From the NCBI GenBank assembly GCA_030144725.1, contig JASKMD010000026.1:8708100-8772099 (forward strand): 64,000 nucleotides of DNA. Direction: 5' to 3'. The position numbers were made by a program, and so were the translations under genes. Below the pieces are notes generated by a model. The model did not search any database, was not told the DNA's origin, and was given only the letters and a program-made list of their open reading frames with translations. This document shows positions 1 through 64,000 of the stretch, in pieces; positions within the stretch are counted from its first letter, which is position 1; the number at the start of each line of letters is the position of its first letter. The stretch is from Haematococcus lacustris. Lineage: Eukaryota; Chlorophyta; Chlorophyceae; Chlamydomonadales; Haematococcaceae.

Positions 1-567
1 CTGGGCCCAGGCTCTGAGGCTGCTGGCTGTGTGGCGGCCTGGCTGCCGCATGGGGCCTGTGGCAGTTTACAGGGGGGCCAATACCGGGCACCACACAAGG
101 CCCCGCACTAGCTGGTCACGCTGCTGGCTCCAGGCTGGGCGCAGCAGGCGGTGGTCCACCTGCCCAGCTGGGGGCTTCCAGTCTACAGGCCTGGTGGCCC
201 TGCCTTTGTTTAGCTCGCTCTCGCAGGGCTGCTGGCCATTCACTGCTGAGCTGACCCGGCTTGAGCGGAACTCATCCAAAAGCACCACCCTGCCCCGCAG
301 CTGGTTTCTGCCCCTTGGCCTGTCCACCACCTTGCAGCAGGCCCGCAGCACTACACCAACACCACAGCCTCCCCGGGTGCCGATGCCAGCTGCACCAAAG
401 AACACCACCAGCTGCTTGGCACCACCAGCTGCTTGACACCACCACCAGCTGCTTGGCACGCTGGTTGCGCTTCATGGACAACTCCGCCATCTCCTTCTGC
501 AGCTGCAGTCATGCACACAAGGCACACAGGGTAACTGACATGGTGGCACTAGGTTAGGCATGGCCAG
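1..567 (-). pseudogene. Fanzor copy A, partial (runs off left edge)
   Basis: Minus-strand reading from about 459 to 67 encodes the middle of a Fanzor/TnpB-like nuclease: FFGAAGIGT, then LRACCKVVDRPRGRNQ, then VVLLDEFRSSRVSSAVNG, then RGLVWCPVLAPL. It is nearly identical to copy B at 5380-5735 and shares about 80 bp of the preceding intron (480-560). The C-terminal RuvC-III part would lie left of the window. A short imperfect triplication of the GCTGCTTGG-type unit at about 405-460 sits where copy B has a single unit, so the frame upstream of FFGAAG is probably altered. In the Fanzor family this region holds the RuvC-II stretch and the segment where a zinc ribbon normally sits. Homology to copies B and D is certain; that this copy is dead is likely but unproven because its end is missing. 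Confidence 0.75.
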
Positions 568-617
568 CGAAAAAATCGTCCTCAAAATGAGTCGAAAAAA
601 TCGTCCTCAAAATGAGT
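568..617. repeat. 25-bp unit repeated twice
   Basis: Two adjacent identical 25-bp units (568-592 and 593-617), each beginning CGAAAAAATCG, at the right border of Fanzor copy A. No gene is visible from here to about 965. Confidence 0.85.
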
Positions 618-879
618 GAACTTCATTACATCGGTAATAGCTCCACCGCCCGTCTGGTACTCCGCTTATTACTTATCCCCCACCAATGTATCCCATCTTC
701 CGCAAACCCTAAAGCGGGCGGCTGCCCACCACAGCCGAACATCCATCGCAGAACAGCCACATAGCGTTTTAACTCTCTATCCCTTTACATTACGGGAGAA
801 GTAAGAATTTTTATTTTCCCGTAAATATCAGCCATTTTCCAACCCATTCTTACTTGTGTCCGCCCTAGCAGCACTATCT

Positions 880-970
880 GAAACAATCCGCCCTATCTAG
901 CCCAAGCCCCCTATCTAGCCCAAGCCCCCTATCTAGCACAAGCCCCCTATATGAAACAATCCGCCCTATC
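880..970. repeat. Short tandem repeat, about 20 bp unit
   Basis: Units of the form CCCCCTATCTAGCCCAAG occur about three times, bracketed by two copies of GAAACAATCCGCCCTATC. No coding potential. It lies just 3' of the minus-strand gene that ends near 966. Confidence 0.8.
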
Positions 971-1881
971 CTATCAATGCAGCCAGTAGCTTCATCTTTG
1001 CGGCCTTGCTGGCTGCCTCACTAGCCCTGAACTCTTCAAAGCCTTGGGCTATCCCTGGATCAATGGCTCCAGCCGCATGCGCAGCTGGATGCCAAGCGGA
1101 CTGCCAAGTGCAGGGTGCGGGACCCCATGATGCCGTATGTCCCGGGTACCAAACGCCTAGCCAGCTGCCAGGTCCTGGGGTGGGAGGGGGGCCTCCGTAC
1201 GCAGCCGTCGCCGCTGCCGCATGCCCGCTCATAGGCCAGCTGCCAGGTCCTGGGGTGGGTGGTGGGCCTCCGTACGCAGCCGGTGCCGCTGCCGCATGCC
1301 CGCTCATAGGCCAGCTGCCAGGTCCTGGGGTGGGAGGGGGGCCTCCGTACACAGCCGGTGCCGCTGCCGCATGCCCGCTCATAGGCCAGCTGCCAGGTCC
1401 TGGGGTGGGAGGTGGGCCTCTGTACGCAGCCGTACCTCTCCAGCCTTAAAGGCCGCCTTGTCGTGACCATCGACAACCTTCCACATCAAGGCAAAGCGAC
1501 CCTTGAAGTCCATGAGGTCGTCAGGCTGCAGGATGGGAGCCATGTCATTCTCACTGATCTTGACCCGGTGATGTTCACCACGCACAGTACGGGCAAGGGA
1601 AGAGATGCGCTGACGCAAAGAATCTGCGTTGCACTTCCCCCCATCCTTGGACTTGCGGTACCCTGCACAAGGTGCACAATATAGTCGTGTATAACACCTG
1701 GTGCACTAGACAGGCTCTAGGTAGGTTGCAAGGCACCCTGGCAGCCTTGCCTACCTGTTGCAAGGGTGCACAACACCATGCACAGAACCTTGGGATTCTT
1801 CATGTAGCACTCATACAGGTGGCTGCATCGCTCTTCGATAGTGACAGGGCGCTGGCGTAGGAATAGTCGCAACGCAGCCAT
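966..1881 (-). CDS. Hypothetical protein with C-terminal 25-residue repeats
   Basis: Not recognised. A consistent minus-strand model starts at an ATG at 1881-1879 (MAALRLFLRQRPVTIEE). It has an intron whose acceptor lies before a YRKSKDGGKCNADSLRQ exon (about 1660 to 1430), which continues through MAPILQPDDLMDFKGRF and ALMWKVVDGHDKAAFKAGE. It ends in an exon of three and a half 25-residue units rich in Ala, Gly and Pro (SGHAAAAPAAYGGPPPTP), then GFEEFRASEAASKAAK and a stop at 966. The middle is charged and predicted soluble. Such short genes next to mobile sequence are often transposon accessory genes, but nothing here proves that. It may be one gene with the ORF at 1993-2659, upstream on the same strand. 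Confidence 0.4.
1161..1410. repeat. 75-bp minisatellite inside the gene at 966-1881
   Basis: The CCAGCTGCCAGGTCCTGGGG start recurs exactly every 75 bp at 1161, 1236, 1311 and 1386. The period is a multiple of three, so each unit adds 25 residues on the minus strand without changing frame. Confidence 0.92.
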
Positions 1882-1992
1882 AACCTCTTCAGAAGCTACC
1901 CCACACTATCTGCATGGCAATACAAACGAGGATTATATTGTACATGGGGCAAGGCAGGGCGGGGCAAGGCAGGCCTTAGCTAGGTCAGCGGG

Positions 1993-2659
1993 TCACTGAC
2001 CGGCGTATGTGCCGTTATCTAGCACATCCTCAAACATCTGGTAGCTGGTCTTGAGTTGACTCTTGTCTTTGGCTTGGGTCGAGGCGGCTGCCTTGCTTCG
2101 TGTTGCCAAATCAGCGAACTTGGGAGCCTTGATGAATGCCCTTAACACGGCATCCTCTTCTGCATCCTCTCATGCATATCATCCTCTTGTGCATCCTCTC
2201 CTGCATCTAGTACAATGTCAGTCTTGGTAGCGGGGTAAGTCAACGACTAACATGAGACGGTACCGATTACCTGCGGCCTTGCCTGACAGGCGTCCAGATC
2301 TCCTGGTGGGAACGGGTGCTACGTTGCTTGCTGGGACCGGCATTGTGGCTGTTGCGACTGCTGGGACCGGCACTGCGGCTGTTGCGACTGGCGCAATAGG
2401 AGGTGTCTCCTTGCTCGGAGCTTCCTCTGCATCGCAACATCGTAACACCGTAACCGCCAGGAGTCAAACAGTCAACGCTAGTCAACAGTCTGGTTAGGGA
2501 CTCACCATTGATCCTAGCTGCCGCTAGACGTGCAGTAGCGATGTCAATGGGTGGTAGCAGGTTAAATTGTCCGATGGACATATCATCGCCGAAGTCCTCA
2601 TCAATCTCGCAGTCTTCCTCTTCGACCTCGCAGTCCGATGTTATGACGCTGTTTGGCAT
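1993..2659 (-). CDS. Hypothetical acidic/basic protein, three exons
   Basis: Not recognised. Exon 1 starts at ATG 2659-2657 and encodes a very acidic stretch (CEVEEEDCEIDEDFGDD), then IDIATARLAAARING, ending at a GTGAGT donor near 2504. Exon 2 begins after a GATGCAG acceptor, encodes Pro/Ala/Val-rich sequence and TRRSGRLSGKAAG, and ends at a GTAATC donor near 2273. Exon 3 encodes LRAFIKAPKFADLATRSK, then SYQMFEDVLDNGTYAGQ and a TGA at 1995-1993. The model hangs together by splice phase only. Function unknown. Confidence 0.4.
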
Positions 2660-2977
2660 AGCGGTAGTTTGTGTGCGTGGAAGGATGCTGGACTGTTTTA
2701 GGGGATGTGACCCCAGTGACATTCAACCGCGACTTGCACGGCTTGCAGCTGGTCCGGAGAGGTTGCGCTGCTCGCCACAACTATGAGCAGGGTGTGTGCG
2801 AGGCTGTAGGATGCCGCAAATTTTACTGAGAAAGTGCGTCAACCGCTGCCTATCCGCGATTTTTACTGATAAAGTGCAGGGTGCGGCGACAGAGTTGCGC
2901 GTTGTACACGCGTTGATGCTGCTGGCTTATAACTTACACGTAGTAGCCTCGAGCCACCCGTAATGTAAAGGGATACT

Positions 2978-3134
2978 GTATAATGTCTCGGCCCGCGCTG
3001 TTCACGTTCAAATAACGACCTCGGCCTCGTCTCAAGCTGCGTAAACGACTCGGCTACGCCTCGTCGTTTACTGCAACTTTCGACGAGGTCTCGGTCATTA
3101 TTTTCCCGTATCAGCTTGGCCTCTGACATTATAC
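2978..3134. mobile_element. 157-bp palindromic MITE
   Basis: The ends are inverted (GTATAATGTC at 2978, GACATTATAC ending at 3134) and most of the interior is an imperfect palindrome: AACGACCTCGG matches CGAGGTCTCGGTCATT in reverse, and the centre holds GTAAACGA..TCGTTTAC. No ORF of note. A small non-autonomous DNA element is the best reading. The target-site duplication is unclear. Confidence 0.65.
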
Positions 3135-3462
3135 TATACGTAACAACAAGTGCCGATGACGAAGGCGTTGAGGTCAGTAAGCGCAGCATGTCCGTCAACG
3201 CAGCATGTCAACAACGCGATGCGATGGGTATGTTTGGGTGCAGAGCGTAGCAAGCGATGATGATGCGGACTTGGAAAAGAATGGACCTGCCAAAGTTGGT
3301 ATACAGCAAGATGCCCAGGTTGTGAAGAGCTCCCAATAGGATCTTGTCCATGCAGAGCAAGGTGAAGAAAGGCAGCAGTGATGGAGCTTGGGTCAGCAAG
3401 CAGAAGTATGGCATCACTGACAGCATGCGCAAGGACCGTGTCAGCTGCCGGTTTTGCCTCCA

Positions 3463-3930
3463 CCCTCAGTCGATGCAGCCTCCGTCAAGCACTCTAACGC
3501 AGTGCCAACCTGTCCAGCACCTGTCCAGCACCTGTCCAGCACCTGTCTCACATGCATGCTGACCCACAAGGGCTGGGGTGTGGGGCTATATGGGATATAT
3601 TGCATCCAGGTCCTACAAGGGAGTATGATGTTATTGTATAGAATTGAATTGCGATTTTCGCGAACTCTTTTGGTTTTCATTTAGTAAACAATTAATCGAT
3701 TATTGAATATTAAAAGTAATAAAAAACTCTTGTTTTGATGTTTTTTATCACACTGAGTAATACGTCTTTGGCGAATCGCCCAGCACTGTCCAGTACCCAC
3801 ACAAAGACAGAATGATAGAACCCCTCATTAGGGGTGGTGTTTTGTTTGCATGGATTGCATCTCCGACACAAACTGCATGACGCCTTCCACCTCCATGGTT
3901 ACCAGGTCCCTGTGACAGGGATGGGAAGTG

Positions 3931-3962
<32 letters not shown>

Positions 3963-3995
3963 ACTGCGGCGGTGGCGGCGGCGGCGGCGGCTGGG
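3463..3995. other. Non-coding stretch with CTG/GGC microsatellites
   Basis: Contains triple CCTGTCCAGCA units (about 3507-3545), an AT-rich patch at about 3640-3760, a (CTG)n run at about 3929-3957 and a GGCGGT/GGCGGC run at about 3966-3992. No gene seen. Confidence 0.6.
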
Positions 3996-4032
3996 CCTAG
4001 GGTGGTCAAGTTATCAGTCGCTTGTAGCCCAG

Positions 4033-4123
4033 CTCCCACTAAAAATGGAACCAGCATTGTACTGGGCAGCTCCACTCACAGATAACAAAGGGTACCCAAT
4101 GCTGGTTCCATTCTTAGTGGGAG
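4033..4123. repeat. Hairpin with 27-bp arms upstream of Fanzor B
   Basis: Arms 4033-4059 and 4097-4123 are reverse complements with one mismatch and are separated by a 37-bp loop. The hairpin lies about 125 bp before the first recognisable Fanzor B codons. It could be the element's left end or an independent MITE. Confidence 0.7.
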
Positions 4124-4248
4124 ACTTAGTGGGAGGGTAGCAAGGGCCTTTTGGAAGTGCCCATAGGAAGTGCTCTTTGGAGGCTTCCCCTTTGGAGGTG
4201 CGAGAGTGAGTGACATCGCCTCCTGGGTAAAAGTAGGTACGCGCAGAT

Positions 4249-6144
4249 TTGAGAAGGTATGAGCCTAGTGGCGCGACGCCTCCGAGGAAGCTGCCTAGTA
4301 CAATGCGTAGCAAGAGGCGTGGGGTTGGTCCCAGGGTCCTGACCTGCCCGCACCCCTTCACCCTCACCCCCATGGCCAGTGTGGGGGTGCACTTCATCAA
4401 GATGGACAGCAGGGTGCTCCACGGGGTGTGCCAGCAGCTGGGGCTCACGAGGGAGACAGCGGATGTGTTCACCGCAGAGCCAGCCCGTAGCCAGCATTGG
4501 GACAGGTGGTTCAGCACGGGGAAGCTGGCCAACCAGGGTTTCAGTTTGAGCGGACGGTAGAGACAGGTGGTGTTAGTGTGTGTGTGTGTGCACTACACCC
4601 GCCCACTCCCAAACCCTCCTGCCCCACCCTCAGCAGCAGGCCCCTCCAGCAGCAACAACAGCCCTGCAGCAGCCCCAGGTGCAGCAGCAGTAGCGGCCCA
4701 TGTGTTGGGATTGCCCCGCATTGGCAAGGGCCTCGCCGAAACACGACAATTTGTGTTTGACCAGGCCACCCAGATTGGGGTAGGCATCGACCCTGGCGTC
4801 ACCCAGGCAGTCAGTGCAGCCTCAGGGGTGTGGGATCCGACGACAGGCCAGCTGCTGGCAGACCAGCTGGCCCGGTGAAAGCTGACCAAGGGCCAAGTCA
4901 AGCATGCCAGCGGGCTGAACAATGCCCGCCGTGACACTGAGCGGTGGCTGGCTCCAATCAAGCCCCACCTCCAGCTCCAGCTCAGATGGCACCTTCCTGG
5001 TGGCCAACCTGAAGCACATCACTTTCACCCTGGCCACCTGGGATGCGGTGTGGGAGGTGTACCTGGACCCCAAGTGGGCATGGCATCGGCTGAGGCTGTA
5101 CGAGGCCCAGGACAGGGCGCTGGAGCAGTTCTTAAAGAAGATGAGGGTGGGTGGGTGGGAAGGTTAGGTACACAGATAAGCACCTAAGTTGAAACAGTTT
5201 GACACGGGGGATGGCATAACTCACCGCTTGCTTGGAGAGGTGGTGGGATGGCAAGAAGTGAAAGAGTAGTTGACTGTGCCATGCCTAACCTAGTGCCACC
5301 ATGTCAGTTACCCTGTGTGCCTTGTGTGCATGGCTGCAGCTGGAGGAGGACATGGCTGAGGTGTCCATTGAGCGTCATGGGCGTGCCAAGCAGTTGGTGT
5401 TCTTTGGCGCAGCTGGCATTGGCACTGGGGGTGGGTGGGGTGCTGATGCGGTGCTGCGGGCCTGCTGCAAGGTGGTGGACAGGCCAAGGGGCAGAAACCA
5501 GCTGCGGGGCAGGGTGGTGCTTTTGGATGAGTTCCGCTCAAGCCGGGTCAGCTCAGCAGTGAATGGCCAGCAGCCCTGCGAGAGCGAGCTAAACAAAGGC
5601 AGGGCCACCAGGCCTGTAGACTGGAAGCCCCCAGCTGGGCAGGTGGACCACCGCCTGCTGCGCCCAGCCTGGAGCCAGCAGCGTGACCAGCTAGTGCGGG
5701 GCCTTGTGTGGTGCCCGGTATTGGCCCCCCTGTAAACTGCCACAGGCCCCATGCGGCAGCCAGGCCGCCACACAGCCAGCAGCCTCAGAGCCTGGGCCCA
5801 GCAGTCCCCTGCCAGCCAAGCGCAGCAAGCGCACCAAGGCTGAGCAGGCAGCTGAGCCCACCCAGCCTACCAAGGACAGGGGCAAAGGCAAAGGCAAGGC
5901 TGCCTAGGCAAAGCCAGCACCACAGCCAGGCAGGCGGCTGGACAGGGACTGCAATGCTGCACTGACCATGCAACGCATTGGGGAGAGCAGGTGGCGCCCG
6001 CTGGGGCTGTGCTGGTGTCCAGACCTGCCAGCTCTGCCAGCCAAGGGCGAGGAGTACCCAGGCCTGGGCTACAAGCGGCTGCGAGACCGTCTGCCCAAGG
6101 CCCAGCAGCATCAGCAGCAGCAGCAGCCCGTTGCGGCACAGTAG
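4249..6144 (+). pseudogene. Fanzor copy B, near full length, broken
   Basis: The most complete Fanzor (TnpB-like RNA-guided nuclease) copy. In order: an N-terminal region from about 4360 (HFIKMDSRVLHG, FTAEPARSQHWDRWF); after a frame change, FERTVETGGVSV, matching the family's TDGVS block (about 4530-4590); RuvC-I IGVGIDPGVTQAV with its Asp at 4789-4791; LTKGQVKHASGLNNARRD; YEAQDRALEQFLKKM; an intron; FFGAAGIGTGG; LLDEFRSSRVSS; RuvC-III RLDRDCNAAL (about 5936-5965); then GESRWRPLG, YPGLGYKRLRD and a stop at 6142-6144. Breaks: a shift near 4555, an in-frame TGA at 4876, TAA at 5733 with a frame change, and TAG at 5905. Introns explain some frame changes but not all of these stops. Certain as to family, nearly certain to be non-functional. 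Confidence 0.9.
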
Positions 6145-6350
6145 TGTGAGTTGTTGCCAGCTTACAATTAGCGCATGTTTGTCATGCCAACTCTAGACTA
6201 TAGTGCTGTTACAGGGTCAGGCAATGGTGTAGGTGGTAGGCGACCATGCCCATGTGCGTGCCATGTTCATGCCATGTGCATGCCATGTGCATGCCATGTG
6301 CATAGGGAACACCACACAGATAACACCGTATGCAGTGGTCCACGCTTAGT
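6145..6350 (+). repeat. 3' tail of Fanzor copy B
   Basis: Matches the reverse complement of the tails of copies C, D and E: TTTGTCATGCCAACTCTA, then a GGGTCAGGCA-type block, then GTAGGTGGTAGGCG. It then diverges through CATGTGCATGC repeats (6262-6302) to a CACACAGATAACACC block. The equivalent stretch of other copies holds the terminal hairpin. In known OMEGA systems the guide RNA comes from the region 3' of the nuclease gene, so this is where such an RNA would be sought. Confidence 0.7.
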
Positions 6351-6481
6351 AGTCGCATGTGAGTAAGATTGGGTTGGGGTAGTGAATCCCGTATTGGTGC
6401 CGGATGCTTGCTGCATGCAAACAGATAACACAGCCCCTGCCCATGATAGTAGGGGAAGAATGTGCTGAGTGGTTCACGTCT

Positions 6482-6605
6482 CCTTGATAGAACTCCTTGA
6501 TAGAACTCCTTGATAGTGAAGAACGCCGTTGTAATCCTCAACGGCTCATTGCCCCTGGCAGCCAAGACGTCTGCGACATTGCCAGCGCGGCACGGTTTAT
6601 AGATA
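6482..6605 (+). pseudogene. Partial duplicate of the signal-peptide exon of the gene at 7631
   Basis: About 90 bp nearly identical to 7701-7790 (GTGAAGAACGCCGTTGTAAT onward, encoding the NG(S/L)(S/L)PLAAKTSATLP stretch), preceded by AACTCCTTGATAG repeated about three times. No start codon or downstream exons. From here to 7630 no gene is seen. Confidence 0.75.
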
Positions 6606-7630
6606 GTTTTCCTTTGTATCGTCGTGGATTCAAGCCTATGACTTCTCACCCATTACCAAATGAGCACCCACTGCACGATCAGGCGGGAAGAGCTGTTGCT
6701 TACATAAAAGCATGTGTTTCTTGCCAACAGCTATCGCCCCACCTGTGAAAGTGGGTGGGCAGGAATTCAGGTTCTGGCGTGACGGACGTTTCTGCATTCC
6801 AGACAAAACAGCCCCCAATTGTAAGGGTACGTGCTGGTCAGGGGCAGGTGCATCATTGCCTACTGTGGTGAGCTGAAGCCATTACTTTAATGCACTAGGT
6901 CCAAAGCACAAGAGCCAGGCCAGGCCAGAACCAGGGATGGCAGCCCCATGCAGGGCAGGTGTATCCGCAAGGGGGCTGGGTTACGTGGGCTGCAAGATTT
7001 AGCTTTTGAGGGCCATGAGCAGCAGCCTGCAGCACAGTACTGTTGACGCTGTGGTGCGCTATATCAGGTTATGTTTTCTGGAAGGCTGTTGTAACTAAGC
7101 ATCCACCCTGCCCGCTGCAACCTAGCCCATCATGCAAACACAGCCATGTGCAAACCCTACTCACACAGGCATGGTCTCACATGATCATGTACACCCCATC
7201 TACAGGCCTTGTGATGTTGAGCAACAACATTGTACTGTGTGCCCTTGCACCCCATGAGCCTGCCTGCATGCTGCAGCCACCGTGGATGCTTGTGAGTATC
7301 CAGGATGGGCGACTGGCCATCCGTCCAAGGCTCGCGTCACATGCGGCTTGCACACACGCGGCGCTTGCATGTCGGCACCCACAACCTGCTTGGACGCGAT
7401 GACCTCGTTCTGTGGCGAGTAGCATACACTGTGGCCTGCTTGATTCCGAGGCTGTGCAGATGCCCGGCTAGCAAGCGTGTGACCAGGCATCACTCGTCCG
7501 AGGTCAGAGTACTCTGCGCCTGCGGGCTAAGATCAGGGCATTCGATACAAACCACCGCAGCACTCACCCCATAACCAAACTACTCTCCGACCTTCTTCCC
7601 TTCTTCAACACGCGACCTGCCGCAGCAGCC

Positions 7631-10274
7631 ATGTCTTCCCTGCTTGCCTCGCTGACATTGGCACTTGCGATCTGTTGCGCGTCCGGGCAGCCGACCAAGA
7701 ACTCCTTGATAGTGAAGAACGGCGTTGTAATCCTCAACGGCTCATCGCCCCTGGCAGCCAAGACGTCTGCGACATTGCCTGCAAACGGCACGGTGCGGCT
7801 TCTCCCACCGTCGCGATGCCTTGCCGACAGCCAGCCGCCCGGGAGCACCCACCGCAGCGCGGCTGCCCATCATCTTATTGCTGCAGGCAACCGTGTCCTG
7901 GGACCAGGCGCCGAGCTGTATCACATACGGAAAGGCCAACGTCAAGGAGGACAGCTTTGGGCATTCCTGGGCCTGGGACACAGCCCTGAACCGCAGCTGC
8001 GCTGTGCGCAGCAACTCCACCATGAGGTCTACTGATTTCCAAGCTGCACCATTGTGCAAGGCAGCACCAACCGCAGAGAGTGCAAAGGCAGACGTCTTGG
8101 GGAACCTATGGTGAGTGCACATTGCTCTTGTCAAGGCTCTCACAAACAGCACATGGCAAGCAATGCATGCCATGATAGCATACAAGTATGGCTGGCTATG
8201 CCTGGCTGTCATTGCAGTCAGGGACCTCAATGCTCACCCCAGTGATCAGGCTGGCAACTAGAATGCACCAACGTGCAGTTGATTGGCTCCTTGCTGCCAT
8301 CACCACTTCACGTGATGTGATGCATCTGAAGCTTCCAGCTCTCTATTCAAGTGCACTTTATCCTGCTGGTGCATGCAGGGGTTGGGAAAACAATGCGTCG
8401 TGTGCCTTCCGTGATGCCAGTGGCATGCCCCTGCTCCTACAAACCACTGTCACGAAGATCAACCGCAGGCTGCTTCAGACAGCTACTGCAGTGGCTTCTG
8501 CTGTTGCCAGCTCCTCTGGCTCCCCTTCCCTTGCAACGGCCAAGTCAGTGTCAGCGGCTCACAGCAACGGTGCCAATGCTGTGTCCAACGCCACAGCGGT
8601 GGCTACCAATGGCACGGCTGTATCTAATGCTGCCAGCCTGGCATCCGCCGCTCCCAACTCGTCCGCCACTGCACACACCAACTCCATCTCCCTGGTAGGT
8701 TCCCGAACCCACTGTACTGCTGCCAAGACATGCTGTTCGCCGGGTTGCAGTATCCTACTGGCATCCACTCCAGCGCATGCCAGCCGCCCTTCAACTCTGC
8801 GGCAGCTATTGGCTGCTGTCTCAACTACTACACGGGTGGTGTGTTGGCTGGCAATACAGGCAACACAAGGAGGCATCGCAAATGCAACAATGGGGACCAT
8901 TGCCCGGTCAGAAGAGGGAAGGAATGTGTATGTTGACAAGACAACCATCGCTGTGGATGGCAACACTAGCACCTATGTCAAGAGGACATCCCTCCCTATC
9001 CTTTTCACATCCTCCAACTCCTCTGCGGTGTCAGCCAGCCAAGCAACTTCCTTTGAGTCTGCCCCCGCTTGCTCTGGCGCCATCACACCCACCTCATCAC
9101 AGGCTGATGCCAGTGGCCGCTTGTGGTGAGACTCTGCAGCCCCATGTCCCTCACTAGGGCCTCCATTTTAGCCGGAACTAGCAGCCACTAGCAGCCACTA
9201 ACTAGCTCCGGCTAAAATAGTGTTATTGGGCTGTGTGGAGTAAACCCAGTGCACTAATGGCACATGAGCCGCCTACCACCTACATGATTGCCTGACCCGT
9301 TAGGGCTATGCAGTAGAGTTGGCATGACAAAACATGCACTAATTGTAAGCTGATGACAGCTCAGATGGGGGGGCACACACTACTGTGCCGCAGCGGGCTG
9401 CTGCTGCTGCTCCTGGGCCTTGGGGGGCTTGTCTCGCAGCCGCTTGTACCCCAAGCCAGGGTACTCCTTGCCCTTGGCTGGCAGAGCTCCCTGGTCTGGC
9501 CAGAAGCACAGCTCCAGTGGCCGCCACCTGCTCTCCCCAATGCGCTGCATGTTCAGAGCTGCATTGCAGTCCCTGTCCAGCCACCTGCCTGGCTGTGGTG
9601 CTGGCTTGGCTTTGGCAGCCTTGCCCTTGCCCTTGGTAGCCAATCCTGTCAACCCCAGCTGTCAGCCACCTAGCCCTGGTGAGACTCTGCAGCCCATGCT
9701 CCTTACATGCTCGCTGGCCACAGTTTGCCCTGCTACCCAGTCATGTACGCGCATGGTGCTCAGCAGCAAGCCAACCAAGCCCCAGCGCAACAGTGTAAGG
9801 TTGCTCACTGATCATGCTCTGTGCCCAACCTCACAGGGGCTTTGGGAATGGACGGTCCTGTGCGTTCAAGCCGCTGGTCTCCAATGGCAGTGCTGCGACA
9901 GCTGCTGGCATGAGCCCAGCAAGCAGTGCGGGAGTCTCATGGGGTTCAGCCCCGGCCTGCCCCCACGCCGCCACAGACTCAAACTACCAGCCAGACTCGC
10001 TGGGTGGGTGTAGGCATGGTACTGCTCCAAACCCTTGAAGACAGGTGTTGACATCCCATCCACCTGGCTTGTCTGCTTGGTCCTGCTTGATGCAGGCCGG
10101 AAGTGGGGGTGGAATGGCAGCTCCTCCTGCAAGTATGTGGACGCCAATGGAAATGCTCTCACTGCTTCTCAACTAGGCGGCGGTGCAGCTGCTACTGCTG
10201 GCACAGCTCCCCTGTCCCCATCTCCGTCATCGTCTCCCTCCACCGCCACAGCCTCGTCCCTTGCTGTTGCATAG
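7631..10274 (+). CDS. Secreted protein with four Trp/Cys-rich modules
   Basis: Five exons fit in phase: 7631-7792, 7887-8110, 8379-9125, 9837-10003 and 10096-10274. Exon 1 encodes a clear signal peptide (MSSLLASLTLALAICCASG). The joined protein has four copies of a module with consensus D-x-x-G-x-x-W-(G/A)-(W/F)-x(3-5)-S-C-(A/K)-(F/V/Y): DSFGHSWAWDTALNRSCAV, DVLGNLWGWENNASCAF, DASGRLWGFGNGRSCAF and DSLGRKWGWNGSSSCKY. Three of the four modules are built by splicing within or next to the module, which strongly supports the exon ends. Linkers are rich in Ser, Thr, Ala and Asn-X-Ser/Thr sites, as in algal cell-wall or extracellular-matrix proteins. Part of exon 3 (8695-8870) could instead be an intron. 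I do not recognise a named domain; a role in the wall or in glycan binding is a guess. Confidence 0.7.
9147..9676 (-). mobile_element. Fanzor copy C, 5'-truncated, inside an intron
   Basis: The minus strand encodes only the Fanzor C-terminus: GRWLDRDCNAALNMQRIG (RuvC-III Asp plus Asn), SRWRPLELCFWPDQGA, EYPGLGYKRLRDKPPKAQ and a polyGln end with a stop near 9380, followed by the common 3' tail down to about 9147. The body lies inside intron 3 (9126-9836) of the secreted-protein gene. It is flanked by 22-23 bp direct repeats (9124-9146 and 9677-9698; core GGTGAGACTCTGCAGCCC), one of which is the intron's own splice donor. The copy ends abruptly at the Lys/Ala linker, so it is 5'-truncated. Confidence 0.85.
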
Positions 10275-10773
10275 TCAGGACCACCTGCTACTGGTGTGGC
10301 ACACTGATCTGGTCACCTCACGCATGCCAGCTGCAATGCTTGCATCAGCAGTTCCTTGTACATAGCTTTACCTTGCAATGACTATAGCAGTAGCACTTGC
10401 CCGGACCTCATGCTCAGCCACTTGCTTCATTATTTCTCGCTGTTTCTTGTAGTGCAGGATGACAGTGCCAGGCTTACAATCAAACCACTAACTTCACTTT
10501 TTCAGTTACAAACCTTGCAAGGCTAGCTCGTGTGATTAGACATACTGGTGGATGTGTAGTATACAGTGGTAGGTAGCTGGTTAACTGTAGGTTGCATGTT
10601 CGAGGTGGTCAAGCAATGTAACGGGTGATGGCATGAACTCCATTGATCACTCTGATCCTGACTTGCGTCGTTCTCTCACAATAGCATGATTCCGACCCGA
10701 CCCGACCCGGGCATACGCAGGTGGTAATTGAGATGTGGGTGACTAGCCAGCACTATGGCCATACCAGCATTAT
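10275..10773. other. Intergenic, nothing recognised
   Basis: 3' flank of the secreted-protein gene. No conserved ORF and no clear repeat beyond a short CCCGACCCGACCCGGG run near 10697. Confidence 0.5.
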
Positions 10774-11391
10774 GTGCTCTGTAATCTCAATGACGTCCAG
10801 TCTGACACAGCAAACATGGCAGATGTGTTCTTCGGCGCGACAGTTGCTGAAATGCACTATGAACAGCAAGCAGGGGGAACCATGGTGAGCAAGCAAGACC
10901 CCGCTGCGTTGGTGGCTCAAGGGCAGCTACAATCACTGCACGCGTGTTTGGTGGCTGCCAAGCAGCAAACCACCCCCTCCCAGTTTGCAGACCCCTCACT
11001 CTTCTGCGTGCAGCCACACCTCGCAGGCACCCCAGTGGCCATCCCCTTGTCTTGGCTGGGGCGGCAGCAAGAGCTGCAGCAGTAGGAATACAGCCAAGCT
11101 TGGCTGGCTGGCAGTAGGGAGCTGCTAGCAGAAGCTCTTCCCCTTTTCAAAGCGCGCTTGTGGTGTGGTGACAGCCAGGTGCTGTACTTGGCAGCCATTG
11201 TTGACCTTCGCTACAAGATGTTGGACTTCCAGTTCAGCCCTGCCCAGTTCAGCCAAGCTGAGCAGGTCCTGTCCCGGCTGGTCACTGTTGATGGCAGCCA
11301 AGCAAATCAGCCAGTGGCTATGGCGTTGCAATACTTCCTCAGCTCTGGCTTGTCTACATTATGTCTCTCTGAGCTCATGCATCAGATGTGA
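10774..11391 (+). pseudogene. hAT-like transposase fragment with in-frame stop
   Basis: One frame runs from 10774 to 11391, interrupted by TAG at 11083. The part after the stop reads SRELLAEALPLFKAR, then VLYLAAIVDLRYKMLDF (matching the hAT block with L-D-P-R-Y-K), then FSQAEQVLSRLV. The N-terminal half is unremarkable. No terminal repeats were identified. It is probably a dead hAT-superfamily copy; the assignment rests mainly on the D-x-R-Y-K block. Confidence 0.5.
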
Positions 11392-11796
11392 GATGGAGGA
11401 TTGCCTTCGTATCAACGTGTAAGCAACTGCAAGTTTACAAAGATGTAAATAGGAAGAACAGAAGAAGCTTAGCAAATGCAAAATGTTGGACGCATGCAGC
11501 CGAAAATGTAGCAGACGGTTCGGTTGTCGTCTATAGACGAGTAGACAATCCGTCTTTCGTCTGTTCGTCTACAGTCTAGTCTTTTCGTCTAGTCGTCTTC
11601 ACAGCCCTGAATCTCATGTCATGCATGTAAGTTATGTGTCATGTCATGCAGGCAACCATGTATGGCCATGTCATGTGGCCGTTGCCATACATGACATTTC
11701 GATACATAGTCACAGGGTGTATGGCGTTTTGACATGCATGGGCGCCAGCCGCTATCATCAGCACAGGTCTGCAGAACACCAGTGAATCCAAGCCGT
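11392..11796. other. Non-coding, GTCTA-rich and ATGTCATG-rich stretch
   Basis: 11519-11600 is dense in TCGTCTA/GTCTA words. 11618-11695 has repeated CATGTCATGCA words. No gene. Confidence 0.6.
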
Positions 11797-11800
11797 ACTA

Positions 11801-13782
11801 GGTCACCCCGGCCATTGGCCATGCCAATCCGTGACAGGCCTGCGCATCGCACCACGCGCTAATGAAGGGTAGCTGAAACTATCGCGGTAAGTCACGCGCG
11901 CTGAAACTCGCGTTTTGGACTGAAGCCTTGTCCCAGTACACCGCCCGCCACCAGGTCGAAACTTGAGATAGCGCAAACAAGCAGCGACCCACCTACAAGA
12001 GCAGGGTGGCGAGGCGCTCCGTGGCGTCCGTAGCAAAGTTCGCACCATGGAGGCAGCCTCGCAGTACTGCGGAGTAGGCCATCGCAGTGCGCCATGCTAC
12101 CGAGCCATGTCATTACACCACGAGACTGAGTCACGCCACGCTTAGCTGAAACTGTGCAAGTTGGGCGCATGGCACTGTTAATTTTTTGGCCATTGCCTTA
12201 ATCGGCTTTATCGGCTCAGTTCGTGCTATTCTGGCTCAGTTGGTGCTGCTGGTTTCAATCGAAAGTGCTTGGCCTTACATTTCATCTGCCTCGTCAACCC
12301 CCACTTCAGCCAACTGATCCTCCTCCATCTCTTGCTCCCACCTCAGATGTTCTAGGATGTCAGCCCTAAGCAATGGCTTCTTCTGCGTCAACCTCTTGCC
12401 CTTCCAGCCCAAGCACTCCCGTGCATACTCCTTCAGCAGCTGCACATTCAAGGTCATGTGGGCGCTTGCAATGTGTGGTGCCCGTGCATGCAGAAGCCTC
12501 AAGCACTCAGCATCTTCCTTCTTGTCACTTGCCAGTGTCACACGTCCAAACATGGGTATGCTGCTCAGGGTAGATGCTCCATGACACATGCACTGCTGTG
12601 GCTTGCTGCCCATGTGCCTCACACACGCACATGCAGTCTCAGACCACATGGGCGCAAGCCCATCTGCAGGGAAGAACATTGCATGCATGGCCCGTGACCC
12701 AGTGATGGTGCGAAGCAGCCTGTGGGCATCAGGGTCAAGCTCAGCACACTTCTCAACTTCCTCATCCTTCAGCACCAAACACCCTGTACCTCATGGCAGG
12801 TGCGTGGGCGCTTCTGGCCCCATGTGCTGGCATCCCTGCTTGACTGTTGTGGTGTTGCCCGGGCTGTTTCAAGGGCTGGCAGCTCGGTAGGGCTCTGCAG
12901 GGTGAAGGGTGGAGGAGGAGGTTGTTAAGGTATGGGTTCCCGCCACAATGGAGGATTCCGCCACAATGGGGGTGTCCGCCACTGCCATTGCCACTACTTA
13001 CCAGCTTGGCACGTATCGCTTTATGGCGTTCCAGGAGGGCGCGGCGTCGGGGTCCAGGATGGCCCATCGCAATTTTCTGCTTGAAATTCGCGCACAGTGC
13101 GAAAAACCCAGCGATGAGAGCGCCCAACAGTAGCACAGGGTCCACCCCGTCGGGGATGAACCCAGAACGCCGCCAAGCGGCCCCTGTGATGAGATCGCTC
13201 CATGCCACATTCACCCTCGGCCACATTTTGTCATAGATTGTACCACACAAGATGATAGAGCTTTCCTGGGCTACATCCCGGAATATAGACTCGCTTAGCT
13301 ATCAGACAATGGTGGAAGTACGCGGATAGGACCACTGACGGAAAAGTTCAAGGACTTGAACGAAGCCCCGAAATGATGGGGTCTAGGCTTCAGCAGAGTG
13401 CACGGTAGCGAAACAAAGTCCACGCACGGTGCTGCTGACACCTCAGTGAGATGCTCTGCTTGCTTGGAGGGAGGGTTAGGCAGGTCTCGCGCCAGGTGTC
13501 AGTAAGGGCCCGGGCCATGAGGGGTCCCGACCCAACCCAGGGAATCTTGCGCTTCGACCTGCGACCCACGTACGGTGGCACCCCGTTGAGCCCCAGGCTG
13601 CAGCGAGCGACCATGTTCACAGTCCGCGGGAATGGCGGGCGGTGATCAAGTACAAGGCTTCAGTCTAAAACGTGAGTTTTAGCGCGCGCGAGTTACCGCG
13701 ATAGCCTTCGCTATCCTCCACTAGGGCGTGGTGCGATGCGCAGGCCTGTCACGGATTGGCATGGCCAATGGCCGGGGTGACC
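11801..13782. mobile_element. 1,982-bp DNA transposon with GGTCACCCCGG ends
   Basis: Terminal inverted repeats: the first 58 bp at 11801 (GGTCACCCCGGCCATTGGCC onward) are identical to the reverse complement of the right end at 13782, and similarity decays over about 140 bp. A 4-bp ACTA flanks both sides (11797-11800 and 13783-13786), consistent with a target-site duplication. The interior carries a minus-strand ORF (12275-12778). Related ends occur at 52928 and at 59476/60997. I cannot assign a superfamily. No transposase catalytic triad is visible, so it is probably non-autonomous. Confidence 0.85.
12275..12778 (-). CDS. Transposon-internal ORF, uncharacterised
   Basis: A 167-residue ORF within the transposon. 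The N-terminal half carries a small Cys cluster (CACVRHMGSKPQQCMC); the C-terminal half reads HIASAHMTLNVQLLKEYA, then LGWKGKRLTQKKPLLRAD and ILEHLRWEQEMEEDQ. The C-terminal part is repeated with conservative changes at 58078-58255 on the plus strand, so it has been under protein-level selection. It could be an exon of a larger transposase of the kind that carries Cys clusters (for example KDZ), but that is speculation. Confidence 0.5.
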   Translation of the reverse strand: MVLKDEEVEKCAELDPDAHRLLRTITGSRAMHAMFFPADGLAPMWSETACACVRHMGSKPQQCMCHGASTLSSIPMFGRVTLASDKKEDAECLRLLHARAPHIASAHMTLNVQLLKEYARECLGWKGKRLTQKKPLLRADILEHLRWEQEMEEDQLAEVGVDEADEM

Positions 13783-13966
13783 ACTAATGCCCAACAGGTC
13801 AAGTATGCACACTGCATCTCTTGGTGGGCCCCAGGCGTTGCCCTGTAGTTCGGTCGCTCTGAAAAGGAACCATGCGAAGTTCGGCCCTTCGCACTGTGTG
13901 ACCTCTTCTTGCATGTTTGCACATTATTTCACATTGCACATTAAGTATACAGCGGGCCTATGCCAC

Positions 13967-16900
13967 ATGGGCGCCTGCTTGTCGAAGGAATGGGAGCTGG
14001 GTCACAGAAAGGTGTCGACCTCGCGGGCAAGTCCCTCCAGGGTACTAGAACCTATCGATGCAGTAGAGCATTGCCAGGCGGGCACGACAGCGAAACCCTC
14101 CTTAGAAGCAATCTCTCAGCAAAAGCAAGGACAGTGCTCGAAGGTGCTGCGGGACTGGCTGGATGCATGTCAAGCAGTTTCACAACATACGCTTCCTGGC
14201 GCAGCATCACAGCTTACAGGATGCATGTCAGCCCTTCAGCAATGCTACATGACACTGCCTCACGTGGAGGTGGCCGTGACAGCCTCCATAGCAGCACTGC
14301 AACGATGCTTTGAGCCAGTACTGCAAGCCGCAGAGCTGCATCTACAAGGCAATAGCAATGGTGGCTTCGCCCTTACTCACAGCCAGCCTGATTGGGAGCG
14401 CATATCTGCAACTCAACTCTTGGCAGCCTTGCAATCAGGAGTCACGGCTGCATACCCCAGCTGCTGTGCACAAGGTCAGCTGGGGACCTTGCTACAGCCC
14501 ATCGTACACGCCCTTCGTCACCTCACAGCCACCTCACAGTCCCTAATGGTAGGCAATGCCCACCTACCTGGTGACAAACCCAACACCAGCCTCATCTTAG
14601 AGAAGCAGCCAACAAACGCCTCAGAGGCATTAGGGACCCCCTTGCAAGTTACAGCAGCAGACCGATATGTGCCAGCCATCAACCAGCTTGCTTCCTGGCT
14701 GGTGCTGATCTACTTCCGGAAAATCATTCTCGACACTGAGGTGTGTGACGGAGGGACACATGGGATTCTCCCACACATATTGTGGGATATTGTGGGATTC
14801 TCCCACACATAGAACACGCATACAGGTGTGCTGTTTCACGCCAACTGCTTGTGTGTCGTGAGCTGCCGCAGCAGCATGAACAGCGGTGCAAATCTGCCTG
14901 ACCATGCAGGAGGCTCTTACAGCCAAGGCCCATGTGCTGAAGGAGTTCCTGGCCCTAGTAGGATGGGACAGCGCCAGCCTTGCTGTCTGCCTGCAGCCCT
15001 GTGTGGCCGCTGGCCTCATGGCTGTGCAGGCTGCAGCAGGTCAGGGGGAGGGGCGGCTGAACCTCACAGTCAGGCGCTCTCAGGCTCTGTGGGACGCCCT
15101 GCCTCAAGTCCAGCAGCAGGGCGTGCTGGTACTCTGCCAACACCCCCTCCCAGCCCTCCCCTCCCCTGTCTCCACCCCACCACCCTGCCAGTCATCACCC
15201 CCCACACAGCCAGAGCAGCTAGAAGAGCAAGCAGCTACTGGCCCTCAAGGCCAAGGCCACGCCAGCTTGTTTGGCTGCCAGGGACATTCAGACCTTGTAG
15301 GGGGGCAGGCAGAACAGGCTGCAGGGACTCAGCAGCTCCAAGCCCGCCCAGTCAAGGTGTTCCCTTCTTTTGTTGACGAGGTGGCATGGGGTGGGGGTGA
15401 CGGGCGGCCCGTGGTGGAGGCGGGTGAGGGCCATGGGCCTCGCAAGGAGTTCTTCGCAGCCTGTGGTATCAGCATGGTGGGCGGCCAGCAGCAGCAGCCC
15501 ATGGCAGTGGCCAGGGAGGGTGGGCAGCAGCAGCAGGGTGGCGGGTCACAGGGAGTGGCTCTGCTGTCGTACAACAGGAGTGCCGGTGTGTACTGGTACA
15601 ACACCACCCTGCAGCAGGTGCGTGGCAGCAGGCTGAGCAGGGCAGGGTGTAGCGCCTCCTGGCCTGCAAGCCTACCCTGCGAGCCGGATGGGTCCAGCCA
15701 TGCAGCCTCACCCAGTACTGTCGCCTTGACACGGCATGGACACAGGCAGGACCAGGCTCACGTCACTGCATGCAGCACCCTTGCATGCAGCCTGAGCTTC
15801 AGACCCAAACAACAAAAGCAGCTGCACAGCGGCAGCGAGCGTACAGCACCTAGGCCACAATAGATGTGGCCCACATTGCAGCCTGTTGCTCGGCGCCGCA
15901 CCACTGCTGGCAGCACTGCAAACTTCCAGGGCATTGGGTCGGCTGCGCACCCTCACCCTCACTCACACATCCCTGCTCCTCTCTTTCCCACCTGCCATTT
16001 TCAGCTGGTAGTGCATGGCGAGCCTTAGCAATAAATGTGCAGCCTTTACCCAACCCCGCCACCTCCCTACCATGACGCCTTCCAGTGATCAGCCCCTGCC
16101 CTTGTACCTGTCCTTGTGGCACCTGCAGAGCGAGCTCCTTGTGCGCGCCTACCAGCTGTGTGGCTGGCTGATGGGCCAGGCCCTGCTGTGCAGGGCATCT
16201 CTCGGCCTCCCTCTCCCGCCCCTGCTCTTCCTCCAGCTGCTGCACCCAGGTGGCCTGGCAGCCTGGCAGCCCAGCCTGTCGCACCTTTCCACCTTCGACC
16301 CGGACACTGCAGCCAGCCTGCGCTCAGTGGCCAGCCTGCCACCAGCCCAGCTGGCTGACCTGCTGGAGCTGGAGGGCCTGCCCAGCAGCACTACCGCTCA
16401 GCAGTACATGCAGCACTCCCTGCATGAGCTGCTGGTGGCTGGGGTGGCGTGGCAGGCTGGTGCCCTGGCACATGGCTGGTGGCAGGCAGTTGACCGGCAG
16501 CTACTGGGTGACTGGGGCCTGGACCCAGCAGGCCTGGCACTGGCAGTGGGAGGCCTGAGGCCTGGAGGAGCTGTAGAAGCTGGGGGAAGCTGGATGTAAG
16601 GGGGGCATTCGCGGTGGTCATGGACCGGGAACTCTCCCCAGGCGGTGCAGGGGAGGTGGTTGGGCAGTTGCTGTGGGAGGTGGTTGACAGTTGGGAACCT
16701 GAACACCAGGCAGCTTTCCTAGAGTTTGTGACAGGGTACAGCCGCCTGCCTCCGCCGGGCAGTGAGCTGCTGAAGGTGGAGTGTCCCTTCACACCCCTGG
16801 GCTGGCAGGCTCACAAGGAGATGCTGGGCATGCTGCCGCAGGTGAGCAGGCTGCAGTGCCCTCAGCACCAGCTAGCAATGCTAAACCCTACTTGCCGTCC

Positions 16901-18510
16901 TGGCCTGAGGCGGTGCTGCCTGCCACCATGCTGAAGGCTGGGGGAGCAACTGTTTGATGCCACACTTAGGCAGTATGAACACCCACCCCCTCCTGGCTGA
17001 GCTGTAGCCCAGATCCAAGCTGTTGTCTCACACCACATGCCTGAGGGGCTGAACACGCTGTATTCATCCATGCTTAGAATGCATCCATGCTTGTCATGCT
17101 GGACATTGAGGGTAGAGGTGAAGGGGCGCAAAGGGTACCTACCAGCGTTGGTGCCACACCCAGCTGCAGCACAGGAGCCCTGGTGTTGGGTGGTCTGGGT
17201 GCCTGCTGTCCTGGCAGGGTGTCGCCCTGACGGCTGCCCCCACCTTGTGCCGCACCAGACCAGTGCGTCAGGAGGCTGCATTTCCGACCCTTGGCGAAGA
17301 GAGCGGAATTGTGTAGAGTGGACAACGCATGTCAGGACATTTGCAGCCTAGAGCTTGCGCATCTACATCCAGTCACAGACGCAAGGCATTGCAAGGTTAC
17401 CTTGGTGGATGTATGTGTCTGCCGCCCTGCCCTGCGGTCGTTGGCCAGAGCCTGTGTCCTGCTGCCTGCCCTGCCCTCCAGGCACACACTTGTGACAACC
17501 TCTTGGAACTGCCCAACTACTGGTCTGCCCTGCTGCATGTGCGCGGCCACCTGGGGCGTGACTGCCCCCCCTCCACCCACCCACCCCCATACCTTGACAT
17601 GGGCAGGCCTCCGCCACCCCTCCCTCCCACCCCACCCTCACTGCCCTTTGCCCAGCTTCCCCCTGACGCCCTGGACCAGTTGCGTGCAGAGTGCAAGCAT
17701 CTGATCCACGAGCGTCTGCTGCTGGCTGTGCTGGGCTCCCAGGGCTACGGGCTGGACCAGAGGGAGCTGGACAGTGACGTGCAGCTGCCTGCGCTGCCAC
17801 TCCCAGTGCTGGCTGGGCCTGCTGCAGCCAGGCTGCGGTCCGGGGGTGCCCAAACACTGGAGGGGGTGCCTGCCACTGCCACTGAGCCTGGCAGCAGGGC
17901 CAGCAGTCAGTATGGCAAGGGCCAGGTGGCCAGCTTCCCTGCTGGGCTGGTTGACGAGGCTTGCAGCCCTGTGGACGAAGCTGACTCGGCCTCTAGCTCT
18001 CACCCTGCCTCAGTGGATCTCACGGTGGGCTTGGCAGGCACCAGCCCCAAGCAGCCCACTGCCCTGTCCTCTACGCCCCTCCTGATGCTCCCCATGCTGG
18101 AGACCAGCCCCATGGCAGGCAGTCCAGCTGCCAGCTGCCAGCTGCTGCTGGTGGTAGGGGACAAGGCTGCGGCCCTGCAGGCACTGAGTCAGTCCCTTGA
18201 CCCCTTGACCCCCCTACAGGACTTCAGCGCCTTCCGCGGTGCCGACCAGGCAGAGTGCCCGTGGCGTCCCTCCCCCCAGCCCTCTGCTGCCCTGCAGGCG
18301 GGCAAGGCCGCGGCCCGTCTCACCCCTCAGGCCCAGGCTCTGCACCTGCTGCAGGGTGGCAGTGAAGCGGAAGAGTGCCTGGAGTTGTGGGGGATGCAGC
18401 TGCCGGGCCAGGCAGGGGCAGAGGGGGGCAGGGACACAAGGTGGGGGGCAGGGACTCACAAGGGGGGGCAGGTGGCACAGTCCTTGGGGAGTGGGGCGTT
18501 GAGAGTGTAG
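13967..18510 (+). CDS. HECT-type E3 ubiquitin ligase
   Basis: Transfers ubiquitin from an E2 via a catalytic Cys to substrates. I prefer the start at 13967 because it follows the transposon end (13782) and gives MGACLSKE, a plausible N-myristoylation and palmitoylation signal; an in-frame ATG at 13787 also exists. The N-terminal ~280 residues are not recognised. HECT blocks in order: GEGHGPRKEFFAACG (about 15425), SAGVYWYNTTL (about 15580), SELLVRAYQLCGWLMGQALL (16130), FDPDTAASLRSV (about 16300), LAHGWWQAVD, LLWEVVDSWEPE (about 16670), FLEFVTGYSRLPPPG, then AHTCDNLLELPNYW with the active Cys codon at 17491-17493, and HERLLLAVLGSQGYGLD (about 17710-17760). Exons are separated by GT..AG introns. 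Unusually, about 250 low-complexity residues follow the HECT domain up to the stop. Confidence 0.85.
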
Positions 18511-19020
18511 GAGCCGGACCCGTCACCGGGGCCACTTTGCATCACATCACACATCATAGTTCAACCACCGGACTCGTCACACACCTCTGATCAAGCTTGC
18601 TCCCATCACACATTGTTACACTCGCCAGCACACATCCCTTGCTTGCTTGGGTCTGATCCTTTATGAAGCAATTAAATTGATCCTAGTTTTTCGTTTCTTT
18701 GGCGCTAGCTATGTGTTGCATGATCATGAGTTCACTGGTTGGCTATGTCAGACCCTTGGCAGACTTCCCGGCACCCACTCAGCCGGTCCCAACTAGCAGG
18801 AAACCTACCCATGGTAATCAAAACGACACCGCAGCTCAGTCATGTGGTTTCTAGATATGTTCCGCACATTGTCGCATAGATTACGCTGTCAGCTACGCGG
18901 TGCAATGTGTTCCATTAAGTCACATGGCTATACTCATGAAGTCAGGCCCAAGGATTCATGTTTGTTGTCACCATGCTGCATCACTGCGCCATGAACCGCT
19001 CCCTGCGGCGATAGATCACG
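18511..19020. other. Intergenic, nothing recognised
   Basis: Lower GC than its neighbours; contains CACATCACACAT-type words near 18540. It presumably holds the HECT gene 3' UTR and the 5' flank of the next gene. Confidence 0.5.
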
Positions 19021-22000
19021 ATGTGCAAGGCAACGTGCGCAATGTGCCAGCGCGACCTAGTATGGCGGCACTTTCGTGTACCTTTGCTGGCTAACATGGG
19101 CGCACTAGCTGCAGTGATGGCCCTCGTGGCAACGCTCCGGAGTACACCGCAGCTATCTAAATGGATGCGCTATCCCTGCTTCGCTGTCGTGGCCGGCCAC
19201 ACTGCTGCATCCGTTCTGGCCTGTTGGCGCTACTTGCCACCACCCTCAGCTCGTCGCTTAGCTGGCACAGCGGGATTGTGTTCCTGGGGATGCAGGACCA
19301 TGGTAAGGGTTTGAATGGCACAGTTATGGGCGTATACCCCCCGGCAGGGCGGCTGTTCTATGCAGCATCAGCAACCTGGACAGTTGCATGCATGCAGCTC
19401 ATTGTGTCATGGGCATTGGGCGCACCAACGTCCCCGATGATCAGCTCCTGCTTCGCAAATGGAAGTGGAGTTGCCGCAGAAGTGCTCATTGCCACGACTG
19501 AACAGGTGACAGTAGTACCCTGTTGCACCGTATCTCCAGTATATGTCTGCCATATGAGACACCGCACCCAACCCTGCTTGCATGCAGATTTACGCCCACC
19601 TCATGCTCCCACACCATGTGGCAAGGCTTCTAGCTTTTACATGTACCGCAATCACGCAAGTAGCCCACCACTGCCATGATGCCCACAGCAGCCTTTTTGC
19701 GTCAGTGGTGTCAGCCTGCGTGCAGCTGGCCATCCCCCATGTGCTGCTGGCCCACATGTGGCGCAGCACAGCCCACCAGCTTGACCCTGGCCGCCAGCAG
19801 GGCTGCAGCAGCCTGCACAAGCGCCCTGCAAAGGACACTGGTGCTGGCACTAGCACCACAGCTACTGCTGCTACTGCTGCTGCCGCTGCGTCCTGCTCAG
19901 CAAACCCAGTGATCCCCATGCCAATGCAGCAAGGGCGGCAGCAGAAGCCAGTATCAAAGCTGGAACAGGTCGTGCCTGAGGCCCTGCTGGGCTTGGGTAG
20001 AGAGCCACAGTGTGTGCCCCCAACCAGCAATGACAGCAGGGCAGCAGCAGCAGCAGCAGAGATGGCAGGAGCACCTGCGTCAGGTACAGACCTGGCATCT
20101 GCTGGCCAGGCATCGCAACCTCATGCTTTGCGCTCAACAAGCAACACTCAGGCCGTACCGGCAGCAGTGTCAACACCTGCAGCTGACCCCCCGCCTGGCC
20201 CACACACCTTGGGTCCTGCAGCCATGGTGCAGCGCCCCAGCCAGCAGGTGATGCAGACACTGGCCAGCGTGCAGGAGCTGGTGCGCAGCAATGGCGCCGC
20301 CCGCCCCTACAAGTCGTGCTTGGTGCAGCAGCAGGTGAGGCCAGCAGCAGCACGGTGGCGCCAGCAGCTGCAGTGGGCTGGGCATGCCAGGTGTGCAGGC
20401 TGTTGCAGCCCCCTGCCACTGCCTTGACCCTGCCCCTGCGCCTGCCCGCTGCAGCTGGTCTTGAAGCTTGTGAACCAGGAGCCTGGCAGCCTGGGCAATG
20501 ATGTGGTGGGGTCGGTGCAGCAGCTGGTGGCAGACCCCGGGTGAGCGGCGCTGCAGCCAGCCCTGACACGCCCTCAGCCACACCCAGACTGCTGCACCCC
20601 TCAGCCTGGCCTGCTGGTCTACCTCTACACCCGCACCCTGATGTCCCGGCTGTGAGGTGACCAGGTGGTGTGCACCCCTTGCCGGCCTGTGGCCTCATGC
20701 CGTGTGTGCAGGTCAGCCTGGCTGGCTGCCCGCATCAGCGTGCGCCGGGGCTGCACCCTGGTGACCTTGGACCTGGTGGCCTGCTGCCCTGCTGCGGACC
20801 TGGCAGACACAGCCCTGGGGCCCACTGCTCTGACTGCGCCCTTGCCCCAGGACAGTGAGACCTTGCAGGTGGGCGCTGCCCAGGGCTTGGCTGCGCTGCC
20901 TCACCTGGGGTCCGTCCAGCCAGAGCAGTGGACTGTGTGGGGCTGTGTGAGGTACACCTGCTCATCACCCCAGACTGCTGGCTGCCATGCTGCTGTGGTG
21001 TGCTTGGCAGCCCCTGACCGCCCTGCCTGGAGTGCTGTCCTGCTGCTGCCCTGGCAGGTGTGGCTGGACAAGCTCCTGGCGCCAGGCACTGAGCACAAAG
21101 CAGGGGACACAGTGCACCTGCAGGTCAGTGCAGCCCACTGCACACCATCACCCCTGAAGGGCTGCAGCCCTGGCACCGCCGTGTGCCGGGCCAGTGCTGC
21201 GTGCAAGCAGTCTGTCAGCTCAGCGCATCGCCAGTGTTAGGTCAAGCTGTCCACCAGCCTGCCCGCTGCAGGTGGGCAGCTGCTGGATGCAAGCCACCTT
21301 CAGTGGCAGCCCGCCCTCCTGGCAGCTGACTGCTCTGCCGCCCTCCCCCCTAAACCTGGCCATCACGGCTGCCTCCCAGCGAGTGTGGCGCCTGCCAGGC
21401 CCTGCGGCTGCTGTGTCCAGCCTGGGCAGTGCGGCAGAGCCAGGCAGCATGAGCCTCAGCCTCAGCCTGAGCCACAGCTGTGCCCTGGACTTCCGTGGCT
21501 CAGACGCCACCTCCATTCAGGATGACCAGGAGGTGGTGCAGGTAGCAGCAAGAGGCTGCTGGGGCGCTGGCCTGCCCGTAGTGGTCCTTGACGTGACCTC
21601 CACACATTGCAGCGAGTCCGACCTGTTCACCAGCACACTGCAGGTCAGTCTCCCGCCTCCCTAATGCTGTGCAGTGGCCTGTGAGCAGGGGCAGCTAGCT
21701 ACCCACTGGGACACTGGCGGCAACAGGTGACACACACCATGCAGCAAGGCTCACCAAGCAATAGTGGGTGCAGGTTGTTTCACATGGTTTCCTGTTGCTG
21801 CTCCTGCCAGCTGATGCCAGTGCCAGGCGTTGCTGCTGCTCTCACTGCTGCTGCTGCTGCTGCTGCTGTGCCATGTGCTCTGCAGCTGGCCCTGCCCCTA
21901 AGCCTGGCACCCATCCCCGGCAGCCTGTTCTTGGAGCTGTGGCATGGCCCCATGCGGCTGGCCTCCCTGCCGCTGCTGCTGCTGCCTGCCAGCAGCCTCT

Positions 22001-23262
22001 GCACCCCTGGCAGCGGTGCAGCAGACAGCCCACCAGCTCATTGCCCCTCCCCTGACCTTGACCTGGACGTAGAGCTGGTGGAGCTAGAAGGGGCAGTGGC
22101 CTGCCTGGCAGAAGGCGAGGGCCAGAAGGAGGGGCTGGCGCTGGATGGGGGCCAGGCAGCTGGTCTGGTCAGTGCTGGCTGCGCTGAGTCGCCTCAACTG
22201 CTGAGTAGCTTACCGGAAGCTGGTCAAGGCTTGAATGCCCTGCTGGCAGATCTGGGCCACCTGCTGCACTTGGCGTGGCACGCCAGCAGCCCTCCTGCCC
22301 TTGACGCTGCCCTGGCAGCACCTAGCAGCAGCAGCAGTGGCCCTGCAGCCGCCCTTGACTGGGGTGGTGTGGTGGCTGGTGTGGCTCACATGGCCCGCAC
22401 CAACACGCTGCTGGCTGACAGCACCCTGGTCATGGCGCAGGGCCTCAGGGACTGGCTCACGGAGAGTGGCCTGCAGCACACAGCAGGCATGGTGGCCAGG
22501 GCCATGGCGGTGGTGGCGGCAGCCAGGGTAGGCAGGCAGGAGGGGCAGGCAGGCCAGGCTGAGGCACAGGTGCAGGTCAGTGGGCCAACAGCTGTCCCTG
22601 AAATTGTTGAAAGGCAGCATCAGATGAAGCAGTTGATGAAAGGCGTGCAGCTACACCCCAAGCAGCAGCAGGGTCAGCAGCAGCAGGAGGTAGTGGATCA
22701 ACAGGCTGCTCATCTTGGCTGGCTCTCTTCCTCTCCTTGCCACCCCACCTTCCCTTCATTGCCAGCCCTGCTGCGCTGCAGCCTGCTGGGCTTCCCACCG
22801 CCCCAGGAGCAGGCCTATAGCACCTGGCTCAGCCGCAGAGCCGCCCCCCTGGCGCAGCTGTGGAGCACCACCTTCCTGGCCATTGTCCTCAGCTGTGCGC
22901 TGCGCAGCGCTCAGGAGGGGGTGCTGGTCAAAGACGCCACCACACACCTGGCAATGGCGCTGCCCTACCTCCTCAGTGGCCTGCTGGCGGCACATGGCTA
23001 CTTCAGGTGAACCAGCCTGAGGTGCTCCCCAGCCATCCCTCTCCCTTTCTGCTGCCGGCGCCCCCTGCCTGAGCCTTGTGTGGTGTGTGGTGTGCAGGGC
23101 TTATGAGCCCTTCCTGGTACTCCATGCGCTGGTGAGGGCGGGGGTGCTGGTGTCCGGCTGCCTGGGCTTCATAGTGTTTCCTTCGTCCTACTCCGGCGGG
23201 TTCATGGCGCACATAGACACCTGGGCTGAGGTGCTGCTGCACACGCCTGCTGAGCATGTAAG
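19021..23262 (+). CDS. Polytopic membrane protein with SPL-like IRPGC module
   Basis: The N-terminus has about five hydrophobic segments (VPLLANMGALAAVMALVATL; YPCFAVVAGHTAASVLACW; FYAASATWTVACMQLIVSW; VARLLAFTCTAITQVA; FASVVSACVQLAIPHVLLA) across several exons from 19021 to about 19780. A Gln/Ala/Ser-rich linker follows (to 20335). Exons at about 20456-20540 and 20713-20960 read LVLKLVNQEPGSLGNDVV and ARISVRRGCTLVTLDLV, matching the order of the plant SPL C-terminal blocks RIVFKLFGK... and ESYIRPGCIVLTIYL. No SBP zinc domain is seen. After low-complexity exons (21240-22700) come LWSTTFLAIVLSCALRSA, LAMALPYLLSGLLAA and an exon at about 23099-23260 (YEPFLVLHALVRAGVLVSG) ending at a GTAAGT donor. 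The terminal exon is duplicated and inverted downstream. Function unknown. Confidence 0.65.
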
Positions 23263-23693
23263 TCTCTGCACCCACCTACCTACCTGGTGTTCACCTGGGG
23301 GGGTCACTCCACACAGACAGATTACCGCCACTAGTGAGGGAACCTGATCTTAGCTTTGCATGATTCTTGTTGCCCGCTGGTCTGATGACGAAGGTAAAGG
23401 TTCGAGGACAAATGAAACATATAAAAGCTCTCAAGGTATATAAAACTATAAATATAATTATATGACTATTATTTACTTTACAATCTCTTGATAATGGAGT
23501 TGTGTTTTTCTTTATGCTAGACAATGTAAACGAATGCATCGACCCAGGCTGGCCCCTGATCCACTCTACTCCCACACCTCCCACTCCCACTCCTACCGCC
23601 CTGTAGGCATCATGTTTTGCTGCATATACTACTTGCACATATATATATATAACTTATATATAACTTATATATATAACATATATATATATATAT
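23263..23693. other. Intron/spacer with AT-rich tract
   Basis: Starts with the GTAAGT donor of the last plus-strand exon. 23345-23530 is AT-rich. 23637-23693 is almost pure TA with ATAACTTATA words and directly abuts the left arm of a large inverted repeat. No ORF supported. Confidence 0.65.
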
Positions 23694-24973
23694 AACTTCT
23701 GAAGACTCAGGCAGCCGGACACCAGCACCCCCGCCCTCACCAGCGCATGGAGCACCAGGAAGCGATCACAAGCCCTGCACACCACACACCACACAAGGCT
23801 CACGCAGGGGGCGCCGGCAGCAGGGAAACAACGGTGTGAGGGTGTCATTCAGAGCAGTCTCTATTCATGTGCCCCATTGCCCACCCACCCTCCTATCCCA
23901 CAGGTGTGAGAAGGTGTGAGAAGGTGTGTGAGTGCAGTACAGGTTCAGGGGCAGGGCGGCAGCAGTGCTGGCTCATCCTGCCCTGGGCTGCCAGCAGAGG
24001 GCGTAGGGCATCACCATCATCAGGTGCGTGCTAAGCTCCTGGAGTGTCACCCCCTGCTGTGCGCCCCCATCCTGCATGAGACATCCACACTTTAGGGACA
24101 CACACATCCCCCCTGATCACCAGAAGGCACCAGGACACCCCATGCACCCAAGGGCAATGTAGCGAGGCCTGCAGTTGCAATGTACCTGCCACCCATACCA
24201 TGCCAACCCTGACACCTGTGCCGCCTTTCCCATGTCACCCCAACCCCTAACCCAAGGTGACCAACATGCTGCCTTCTCCATGACCTTGTACTGTCACCTC
24301 ACTTTGCACTCGCTTGCTGCCCTGTTCCCAGCTGGTTGGCTGTCATGCGGCTCAGTGCTGGTGTTAGTGCTTGTGAGGTAGCGGTGGCGGCGCTTGCAGT
24401 CCAGCAGCGTGCCCAGCGTCAGGCTGCCCAGCAGGGGGGTCAGGACCCGGTAGGCGAGGGTGAGGGGCCCCATGTCCGGGTAGTGGTAGCGGGTCATGCA
24501 CCAGGCTGAGCAAGTCAGCAGCGTGCGGTTCAGCACCAGGATGGGCACACGCACCTGCAGCACGTCCATGACCATATTAAGCTCTACCACATGACCCACG
24601 TTAATGGGTGTAGATTAGTCAGTTAGCCTTCTTTGCTATGTTGCATGGCTACAAACATCATACTATAGAAATGGCCATTAAAAGCACTGGTGTGTGTGTG
24701 TGTATATATATCTACATATCTACCTGTACTGCACTCACACACCTTCTCACACCTTCTCACACCTGTGGGATAGGAGGGTGGGTGGGCAATGGGGCACATG
24801 AATAGAGACTGCTCTGAATGACACCCTCACACCGTTGTTTCCCTGCTGCCGGCGCCCCCTGCGTGAGCCTTGTGTGGTGTGTGGTGTGCAGGGCTTGTGA
24901 TCGCTTCCTGGTGCTCCATGCGCTGGTGAGGGCGGGGGTGCTGGTGTCCGGCTGCCTGAGTCTTCAGAAGTTG
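23694..24973. repeat. About 250-bp inverted repeat flanking a 777-bp spacer
   Basis: The left arm (23694-23944) and right arm (24722-24973) are near-perfect reverse complements; both contain the repeated GGTGTGAGAA word and a copy of the membrane-gene exon encoding FLVLHALVRAGVLVSG. The spacer 23945-24721 holds the gene's following exon in reverse orientation. The arrangement is best explained by duplication of the 3' end of the gene followed by inversion. Confidence 0.9.
24300..24599 (-). pseudogene. Inverted copy of the membrane gene's terminal exon
   Basis: The minus strand reads VLQVRVPILVLNRTLLTCSA, then MTRYHYPDMGPLTLAYRVLT, then PLLGSLTLGTLLDCKRRHRY, which continues the C-terminal membrane region of the gene at 19021-23262 but on the opposite strand. 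A partial second copy lies on the plus strand at 25035-25150. It cannot be spliced to the upstream exons in this orientation. Confidence 0.7.
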
Positions 24974-25029
24974 CCAATGTCCTAGACCAGAGGCTATGCG
25001 GCACACATTGTTACCTGGGCTGAGGCAAT

Positions 25030-25159
25030 ATGGACTCCATTGGCGCCCCTGACCCTCGCCTACTGGGTCTTGGGCCCCCTGCTGGGCAGCCTGGCACTGG
25101 GCACGCTGCTGGACTGCCAGCGCCACCGCCGCTCCCTCAAACTCACACAACAGCAGTGA
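25030..25159 (+). pseudogene. Plus-strand copy of the terminal exon, partial
   Basis: Reads PLTLAYWVLGPLLGSLALG, then TLLDCQRHRRSLKLTQQQ and a stop at about 25157. It starts only at PLTLAY; the first half (VPILVLNRTLLT) is missing. It may be used as the real last exon, giving a shortened C-terminus, or it may be a relic of the duplication. Confidence 0.55.
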
Positions 25160-25566
25160 ACACTGCGCTACCTGCACAGCTGGCAGCCTTGCAACAAGAA
25201 CAGAGCTCGTCTTTACTACACCTACGAATGTCACAAATGTCGCACGAAGAAGAAAGTAACTTTACAGACTTGCTACAAGGTAACAGTCTCTGCCTGCATG
25301 CCGCTCATCGCCTGTAGCTGAGCATGGCTGTGGGGTGGGATGTCCATGAGATTTGCTAAGTATGTCTGCTAAGAACAATGATAGTTTTCTGGCACACAGG
25401 ATGAAAATGGACGTCCTGTGCGCATGCTCCCTGTGTGCATGCATCACAATGTGTGACCTGGTTTTGTTTGCTCCTCATGCAGAAGGCTGCGTTGTGTCCA
25501 TGTGTGCTGCATGGTGGCCCCGTGTAGTTGCCCGTTTTACCCCAGCAATGCTGCACTTGACGTGCA

Positions 25567-25655
25567 GGTAGTGCTAGCTTGCCTTGCCTTGCCTTGCCTT
25601 GCCTTCGCTTGCCTTGATTGGGTTTCCCTTGATTGGGTTTCCCTTGATTGGGTTT
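25567..25655. repeat. TTGCC and 16-bp tandem repeats
   Basis: About five TTGCC pentamers (25578-25604), then three units of CCTTGATTGGGTTTCC. No gene from 25160 to here. Confidence 0.85.
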
Positions 25656-25680
25656 CCCGTCTCCTTGTCCTTGGCTGTTC

Positions 25681-25805
25681 CGACTCCACACAGCCCAGTA
25701 ACACCATTTGAGTCGGGCTACTATGGCCCGCTAGTATTCCCGCTAGTGGCTGCTAGTGGGCACTACTAGTCTGGCTCAAATGGAGGCCCTAGTGAGGGAC
25801 AAGGG
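25681..25805 (+). mobile_element. Fanzor-family 3' tail only (copy F)
   Basis: Contains only the 3' terminal hairpin: CCATTTGAGTCGGGC near 25702 and GGCTCAAATGG near 25775 are the arms, followed by the shared terminus GGCCCTAGTGAGGGACAAGG. GGCTGTTC occurs at both borders (25673-25680 and 25806-25813), a possible short target duplication. The element strand is plus. Confidence 0.75.
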
Positions 25806-25849
25806 GGCTGTTCTGCATCTTGTCCACCGGTTGCAACCGGTTGGTTGAG

Positions 25850-26520
25850 AGTTGACAGCAGTGTTAAGCCCCAGCCCAGGCCCCCCTTGCCCAGGAGCCA
25901 CCACCTCCCCCTGCCCAGGACCAGCCACCTGCCGCACCTGGCCCAGTGCGACGACCGCAGGCCCCCCATGGGTCAGGTGGCTTAACCGGGACACCAGCTC
26001 GTGCCTCAACTTACAGTGCGTTGGGGAGAGCATGCAGCGCCCCCTAGAGCTGTGCAGCTGGAAGGACCGGGGGGCTCTGCCCCCAATGGCGAGGTGTACC
26101 AGCAGCGCTACAAGCTGGTCAAGGTTCGGCTGCCAGCCAGTGCCGGCCAGCCAGTGCCAGCTGCTGGGGGCCCAGCCCAATAGATGTGCACTTAAGCTGG
26201 TCCTTCCCGCAGCTGGTGAGTCCTGCCAGAGTTGCCTAACCCTAGCGGTTGCACCGGGCTGCAGAGTACTGGCGGCGTAGTGATGGCCGGGCCCGCAACC
26301 ACCCATAGGTCCTCGTAGTTATGAAGAGGGGTGAAGGTTGAAGCTGCTAGTTTGAATGAAGTGCCCGGTGGTCTGGAAGGGAACGGGCCATCAAGGATGC
26401 GACCGAGGACGCTACAGTTGTACTGTAGTTGAGTGAGATTAGCCACAGTGAAACATGTTGATCCATGTTTAATGATTAATGCTTGTCTGCCAACTGCCCC
26501 CCACGCATGCCCTGCAGCCT
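25850..26520 (+). pseudogene. Divergent Fanzor C-terminal relic (F1)
   Basis: The plus frame reads VRWLNRDTSSCLNLQCVGE, then QRPLELCSWKDRGALPP, aligning with RWLDRDCNAALNMQRIG and RPLELCYWPEQGALP of copies C and D. After a frame change, NGEVYQQRYKLVKVRLP aligns with GKEYPGLGYKRLRDKP. The RuvC-III Asp-Arg-Asp survives as Asn-Arg-Asp. The following DNA (26230-26500) is shared with 31590-31790 in the LRR-gene intron. Confidence 0.65.
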
Positions 26521-26599
26521 CCCACACAGCCAACAGCCCCCACAGCAGCAGCAGCAGAGCCAGGGCAGGCAAACGCCACCAGCAAACCCAACAGTGGCT

Positions 26600-26830
26600 G
26601 CCAATGCTAAGCAGCCTGCCAAGCCCACTGGACAGGGGCCAGCCACGCAGTTCTGGACATGCAGCGCACAAGGGAGGGCAGGTGGCGCGAGTGTGAGCTG
26701 TGCTGGTGGGCAGGCCAGCCATGAGACCCCTCGCTCCAAAGCCACCAGCAGCAGCTTTCGGCACAGTGGTGTGGGCCATGGTGATAGTGGCATGTCCTAA
26801 CTTGGTGGCTGCATGCTTGTCATGTCCAGA
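26600..26830 (+). pseudogene. Second divergent Fanzor C-terminal relic (F2)
   Basis: Frame at about 26632-26730 reads HAVLDMQRTREGRWRECELC, then WWAGQP and a stop, aligning with AALNMQRIGESRWRPLELCWW. The tail CTTGGTGGCTGCATGCTTGTCATG resembles the start of the Fanzor 3' UTR. It is older than copies C-E. Confidence 0.5.
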
Positions 26831-26884
26831 TGGCTCATGGCCTGTCGGTAGTAGTAGTTGTTACTCTAAGGAGCTAGGGCTTGG

Positions 26885-28560
26885 GTGGATACAAGCCAAC
26901 CCCCAAAGGTAAAAGACTGAGAAGAGAAGGGGAAAAACCTAGAAGAGAAAGAACTTAGAGAAGGAAGGGGAAGGGAGCTACAAGGTAAGGGGGGAGAGAC
27001 CTCAAAAAGCGGAGGAGCCAGAGAAGCAGAGGAGCTAGAGACGCAAAAGGTTGGAGCTAGGAGGGCTAGGAGGGAGAGGGGAGAGAAACACGTTATGAGT
27101 TAGTGGGTCTAGGAGGGGTAACCGGGAAAGTGACACTAAGGGATCCGTCTTGAGCAGAAACTAAGGGATGGGGATGGGGGAGGTTCCAGCCAGGAGGGTT
27201 GGGATAGGCCAGGGTGAAGTCTTGTAGGTGATGCCAAAAGGTAGTGATGGCAAGTTGACTGGCTGCAGAAATGGGGCAAAGGGTGGAAGGAGCGGTCGCT
27301 TGAGTGGTAGGGTGATGGGTGATAACCCAAAGACGGCGGCGGCCAATGTCCATCGCATCAAAGGCTGCCATGCAAACTAGTCTCCAGAGGGAAGGAGGGA
27401 AGGTAGGGGTGGGGGGGATGAGGCACCAGAGGGAGGATCCTCCTACAAATTAATCCCTGCGTCCGTCCCTGCGTGTTTACCAACCTTGTCCGATCGGGCT
27501 GCAATTTTTAATAGATGGTAGTTTGCAAAAAGTAAAACATATTTTGCAAGAAAAATATTTTGAAAAAATCAACAGCTGTTGCGCTGTGGCCCGCAACCTA
27601 TCCCTGCACTCATCCCTGCACTCTAGCCACAGGGCCACAGCGCAGCCGCCTTTGATTTTTTTAATATATTTATTCTGAAAAATATGTTTTATTTTCTGCA
27701 AACTACCATCTATCAAAATTTCAGCCCGATCGGACAAGGTCGGTCAACACGCAGGGACGGACGCAGGGATTAATTTGTAGGAGTGCGATTGGTGACTTTG
27801 GGTGCCGAGGCTGAGGGAGAGCTGTTGTCTAATGGTAATGGCGATGGGGCAACTCCAAAAGCTGTGTTGGCGGCTGTGGCGGGGATGGTGAGAGGGGTCG
27901 CAAGGGCAAGACTAGGGGGGGTAATGCGGCTTCCAGGGATGGCATTGATGCTCAAGCGCCATAGGGTCTCTTTAAGGAGGTCAGAACAAGGAATCTTCCA
28001 AGCTTTGTTAAGGTTGGTAGTGAAAGCTTGAAGGGCTTGCGCTCGAGTGGTAGGTGGGTGAGGTGTGGAGAGAGCTTGGGTGATGTAAGAGAGGTGGGCT
28101 TGCTTGCGGGCGGAGGTGAGGTGGGGGGTTAAGACCCTCACAGGGGTCCCTTGAAGGGTGGGCAATACCCGTGGGGTATAGGTGGTCGGAAGGTGCGGTG
28201 AGGACCAAGAGAGGGAGGTAAGGTGTTGGATAGGGACTGGGGTAACAGGTAGGGGTTGGTTGGGAAAGGTAGTGGAAAGGGATAAAGGGCCGAGGGCTTG
28301 GAGCCTCCAAGTTGGAGGGCTTGGCACATGAGGGTAATGATGCCTTGGGGGAGGAGGTGGGGTTGGTGGAGTGAAGGGAGGAGGAAAGGGGGGTGAACAA
28401 GCAGGAGAAGAGGGAGTCAAGGGTGTGGTAGAGATTGGAAAGGAAGGTGAGGATGAAAGAGAGGAAGGGGCGGGTAGGTGTAGGGCGGGTAATGGGAGGG
28501 TGGTAGAGGGTCATGCAAACAACGCAGGAGCCTGGCATTGGCAGCCTCAAGGACATCGTC
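26885..28560 (-). mobile_element. LINE retrotransposon 3' part, interrupted by a MITE
   Basis: Minus-strand reading from 28420 to 27784 gives a Pro/Ser-rich region, then LNKAWKIPCSDLLKETLWRL, SINAIPGSRITPP and, after decay, the end of an RT zinc-binding-type domain. Beyond the MITE, 27371-27093 reads MAAFDAMDIGRRRLWVIT, then TFWHHLQDFTLAYPNPPGW, a C-terminal block I associate with chlorophyte LINE ORF2 proteins. Frames are shifted, so it is inactive. The RT catalytic core is not in the window. The DNA is strongly strand-biased: purine-rich on plus, pyrimidine-rich on minus. Confidence 0.65.
27440..27783. mobile_element. 344-bp MITE inside the LINE
   Basis: About 150-bp inverted arms from CTCCTACAAATTAATCCCTG at 27440 and its reverse complement ending at 27783; the inner arms are AT-rich (AAAACATATTTT) and include a GCGCTGTGGCCC block. 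No ORF. No clear target-site duplication, but the LINE reading resumes on both sides. Confidence 0.88.
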
Positions 28561-29306
28561 CCTCCTGATAATGATAATGACGATGATGCAGGCTACACGG
28601 GCCAAGCTTGCAGCTGGAAGCCTGCATGGTCGTTACATGCATGGGGTAAAGGGACCTGTGTGCCATAGCGCCTCGCCCATGTTGGTTCTGGTTCTCAACA
28701 TGTTGTATGAAATGATGCAGGAGTGTTAGAGACATCTGCATTTGCAGGCGATGGTGGGTTGACGTTGTTGATACGTAGAGCATGGTATGGCTGCTTGGCC
28801 TCGCATGCTTACAGTGCACGCTTCACAGGCTGACGGAAGCCTCGCTGATAGTGGCGTCAATACTGTGTGATGAGGTTTAAGGCACAGCGAACAGAATGGC
28901 CCTTCTGTCCCCTTCTGCCCATCCAGTGTCAACTCAGCCTCTATGCTCACCAGCCTATATACAAGCAAGATTTCTGACCAGCCACACAGCTCACTGACTG
29001 GCATGGGTCCATCGCCTGAACCCCCGCTTGGAAGCGGCCGCACCCATCCTTTGTTAGGTTACGCCTCCTGGTGCTGCCAGGGGTGGCTTTTTCTTCACAT
29101 CAGCCACTCAGCTCGCATCACAGGAAGCTGCCTGCACCTCATAAACTGCAGTGGCAGCTGAAATGGGTGACAGGCCTTTGCCCGGCACTGCCTTGCAAGG
29201 GCCCAGGTTGGCTGCTTCCCCTGTCCTGCACTGTGGGCTATAGATAAACTGCTCACCTGCCCTCAAGTTCTGCACAACTCTCACACAAATGCATGCCAGG
29301 GGCAAG
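28561..29306. other. Intergenic, nothing firmly recognised
   Basis: A minus-strand ORF at 28726-29043 has no recognisable motif. The stretch presumably holds the 3' UTR of the F-box/LRR gene. Confidence 0.5.
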
Positions 29307-32300
29307 CTAAGAATCTCCTTCATGAGCCTGGCCCAACTCACAGCACTGCAAGCCAGGCAGCGCAAGCAGCAGCTGCTGTGCCATTGCATCCAGCACCTGC
29401 TGCTCAGAGCTTCCTTGGCAGCCACACTCCGCTACACACAGGCCAGCACAGGTCCCTGCGCCCCCACAGCCCACCACACCACACCCATCACACGCTGCCA
29501 CCCTGCACCCCTGCTGCTTGCATGGGCCCAGCTGCCAATTGAGCGTCAAGGTCTGCTTGCAGTCCCTGCCATATGAATATTGGCCACCAGCCACCCCAGC
29601 TGCACTCTGCTGCGGCAACGCAGCCTTCTTCACTGCGCCAGCCTGCCTGCCATACACGCCGCCAGCCAGCTGCGAGCAGGAGCCCACCCAGCTGCAGCTC
29701 CCACACTCCGCCGCTGGACTGCTGCCGCTGCTAGCCGGGGCGCAGGCAGAGGCAGCAGCAGCTGGCAGGAGCGCAGCCGTCGCCTCCCCGGGCCCTCCCT
29801 GAGCCCCAGGCTGGCTACAGCAGCCCCCTGCCCCTGCCGACTGGCTGTGGGGGCTGGGCCTGGCTAGCGGGTTGCCTGACGCCTTGATGACCTGCAGCTG
29901 CCTGAGGGCGGTCAGCGCCGCCAGCGGCAGGCTGTGCAGCCTGTTGTCGCACAGGTCCAGCCACTTGAGGGCAGCCAGGGCTCCACAGGCGGTGGGCAGG
30001 CAGCGCAGGCGGTTGGAGGCCAGGCTCAGGCTCTCCAGGGCAGTCATCTGCCACAGCACCAGCGGGGGTGCGGCGCCTAGGCTGTTGTCTGACAGGTCTA
30101 GGTCAGTGAGGCGGGACAGAGCGCTGAGGCTGGGTGCCAGGCTGGCCAGCCTGTTGCTGGACAGGGTCAGGCTGACCAGGCTTTGGCCCAGGCGGCTCAG
30201 GTTGCTGGGCAGGGCAGCTAGGCGGTTGCCTGACACGTTCAGGTGGGCCAGGCGAGAGCAGGCCAGGGGCAGCCAGTCAGGCAGTGCAGTGAGGTTGTTG
30301 TAGTCCAGGCCCAGGGTGGACAGCAGCGGCATGTGCATCAGGCAAGACGGCACCTGCGCGGTAGGCAGGCAGGCAGGCAGGTGTGGGCTGCTGGGAGTGC
30401 AGGTCCAGCCTGAGACACAGCCGCAGAACACACAAGATGGGGGAAGAAGCCACACCAGCAGAGGAGGGGGTGGGGTGGAGAGAAGAGGCGGGAAGGCAGG
30501 CAGTCAGGCAGGGTGCAGGCAGGTGGGGTTGAGACATGGTCCTGCTGCTGCTCACCTCCGCCAGCTCATTCGACGCCAGCTGCAGCTCCCTCAACACGGG
30601 CACACGGCTGCAAGGGGGAGTTACACAGCCCGTGGCCCCCAGCTCAGCACGCCCAGGGCCAGCCCAGCCCCTAGCACCAGCCAGGCTGGGGGAGTTACTG
30701 CTGCTGCTTGTCAGGAGCACTTCTCCCACACTGACCCTGCCATGGTTGACATTTCCGTTGCTGCTGCTGCCCTGTTGCGGTGGCAGGGGCATCAAGCCCA
30801 GGCCCTTGAGGCCCATGCCTGACAGGTCCAGCACCTCCAGCCAGGGCAGGCAGCGAGGCAGGCAGGCAGTGATGGGGTCGCACTGGGCCTGACCACCGAT
30901 GCTGCCCACCCCGAGCTTCCAGTTGCCAGCCAGACGCAGGCTGGTGAGGCAGGACAGGGCGGAGGCAGAAGCCGGCAGGGTGGCCAGCTGGTTGTGGCTC
31001 AGGTCCAAGGCCCGCAGCCTGTGCAGGGCGTGGCCAAAGCTGGAGGGCAGGGCGGCCAGTCGGTTGCCTGCAGCCATGGTGAGGTGACGAGCAGCCACGT
31101 AGAGGGGTGAGGAGCGGGTCAGCTGGACAGATTGGCTGTCCTGGGTAGATCAGATGCCAGATGCAGGCAGAGAAGGTGTGAGAGTTGCAGCGCAATTGGC
31201 AAAGAGCAAAGACATTGTCATCAAGCCAGGCCGCCGGTCTGCAGGTACCACTAGCACCACTCCGGCCCTCCCCTCCCCGGTGTTTAGCTGCTGCATTGTC
31301 ATGGCTGATGGCCTTGGCTGACATAGTGGGCGCAGCAGCAGCAGCGGGGGCAGTAGCGGTGGCAGCACTGTGATCTGGCTGGAATGTAGCGTCACACAAA
31401 CGTGTAGTGGCTGCTAGTGGCCACTACTGGTTTGGCTCAAATGGAGGCCCTAGTGAGGGACAAGGGGGCTGCAGGTACCATGTCAAAAACGATGCGCCTA
31501 TGCTTTAGAAACTAAAGCACTTGCCAATGTACCACTTGTGAGGACTGTGTGAGGTACAAGCTGGTCAAGGACCGGCTGCCCAAGGTCAGGCAGTGGTTGC
31601 ACCGGGCTGCAGAGTACCGGCGGGGTGTTGATGGCTGGAACAAAGTGTCCACCGGTATGGGGTTAATGGTCATCAAGGGTGCAACCGAGGACGCTACAAC
31701 TGGAATGTAGCTGAGTGAGATTACCCACAGTCAAACACGTTGTTCCATATTGAATGGTTTATGTTTGTCTGCAGGTGCCATGTCGCCCCCCCAACAGCCC
31801 CCAAACAGCATGTAACAGCCGCTGCCACCCTGCCTGCCTGCCTGCCTGCCTGCCCAGTCTCCCCTAATAGCCTGGCCAGCCTGTCAGCGACTGCTGCTGT
31901 GTTGCGGGCTCGCACCCTGCCCCATGAGGGTGGACCAGGCTGCACCCAACCTCCGCCAGAATGCTAGCTTGCTTCACAACCTGGCTGGGGTATGACCGGG
32001 AGATGATGCAACTACTGCGGTGACGTTGACGGAGGGATGGCAGGCTGATGGCAGCGAGTGTGTGCCAGGTGGCCGCCACTGACCTGATACATCCAATGCA
32101 GTGAGCTGGGTCAAGGTGGCCAGGGCGTGGGCAGGCAGGCGCTGCAAGCGGCACTGCTGCAGGTTGCAGGTCTTCAGGGAACTCAGATTCCTGTGGCAGC
32201 ACACCGTGGCCACCGCATGCCTTCTATACCATGCGTGCATAGGCCATGCGCATGCACATGCCACACTAAGCGCTTCCCATAGGTGCTGCAGATGCTGATG

Positions 32301-33592
32301 CTTCTGCTCTGCACAGCGATGATAGGAGTGCAGCATCAGCAGGCATGGCTGGCCGGTGCGAAGCACCAATGAGTACGGCCATCAACTTGAGCATACTAGC
32401 ACACTGTGTGCAGGCTTACTCACCTCAGCGACGCTTCTGGCAGGCTGGTCACTCCTCTGTTGTGCGTCACACTTAGGTGTTCAAGGTGGGCCAGGCGGCC
32501 CAGGGTGGGTGGCAGGCTGCGGAGGTTGGTGTTGGTGATGCTCAGCACCTGCAGCTGGCTGAGTGACAGCAGCACAGCAGCAGGAAGGTGCTGAATGCCT
32601 GGGCCGTGCAAGCTGAGTCGCTGCAGCCCCGGCAGCACGTGTAGGCCGCGCAGCAGAGTGGCGGTGAACCCCCGGTGGGCCGCATCACGTCGACCACCTG
32701 TCCGCACCGACGCTTCCTGCCGGTGCAGCTGCACCTGAAGGTCGCGCAATGCTGGCAGGCGTGCCAAGGCACACAACAATGCCGCGCTGCTGCTGCCGCC
32801 AGCGAGTGCAGCTGGGGCGCTGGCGTCGGGGCAGTCCCGGCACTCTGCCGGAGCTGCTCGCAAAAACACTGACTCCGCGCTGGTGCCTCCCTGTGCGAGG
32901 TGGGAGGGGAGACACCGAGTGCCACATGTGCTGTGGGTACTGCATGTCGCGTCTGCCGGCCCAGCCTCCATGCCCGGCACTGCCGGTTGCGCCCCGTCCA
33001 CCATGCAGCTGCTAGCATTGGGCGGCTGGGTTCTGGTGCTGCGTTGGAAACAGATGCGCACAGTGCGAAGACGGGGGAAGATTGTAGGCAGGCACAGCGC
33101 TGCAGGTGGGGGCCAAGACCGCAGAAGTAGGTGCTGCAACTCCTTGTCCAGTGTGAGGCGCCAGGCGCGGCACACACTGCGCAAGGCGGCCAGGGTGGGC
33201 ATGCTGACGCCTGCGAGGCTTTGCTCCATGTCTGTCTTGTCCCGAGCTGTACCCGCTCCCAAAGAGCTGCTGCCACGTGGCTGCTTGCAGGCAGGGCTTG
33301 TATGGGGTTGTCCTCGTTGAGGCTGTGCTTGCGCATCATGGCTGGAGGGGGCCCACTGAGCCAAAGCCTCTGCCCGGCCCAGACCTCTGTCAACACAGCT
33401 GCTGTGCCAGGCCAGGCTGTCGTTGCTATCACCCTTACAGCTGTCATCCTCAGCAGCCCTCATTAGGATGGAACCCAGCAGCTCCTGGGGGAGGACGGTC
33501 ATGCAAGCACCATGGGACCGAGCAGAGGGCACGCTGGGGTGCAGGGCGCGAGCTGCAGCCAGGCGTGCTGTTAACATGCACTGGTCCGTCAT
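29307..33592 (-). CDS. F-box/leucine-rich-repeat protein
   Basis: Four exons join in phase on the minus strand: 33592-32424, 32190-32084, 31067-30556 and 30353-29307. Exon 1 has an F-box-like start (TVLPQELLGSILMRAAED ... LAALRSVCRAWRLTLDKEL) split by a Ser/Gln-rich insert, then LRRs (LQVLSITNTNLRSLPPTLG). Splicing joins LTALDVSG to NRLAALPSSF, recreating an LRR across the 1,016-bp intron 2. More LRRs follow: LRALDLSHNQLATLPASA, LSTLGLDYNNLTALPDWL, LTDLDLSDNSLGAAPP, LKWLDLCDNRLHSLPLAA. The tail is Gly/Cys/Gln-rich. F-box proteins recruit substrates to SCF ubiquitin ligases, with LRRs binding the substrate; that role is inferred from family. Intron 2 carries Fanzor-derived insertions. Confidence 0.8.
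31251..31468 (+). mobile_element. Internally deleted Fanzor element (copy H)
   Basis: Element strand is plus. 31251-31405 is the reverse complement of the segment at 40890-41060 that forms the 5' end of copy D; 31406-31468 is the right arm and terminus of the common 3' tail (GGCTCAAATGG, GCCCTAGTGAGGGACAAGG). The Fanzor ORF is missing. A perfect 12-bp direct repeat, CTGCAGGTACCA, flanks it (31239-31250 and 31469-31480). It lies in intron 2 of the F-box/LRR gene. Confidence 0.85.
31481..31800 (+). repeat. Relic shared with Fanzor F1
   Basis: Shares AGGTACAAGCTGGTCAAGG, TGCACCGGGCTGCAGAGTAC and CGAGGACGCTACA blocks with 26110-26480, in the same order. VRYKLVKDRLPK is the end of a Fanzor-like reading. 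It predates copy H, which inserted at its left edge. Confidence 0.65.
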
Positions 33593-34460
33593 GAGGTCAG
33601 GAAGAACGCCGTAGACCAGGAAGCGAGGGCTGCAGGGTAGGCAACAGAAGCAGTGGTGGCAGGAGTTAAAGGGAAGTCAAGCTAAGCTGAAAATTGTGGA
33701 AACTGTTTCCAAGCCAAGCCACCGGTCTGCAGGTGCCATAGCCTCCCCAAGCACGGCGTGCAAGCATGCAGTTTACAGCAAACACAAAAAGCACGTTCAC
33801 ATTACAGGCAAACGCTCATTGACTGGGCAAAGAACAAGAGGATTGGCAGCAAGCACAAGCAAGCAAGGTTGTGCTTGCATGGCAATGACCTCTCTCTAAT
33901 CGCAGGGAAAGGCAACTAGACTGGTTGTAAAGAGAAGGGAAGGCATAGTCTAGCTCAAGGGAGTGTTAGCAAGGACAGCAGCTCCAACTGGCAGCTTGAT
34001 CTTCACACATGATGCTACCACCCAAAACTAACAGATCAACTGAACCCTGGACAGCCTAGCTTCCAGGCAATGCTGGCAATTCAGCTCAAATGAATACAGC
34101 AGCCTCCAATGACGAGTCTTCTACCCAAGAACCTGTTTCCATCCTGATGTTGATGACTATATATCATACTTTCACTGGTTCTAGGCGACCCAGGGTGTGT
34201 GTCCAGGGTTGGGGGGCAACTGATGGCTCCCCGACCTCCAAAGGAGCGCACCGTTAAGTCGCCGGCGTGAATGTAGGTGAGCTGCGACGGTACTTCCAGC
34301 GCACTAGGAGCGAGCCACAAGAAGAATGTTGGAGGAAGCAGGTAGTGGAGGGTTGTAGCGCCTATACGCAAAGCCCGCGCTCGCACTCGCAGTGCCAAAT
34401 TTCAGTAGCCGGCAGGATTAGTGGAGCCTCGCCCCGGTCCTTTTGACTCAAAATACGACG
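33593..34460. other. Intergenic, nothing firmly recognised
   Basis: Contains an AAGCCAAGCCACCGGTCTGC block near 33711 that recurs, slightly changed, at 31223. A minus ORF at 34081-34398 has no recognisable motif. Confidence 0.5.
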
Positions 34461-34478
34461 CTCCACAAGGCTACACAC

Positions 34479-35601
34479 TCAGGAAAGGAGCCTCTCTAAT
34501 GGGCCAACAAATGTTTGGAATGTTACACTGTTCGTGAATTCAGGGCCAAGCATTTGTATCGAAGCCGGCGTGAAACACAGTGCTTTGTGCTTATGCCTTA
34601 CATTGCTGGACTCATACTCATCATGATTATCATACAAATGACATCGCATGCAGTATTGGACACCGCCTCCTCTATCACTACCGCCGGTTCCCCGATGACA
34701 CTGACAGTTGTCTTGGCGAGTAATGATGGGGCGCCTGTCTAGGCTCACTAAACCTTGGGGTGGAGGGGAGGGCAGGGGGCCCACAGTGTGGGCCACACAG
34801 GTTGCATGTCAACCACCTGGTTTGCTTGCCACCCACCATTAGGGAAAGGAATGAAGGACTGCCATCGCCTTCCTCCACTCCATCATTCTGCTGCTCTGGG
34901 CCCGAGCCCGCACTCCTTGACCCACCACCAGCACCTGGCATACTGTCTTTGCTGTGCAAACCCATTTTCACGTCCCTCTCAAGCAAAACACCTTTCAACC
35001 CAAGACGTGCTCTGTGGTGGTTCTCATCATTGCTGCTTAGACTTCCGGCGCTACAGGTCTCTCGCATGAGTTCCCGTCACCAGGGGCGGTTTTGGCCTCT
35101 GTAGTGAGTGGGCAGGCCTTCTGTGGCATGGCAACTGCATGGCATGGCCTAGCAGTGGTGGTGGGAGCCAGTCAGCGCGCAGCGGCATCAGAGGCGGCAG
35201 GTTGCTGGATGAGCATGATGAGGCGGCAGGCGGTAGGTTGAGCTTGAACAACAGCTGGTCCCTTGGCAGATCCATGTTTCTCCATTGCGCGTTGAGCCAT
35301 CTTGTTCTGATGTTTACCAGCACCTTGTGGTTGCCTGCTGTGGATACATCGACGCGTTCTGGCAAAACAGGCTTGGCTTGAGATAGCTTTGCAAAGGCAT
35401 GGAGGCAAATTGCAGATGCATGTTTCGGTGTCCAATTTGCAGTGTCACACAAAAGTTGGTCCATACGGTGGCCTTGGTTCTGCCTGTTAGCTGCAAAAGG
35501 GCTGGCAGTGTTGATGGCTGACTCAACCAACTGCACAACTCACATTGTGCCACAACGCACTGGCACCTGGCAATCCATGAGATCATGCAGCCATGCTCCA
35601 A
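34479..35601 (-). other. Possible hypothetical gene or transposon ORF
   Basis: Overlapping minus-strand readings look partly coding: 35536-35051 (MDQLLCDTANWTPKHASAIC, RVDVSTAGNHKVLVNIRTRW) and 35067-34678 (ENHHRARLGLKGVLLERDVK, SFLSLMVGGKQTRWLTCNLC). No family recognised and no splice model proposed. 35602-36400 holds nothing I can support. Confidence 0.25.
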
Positions 35602-36408
35602 TGCATGAGCAGCTGCTGTCAGCTGACTGTCGTATCTGCATGCAGCACGTGCCTGTCCACACTCGTCCTACTCGTCATCACCGTCATACCTATGGCAGAT
35701 GTGGTGCACCACACATGTGCGGGGAGTGGGAGGTCTTTTGTAATTTGCAGCCCCCATTGTCATGGTCCATGTCACTCTAGTTGCACTATGTCAAAGCCAA
35801 TGCGCATGCAAGGAGAGCATGTCAGGTACCAGCATTGCTAGGCCTTGGCAGCACAACGCCATGACCAGTGGAGGTGCTGCATGTCATGGTGAGCAAGTGA
35901 AGACCATACCGCGTCTAAACACACCCCAGGCCACCATGTTTGGCCGCATGGGCGACAAAAGAAACCCCAATGGCATGCGCAAAGGAGCACAAGGCAGGTC
36001 AGAACATCATGTAGCCTATGCAAGCATGCTTGAGCCAACTTAAGCTACAGCTACAACAGGGGCACCAGCAGAAGACCCACAAGCGGTATGCACCGGTGTG
36101 CATGAGCAGAGGCACCAATACGGACCCACAGCTCGCCCTGCCTGGGGGCCTGGCACCCCAATGTCAGGCAGCCCCCCCACACACTGCACGCGATATGAGA
36201 CATTTGCTGACATGCACACGCTGCGGGAGGTCCACCCTCCCTCCTCCCACAACCTCACGACCTGCAGTCGTAGGCCTCACTGCCCGCCCGCCCAGTACCT
36301 TTCTCATCAGCCATACATATCAAAGCGCTGGAAACAAGAAGCACACAGCAAGGAAGCGTGAGCAGTGAGGGTTGAGGGGATGTGATGTCACACATCCTGG
36401 AGAAACTT

Positions 36409-36616
36409 TCAGTCCTGAGAATGAGCATCAGAGACCTCTGACTGGCTAGGGTATCGCATGCGCTTCTGCTGCCGCTGATCAGCCAGGGAGGGGCTGAGGT
36501 CCCTCTCAGCCTTCATGGGTGTGGTGTGGCTGGCATTACCCATGGCCTGGTGCTGCAAGGCCAAGGTCTGGTGGTGCTGCTGGTGAGGGAAGGTCTGGTG
36601 TGGCTGGTACATGTGC

Positions 36617-36651
<35 letters not shown>

Positions 36652-39560
36652 GGCGCCGTTGGGCTGCTTGCGGCCCCGGTTCTTGTACCAGACAGTGAAG
36701 CTGTCCTTGTCCACGTTGAACACGTCAGCCATCACAGCGCGCACCTCCTTGCGCACGTTGCTGATCAGAAAGTTGACGTCGTGGCAGCTGGCCAGCGCGT
36801 ACATGGCGTCGTGCTGACGCTGGTCCAGCTGCAGAACATGAGGCAGCCACATGGAAATAGGCTGCTGCACAGTCAGGAGCCCTGAGAAGGAGGTAAGGCA
36901 GGCCAGGCCAGGAGCAGGTCCTGGCAGGTGGCGGCAGGGCGAGCTGTGTTAGTGCAAGTGACAGTGATGTGCAGTGGTGTGAGGCCACCAGGGTTGGCAG
37001 GGGTGAGCCAAGCAAGATCAGGCCAGGTCAGGCCAAATCAGGCCAGGCCAGGCCAAGTCAGATGAGGTACAGACAGACGAGTAGTTGTGGCGCAGCTCCC
37101 AGGAGCCAGGCTGCTCACATGTCGTCATGAGGGAGGTGCGGGTGGCCACCTAGCACGACATGAAAGCATGTGCCCTGGCAGCCCCACAGCCTCTCACAAC
37201 TCCCCACTCATCAGCACTGGAGGTGCAGGGCATGCTAGCAGCAGGCTGCCAGAGGGAAAGGGATGGCAGTGCACAAATGTGGCAGGCCCAGCTTCCGCCG
37301 CCGCAGCATGCCTCAGCCAACTGCCAACAGCCAACTGCCCAGCCAGGTGTGTGCAAGCCTAGCCAGTCAGCTGCCAGATTGAAGGGAGAGAAGGGAAGCA
37401 GCAGAGAACATGCGACATGCTCACCACCTTGGCAGGCTGAGCAGAGCCCTGAGAGTGAAGCTGGTCACAGCCACAGCTAGACAGTGGCACTCACCGCTGC
37501 TGCCAAGGGTGCAGCACCCCTGGCGGCTGTTAGCCAGTGCAGTACCCCACCCCAATCCACCCCACCCCACCCGAGCTGGCCCGAGCTGACGCCGGCCAGG
37601 TATAGGCTCTTTGGCCTGGCCTGCCACCCCGCCCCCCTTCTGCCCCGCAGCACTGCTCCCTGCCTGCCTGGGTCTGACCTGCAGGATGGCGCTCTTGCGG
37701 GTGTTGGTGCCCATGCGTGCGGGGCGCTTGAAGTCAAACAGGTCCGTGACCTCCATGTTGGCCACCGCTGGGTCCAGCACGGTATCACAGAACAAAGTCT
37801 GCAGAGCAGCAGGCGTTCAGGGCCAGGGCAAGGCGGGCAGCGGCATGTGGTGAGGGAGGGGACAAAGGCGTGTGTAGAGCCAACGGCCCGGCAGGTGTGA
37901 GCGGAGCAGGGGGCGGGGGGTAAGTTGCTCCGCACGGGACTGCGGCGTGGTTACGCCCAGCCCAGGGAGGAGGCAAGCAAGCTCGTCCAGGCCTCAGGGC
38001 TAAACCCAGGCTTGTGTGTGAGTGAGGGGCTGGCCAGCAAGCTGTGGGCAGGGACCTGGGTGCCGGGTGGCGCCTGATTGGCAGCAGAGCTGCAGGGAGC
38101 CATCAGGCTATGACCAGGGCAGGGCAGGGGCAGGGGAGGGGCGAGGAACATTGTTAGTGCAGTGGACGGGGTGAGATATACCAGGGACGTAGGACAGTCT
38201 ATAGGAGTTTGGCAGTCCTCAGGATGCGTGACAGGCCAGGGATGCCAGTAAAGGGGCCAACTAATGGAATGGCGCTGGTCAGCAGGACATGAGGCGGCTG
38301 CGTGCTAGGCCCCGCGGCCAGCCACCTCTCACCTGGTCCACCAGCTCGTCTGTCCCCCGCAGCTTCGTGTGGGCTGGGTCCGTGCCCACCCTGCCCCCAC
38401 TCATTTGTTGCATGCTGTGCATGGCGTGGTTCCCATTTCGCTGTGCTGCATGGAGCGCATGGTGCGCCGGGCCGTCTGAGTCAAAGTCGGGGGAGTAGGG
38501 GTGGTGTGGGCCGCCTGAGTAGGGGTACCCGGAGCCTGGTCCCGCCGCGCTGCCCGGGTGGCCCAGGGCTGCACTGGGGCAGCTGGGGGTGGTGGCGCCC
38601 TGCTGCAGCGCGTGTGCAGGGTGAGTCTTGGCGGTGCTCAGGCCGGCTTGAATTGGGTGAGGGAAGGTGGTGATGCTGGATTGGGCTGGCCCTGCGGCCT
38701 GTGGTGCAGTGGCAGCAGCAGACCTGGGGCTGCAACCCTGAATACGCTGCCCAGCAGCCTGCAATGAGTGAATTCCACCCAATGTGATGGGCATCGCGTG
38801 CGAGGAGGTCAGGTAACGAGGAGGCCTCCTGCAAACTCTCGTCGGAGCACGCTGCTGCGCGCTTTGCTGCTTGGCTATCGCGCACCTGTGTTTGCGAGGC
38901 TGCGTGCCCCGCATGGGTGGAAGTGCCAGTCATCGCCAATGACTGTGCTGCTGGGAGGAACTGCTGGTGTGTTGCAAGCTGCTCCGGCTGTGCCTGGACC
39001 CGGCTCCTTGCCGGCTGGGAGCCCCCTAGCTCACCCGAGCCCTGCGTGAGCGTGGGCAAGCAAAGCTCAATGCGACTGACTGTGAGCAGGGGCTGTTCCT
39101 GCAACAGCTCGTGCTGTCGCTCCCAATTCGCCCGCTGCGAAAATGGCAGCGCCAGCACTGCAGCACCGGCCGCATTCCCCCACCTGCTGCTGCTGCTGCA
39201 GCTGCTGGCTGGCCTGGGGCTGAATCATGATACGGGGAGTGCCATGGTAACGGGCTTGGAAGGCCGCTCGCCAATCGTTCAAGACTCGCAGCAGGGAGAC
39301 ATGCTCCGCCAACACAGCCTGCAGGACGTCCGGGACGGAAGACCCCGGCGGACAGACCGGGGGTTTGGCCGGGCACAGTCCTGTCTGGATCTGTCTCTGG
39401 GCCAGGTGGTGCGCGTTAGGGTTGGGGGCTCAGCGTGGCTTACCACGCTGTCATTGATGCCTGTTTCCTTCATCAGCGCCAGCTTAGTATTCTCCAGCCC
39501 GAAGTCCGTGCAAAATCCCAGCATTAAGCACACCGCTTCCGTCGTCTCCATAGATGTCAT
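36409..39560 (-). CDS. Divergent homeodomain-like protein, polyGln-rich
   Basis: Minus-strand exons: 39560-39444 (METTEAVCLMLGFCTDFG, LALMKETGINDSV, GTAAGC donor); about 39319-39186 (AVLAEHVSLLRVLNDWRAAF, ending in polyGln); one or two Gln/Ser/Pro-rich exons down to about 38339 (TKLRGTDELVDQ, GTGAGA donor); about 37800-37682 (FCDTVLDPAVANMEVTDLFD, FKRPARMGTNTRKSAILQ); and about 36829-36409. The last exon reads DAMYALASCHDVNFLISNV, then RKEVRAVMADVFNVDKDSF and TVWYKNRGRKQPNG; V-W-Y-K-N-R matches homeodomain recognition helix 3 (V-W-F-x-N-R). PolyGln and a basic tail follow. A DNA-binding regulator is the likely role, but helices 1-2 are weak, so the family call is tentative. Confidence 0.5.
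36617..36655. repeat. CAG/CTG run coding polyGln
   Basis: Thirteen consecutive Gln codons on the minus strand, directly after the homeodomain-like helix. Likely length-variable. Confidence 0.9.
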
Positions 39561-39877
39561 GCCAGACTACAGATAAGTGCGCTGCGTTGGTGCGAGAAGC
39601 GGGCCGGATAGTGCGAACCTTTTGCTCTTGCTAACTGAACGTACAAAATAAGTCCAGCTCAGAAGCTTAGCTGTGGTCGCTCCGAAGCGATTGCCTGCGT
39701 CTTGCCGCATGCCGCAAGCCATGATTCTTAGCTTTTCTTTTTTCTTGCATGCCTTCAACTGTCTACCTTCAACCTTCAACTGCCTGTTTCAACCGCGTTC
39801 TTGCTTTACCAGCAATCTATGCCACACAGTGCAGTATCCAGCGCACATGACAGACTATGTAACGCCACTGTCAGCCC

Positions 39878-40133
39878 CCTTGTCCCTCACTAGGGCCTCC
39901 ATTTGAGCCGGACCATTAGTGCCACTAGCAGCCACTAGCGGGAATACTAGTGGGCAATAGTAGCCCGACTCAAATGGTGTTATCGGGCTGTGTGAAGTAA
40001 ACCCAGTGCACATGGCACATGAGCGCCTACCACCTACATTAGTGCCTGACCCATTAGGGCTATTGTGTAGAGTTGGCATGACAAAACATGCACTGATTGT
40101 GAGCTGATGACAGCTCAGATGTGGGCCAACACA
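39878..40133 (-). ncRNA. Candidate OMEGA-RNA region in copy D tail
   Basis: 256 bp between the Fanzor stop and the element end, conserved in copies C, D and E. It includes a strong hairpin: arms CCATTTGAGCCGGAC (near 39899) and CCCGACTCAAATGG (near 39965) around a GCCACTAGCAGCCACTAGCG loop region. In known TnpB/Fanzor systems the guide RNA scaffold is encoded at this position. Transcription is not shown by the sequence; the call is positional inference. Confidence 0.4.
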
Positions 40134-41079
40134 CTACTGTGCCGCAGCAAGCTGCCGCTGCTGCTGGGCCTTTGGTGGCTTGTCTCGCAGCCGCTTGTAG
40201 CCCAGGCCAGGGTACTCCTTGCCCTTGGCTGGCAGAGCTCCCTGCTCTGGCCAGTAGCACAGCTCCAGCGGCCGCCACCTGCTCTCCCCAATGCGCTGCA
40301 TGTTCAGAGCTGCATTGCAGTCCCTGTCCAGCCACCTGCCTGGCTGTGGTGCTGGCTTTGCCTTGGCAGCCTTGCCTTTGGCCTTGCCTTTGCCCTGAGT
40401 GGGCTCAGCTGCAGGCTCAGCCTTGGTGCGCTTGCTGCGCTTGGCTGGCGGGGGAGTGCTGGGCCCTGGCTCTGAGGCTGCTGGCTGTGTGGCTGCCTGG
40501 CTGCTGCCTGGGGCCTGTGGGGGCTTGCGGGGGGCCACTACTGGGCACCACATCAGGCCCCGCACTGGCTGGTCATGCTGCTGGCTCCAGGCTGGGCGCA
40601 CCAGGCGCTGTTCCACCTGCCCTGCTTGGGGCTTCCAATCTGCAGGCACTGCTTGGGGCTTCCAGTGGCACTGAGTTTGTTCAGCTCCTCCTCACAGGGC
40701 TGCTTTCCATTCACTGCTGAGCTGACCCGGGTGGTGCGGTGCTCATCCACAAGCACCACCCTGCCCCGCCGCTGGCCTGCGCCCCTGGGCCTGCACACCA
40801 CCTTGCAGCAGGCCCGCAGCACCGCATCAGCACCCCACCCACCCCCAGTGCCAATGCCAGCTGCGCCAAAGAACACCACCAGCAACTTTGGTTTCCCGTG
40901 AGAATACACGGTTGTGTGACGCTACATTCCAGCTAGATTACAGTGCTGCCACCGCTATTGCCCCCGCTGCCGCTGCTGCTGCTACACCCACTACGTCAGC
41001 CAAGGCCATCAGCCATGACAATGCAGCAGCTACACACCGGGGAGGGGCGGGCCGGAATGGGCCAGCTACATCACCGCAG
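39878..41079 (-). mobile_element. Fanzor copy D with 5' segment and complete 3' tail
   Basis: Element strand is minus. 5' segment 41079-40885 (shared with copy H and with 59385-59475), then Fanzor sequence: FFGAAGIGTGG, VVLVDEHRTTRVSSAVNG (about 40775-40720), a frame break at an imperfect duplication of 27 bp (40624-40672), then RGLMWCPVVAPRKPP, a Lys-rich linker, RWLDRDCNAALNMQRIG, RWRPLELCYWPEQGALP, EYPGLGYKRLRDKP and a stop at about 40134. The tail runs to the terminus at 39878. A 15-bp direct repeat, CGCCACTGTCAGCCC, flanks it (39863-39877 and 41080-41094). The N-terminal half including RuvC-I is deleted, so it is non-functional. Confidence 0.9.
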
Positions 41080-41094
41080 CGCCACTGTCAGCCC

Positions 41095-41560
41095 GCCTCC
41101 CACCTTCTTGGTCTTGTGCTCCAAGCGGCCTTCGGGGCTTCAAACCTGGGAGTTTAGCCAGCCAACCTTGTTCAATGCTGTTATGTACACCTCATGACTG
41201 TCGGTCAAGCTCTTGCTCTTGCTCACACACAGTCAGTCTGTGAGAGTTTAAAAACGTGCTAACCCTAGTCATGTGAGAGACGTCTGTCCTGCCGCCGTCT
41301 GCTGGGTGTCGCAGGCCCTTTCAAGCACATACACCAACTCTTGGCCTCGCATGTTCGCCTGCCACCGGCCTTCGCACCGCCAGCTTTTACAGCTTCGCAC
41401 CGCCAACTTTTACAGCTTCGCACCGCCAACTTACTTGGGAACACCGTACATAGGCTGCAGGTCGATTGAAGTAGCCGAGGGTCCTGTTGAGCAACCAGCC
41501 CAAGGCACAGCCGGCATATCTCACCAGCCCGCCCTCCATGCGTTTGTGAGGTCAATGTAA
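41095..41560. repeat. Spacer with segment shared with copy E
   Basis: 41352-41475 contains GCCTGCCACCGGCCTTCGCA, a short unit (CTTCGCACCGCCAACTTTTA) repeated about three times, and CAGGTCGATTGAAGTAGCC. A shorter version forms the 5' end of Fanzor copy E at 46586-46678. No gene. Confidence 0.8.
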
Positions 41561-41723
41561 CATCGCTGTTGTTAGCCACCATTGCCAACCGCCATGCACG
41601 CAACACAGTAACTTTCAGGCTGCATGGCGCAGGTACGCCCCAAGTGGACATGCCACAATTTCGAGGTGCACCAGTGGAGGCTCTGGTGTTGTTTGAGGTC
41701 AGCGTCTGTGAGGCCCTGCCCAA

Positions 41724-44700
41724 TCAGGTCCAGAGCAGCAGGCAACCGCTGGTGTCGGCGCTGGCCAACCGGGACTCGTCAAAAGCCCAGGCCAGGCGGC
41801 TGACTGCTGCCCGGTGGCCCTGCAGCCCCGACACCTGGGCCGCTGCAGGCCCCACAAGCCCTGCTGAGCCGGGTCCTGGCTCAGCCCCCTTGCCCCGTCC
41901 AGCAGTAGTGATGTGCGTGTTGCTCAGCCGCTGAGGGCTGGCGGCGGTGGGAGTGTTGAGGGCATCCAGGCTGAACACGCCTACTTGGTGTTGAGCCAGG
42001 CAGCCGACAGCCAGGCGGGGCAGGCCGCTGAGGACTGACAAGGGGCTGGTCGCAACGGGGCAGAGCGGTCCAGAGCCAGGCAGGTGGACCCACAAGTGGA
42101 GCTCCAACCGGGAGTGCTGCAGGCGAGGGGAGGTGGGAGGTGAGGGTCTGGGTTTGAGGTTCTACAGAGCCACATGATGTCAGTGCAGGGCAACAGTGCT
42201 TGCATGCATCTCTTGGGCTGCTCTGGACCTGCAGGTGCCCCCCAATCCTTTGATTGTTCCTGACCCGTTGCATGGGTGCCTCACATGGCATGCCCCTTTT
42301 CCTCCCCTGCATGTAACCCCCTCCCCCTCCTCTCTCTAACAGCTGTCACCACCCAGTGCACCTGCCCCACGCACCGCAGTGATGCGCAGCACCGCCACTG
42401 TGCCTCCACTGGCACAGCCCAGCAGGATGGGGGTGCCGGAGGCTACGCAGTAGGCATGGTGCTGCAGGCCCCGCACTGCAGCGGGGGGCGCGGCGGGCGG
42501 CAGCATACGCAGCTTGGCCACGCTGGTGAGGCGCTGCAGGCTGCTGCCGCTGTGGCCACTGGACTCCACCCTCAGCAGGTGGACCCAGCCGCTGCTGTCA
42601 CCCGCAGCCACATGGTGCGGCCCACTGGCCACAGCTGCAGCAAGCGGAAGTGGCAAGGGGGTGGAGCAAGAGGGGGGAGTGTCAGCAGCAAGGGGCAGCG
42701 GGGGAGGGGGGGCTGGGGCTGCAGTGAGGGGGCGCTTAGTGTGTGGTCATGGTGGAGTTGGTGGATGTCCCGGTCACACCTCCCCTCACTCCGTCAGGCC
42801 ACCAACACCAGGGTGGGCTCAGGGCACATCAGGCGCTTCAGTCCCAGTGGCTAGCAGGCCAGCGGCAGGCTGTGAGCTGCCATGAGGCTTGTCCACGCAC
42901 TCTTCCACTGTGCCAGTCAGCCCTGGGAGGCTGTCAGGGGGTGCAGCCTGAGGGCGAAGTGCGCTGGGACATGCAGGGCAGCCCAGCTGTAGCAGGGAAG
43001 CTGAGCAGGGTCTGGGCGTTATGTGCGTACGTGCAGTCAACCCCACGCTCTCCAGACCAGCCAGCGACAGCAGGTTGATGAGCCGCACTACTGTGATATT
43101 GCAAAGGAATTGAAAACCCCTTGGCACACAGGTACCATTTGTTTCCTGACTTTGCTGATCACTGGCTGTAAGGCATGTGCTTGAGGCAGGGAGCAGGTGG
43201 TCAGGGTTGGGTTGGGTTATGCTTGGCCAGCAGCCCCACCTGTGACCCTGAGCCCCCTGACGCCGCCAAACATTGGCAGCAGGCTGACCTTCTGCTGGAC
43301 AGTGCCTGTGGCAGGCAAATGAGGACAGCAGGCGCAGGGCAAGCAGGCCACCCTCAGCAGCCAGCGGCACAAGCACACACTATGCATGTTCTCTATCATT
43401 GTGCTTGCTTAGGCTGACGACTGCTGGAAAGGGTTGTTTGTCTGAGCCTGCTCCTCCAGTGTGGTCTTCAGTGAGTTTTCAGTGAGTATGCTCTGGCTTC
43501 CCCTGCACCCCAACCCACAGCTGTGTCTGTGGGCAGAGCCAGGCAGGCATAAGCCGGCAGTGACATGAAGCACCCTGGAGGGGCTGGTGGCCCTGCTGCT
43601 GCCCCTGGGCGCACCTGTGCTGCAGTTGACCACCTCCAGGCAGCCCTGCCCAGTGCCCAGCAGAGCCAGGTTGGCATTGAGGCAGAACAGGGTGCTGCAG
43701 CACACGAGGCCGGCCTGCAGCCAGGTGGTGACGGCGCCGCAACCAGGGCAGGCTGTACAGACTGCCATGGCCTCAGCCCAGCCTCAGCCTCAGCAAGGCA
43801 GGCATACAGCAGGCTGCCGGCCTTGCACCCTGATGCCCTGTACGGCATGGCTGCACCGTGACATCGCCCCCCACAGCGGTGAACCAGGGCATACCTCACC
43901 TGACACATGGCTTGCACTACGCTACAGCCCATACATGCTTAACAGCACTGCCTGGAAGTGTGGGGTTTGATACTGTTATTTATGTCTGGCAGCACCTGCC
44001 TTTGCTGGAAGCAAAACACTGTTTGCTCTTAAGTAATGGGGAGGGTTAAGCATCGTAAGGGCGCCTGCCTGCCTGCCTCCAGAGAGCTGTGCTGCCCTCA
44101 CTGTCCTGCCAGCCCGGCATGCAGCCCCGCATGCAGCCCAGCTCCTCGTTGATGGCAGCCCTGGCCAGGCCAGCCCTAGCCAGGACCCTGAGGGTGGCAT
44201 CACCTGCCTGTATGGCTTGCATGCTAATGGTGCGAATGGCGGTGGGGCCCGTGGCGTCCCAGATGGCCACCCCCTCCTCACTGCTGCTCAGCAGCCTGGA
44301 GTTGTCAGCTGACCAAGTGAGGTCTGTGACAGCGCCTTGGTGGACACGTTGCGCCTAGCGCATGGGGAGTGGGGTGGAGCAGCGGCAGCAGCAGGAGTGC
44401 AACAGCAGCAGCAGCGGTGGCGGCAGCAGCAGCAGCAGCAGCAGCCACACATGCAGTGGCTATGGCGCAGCGATGTGGGCAGCAGCAGCAAGGCTGCCTG
44501 CCACCAATCCATCAAAGTGCTGCAGGCAGACCTGGAGGCCAGCAATGGCTAAGGTGTGCTAGGCAGTCGCACAGGCAGTGGATGGCAGCACGAGCTGAGC
44601 CTGGCCTGGGCTTGCTGGGGGCTAGCTGCCCGCACCTTGATGACATCCGGCATGCCAGCAGGCTGCAGCTGCACCTTCCACACGCCCCCCTGGCTGTCAG

Positions 44701-45857
44701 CCAGCACCAGCAGGTCGTTGCAGGTGTGGGCAAAGGCCAGGGCGGTGATGGCGCAGCCGCTGACCTGCACTGCCTGGTGGCGCCCTGCACTCAAGCAGGG
44801 GAAGGCGCAGGGTCCAGGGGGTGGGCCAGGGCACGAGGGGGGATAGCCGGGTCAGGCTGGCGTTGGTGTTCGTGGTGGCGCAATGTATTGCAGCGTCACG
44901 CTGAAGCAGCTGGCAACAAGTCACCTCCAGTGGTGAGGAAGGGTGGGTGCGCAGGCAGGTAGGCAAGCAGGCGGGCAGGCAACGAAAGGATGCGGTGGTG
45001 GTGGTGGTGGTGGTGGTGGTCGTCGCCAAATATAGGTTAATGAGGAAGGTGTGCGGGGAGCCCTGCGCATTGCCAGGCGCTGTGAGGTGCTAGTGAGGTG
45101 CGAGCCATGGGGCCGCAGCTGGCTGCCTCATCAGGCAGGGCTAAACAGCCCACAGCCTTGCCACCCACCCACCCATGAAACCAGAGGTGGCACCAGCAGC
45201 CAGGTGGCCACCCTCAGCCTGGCCTGGCCCAACCGCTTGTCTGGACTGGTCTGTCACTCTGTCCCCATTACTGCTGTTAGAAGCAGCAGCGGGGGCTTGG
45301 GCAGCAGTGGTGCTGGGCTGTTGCATGAGGCCAGTCTGGGAGGATCTGGGCGAGTGGGTGGCACTTGAGTCTGGGTGAGTGCTTGCATTAGGGCTCTTTA
45401 AGGGCTCAGGTGCATCAGCATCTTGCACCACACCCTCTGCCTGACTGCTGAGCCGCTCAAGGGCCACTGAAGGGGTGATAGTGAGGCTGCTGCTGCTCCT
45501 GCTGCTGCCTACGGGCACCCCTGCAGCCTGGCTGGGCTGCGGGAGCTCTTGTGAGCTGGTAGACAGGATGCCTGATGCCTGCCGTCTTGCTGGGGTGGAG
45601 GCTCCAGCAATCGTTGACTGTGCTGAGCAAGTTGTATCGTATTGAAATGATGAAGACTGTGGCCTGGGCACGGTGGCGGTGCTTGCGATGTGGAGCTGCA
45701 GCGCATTGCATTCAGCTGCTGCATCGCGTCGCAGGTAGCTGCGCAGTTCATCGTACGACAAACCGCTAGAAAGCCTGAATTGTTGACGAAATGCTACGCA
45801 ACGGGGGTTTGCGGACAATAGACAGTCACGCAACGCTTCATAGTCATTCAGCCCCAT
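41724..45857 (-). CDS. WD40-like repeat protein
   Basis: Start at ATG 45857 (MGLNDYEALRDCLLSANPR, SYDELRSYLRRDAA), followed by a Ser/Ala-rich region to about 45180. WD-like strands are scattered over later exons: AITALAFAHTCNDLLVLADS (about 44750), GAVTDLTWSADNSRLLSSS and EEGVAIWDATG (about 44330-44250), FCLNANLALLGTGQGCLEVV (about 43680), HHVAAGDSSGWVHLLRVE (about 42610), TPILLGCASGGTVAVLRI (about 42420), and the last repeat HRAAVSRLAWAFDESRLAS and ADTSGCLLLW before the stop at 41724. Such proteins form beta-propeller scaffolds; the partner is unknown. Exon limits are only approximate, and one polyGln-encoding CAG run (about 44390-44450) is intronic or near-intronic. The N-terminal region is not recognised. 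Confidence 0.65.
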
Positions 45858-46124
45858 CTCAGCTTCCGAAATACAACATGTGAAAAACACTGTAGTAATA
45901 GATTGGGTCTCTCTTTGACGGGTTTGGACCGTAAGGGTCATCAGGGTTGCCTCCTAGGACAGCCCCTCCCCCAGCCGACACCTTGATTTCGGTAATAGCT
46001 GCAGCAGAGCGGCCCCACAGCAGGTGTACCAGCAATGTCTCAAGACATTGCCCTGCTATAGCGATTACCCGTAGGTCAACTGTACGTCACCCTGACGGCT
46101 TGCTAGCCATGGCAGATATTGGCA

Positions 46125-46688
46125 ACCCCCTTGTCCCTCACTAGGGCCTCCATTTAAGCCGGACCAGTAGTGGCCACTAGCAGCCACTAGCGGAAATATA
46201 CTAGTGGGCAATACTAGCCCGACTCAAATTGTGTTATTGAGCTGCGTGGAGTAAACCCAGTGCACATGCCACATGAGCGCCTACCACCTACATTAGTGCC
46301 TGACCCATTAGGGCTATTGTGTAGAGTTGGCATGACAAAACATGCACTGATTGTGAGCTGATGACAGCTCAGATGGGGGCCAACACACTACTGTGCCGCA
46401 GCAGGCTGCTGCTGCTGCTGGGCCTTTGGTGGGTTGTCTCGCAGCCGCTTGTAGCCCAGGCCAGGGTACTCCTTGCCCTTGGCTGGCAGAGCTCCCTGCT
46501 CTGGCCAGTAGCACAGCTCCAGCGGCCGCCACCTGCTCTCCCCAATGCGCTGCATGTTCAGAGCTGCATTGCAGTCCCTGTCCCTGTCTACATTTGCCTG
46601 CCACCGGCCTTCGCACCGCCAGCTTTTACAGCTTACTTGGGAACACCAGACATAGGTTGCAGGTCGATTGAAGTAGCCTGTCCATATG
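46125..46688 (-). mobile_element. Fanzor copy E, 5'-truncated, chimeric 5' end
   Basis: Element strand is minus. Encodes only DRDCNAALNMQRIGE, RWRPLELCYWPEQGALP, YPGLGYKRLRDNPPK and a Gln-rich end, then the common tail to 46125. At its 5' side the Fanzor sequence stops at about 46580 and switches to a segment also found at 41352-41475. A 14-bp direct repeat, GGCAGATATTGGCA, flanks the whole insert (46111-46124 and 46689-46702). Confidence 0.88.
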
Positions 46689-46714
46689 GGCAGATATTGG
46701 CAGCCCAGCCCACA

Positions 46715-49700
46715 TTACGGCACTGTCACCGGCTGCCCCAAATCCTCCAGGTCAGGGAGGCCAGCTGCAGGGAGCAGGCCCATGGCTTCCTGCGCAGCCT
46801 GCCGCCGGGCAGCTGCCACTGCCGCCGCACCCAATGCCGCAGCCCTGGATGGCCGGCAGGGCAGCCGCTGGCCCACCTTGTTCCCAGAGGTTAGCTCACC
46901 GGCAGGGCCAGGCACCAGCAATGCTGCCTGACATACAACGTCAGCGTCCCCCTGCCCCTCACTCATGGACAACTGCGCCTGACACACTTGGCGGCCAGAC
47001 CGCCGCCGCCCACCCCCCTGCTGCTGCTGCTGCTGCTGCTGCTGCACGACAAGCTGACCGCACGCTCCAGCAATGTCGCTGCCCTTCTCCTGACGTACGG
47101 TGCTGGCCAGCCCATACTTGCTCCGTAGCACTGCCTGGAAGGCTGCTATGGCCTGAGGGGCAGGGGCCTGGTAGCGCCGCACCCCAGCTGCTGCTGCTGT
47201 TGCGGACCCCTCCCCCAGGCCCTCACCACCTGTCCCCACCTCCCCTGCATGGCTGTGCGGGGGCCCAGCTGACCCTCGCCCCTTGCCGCTGATGGCATCA
47301 GGCTGGGGTTGTGTCACACAGTCTATGCCCGTTCCCATACTGCAGGTACCACCGTCTGCTCGCTGCTTTGCACAGCCCCGAGGGAAAGGGGCGTGGCTGC
47401 CATCTATGCAGCCGCACCCCTTGCTAGCTGTTGGCTGCGAGTTGAGCCCTGTAGCTGCTGTGGATGCGGGTGGTGAGGCTGCAGGGGGCGGGTGGTTTGC
47501 TGCTGTGCAGGTGCTGCCAGAGGTGGCTGGAGCCTGGGTGGTAGGGGTGGGCGTGTAGGAGGGTGTGGCAGGGCCGCTGGGGTCCACTGGGTTCCATGGG
47601 ATCAGGTTGATGAGAGGCCGAGGCCGGTGGCTGGCTAGCAACGCCCCCAGCTGGTCAGCATGCTCCTCCCCTGCACATCAAGCATGGCATGGCAGGCAAG
47701 CATGCTTGCACCTGGATGGCATGGCAAGCATGGCCATGTACCTGCTCATCACACTCCTTGCCCAGCAGGTCACACACATGCACATGTGGCAGCTTGCAGG
47801 CAGGCAGTCTACAAGCCTGCCCTCACCCTTGCCCCGTTATGGGCCTGCCCTGTACACAGCAGCAGAGCTGCCAGGCAGCCAGGCAGCTCTTCCTGCCTAG
47901 ACAAGGTCCATCAGCGGCCTGACCTGTGTGCTGTTATCACAAGCTCTGCATGTACGCAAGGGACGTGCAATGCTTGTTGGAGGTCACTGCTTGCATACCC
48001 CTGCCGGGCAAGGTGCAGTCGTCAAGCAGGTGCAGTTACCAGTGGTGTCATATGCCATGATGCCACTCTCCACCTGCTGCCCTCCCTCACCATCATTGAC
48101 GCCTGCCAGCAGCACATACTCCATAAACACCCGCATGCCACTGGCCTCCTCATAGCCACGCACTGCCTGCATGCCAGCGCACACACACCGCGTCACCGGA
48201 GCTGGCCAGCAGAGGCAAGCGTCCAGGGGTGGGGGCTCAGGCCAGTCGAGTGCTGGCTGTGGGGCCCAGAGAAGGGGTAGGGTGCAGCAGCTGGGTCAGC
48301 CCTCCTGCCCTCACTGGGGCTGCTGTCCACCTTGGTGCGGGTTTCACGCTGCCCAGCCGCAGCCCAGCCTGGCCAGCTGGCCTGCAGCGCTCTGGCTTCC
48401 ACGCAGGAACCAAAACCACCAAAGCCACTGGGTTTGCAACCCTAAGCTACCCTAACAACCCTGAGCTCCCCAGAAGCCTGCAGCAGGTCAGCAGATCAGC
48501 CAGGAGCCTGCAAGGCTGGCATACAGACATACCAGCGTCCGCTGCCCAACAACCCTACACTCCCCAGAAGCCTCCGGCAGGTCACGCACCTCCATCAGTG
48601 GCCCCAGCTGCCAGGTTGCGGCGGAGGGCACCAGGCTGCAGCGCAGCTCCTGGGAGGGGGCGTGCAGGCTCAGTGCCAGGCTAACCCCCTGTAGCACACC
48701 AGCTGCGCAGAGGGTAAGGCACTGCTGCCCGATTGCTTGCCTCCCTGCCAGCCTGCCCACTCATTAGCTGGCCTGCCGCCTGCTGCTGTGTACCTGGCAT
48801 CTTCACGGCTACTCAAGTAGCCAGAGCCATAGGGCAGGGAGGGAGGTGATACGGCATGAAGCACCAAGGCAGCAGCAATGCACAAGCACGCCCCCTGCAT
48901 TGTAAGCAGCAGCCAAGTGGAGCCTGCTATACTCCTCATCAGCCTCAAACTGCCACTCCCTGTTTCCCTATTTGCCTGCCTAACCACCCTGGCACCCAGC
49001 CACCTACTTACCCACCGACTGACCCACATGGCAGCCTGCATGCCTGCAGCACTGCTGGGCCGCTGACGCTGCTGCTACTGCTGTGTGGCCGAGAACATGG
49101 GGCTGTCCCTGCCCAATCCCAGCCTAGCTGCATTGCAAATTCCATCGCTGACACAAGGCTGACACCAGCTCTGCCGGGGTGCCCTGTCAGCCAGGGCAGT
49201 TGTACTCAGCTTGCAGCCCCTCAGCAGAGTGTCAATGTCCATGAGCCAGGTGATGGCGGCTGCCAGGTGAGCAGGACGACCAGGGCTGTCCCCCCAGCAC
49301 CTTGAACCAGGCCTGTGCCAGGCTTACCCGGGGTCCTGCTTGCTTGATGTTTTCCTGCTGGTCATCCCGTTCTTGCCTGATGTTGAGTTCTCACAGTGCG
49401 CTGCTTGCGCTGTCTCACCGGCATGTCCTGGTGCAGCTGGCGTATGCGGGGCAGCACGCCCACTGTGGAGATGGTGACGTGTCGCCGGGCCAGGCCCCAT
49501 AGCTCAGGGTCAGTCAGGGCCAGCACTGCGTCGCGCACTGCGCTGTAGTTGGCCAGGGGCTCACCCATACCCTGCGGGGCCAACCAGGGGGGCGGCACAC
49601 ACACCACACACACACACACATATCACACACACACACAAACACACACCTTGAAAGCTGCCCCTGCCCTGGAGGCAAGGCAAGCTGCCTGGGTGGTGTGCTG

Positions 49701-51362
49701 GTGGCAGTCACAAGGGGTAGCAAGGGCAACAAGGGAGGTGGTATCTGGAGGTGGCGGCAACGGTTAGGAGCAGGGCTACTCGAGCTGGAGCAGCACAAGG
49801 TGAGCACGGGAATGAGCCAGAGACCTCAAATGTGTGCTGTTAAAGGCCTGGGGAGTGGGCAGGAGGAACGTCACACAGCCTGCCATGGGCAGTCACACCC
49901 TCAAACAAGCCGACAGGTATTGGGATGTGGACTTGGACTTTAGCAAGCTACCTTGAGCTATGTTTGTAGGAGTGTCTACTGTGTTGGCTGCAGCCGGCCA
50001 ATGTAGCTTGCAGGGAGCAGGTAGCGTGGCGGCAGCTGAGGTGGCGTAGCCATTGAGTGCACATGGCAGCAGCATTCCCAGGCTCACCAGTGCAACTGAC
50101 GACTGACCATGAAAACGATGTTGCGTACTTTTGCCAGGGAGCTGGCATGGATGAGCTGCTCCAGGATCTCGCCACAGCTGAGGTTTGCCTTTAACCCCAT
50201 GGAGCCTGATGGGATGCGGGGTGCAGGGCAGCTGCTGGCCAAGCCGGGCCTGGCGCCGCTTGGCTGAACCATGGCGTCAGGCACCCGCCCAACACAATGA
50301 CCACCCTCAGCAATTGTGCTGTTTGCAGGAGACACCAGAATTTCCTGCTCTCGTCCCATCCTCTGTCACTGCCCCACCATGTAACCTGCTCCCTACCCTA
50401 ACGCTTGCCCGGACCCCTGCCAACCCCCCTGCGCTGGCCTGGCCTGGCTCACTGCGCATCGTCAGCACCCACCTGTGGCGCAGAAGGTGCAGCCCATGGC
50501 GCACCCTACTTGGCTGGACACACACAGGGTGGCCCGCTGGTGGCCCCGCTGCAGGCCCCCTGCTGCAGCCGCTGGCATTGCGGGCGGAGCTACTGGAGCA
50601 ATTGGGTGGAGGGACGGGGGGCCTGAGGCATCAGAGCTGGAACACTGGGGGCCAGCGTTGTCTGCCTCTTGTTTAGCTGCATGTATGTTGCATGGGGTTT
50701 GGCAGCTGGAGTGCGTGCTGTCACTGCCTGACTCGCATGCAGCGAAGCGACCTGTGCGCAGCAGGGAGCAAGGCTGCTCTGGACAGGCACTGCTGATATC
50801 ACAAGCTCTGCATGTTAACATGGGACGTGCAATGCCTGTGGAAGATCACTGCTTGCATATCCCTGCCGGGCAAGGTGCAGTCGTCAGGCAGGTGCAGTTA
50901 CCAGTGGTGTCATATGCCATGATGACGCTCTCCACCTGCTGCCCTCCCTGGAGCTCCACCAGCAGCTTGATTGTGCTGCCATCAGTTGAGCGCTGGCATT
51001 GAATGACTCTGCAGCCAGGGTTGCAGACCAAACTCAGTCAGACAAGCAGAATACGAGAGGAGGAGCCACTGCCAAGGTCATGGCCTGCACCACTGTTCCC
51101 AGTGTAGGGCAGGGTACATCTCTCACCGGCTGGTCATCCTTGCAAAGCTGTTGTCCAGCAGCTTAATGGCTGCTTTGGGTAAGCCGGGCATGTCGGACCA
51201 GCTCGCTCGCGGGTGCCGAATAAGGTAACTCCACACGCGTGCCGCATGTACACGCTTGACCCCAGCTTCCTGGAAACACCGCAAAACTGCTGGGATATCC
51301 CACACAGACGTCGCGTGTGCTTGCTCCTGGTTGACAGGCGGCGCTCCTGTAGCCCTCATCAC
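46715..51362 (-). CDS. rlmN-like: RlmN/Cfr-type radical-SAM rRNA methyltransferase
   Basis: Methylates the C2 of an adenine in rRNA or tRNA (A2503 in bacterial 23S) using a [4Fe-4S] cluster and S-adenosylmethionine; in algae probably organellar. Exons (minus): 51362-51127 ([18 protein letters not shown]); 51008-50902 ([19 protein letters not shown]); about 50550-50473 ([19 protein letters not shown], cluster CxxxCxxC); 50205-50108 ([20 protein letters not shown]); 49571-49419 ([34 protein letters not shown]); 48688-48590 ([20 protein letters not shown]); about 48166-48091 ([15 protein letters not shown]); 47670-46715 ([12 protein letters not shown] ... [27 protein letters not shown]). Splices restore family motifs at each joint. 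The last exon has a ~95-residue Gly/Pro/Ser insert between LIPWNPVD and the C-terminal [11 protein letters not shown] block, plus a polyGln tail. No transit peptide was recognised. Confidence 0.88.
47933..48090. repeat. Duplicated exon-2/intron-2 fragment in RlmN intron 7
   Basis: About 158 bp nearly identical to 50797-50955 in the same orientation. It carries the exon-2 sequence encoding GGQQVES(G)IMAYDTTG and its GTAACT donor, but sits directly after the exon-7 donor at 48090. It would be spliced out; it is a dead exon copy. Confidence 0.85.
49185..49335. repeat. RlmN intronic segment duplicated at 51500-51665
   Basis: Shares CAGCCAGGTGAGCAGGACGA-type and AGCACCTT(G/T)AAC blocks with 51500-51665 upstream of the gene. 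Together with the exon-2 copy this shows repeated local duplication at this locus. Confidence 0.75.
49602..49651. repeat. (CA)n microsatellite
   Basis: Runs of CACACA in an RlmN intron just upstream (in gene sense) of exon 5. Confidence 0.9.
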
Positions 51363-52927
51363 TATCTTAACACATAACCTAGTAGACTAAGAGTTTCAGG
51401 ACACTGCAGAAAATCGAACAACACGTGCTGAAAAAAATGTCTCCTTCCACTCGAGGCACCTGGAGGCTGCCACCATGCTGCCACCTCTGACGGGGTGGCC
51501 TGTCAGCACTGGCATGGCCCGGTGGGCTCACACAGGCAGGGCAGTTGGACCCAGCTGGCAGCCCCTCAGCGGAGCGCCAACCTCCACAGGCCAGATGACG
51601 GAGTCAGCCAGGTGAGCAGGACGACCAGGACTGTCCCACCAGCACCTTTAACAATGCCAGTGCGAATCTAGAGCTGTCACACAGTCTTGCTTAACCTAGT
51701 CAGGAAAAAGGTGTCTCCTCCACTGGAGGCACCTGGAGGCTAGAGCATGACCCGGTTTGTTAACCCAAAGCTAACATGGGTTAGGCCCCGTTTCCAATGG
51801 CCCGGAGTTGGAGTTGGACATGTCTCGACTTAGAGCCGCTGCTCATTGGTGCTCCGCCCATTTGTGTTGCTAGCTGCGATGGATGCGATTAAAGTGAATA
51901 ACGCGAGGGACATACGGCGCCGCACTGCCCGCCGACGATGCCTGGCTCGGCTGTTTCTTACATGCTGGACGTTTGTCTGCTTGTCTGCTTGTCTCTCTGA
52001 CTTCGACGTTAGGTGACTTCGACTTCGTGAAGCGGTTTGCAGTGAATGTTGTAATTGCAGCGGAACGAGTCTGACTACTCAATCGATTCAGGTGGAGATG
52101 TTTTACATGTGTTGAAGCCAGTCAGGTCAGGTCACATGCCAACGCAAGCAGGGCGCAGAAAACACATGACGCAAAGCGCAAAGAGTGTCCGAGTGCCACA
52201 CATGCTTAGTTTTAGTCTAGTGCTTGTTGGCAGCAACACGAGTAGCCTTGCGCTCTCTCCCTTGCAGCTGATTGATTGTGTCAGCTGCCTTCTTGTAGAC
52301 ACCAACAGCTCCAGCCAAGCAGACAAACACATTGCAGTCCGTCAAAAAGCCCGTGGTCTTCTTGAGGCTCTTGGCACTTTGGGACAAAAAAGGCAGACAC
52401 TGCATGCTCCACTGTGCATGGCATAGGGCAACCAAGCCCTAGCTGCAGCCCTGCCACCCTGCCAGCTGCTGCCAGGGGTGTGGGGGAGTAGGGAGGTTGC
52501 ATCAGCCCTGTCACCCTGCCAGCTGTTGCCAGGGGTGTAGGGGAGGTGGGAGGCTGCAGCAACAGGCCAGGGGCGGGGCTGTGCTGCCCAGCTGCTGCTC
52601 CTCCTCCTGCTCCTGCTGATGGCCCGGGGCCCCACAGGCCAGACAGGAACAGGTGCTTCTCGATGTAAGCTAAGTCCACCTGGGTGCCATGTACATAGCC
52701 CTGTGAGAGGCTGGCTCAAGGGGTGATGAAAGCTAGTGGGCTCCCACCACTGGTCCCACCCATGATGCAGTTGCTGCCACAGGGGCTGTTGCGGCGGCAG
52801 CTGTGAGTGTTGCTGACGCACCTAGGTATTGCAACGACAAATGCCTTCACTACATCAACACCTAAGCATTTGTACTATGCCAGTGCTATGCCACTTGTAC
52901 TTATTGAGCGCCTTGTGATACGCGTAG
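51363..52927. other. Intergenic with repeats; weak minus ORF
   Basis: A CTCC(A/T)CT(C/G)GAGGCACCTGGA word recurs near 51450 and 51718. 52281-52821 has a minus-strand ORF (VDLAYIEKHLFLSGLWG, then LLQPPTSPTPL-type tandem units at about 52440-52555) that I cannot assign. Nothing else seen. Confidence 0.4.
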
Positions 52928-53956
52928 GGTCACCCCGGCCGTTGGTCCCGCCAATCCGTGCCAGGCCTGACGCTCACACCACGCGCTAGTGAAGGGTAGC
53001 TGACAGATAAGTCACCCGGTAAGAATTCCGACAATGCTGCGAAAATTTATCTAACATACGTCGGTATTTTGCCCAGCCTCCGAACCAGGCCCCCCCGCTT
53101 CAGGACCTTACCCAATACGATTAGATGGTCCGCGGGCGCAGCGCTGCGCCCTGTCAACCCGAGCCGTGACCCTGTGACCTCTCACACACAACGCAGCACC
53201 TGAACGCCGAACGCAGACTGTGTGCCTCATAGTGTAGTGTCTTGCAGGTGAGGCGCCAGCCAGCAGCCACACAGCATTCGCGACCAGCCATAGCATACAT
53301 GCGCCCTGGTCGAGCGAAAGGAGCAAAAGGAAAGGTGCGCTGTTGACGAGCTAGCGGAACAGCGAACAATCGATTGGAAAAGTCTGTGGCTGCTTGCAGG
53401 TGGACTTCCAATGGCTAGGAGGCTACGCAGCGAAAAGGTGCAGCTAGTGAGCGCAGCCACAAACAACAAGGAGCTTAGAGCGGCAGAGCGGAGGAGTATT
53501 GGAGGAGCCTGGAGCGCAGGAGCAGTTGTGAGCCAGGAGCCAAGAAGTGCAGCCAAGGAAAGCAGCTTGGCAGAGCTGCCAGGGATAGCCAGGAGCAGTC
53601 AGGAGCAGGCATGAACAGTTGTGAGCGGCAGCAATAAACGGCACCCATGAGCAGCGCCCTCCCCTCCTTGCCATCCCCCCCTTCACCCCACACCCAACCC
53701 CCTCCCCCCCCTCACACACTCCAATTAGCAAGTGGTGAGTGGCTATCCCTTGCAACTATGCAGCTCTATGTACCTAGTCTGACCCCTAGCATGCCCTTGT
53801 TTGCTGCAGGTTCCAATGGTCACACCCCTTCCCTTTTCCCACTACCACCACTAGCACCTCCCCTTCCCTTCCCTTTTCCGACACGCCCACCCCCTCCCAG
53901 TCCGCCGACAAACCCCTCACGCCCAACCCCATCCCCAACTCAATGGTACCCTCCCT

Positions 53957-54185
53957 CCCCATCTCCCCTCCCCTCCCCTCCCCTCCCCTCCCCTCCCCTC
54001 CCCTCCCCTCCCCTCCCCTCCCCTCCCCTCCCCTCCCCTCCCCTCCCCTCCCCTCCCCTCCCCTCCCCTCCCCTCCCCTCCCCTCCCCTCCCCTCCCCTC
54101 CCCTCCCCTCCCCTCCCCTCCCCTCCCCTCCCCTCCCCTCCCCTCCCCTCCCCTCCCCCCCCTCCCCTCCCCTCCCCTCCCCTTG
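53957..54185. repeat. (CCCCT)n array, about 225 bp
   Basis: About 45 nearly perfect CCCCT units, i.e. AGGGG on the minus strand, with one CCCCCCC irregularity near 54160. Open in several frames only because the period is short; not a gene. Confidence 0.97.
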
Positions 54186-54938
54186 GCTGGCCTGCGCTTG
54201 TAGCCACAATGCCAATGCTACTGCCAGATGTGCTGGTGTTGTTAGTGCCTTTGCTATTGCTAATGCTGTGCCAGTGGTGGTGCGGCTGCCAGTGGGACAT
54301 GACATGGCAGGTCTGACGTGCAAGGTGAATGCCTTGATGGCTTGGATGGCAGGCACGTCAACAACAGCAGTGACATTGCTAGACTGTGGTGGACAAGCAT
54401 GCAGCTAGGAGCAGCAGCTAGGAGGCGCTTGGAGCGACAGCCAGACTTTAGGTGAGTGCACATGCTGTTAGCCCAGCCTGCCAAACTCTGGTCATGCATG
54501 TCCTTGTTAATAAGCTTGTTGGGGCTGAGCTGGCTGATGTTTGCTTGCAGTTGGAGGCAGCTGGAGCATGACAAGTGTAGCATGGCTTGGTGATTGCAAG
54601 CAAGGCCTTGAGCGAGCACCCTGGAGCGGGCAGCCTGGAGCGCGCAGCCTAGAGCGGGCAGCCAGGAGCGGCAGCCAGGAGCGGCACCCAAAATTGGCAG
54701 CCAAGGGTGGCAGCCAGGAACAGCACCCTCTCCTCTCCTCCCCTGCCCACCCCTACCTTGCATCATCTCACATCCCTCATCCCACATCCCAGTCAGCTGC
54801 CATAAGGCAATAAGGCAAGCGCAAGCCTCCATGAGTCCGCTGTTGTGTGGTTAGTGAAGCATGGCTGCGGCAGCCAGGAGTTGGGTGCTATGGGGCAGTA
54901 AATGCAAGCCCATCCCTTCTTTGTTGCAGGTTTGACGG

Positions 54939-56088
54939 TCACCCTCCTGCCTTTTGGCCCCTTCCTCCTAGGTTCCCTCTCCTGTCCCACCACCTCCAAA
55001 TCTTCCCTCTCCTGTCCCACCACCTCCAAATCCGCTTGGGCGGGCAGCATGGAGCGGGCGCTAGTAGTAGCGACCAGCCAGCCCACTCTAGCCATGCCAT
55101 GCCCACACACCACACTAATCCAGCCCATCCCTCCCCCAAGGGGACGGCAGTAGGAGAGCCAAGCCAAGCACATGGGGGGTTGCCGGTCTGTACTGTGCGC
55201 CATAGCAAAAGCGGCACCCAAAATTGGCTGGTGAGCAGGGCAGAGGACAAGGCAGGGGTCTCCTGCTGCAGCCCTGGGCTGGTGAGCAGGGCAGAGGACA
55301 AGGTAGGGGTCTCTTGCTGCAGCCCTGGGCTGGTGAGCAGGGCAGAGGACAAGGTTGGGGGTTGCTGCTGCTGCTGCTGCAGCCCTGGGCTGGTGAGCAG
55401 GGCAGAGGATAAGGCAGGGGGCTGCTGCTGCATCCCTGGGCTGGTGAGCAGGGCAGAGGACAAGGCAGGGGGCTGCTGTTGCTGCAACCCTGTCTCTGTG
55501 TGATGGTCAATGTGAGTGGTGAAGGGGGTATCAAGAGGGAGGTGCTCATGCTGCAGTTCTAGGCTAGTGGGCGAGTCTGGGAGGGGGTGGAGTCCTGGCT
55601 GCTGCATTGCTACCCTCTTTTGCCGCTTCTTTTCTGCACTCTTTCCAGGCCTTTCTGGGCAGTTGGCCTGCAGGGAAGAACATGTTGTCATGATGATGCG
55701 CTGGATGGGGCTGCTACACCAAGCACACCTTCTTCTTTTTCAGTAACAGGAGTGTTTCCAACCCCGTCTTGCCCTCATGAAGCATTTGGGCGATGAACGC
55801 CCAGCCCTCAGGCTCCTCACTACTAAGCTGTGTCAACATGAACAGTATGTCATCAAGCACACTTGGGTGTTTCTCGTGCACTTTGCTGAGGACTGGGCCG
55901 CGAGCAATCAATAAATCGCAACTCCTATTCTTGGCTGCGGAATAGCCGATGAGCTCAAGCAATGGGTTGCGTTCACTGGCTCTTATAATGAACTCCTCAA
56001 ATGAATTCCGTTTCCGGCTTTCGGCTTTCAGGCGCCTCCTCCTATCCTGCTTTTTGGCCTCGCTAGTACCACAACCATCTACTTCCAT
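54939..56088 (-). CDS. Transposon-borne gene with C-terminal peptide repeats
   Basis: Not recognised. Exon 1 (56088 to about 55733) encodes a basic start (EAKKQDRRRRLKAESRKR), then FEEFIIRASERNPLLELIGY, SCDLLIARGPVLSKVHEKH, PSVLDDILFMLTQLSSEEPE and GWAFIAQMLHEGKTGLETLL, ending in Lys codons at a GTGTGC donor. Exon 2 (from about 55680) encodes CPERPGKSAEKKRQKRVAM, a Pro-rich part, then five or more units of SSALLTSPGLQQ(Q/E). The reading ends at 54939. Exon 1 looks like a folded helical protein; the repeats are the minisatellite at 55226-55490. It may be a captured host gene or the element's own protein. Confidence 0.5.
55226..55490. repeat. Minisatellite, units of about 51-63 bp
   Basis: Five units beginning GCTGGTGAGCAGGGCAGAGG at intervals of 51 to 63 bp, varying by multiples of three through CTG number, so the minus-strand frame is kept. 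Confidence 0.92.
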
Positions 56089-56835
56089 AGCAAGGGCTCA
56101 AGTCGGGTTATCGCATAACAGGGCCCAGGCTGGGCCTGGCAGGGAGTGAGCGGTCACATGTTTGGGTGGCTGCGTCGATCGCAGTGTTCGACCTACGGTT
56201 GGCACACAGGTACTAAGACAATGCAGGGTTGATGCAGCGTTAGCTGTTTGGTGCGTGTTTCAAATGTCCACCTAACTGGTGGACAAAATGTCCACAAGTT
56301 CGGTGGACATTTTACCGAGAGGATTGATTGGTTCGGCGTTCAGGTGCTGCGTTGTGTGTGAGAGGTCACAGGGTCACGGCTCGGGTTGACAGGGCGCAGC
56401 GCTGCGCCCGCGGACCATCTAATCGTATTGGGTAAGGTCCTGAAGCGGGGGGGCCTGGTTCGGAGGCTGGGCAAAATACCGACGTATGTTAGATAAATTT
56501 TCGCAGCATTGTCGGAATTCTTACCGGGTGACTTATCTGTAGCTGAGGCTATCGCGGTAACTCACGCGCGCTGAAACTCGCGTTTTGCACTGAAGCCTCC
56601 CAGATCACTCCGCCCGCCATTCCCGCGGACTGTGAACATGGTCGCTCGCTGCAGCCTGGGGCTCAACAGGGTGCGACCGTACGTGGGTCGCAGGTCGAAG
56701 CGCAAGATTCCCTGGGTTGGGTCGGGACCCCTCATGGCCCGGGCCCTTCCTGACACCTGCCTGACCCTGCCTCCATGCATGCAGAGCATCTCACTGAGGT
56801 GTCAGCAGCACCGTGCGTGGACTCTGATAAAGTCC

Positions 56836-57423
56836 TTTACACAACCTTGTCATGGATGTCCCGGAGCCGGGACGTGTGCAACTGGCGTAGCACCGTGCGG
56901 CATGCGATGACAGCCTAGTCTGCTACACGCCCATCATGCCAGTTTCCTTGTAAACGAAATAAGCCCGACAGCCGATCAGCCGGTCGCTCTCTCAACATCG
57001 CGCAGCGCAAGTGCATTGTGGAGGTGCTTCGCAATGACGTGGTGGACTCCTGACGCTCTAAGGGCAAGTACAGCCGGCGATACTAATTCCTCCCGGCTCA
57101 ATGAACCCGACGTTGTTTCCTTTGCGTAAGCGCGCACCTAGTCCTATTTCTTTGGAAGTGTTGGGCCCAAATGGTCCTACAGCCTAGAAGTACGACTGAA
57201 CTAGAGGTAAACTCAGACATGTCAAGCTCTCTAGGCTACACGAAGCTTGCTTTATTGCATGTATTCCCACCGTTACATAAAGTATGATGTCTCGTCCTTG
57301 GTGCATCTCTCAGTGTAGGAATAGCATAAGTTGCCATGAAGTTATTTACCTGGTGCATAGCTACTCCCACCACCACCACTTCCTAACCTACCCCTGATCT
57401 GCCCAGCCTCAGCCAGCCACCTT
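56836..57423. other. Intergenic, nothing recognised
   Basis: No ORF or repeat of note. Confidence 0.5.
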
Positions 57424-57978
57424 ATGGGTTGCCACAGCAAACGCATTAAGGCCATCAAAGCCAATGGTGCTCAGGGGAGTGCTTGTGCAACAGCAGCTCG
57501 GCAACAACATGCCCTCATGTCTGCAGCTGCTGCCACAGAGGCAGAACTTGACGAGGCCAGATCCCAGCAGCCTTCTGTTAGTATGGGTTATGTCAGCACA
57601 TGCTAGGGCCATAAGCGCCCACGCAGCTGCCTTGGTCGGGTCGCCCAGCAACAGGTGACCCTAGACCTGCAGCAGCTGCAGGGTGCCCAGCACCAGCTGG
57701 CTCAAGACCATCAGCACCTGAAGGGTGCCCAGCAGCAGCTAGCTCTGGACCAGCAACAGCTAAAGGGTGCCCAACAGCGGCTAACTCTAGACCAGCAGCA
57801 GCTGAAGGGTGCCCAGCAGCAGCTAGCTCTGGACCTGGAGAAGCTGCAGGGTGCCCAGCAGCAGCAGGCTCAGGCCCTTGAGCAACTGCAGAATAGCAGG
57901 ACGGGGCTGGAGCGCAGCGAGCTACTGTTGCGTCAGCACATGGACGCATGCATGAGGCGAGAGCTTGACCTGCTGTGA
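57424..57978 (+). CDS. Coiled-coil protein with heptad-like repeats
   Basis: 57424-57600 (MGCHSKRIKAIKANGAQG, then a Gln/Ala-rich part) is probably joined by an intron to 57655-57976, which encodes repeated 14-residue units of the type LDQQQLKGAQQQLA (42 bp, at least five) and ends LERSELLLRQHMDACMRREL. Strong coiled coil. It lies just upstream, on the same strand, of a fragment homologous to the transposon ORF at 12275-12778, so it may belong to the same kind of element. Confidence 0.45.
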
Positions 57979-58029
57979 CCTGCTGTGACATGCTGTAACC
58001 TACTGTTCCCCATGTGCTATTGACCTGTT

Positions 58030-58270
58030 GTGCCCTGCCCCATGTGCAGGGCACACACCATGGACCTGCCCAGCCATACAGGCATGCAACCTTGCAACAT
58101 TGCAAGCTCCTACATGACCTTGACTGTGCATCTGTTGAAGGAGTATGCCCGGGGGTGCTTGGGCTGGAAAGGCAAGAGGTTGACGCAGAACAAGCCATTG
58201 CTCAGGGCTGACATACTGGAACATCTGAGGTGGGAGCAAGAGGTGGAGGAGGATCAGGTCGGGTCAGGTC
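58030..58270 (+). pseudogene. Fragment homologous to the transposon ORF at 12275-12778
   Basis: The plus frame reads CNIASSYMTLTVHLLKEYA, then LGWKGKRLTQNKPLLRAD and ILEHLRWEQEVEEDQ, colinear with the C-terminus of the minus-strand ORF of the 11801 transposon. It begins with CPMCRAHTMDLPSHTG, a short Cys motif. It ends abruptly in a GGTCGGGTCAGGTCAGATCA run. Confidence 0.7.
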
Positions 58271-58292
58271 AGATCAGGTCTATGCACCACCG

Positions 58293-59334
58293 TTACTTGC
58301 CTGGGTTGGAGTAATGCTGCTGCATGGCCACCGCCAGCTGCATGGAGTGTGCGTCGATGTTGTTGGCGTCACCCATCAGGTTGATGCTGCCCAGATCCTG
58401 CAGCTTGACCAGCAACGCCTCGTTGCTGGGGTCCTCAAAGACTGGCATGAGCATGGGGTGGCGGCGCTGTCCTTTGCGCACAAGGCGCCGCTGCAGCTGG
58501 TTGTAGACTGTCTGGAAGTTGGGGTTGGCGAAGAACTTGCATAAGTCTTTCAGCTGCCTGAGCATGACTGGGTCCTCGCAGTCAAGGGGCAAGGGAGGGC
58601 CAGTGGGTGTTGCGGGTGCAAGGGCTGCCAGGCGGGCGTTGCAGCGCCTTTGGGGGGTTGCACGACTGGCTCAGGTTCTGACTCTGACTCCGAGTCAGAC
58701 TGTGGCTCTGGCTCAGAGCCAAAGTTTGACTCGGAGTCAGAGTCGATGTCACACTCCATGCTGGCAGGCTGGGCAGGGGCACGCGGGGGGAGTGGGGGTA
58801 GGGGGCTTGGGGGGGGTGCACGGCTGGAGGCTGAGTGGCGCTGCGGTACCCCGGGATGGGGTAACCCACCAGGCACGTTAGGAAGATTCTGAGCACAAAC
58901 AACGACGCAATCACGCGAAGCTGGGAGTGAATTTCAGCCCGCAACTGGAGGTGCGCCCGTAGCTGGCGCCTAGTCTTCTTGCACCCGCGCAGCACAGCGC
59001 CCTCCGGGACCTTGATTACCTGCGGCCATGCACAATCAACATTTTGACAGGCCACTTTGACAGGCCAAGACACGATGCGGGGACACAAACAGTGCGGGGA
59101 CACACAAGGCGGGCGCGGCCTGTCACCTGACGTTTGCGCGTGGTCCAGCCATCCCGACGCTCCTGTCGTTGCTTGCCTTGAGGGGAACGAGACGCTGCGA
59201 TGGAACCAGCGGGAGCGAGGGTTACCACACAGCGCGTAAATCAGGGAGCCCACAGTCGGCTAGGGACACGAACCTTTCTGTTTTTTTTCGGGTTCTTTTT
59301 GTGCTTGTCGCCGCCCTTCCGCTTCTCCTTAGCC
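58293..59334 (-). CDS. Basic/acidic nuclear-type protein, several exons
   Basis: Start ATG at about 59334 (MAKEKRKGGDKHKKNPKKNR), then an exon with GKQRQERRDGWTTRKRQ (about 59165-59120, GTGACA donor), then VIKVPEGAVLRGCKKTRRQL and AHLQLRAEIHSQLRVIAS (about 59020-58880), a strongly acidic Ser/Glu repeat (SDSESESEPEPVVQPPKG, about 58740-58660), and CEDPVMLRQLKDLCKFFAN, NPNFQTVYNQLQRRLVRKG, INLMGDANNIDAHSMQLAV up to 58293. Lys-rich N-terminus and acidic centre suggest a nuclear or nucleolar protein. No family recognised. Confidence 0.45.
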
Positions 59335-59370
59335 ATCACGCGATGCGCATCAAGACGGGCGGTGGCCTTT

Positions 59371-59475
59371 TCAAGCAACTTGGGTTTCCCGTGAGATACA
59401 CGGTTGTGTGACGCTACATTCCAGCCAGATCACAGTGCTGCCACCGCTACTGCCCCCGCTGCTGCTGCTGCTACT
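59371..59475. mobile_element. Third copy of the Fanzor 5' segment
   Basis: TTTCCCGTGAGATACACGG, TGACGCTACATTCCAGCCAG and ACAGTGCTGCCACCGCTACT match the 5' segment of copies D (40885 onward) and H. It is cut off at 59476 by a GGTCACC transposon; after the transposon TGCTGCGCCC resumes for only a few bases. Confidence 0.75.
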
Positions 59476-60997
59476 GGTCACCCCCGCCATTGGCCCCGCA
59501 ATTCACTTTTTGACACCGTCTTTGATCCGATGCACGTAATTCTTTCACCATTGGGCTCTACATCCCACAACGGTGTCGCTAGCAGGTTAGGCCCTCTTTT
59601 GTCGATTGTACTGCATTGTCTCGACGACTTGATTAGCTTCGCAATGTCATTCTCCACCTGTTTGTATGCTTGTCGCAATAGGAGAGGTGGATTGGTGGCC
59701 GGAGGCATGTCCGTGCGGAGCAGCCTTTGCTACCGTCGGACTCGCAACTCGCGATTACTTCCCAGGTAAGCACGGGGTGCTATTTCTTAACGCGTGTTGC
59801 ATACGATGCTAACACATGCAACCAAATTTGCTGACCTGCACAGGTGCTTGGCTGTTTTGAGGATCAGCACCAATCCCACATCAGCCCTAGGGTCTCCCAA
59901 GCAGCAGTGCAGCTAGGCAATCAGACCTTGAAAACAGTGAGCTCGAGGTGAGTAAGGTTGTATTATACCTCACCTTGTCTAGGTCAGTTTGATGTTCACT
60001 CGCACACTTGCGCAACGCGTGACAGGCATGAACAACTTAGGGAAGCACACAGCAGTCCCCAACCTGATTTTCATGCATTGTTTTTGATAGGTAATGTCTC
60101 TTATGTGGGCCTGACATGGTTATGTGTATTTTGCTGCAGGATGCCATCCAAAAGATACCAGTGCCCAGCCCAGCCCAGCCCAGCCTGATTTGGTGCCATG
60201 GGGCATAAGCAGCAAGGCAAGGTGCTTAGCAGTCCCGTAGTGAGTGTTAGCTATAGCAAGGAGATGCAGCCAGTCCTTGCTTGTTGTGCACATAGCATAG
60301 GTGGTGCGTGAGGCATGAGTCATTGTGTTGTTGTGGTGGTGGTGTGTTGTTGAGGTGGTGGTTGAGGTGGTGGTGGTTGTGTGGTGTTGCCACCTTCTTA
60401 CATCGATGCATGTGCTTGGCATCAGCGATACATGTCTTCTGTAGTGGTGTTGCAAGGCGTTTGAGCATCGATACATGTCGATGCTGTAATGGTTTTGCGT
60501 GACATGTGCCTGCTGAAGTTGAGGGAGAAGGTTGAGGCACCACGGCACATGTAACAATGAAAGCAAAAGCCATCCCGAGCCATCCCGAGAACATAATGCC
60601 AAGTATTGATGTAGTGCTGTCATCATGTAGCTTGTATTTGCATAGAGTCATGCCGCGACGTAAATGAGGTAAGGGGTGCCAGCTGGCTGACTTGTGCGCA
60701 TATTCACGAATTATATGCTCCATGCACTGACATGCAAGCAGGCGTACTGCACTTGTGCCGTTGGCTTACGGCGTGCGTAGAAGGATTGCCAGCCTCGTCT
60801 TATGATGTGCGTGAGTCTTTTAGGAGCGGAAGGCACAGGTCAGGTTTGGGCGGGCGCCGATCTGAGTTAGTGTTTTGCGGCTGCTGGGTGCCGCATACGC
60901 CTGTTACACCCGGCTGCGTCAAAACTTTGTCACGAGCTACACGGAGATTCGCGCCCCAGACCGTCTCACATTTGCGGGGCCAATGGCGGGGGTGACC
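59476..60997. mobile_element. 1,522-bp DNA transposon with GGTCACCCCCGCC ends
   Basis: Perfect 24-bp terminal inverted repeats (GGTCACCCCCGCCATTGGCC at 59476; reverse complement ending at 60997). The ends are a variant of those of the 11801 element but the interior is unrelated. Flanks TACT and TGCT could be a mutated 4-bp duplication. ORFs inside are weak; 60300-60380 is GTGGTG-rich. Confidence 0.88.
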
Positions 60998-61126
60998 TGC
61001 TGCGCCCTTTATTGACCTTCAGTCACACAGTGCACACCCAGTACACATTAGCAAACTTACAGTCTGCACCTCCATGTGTCATGCCATGTCATGCCATGCA
61101 AGTCTGGTGAAGCTAGGGGGTCAGCC

Positions 61127-61174
61127 CCCTTGTCCCTCACTAGGGCCTCAATTTGAGCCGGACCAGTAGTCGAC
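61127..61174 (-). mobile_element. 48-bp Fanzor-element 3' end (copy G1)
   Basis: Only the terminal 48 bp of the element (CCCTTGTCCCTCACTAGGGC, then CTCAATTTGAGCCGGACC), read here from its 3' end. It lies between two perfect 16-bp repeats, AGCTAGGGGGTCAGCC, at 61111-61126 and 61175-61190. Confidence 0.9.
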
Positions 61175-61264
61175 AGCTAGGGGGTCAGCCTGGACACAAT
61201 GCCATACAGCAGCACAACCTGCAATACAGCAATGTCATACAATGCAATACGCTCATCACTGCCC

Positions 61265-61412
61265 AGCACCTTGACCCACACTAGGGCCTTCATTAACATG
61301 GACCACTAGGCGTGGACCACTACAAAATGGCACAATTTGTGTGGAGTTTCCCCATGCCCATGGCATGCACGTGGGCATGGTCGCCTACCACCTACACCAT
61401 TGCCTGACCCCT
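61265..61412 (-). mobile_element. Fanzor-family 3' tail, B-like variant (G2)
   Basis: Reverse complement matches the tail of copy B: GGTCCACGCCTAGTGGTCCA, GGCATGGTCGCCTACCACCTACACCATTG-type blocks (61375-61405) and a CACTAGGGCCTTCATT terminus. No ORF part and no clear flanking repeat. Confidence 0.7.
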
Positions 61413-61418
61413 GCAAGA

Positions 61419-62628
61419 TCAGCGTCGCAATCGGCTGCGCCGCTCATCACCCTCATTCTTTGCATGACGTGCCTCAGCACCTGCTGGTGGTGCCTCACTG
61501 TCTGAGTCAGAGTAGCCCACATGCCACTTGGTGCCGCCGTTTGCGCCAACCCCACCAGCACTGGCAGCGAGCTGTGGCTCCTCTGCCCCTGATGGTCGTT
61601 TACGGCTTTGTCGTGCCAGCTCCGACGGCAGCACCTCTTTTTCAGTGCTGCCACCTGAACGCCGCAGCCGTGAATCAGAACCAGCCTGCTGCTGCACGGA
61701 CTCCTGCAGGCACACCAGGAAGGGCCACAGTACGCTACTTTGCCGGTGATAACTTGTTGTACTGGTCGGCAGATGGAGGGTGACCTGCTAGAGACCCAGG
61801 TGGCATTAAGCATACAAGTGATGAAGTCATGTGGCTGTGTAAGCAGATTGAGAGGCACGGCAACCCACAGCACATCACCCTCTGGTCAAACCCTGTTGGC
61901 TGATTGGATGAACAGGAGCGATGACAGTTGCCCTTACCTTGATACTTTGACTCAGCAAGCGGCCAACTCCTGCCTGGGCCTGCTTTTGCCAATTCTCTCC
62001 CCATTTGCTTTTGGGCGTTGGGCGCACCGGGGGATGAACGGCAGGTGCAGATGGAGAGATCTCCAAAGTGGTGGACACTGCCTTCGCCTCCAGCGGCAGC
62101 ACAGCAGCTGATACAGGAGCAGCTGTTGAAGCTGCTGGTTGCACCACGGTAGCCTTAGCAATCAGCCCTTCAGTAGCCACAGTAGGTTGCTTAGGGGGGC
62201 TGTGCAGCAAAAGCAAGAAGCCAAACTTGGTTAGAGCGGGACATCAGGATTCCGAAGAACCGATCAGGATTTGACGCTGGTCACTGGAACATAACTGCGC
62301 ACCTTCGCTCAGGGCTGGAATCGCGCGAGTGCCGGGACTTCTTGCTGTGCTTTGAGCTGCGTTCTTTGCTCTTGAGCTTCTTGTGCTTCTTATGTTTCTT
62401 CTGTTTCTTGTGCGCTTCGACGTCGGCATCGCGACCAGAGCCGTTACGTCCAGTAGGCTGTGGATCAGCGCCATCCGTCTCGCTGTCTGAGCCACTGGAT
62501 CCCCCTGGGGATGTGAGAACAGCGCTGACACTCGGTAGCGACCTGCATGCAGCATGCAAAATCAAATATCTAGAAAACCCTGCAACAAACGTCCCTAGTG
62601 ACCGTTCATACAACAAACACCGCCTCAA
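61419..62628 (-). CDS. Lys/Ser-rich nuclear-type protein
   Basis: Exons on the minus strand: about 62560-62300 (LPSVSAVLTSPGGSSGSDSE, then repeated KKHKKHKKLKSKERSSKHSK and SRHSRDSSPER); about 62200-61950 (PKQPTVATEGLIAKATVVQP, VRPTPKSKWGENWQKQA); and 61715-61419 (ESVQQQAGSDSRLRRSGGST, PSELARQSRKRPSGAEE, KWHVGYSDSDSEAPPAG). The K/H/S-rich and RDSSPER stretches resemble RNA-processing proteins. No domain recognised, so the exact role is open. The stop lies 7 bp from the G2 tail. Confidence 0.5.
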
Positions 62629-62639
62629 CCGCGCTGAAA

Positions 62640-64000
62640 CCTACAGGCTTGCATCCCAAATTATGCCGTGCACACGGGCTTTGTAGATGCGCTATGATCT
62701 GGTAAGCTTTGAGTTCGACGTGGATGTCTGAGCTGAGATCCACACATGAATGCCTGCATCCTTGTGCGTTGATGGTACGAGTTGTAGCGACACAAGCTAC
62801 TTCCCCAAACCCACGACCTCACGCATCTCAAGTGCCGACTGCGTCAATGGTCCGTGGCTAAGTGACTATTTATGCTAATCCTACAATTGCCCATACAAAC
62901 ATTGAAGATAACTGCACCATGTACCTACATCTTGAAAACGCACGTGTAACTCTTCACCCCATTCAGATACTACCAACACCAAGATGTAAATGGACCCCTG
63001 CAAGGCAACCCTGCTATCTGCCCCCCCCATCTCCTTCAACCCAGCTTGCAGCCAGTGCATACTTACTAAAGCACTGCTACCATGAAACAAAACAAAACTG
63101 CACTGCTTACAAACAGGCATCCCTCGTCCTTGGCATGAGACGACCACAAAGGGAGTGTCCGACCTCGCATGAAGGCATGTTTGACCTAGGGGGCACCCTG
63201 CGCCCTGCCATGCACTGTGGCGGGCTCTGTGCTCACCAGAGACCATCTGTTGCAAGCGCGCTGGCGCTGCAATGAGGCAGTGCTGCAGTCTGGTATGATG
63301 CACTGCTGCCTGCCTGCCTGCTACTACAAATGCAGCCAGCGCAATGCTGCTGGCGCATGCAAGAAGTGCTTGCTGTTTGCATCGCATGCACCTTGACGCA
63401 TGGTGCATAGGCTGGCCAGACTGGCCAAAGGATACCATGCACCTATGTTGCGCACCCTGGTGCATGCACCCTACTGCAGCCTGATGCCGGGATCACTGAG
63501 GCTGGGCTGGAGCACTTGCTGACTGTTCAATGCAAGGGCTGCAGCTGGCAGGTGCATGATCGCTGCCTTAAGTGCAGTGGCACAACACATGTTGTTGGTG
63601 TACTGAGAGACTATGCATCGGCCATGCCTTTAGTACTTTACTGCAGCGCCGCAAGTGGGCCGGCTCCACAACATGCATCATGATCAAATGATCACATAAA
63701 AACCACACCTTGCACTGCATACTAGCAACAAATACTTCAGCTAGTGCTTGTAGAGATGCACTGCCACAGTTGGCACGCGACGGTGCGCCCACAACCATGC
63801 CGCTGTTGGAAGTTGCAACACACCTGCTGCTTTTCAATGTTTCTAGATCGTCCACCTGCGTTACACCCACACATCAGCACAGCACGCTCAACATCATGCA
63901 GGCCCACAGCTTTGCGGCACTGGGCGAAATACTGCGTGTGACACATGGCTGCGTGTCTGTAATAAAGCCATTGAGGCAAGGCAGGGTAGCTACGCAAGCT
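62640..64000. other. No convincing gene
   Basis: A plus-strand reading at 63490-63630 contains CKGCSWQVHDRCLKCSG, a possible zinc-binding motif, preceded by CSQRNAAGACKKC at about 63330 in a different context. Stops separate them. Possibly a decayed transposase Cys cluster. Nothing else supported. Confidence 0.3.

Follow-up and report, generated by a model that had tools for sequence, protein, structure and literature searches.

Results and Discussion

In a 64,000-nucleotide stretch of the Haematococcus lacustris genome (contig JASKMD010000026.1, positions 8,708,100 to 8,772,099; hereafter the window), insertions carrying parts of a Fanzor-like gene share a fixed 3′ terminus, stop at variable or foreign-capped 5′ ends, are flanked by direct repeats, meet a (GG)CTG motif at their 3′ junction and share a predicted fold. 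The evidence leans to target-primed reverse transcription; we give a probability of roughly one half to the reading that the 3′ part of an abundant Fanzor-like element has given rise to these insertions as non-autonomous retroposons. Chlamydomonas and Haematococcus belong to one algal order. The phenomenon is not new, since Fanzor insertions with this syndrome were described from Chlamydomonas reinhardtii as the families CRe-1/2/3 (Bao and Jurka, 2013; PMC3627910).

Insertions With a Common 3′ Terminus

The following copies were delimited in the window:

9124..9698, − strand, insertion C: 3′ part of the last Fanzor exon and 3′ UTR; repeats 9124-9146 and 9677-9698; unrelated 42-bp 5′ piece at 9635-9676
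25673..25813, + strand, insertion F: 3′-most ~125 bp retained; weak 8-bp repeat GGCTGTTC at 25673-25680 and 25806-25813
31239..31480, + strand, insertion H: internally deleted, with the 5′ region fused to the 3′ end; 12-bp repeats 31239-31250 and 31469-31480
39863..41094, − strand, insertion D: 15-bp repeats 39863-39877 and 41080-41094
46111..46702, − strand, insertion E: foreign 5′ piece of about 105 bp, then last exon and 3′ UTR; 14-bp repeats 46111-46124 and 46689-46702
61111..61190, − strand, insertion G1: 48-bp insert between 16-bp repeats 61111-61126 and 61175-61190
61269..61410, − strand, G2: degenerate 3′-end relative, kin to copy A
5278..6330, + strand, copy A: last exon after an apparent intron end; right limit approximate
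1..565, − strand, copy B: same region as A with the same start position; cut by the window edge
58900..59475, − strand, copy I: opening exons of a Fanzor-like gene with the 5′ region; left limit approximate

The terminal 20-mer GGCCCTAGTGAGGGACAAGG occurs seven times in the window at up to three mismatches, against 0.01 expected, and none of 100 shuffles reached seven. It is exact in D, E, F, H and G1 and carries one mismatch in C and two in G2. That C, D, E, H and G1 share a 3′ terminus, as the initial annotation had proposed, was borne out, coordinates included. The match at 61269-61288 in G2 is a seventh end, absent from that earlier list. The insertions end in ACAAGGGGG or ACATGGGG, followed by the target, and no poly(A) or simple-repeat tail was found at their 3′ ends.

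A fixed 3′ end combined with a variable 5′ end is seen in six copies of one window. G1 retains about 48 bp and F about 125 bp; in C and E homology starts only within the last Fanzor exon, each break being preceded by unrelated sequence. The foreign piece of E is mostly related to a dispersed repeat at 41357-41476 (93.6% identity to 41430-41476, 100% to 41357-41395). A 5′ region (from TCCGGCCC) is common to D and H, both of which carry internal deletions with short identities at the joints; in D this region runs into the last exon in the Fanzor frame (HGKPKLL-VVFFGAAG), with a later frameshift and a stop at 40131-40133. The variable 5′ truncation proposed earlier therefore describes G1, F, C and E well, whereas D and H are better termed internally deleted. 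None of the copies with an intact 3′ end extends across an intron. Apparent introns are kept in A, B and I, all lacking such an end; the 3′ end of A has diverged and has no intact terminal motif, and the 5′ side of I is interrupted by a terminal-inverted-repeat element.

Flanking Repeats and Target Motif

The longest exact repeats abutting the fixed end measure 16 bp (G1), 15 bp (D), 14 bp (E; 18 bp if one mismatch is allowed), 12 bp (H) and 8 bp (F). For C, a repeat of 22-23 bp had been proposed; the repeat is present, but only 18 bp are exact from the scan point (19 with the preceding G) and the greater length needs an indel of one G. No direct repeat of at least 8 bp was found for G2 within 2.5 kb. 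Perfect repeats of 12-19 bp, putative target duplications, are accordingly present at five of the seven ends (C, D, E, H, G1), compared with repeats of at least 12 bp within 1.3 kb at 2% of 2,000 random positions, and in all five the second repeat copy coincides with the 5′ break in homology. The possible 8-bp repeat of F is there as well but is weak: since its 8-mer has two further + strand occurrences in the window, F on its own proves nothing. The excess of repeats argues for retroposition, as do the 16-bp repeat around an insert as short as that of G1, the chimeric structure of E and the foreign scrap in C.

On its left edge the repeat carries CTG in all six targets (C, D, E, F, H, G1) and GGCTG in five of them, for which a binomial calculation gives about 2e-11 at fixed register, with the motif picked post hoc and G2 left out for want of a repeat. 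At the 3′ junction, targets and the last nucleotides of the element (GGGGGCTG) are identical over 3-6 nt. The specific site lies at the fixed end, and no motif is seen by eye at the opposite repeat edge; a motif at the fixed end only is the geometry of target priming, and its constancy likewise speaks for retroposition.

The same data bear on two other explanations. Fragments of Fanzor-transcript RNA or cDNA might have been patched into breaks, perhaps made by Fanzor itself, with the repeats arising from fill-in of staggered ends. Repair of this kind would suit the foreign scraps that C and E carry at their 5′ joints and the internal deletions of D and H with their short identities, but we consider it improbable, because a fixed 3′ end together with CTG in six of six targets calls for a specific enzyme. 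Movement of the IS607 type or by cut-and-paste, through a serine recombinase or a DDE transposase, was already disfavoured and has very little to recommend it: some Fanzors do travel in such elements (PMC10711439; PMC3627910), but here 5′ ends and repeat lengths vary, and inverted matches between the two ends of D or H do not exceed 6 bp. The earlier argument that Fanzor/TnpB elements of IS607 type should move without duplication holds in that the anatomy observed, direct repeats included, does not suit serine-recombinase movement of an IS607-type Fanzor2 element; it chose the wrong null, however, because Fanzor1 proteins are reported to travel with many transposon types (PMC3627910; PMC10711439).

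The Structured 3′ End

The 3′ region of the insertions is predicted to be structured, as exemplified by D:

39869..39990, − strand, structured 3′ end of D: CAGCCC, long hairpin, CCCTAGTGAGGG hairpin, GGGGGCTG

The 149-nt stretch 39872-40020 at this end gave a fold z-score of −3.3, and the same fold is predicted for all four copies in which the 3′ region is complete (C, D, E, F), again in favour of retroposition. Covariation is weak, with one two-sided change and 152 of 500 shuffles equally good, which counts against it; a search of Rfam returned 0 families. The small CCCTAGTGAGGG hairpin, a subterminal feature reminiscent of Helitron2, is present in six of six copies, 6-9 nt from the element end. 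Upstream of it, about 23-26 nt from the end, lies CCGGCTCAAAT, with a near-inverted partner, ATTTGAGTCGG, some 55 bp further up. We also note an IS608-like reading, in which the internal CAGCCC 5′ of the hairpin foot would be a putative guide for GGGCTG.

The Encoded Protein

The encoded protein is a degraded nuclease, probably TnpB/Fanzor-like, for which Haematococcus has many gene models. GIDPG and DRDCNAALN, read as RuvC motifs, are present in many of the proteins. The TNB domain (PF07282) exceeded its cut-off in one of six proteins (P0122; 26.5 vs. 26.3 bits, over 14 residues), stayed below it in four and was absent in P0123; in the aligned members the match was weak in 15 of 22 (E up to 1), with none in P0177. 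A search of PDB sequences matched no Fanzor or TnpB chain, NCBIfam gave no match of weight for four proteins, and structure prediction of P0177 from a 22-row alignment was unusable (pLDDT 33). Compared with Fanzor/TnpB nucleases that have an omega-RNA at their right end, the likeness thus lies in the probable protein family, judged from the weak TNB match and the two motifs, and in an element boundary formed by a 3′ end that is predicted to be structured and RNA-like, whereas the zinc-ribbon cysteines are mostly lost in the Haematococcus proteins.

In a census of proteins, the last-exon query yielded 618 matches and the query from the RuvC-I region 506 (the best 120 of each being listed, under nearly the same length filter), which implies that long copies are common and truncation not overwhelming, a point against retroposition. 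Within the best 120 of the 618 last-exon matches, motif counts fall towards the 5′ side (D.NAA 98, DE.RT 106, GA.IG 101, EQ[FL]F 84, RuvC-I 47, GVCKQ 12, KASND 2), in a list ranked by score from the last-exon query.

Proposed Target-Primed Reverse Transcription

Under retroposition, the reverse transcriptase of some LINE would most likely recognise an RNA ending in ...GGGGG or ...GGGGGCUG through its structured 3′ end, which comprises the long hairpin, the small CCCU-AGGG hairpin and a closing CAGCCC:GGGCUG stem. A nick in the bottom strand at CAGCC(C) would provide a primer able to anneal to the final 3-6 nt of the RNA. From this primer copying would begin, and it would end early or switch template to another RNA, and a second, non-specific nick 12-19 nt away would give rise to the target duplication. 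The RNA intermediate, the LINE partner, primer annealing and template switching are what we infer from the anatomy of the insertions.

No partner LINE is in view, as a simple regex for YxDD-type reverse-transcriptase motifs found none in the 295 window frames of at least 90 aa, and a Pfam scan of 20 window frames gave leucine-rich repeats only and no reverse transcriptase; likewise, no LINE sharing the insertion tail was found in the window. Nor was a RepHel partner with the same ends seen in the window, where an HUH regex returned one chance-like match (33615-33896). Beyond the window, exact 3′-end patterns had 0 matches in viral_contigs and genome_contigs and the pattern of D had 0 in phages; of 29 pattern stretches for a Fanzor relative in viral_contigs, none was confirmed. 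The LINE-type target priming proposed in the initial annotation agrees with the anatomy of the insertions, but the missing tail and partner LINE, the Helitron-like 3′ hairpin and the publication of the same syndrome with Helitron2 as its cause weigh against it.

Non-autonomous units with a fixed 3′ tail that spread by target priming are known from Chlamydomonas, where SINE-like elements with LINE-derived tails exist (SINEX; RandI and L1 LINE-tailed retroposons; PMC3747384), a further point in favour of retroposition. Their LINE partner is named and their ends are simple repeats, (ATT)n being an example; the present insertions show neither feature. Among green-algal LINE families, the table of that paper gives repeat ends for 8 of 8 RandI, 6 of 6 RTEX and 10 of 15 L1 families, five L1 families being without.

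One-Ended Helitron2 Transposition as an Alternative

The most serious competing explanation, to which we give somewhat less than even odds, is that a RepHel/HUH enzyme nicks at the fixed 3′ end and copies DNA leftward from there with no set stopping point, the duplication arising from repair of a staggered target. This is how the CRe-1/2/3 syndrome was explained by its authors. In these multi-exon Fanzor1 families the 3′ end is described as fixed, many copies are truncated at the 5′ side, some have internal deletions or short foreign pieces at the 5′ end, and target duplications of about 7-19 bp follow TTTT, and their relatives are verified Helitrons sharing about 200 bp at the 5′ end, 50 bp at the 3′ end and the target motif (PMC3627910), which counts against retroposition. 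The apparent introns of A/B and I would be in keeping with copying of DNA, and the CCCTAGTGAGGG hairpin with the CCGGCTCAAAT/ATTTGAGTCGG pair recalls the Helitron2 layout of a hairpin and a 3′-ATIR 20-30 bp from the end (PMC3627910).

The Haematococcus insertions match the CRe families in all these anatomical features, but differ from their published description in that the site is (GG)CTG instead of TTTT and no Helitron ends were identified. Helitron2 elements use T-rich sites in Chlamydomonas and have asymmetric terminal inverted repeats (PMC3627910), whereas no inverted repeat of 8-15 bp was found between the 5′-most 60 nt of D or H and the last ~73 nt (best exact matches 5 and 6 bp; the starts may not be true 5′ ends). 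CRe copies ending exactly at the consensus 5′ end are reported without duplications (PMC3627910), unlike D and H, which keep most of the 5′ region and still carry them. Helentrons, too, are reported to insert without duplicating their target (PMC4067079), so that both the absence of duplication and the T-rich target expected under Helitron2 depart from what is observed. Finally, Helraiser, a tested Helitron, depends on its 5′ end, where it starts, and is variable at the 3′ side (PMC4778049), a polarity opposite to that of the present insertions.

A further relative in anatomy is the Fanzor1 family MCi-2 of Mucor circinelloides, with near-identical 3′ parts, differing 5′ parts, no terminal inverted repeats and 11-12 bp target duplications opening with the fixed motif ATAATTNNNN, the mechanism of which was left open by its authors (PMC3627910). 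It shares with the insertions the fixed 3′ part, the varied 5′ parts and the motif-led duplications, but is fungal, has a 6-kb common 3′ region with an intact Fanzor and includes a partial Crypton transposase in one subfamily.

Implications

Amplification of a Fanzor gene as a retroposon, the conclusion of the initial annotation, is a live hypothesis, backed by the fixed 3′ end and the repeats and challenged by the Helitron2 alternative already in print. A search of open-licence papers retrieved no account of Fanzor elements as retroposed. The mode of Fanzor spread in eukaryotes is unsettled. Only one account was found in which Fanzor elements have truncated 5′ ends and target duplications of variable length, and it invokes an unusual Helitron mechanism that was put forward when no active Helitron had yet been reconstructed and tested. 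The question can now be tested directly in another alga, in which the target motif differs, 5′ ends are capped by foreign sequence and an insertion of 48 bp has a clean duplication.

It is conceivable, if rather far-fetched, that the 3′ structure doubles as the scaffold of a Fanzor guide RNA and as the tail copied by the LINE, with the guide just past the fixed end; insertion would then write the target, in the form of the duplicated sequence, into the guide position and arm Fanzor against the empty allele. If true, retroposition and RNA-guided homing would be united in one element, and the "one-ended Helitron" families of Chlamydomonas would be the same thing misread. If retroposition is the correct reading, a class of "Helitrons" would need re-reading, and genes for RNA-guided nucleases would ride on LINE machinery.

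Shared 3′ terminus, flanking repeats and target motif

A scan of the window (64 kb, 59% G+C) found seven ends with at most three mismatches from the 20-mer proposed in the initial annotation, against 0.01 expected, and the insertion coordinates of that annotation were right on re-check against the window:

9124..9698 (-), insertion C
39863..41094 (-), insertion D
46111..46702 (-), insertion E
25673..25813 (+), insertion F
31239..31480 (+), insertion H
61111..61190 (-), insertion G1
61269..61410 (-), degenerate seventh end, G2
5278..6330 (+), 1..565 (-) and 58900..59475 (-), Fanzor-like copies A, B and I, without intact 3′ end
41357-41476, dispersed repeat lying 260 bp upstream of D and containing a 23-bp tandem unit CTTCGCACCGCCAACTTTTACAG; a close relative is the 5′ end of E

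Perfect direct repeats bound C, D, E, H and G1 as had been claimed, but at lengths of 12-19 bp instead of 12-23 bp, while F is flanked by a shorter repeat of 8 bp and a search at G2 for one of 8 bp or more found none; these and all other element statistics rest on one window and seven ends. The 5′ copy of the repeat starts with GGGCTG in D, C and E, with GGCTG in G1 and F, and with CTG alone in H. This motif coincides with the 3-6 terminal nt of GGGGGCTG at the 3′ junction, where E has GGGGGTTG; inspection by eye revealed no motif at the opposite edge of the repeat. The target identity may be explained either by an enzyme preference for (GG)CTG or by a needed pairing of the target's nicked strand with the RNA end, and the data are compatible with both.

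Anatomy of the insertions

G1 consists of a 48-bp insert between 16-bp repeats, and the insert of F is about 125 bp long. In C and E the homology breaks inside the last exon. At the 5′ side C starts with 42 bp and E with about 105 bp of other sequence, and most of this piece in E is related to the dispersed repeat at 41357-41476. D and H have a common 5′ region starting at TCCGGCCC, preceded by 23 (D) and 10 (H) unshared nucleotides; in H this common region is joined to the 3′ terminus. According to our reading of frames and GT/AG borders, D would have a putative exon 1 (HGKPKLL) fused with the last exon (VVFFGAAG), copy I reads as having putative introns near the gene start, and copies A and B as having one putative intron ahead of the last exon. 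D is not an intact gene, as its Fanzor frame shifts inside the last exon.

Copies B (1-565) and A (5278-5801), in opposite orientation, both start at GCCATGCCTAACC while their flanks differ; they probably go back to a template with this 5′ start or to a common ancestor. Shortly past F, at 25974-26713, lie two diverged Fanzor last-exon pieces (72-77% identity); pieces of another repeat within this interval recur at 31592-31772. A 1.5-kb element at 59476-60997, whose terminal inverted repeats GGTCACCCCCGCCATTGGCCCCGCAA are perfect over 26 bp, adjoins the 5′ region of copy I and seems to interrupt it; on its far side the Fanzor-like sequence CTGCTGCGCCC resumes for 11 nt. The tip of a 2-kb element at 11801-13782 (inverted ends of about 150 bp, 88% identical, start GGTCACCCCGGCCATTGGCC) is related to it, with further pieces at 52928-53212 and 56331-56826. 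The window also holds a 251-bp inverted repeat (23694-23944 and 24722-24972, 100% identical) with more repeats close by, and a 220-bp (CTCCC)n tract at 53963-54183 (99% matches).

Predicted structure of the 3′ end

The 149-nt stretch of D ending at GGGGGCTG folds at -63.7 kcal/mol, whereas shuffled versions average -49.5 (z -3.3, 0 of 200 shuffles). One predicted architecture, comprising a closing stem CAGCCC:GGGCTG (with wobbles in E and 5 bp in C), a long hairpin and CCCT-AGTG-AGGG, recurs in all four copies with a full 3′ region (C, D, E, F). Across six related sequences, 96.8% of alignment cells pair, versus 29-47% when the fold is slid. These sequences contain one two-sided change, a level that 152 of 500 shuffles equal, so covariation is no proof that the 3′ end acts as RNA.

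Within 39869-39990 (-), the 3′ hairpin is preceded by an internal CAGCCC (39985-39990) with complementarity to the target motif GGGCTG, resembling the right ends of IS608, where a guide pairs with the cleavage site. Fanzor/TnpB RNA-guided nucleases have an omega-RNA at the right end of the element. For IS200/IS605-associated TnpBs, PMC10711439 places the scaffold ends at transposon boundaries.

The probable Fanzor/TnpB-like protein

The last exon of D matched 944 proteins, the best 120 of which were all from Haematococcus lacustris (identity up to 95%). Three protein searches together gave at least 321 distinct proteins among the matches listed. The protein-level census covers 120 matches per search, and both the ranking and the gene models bias it. 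Long H. lacustris models, e.g., P0123 and P0177, contain GIDPG, DEHRT and DRDCNAALNMQRI, which presumably serve as RuvC motifs, and have partly lost the zinc ribbon (SSAVNG...WCPVV); given this loss of cysteines, many copies may lack nuclease activity. PF07282 (Cas12f1-like TNB) exceeded the cut-off in one of six models tested, by 0.2 bits, and was weakly detected in 15 of 22 aligned members. In a PDB sequence search, neither the model P0122, a 497-residue part of P0123 nor the profile matched a Fanzor or TnpB chain. Because of these results and an unsuccessful structure prediction, a Fanzor/TnpB-like identity is probable but not proven.

Mechanism of insertion

The initial annotation had read these elements as products of target-primed reverse transcription, to which we assign about an even chance (roughly 0.5). 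This origin is supported by the polarity, the 48-bp insertion of G1, the foreign-capped 5′ ends and the specific site at the fixed end, as well as by the differing behaviour in published work of Helraiser, which requires its 5′ end and for which the 3′ end is not essential (PMC4778049), and of Helentrons, which are reported to make no duplications (PMC4067079). Counting against it, no repeat tail was found at the fixed 3′ end, no partner element was seen in the window, and none of the copies with an intact 3′ end extends over an intron. One-ended Helitron2 transposition is a serious, somewhat less probable alternative, in line with the hairpin-plus-inverted-repeat layout of the Haematococcus 3′ end and with Chlamydomonas Fanzor families having ends in common with real Helitrons, as PMC3627910 reports. 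Speaking against it are a target that differs from the Helitron2 target in Chlamydomonas, duplications even on copies keeping most of the 5′ region, and the result that the first 60 nt of D and H have no inverted match of at least 8 bp in the last ~73 nt.

Precedents in Chlamydomonas and Mucor

Haematococcus and Chlamydomonas belong to the same order. In the C. reinhardtii Fanzor1 families CRe-1/2/3, according to Bao and Jurka (2013; PMC3627910), 5′ truncation is frequent, internal deletions occur and 3′ ends are almost always intact; short non-Fanzor segments lie at the 5′ side, insertion sites follow TTTT or T-rich tetranucleotides, and duplications of about 7-19 bp (some 44-443) accompany about 70% of CRe-1, 57% of CRe-2 and 10% of CRe-3 copies. 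One-ended Helitron2 transposition was inferred there for these families, while MCi-2 of Mucor, in which the 3′ part is common, the 5′ parts vary and duplications of 11-12 bp start with one motif, was left unclassified (PMC3627910). Since nearly all of these CRe-1/2/3 features recur here, the Haematococcus insertions belong to an already described kind of element.
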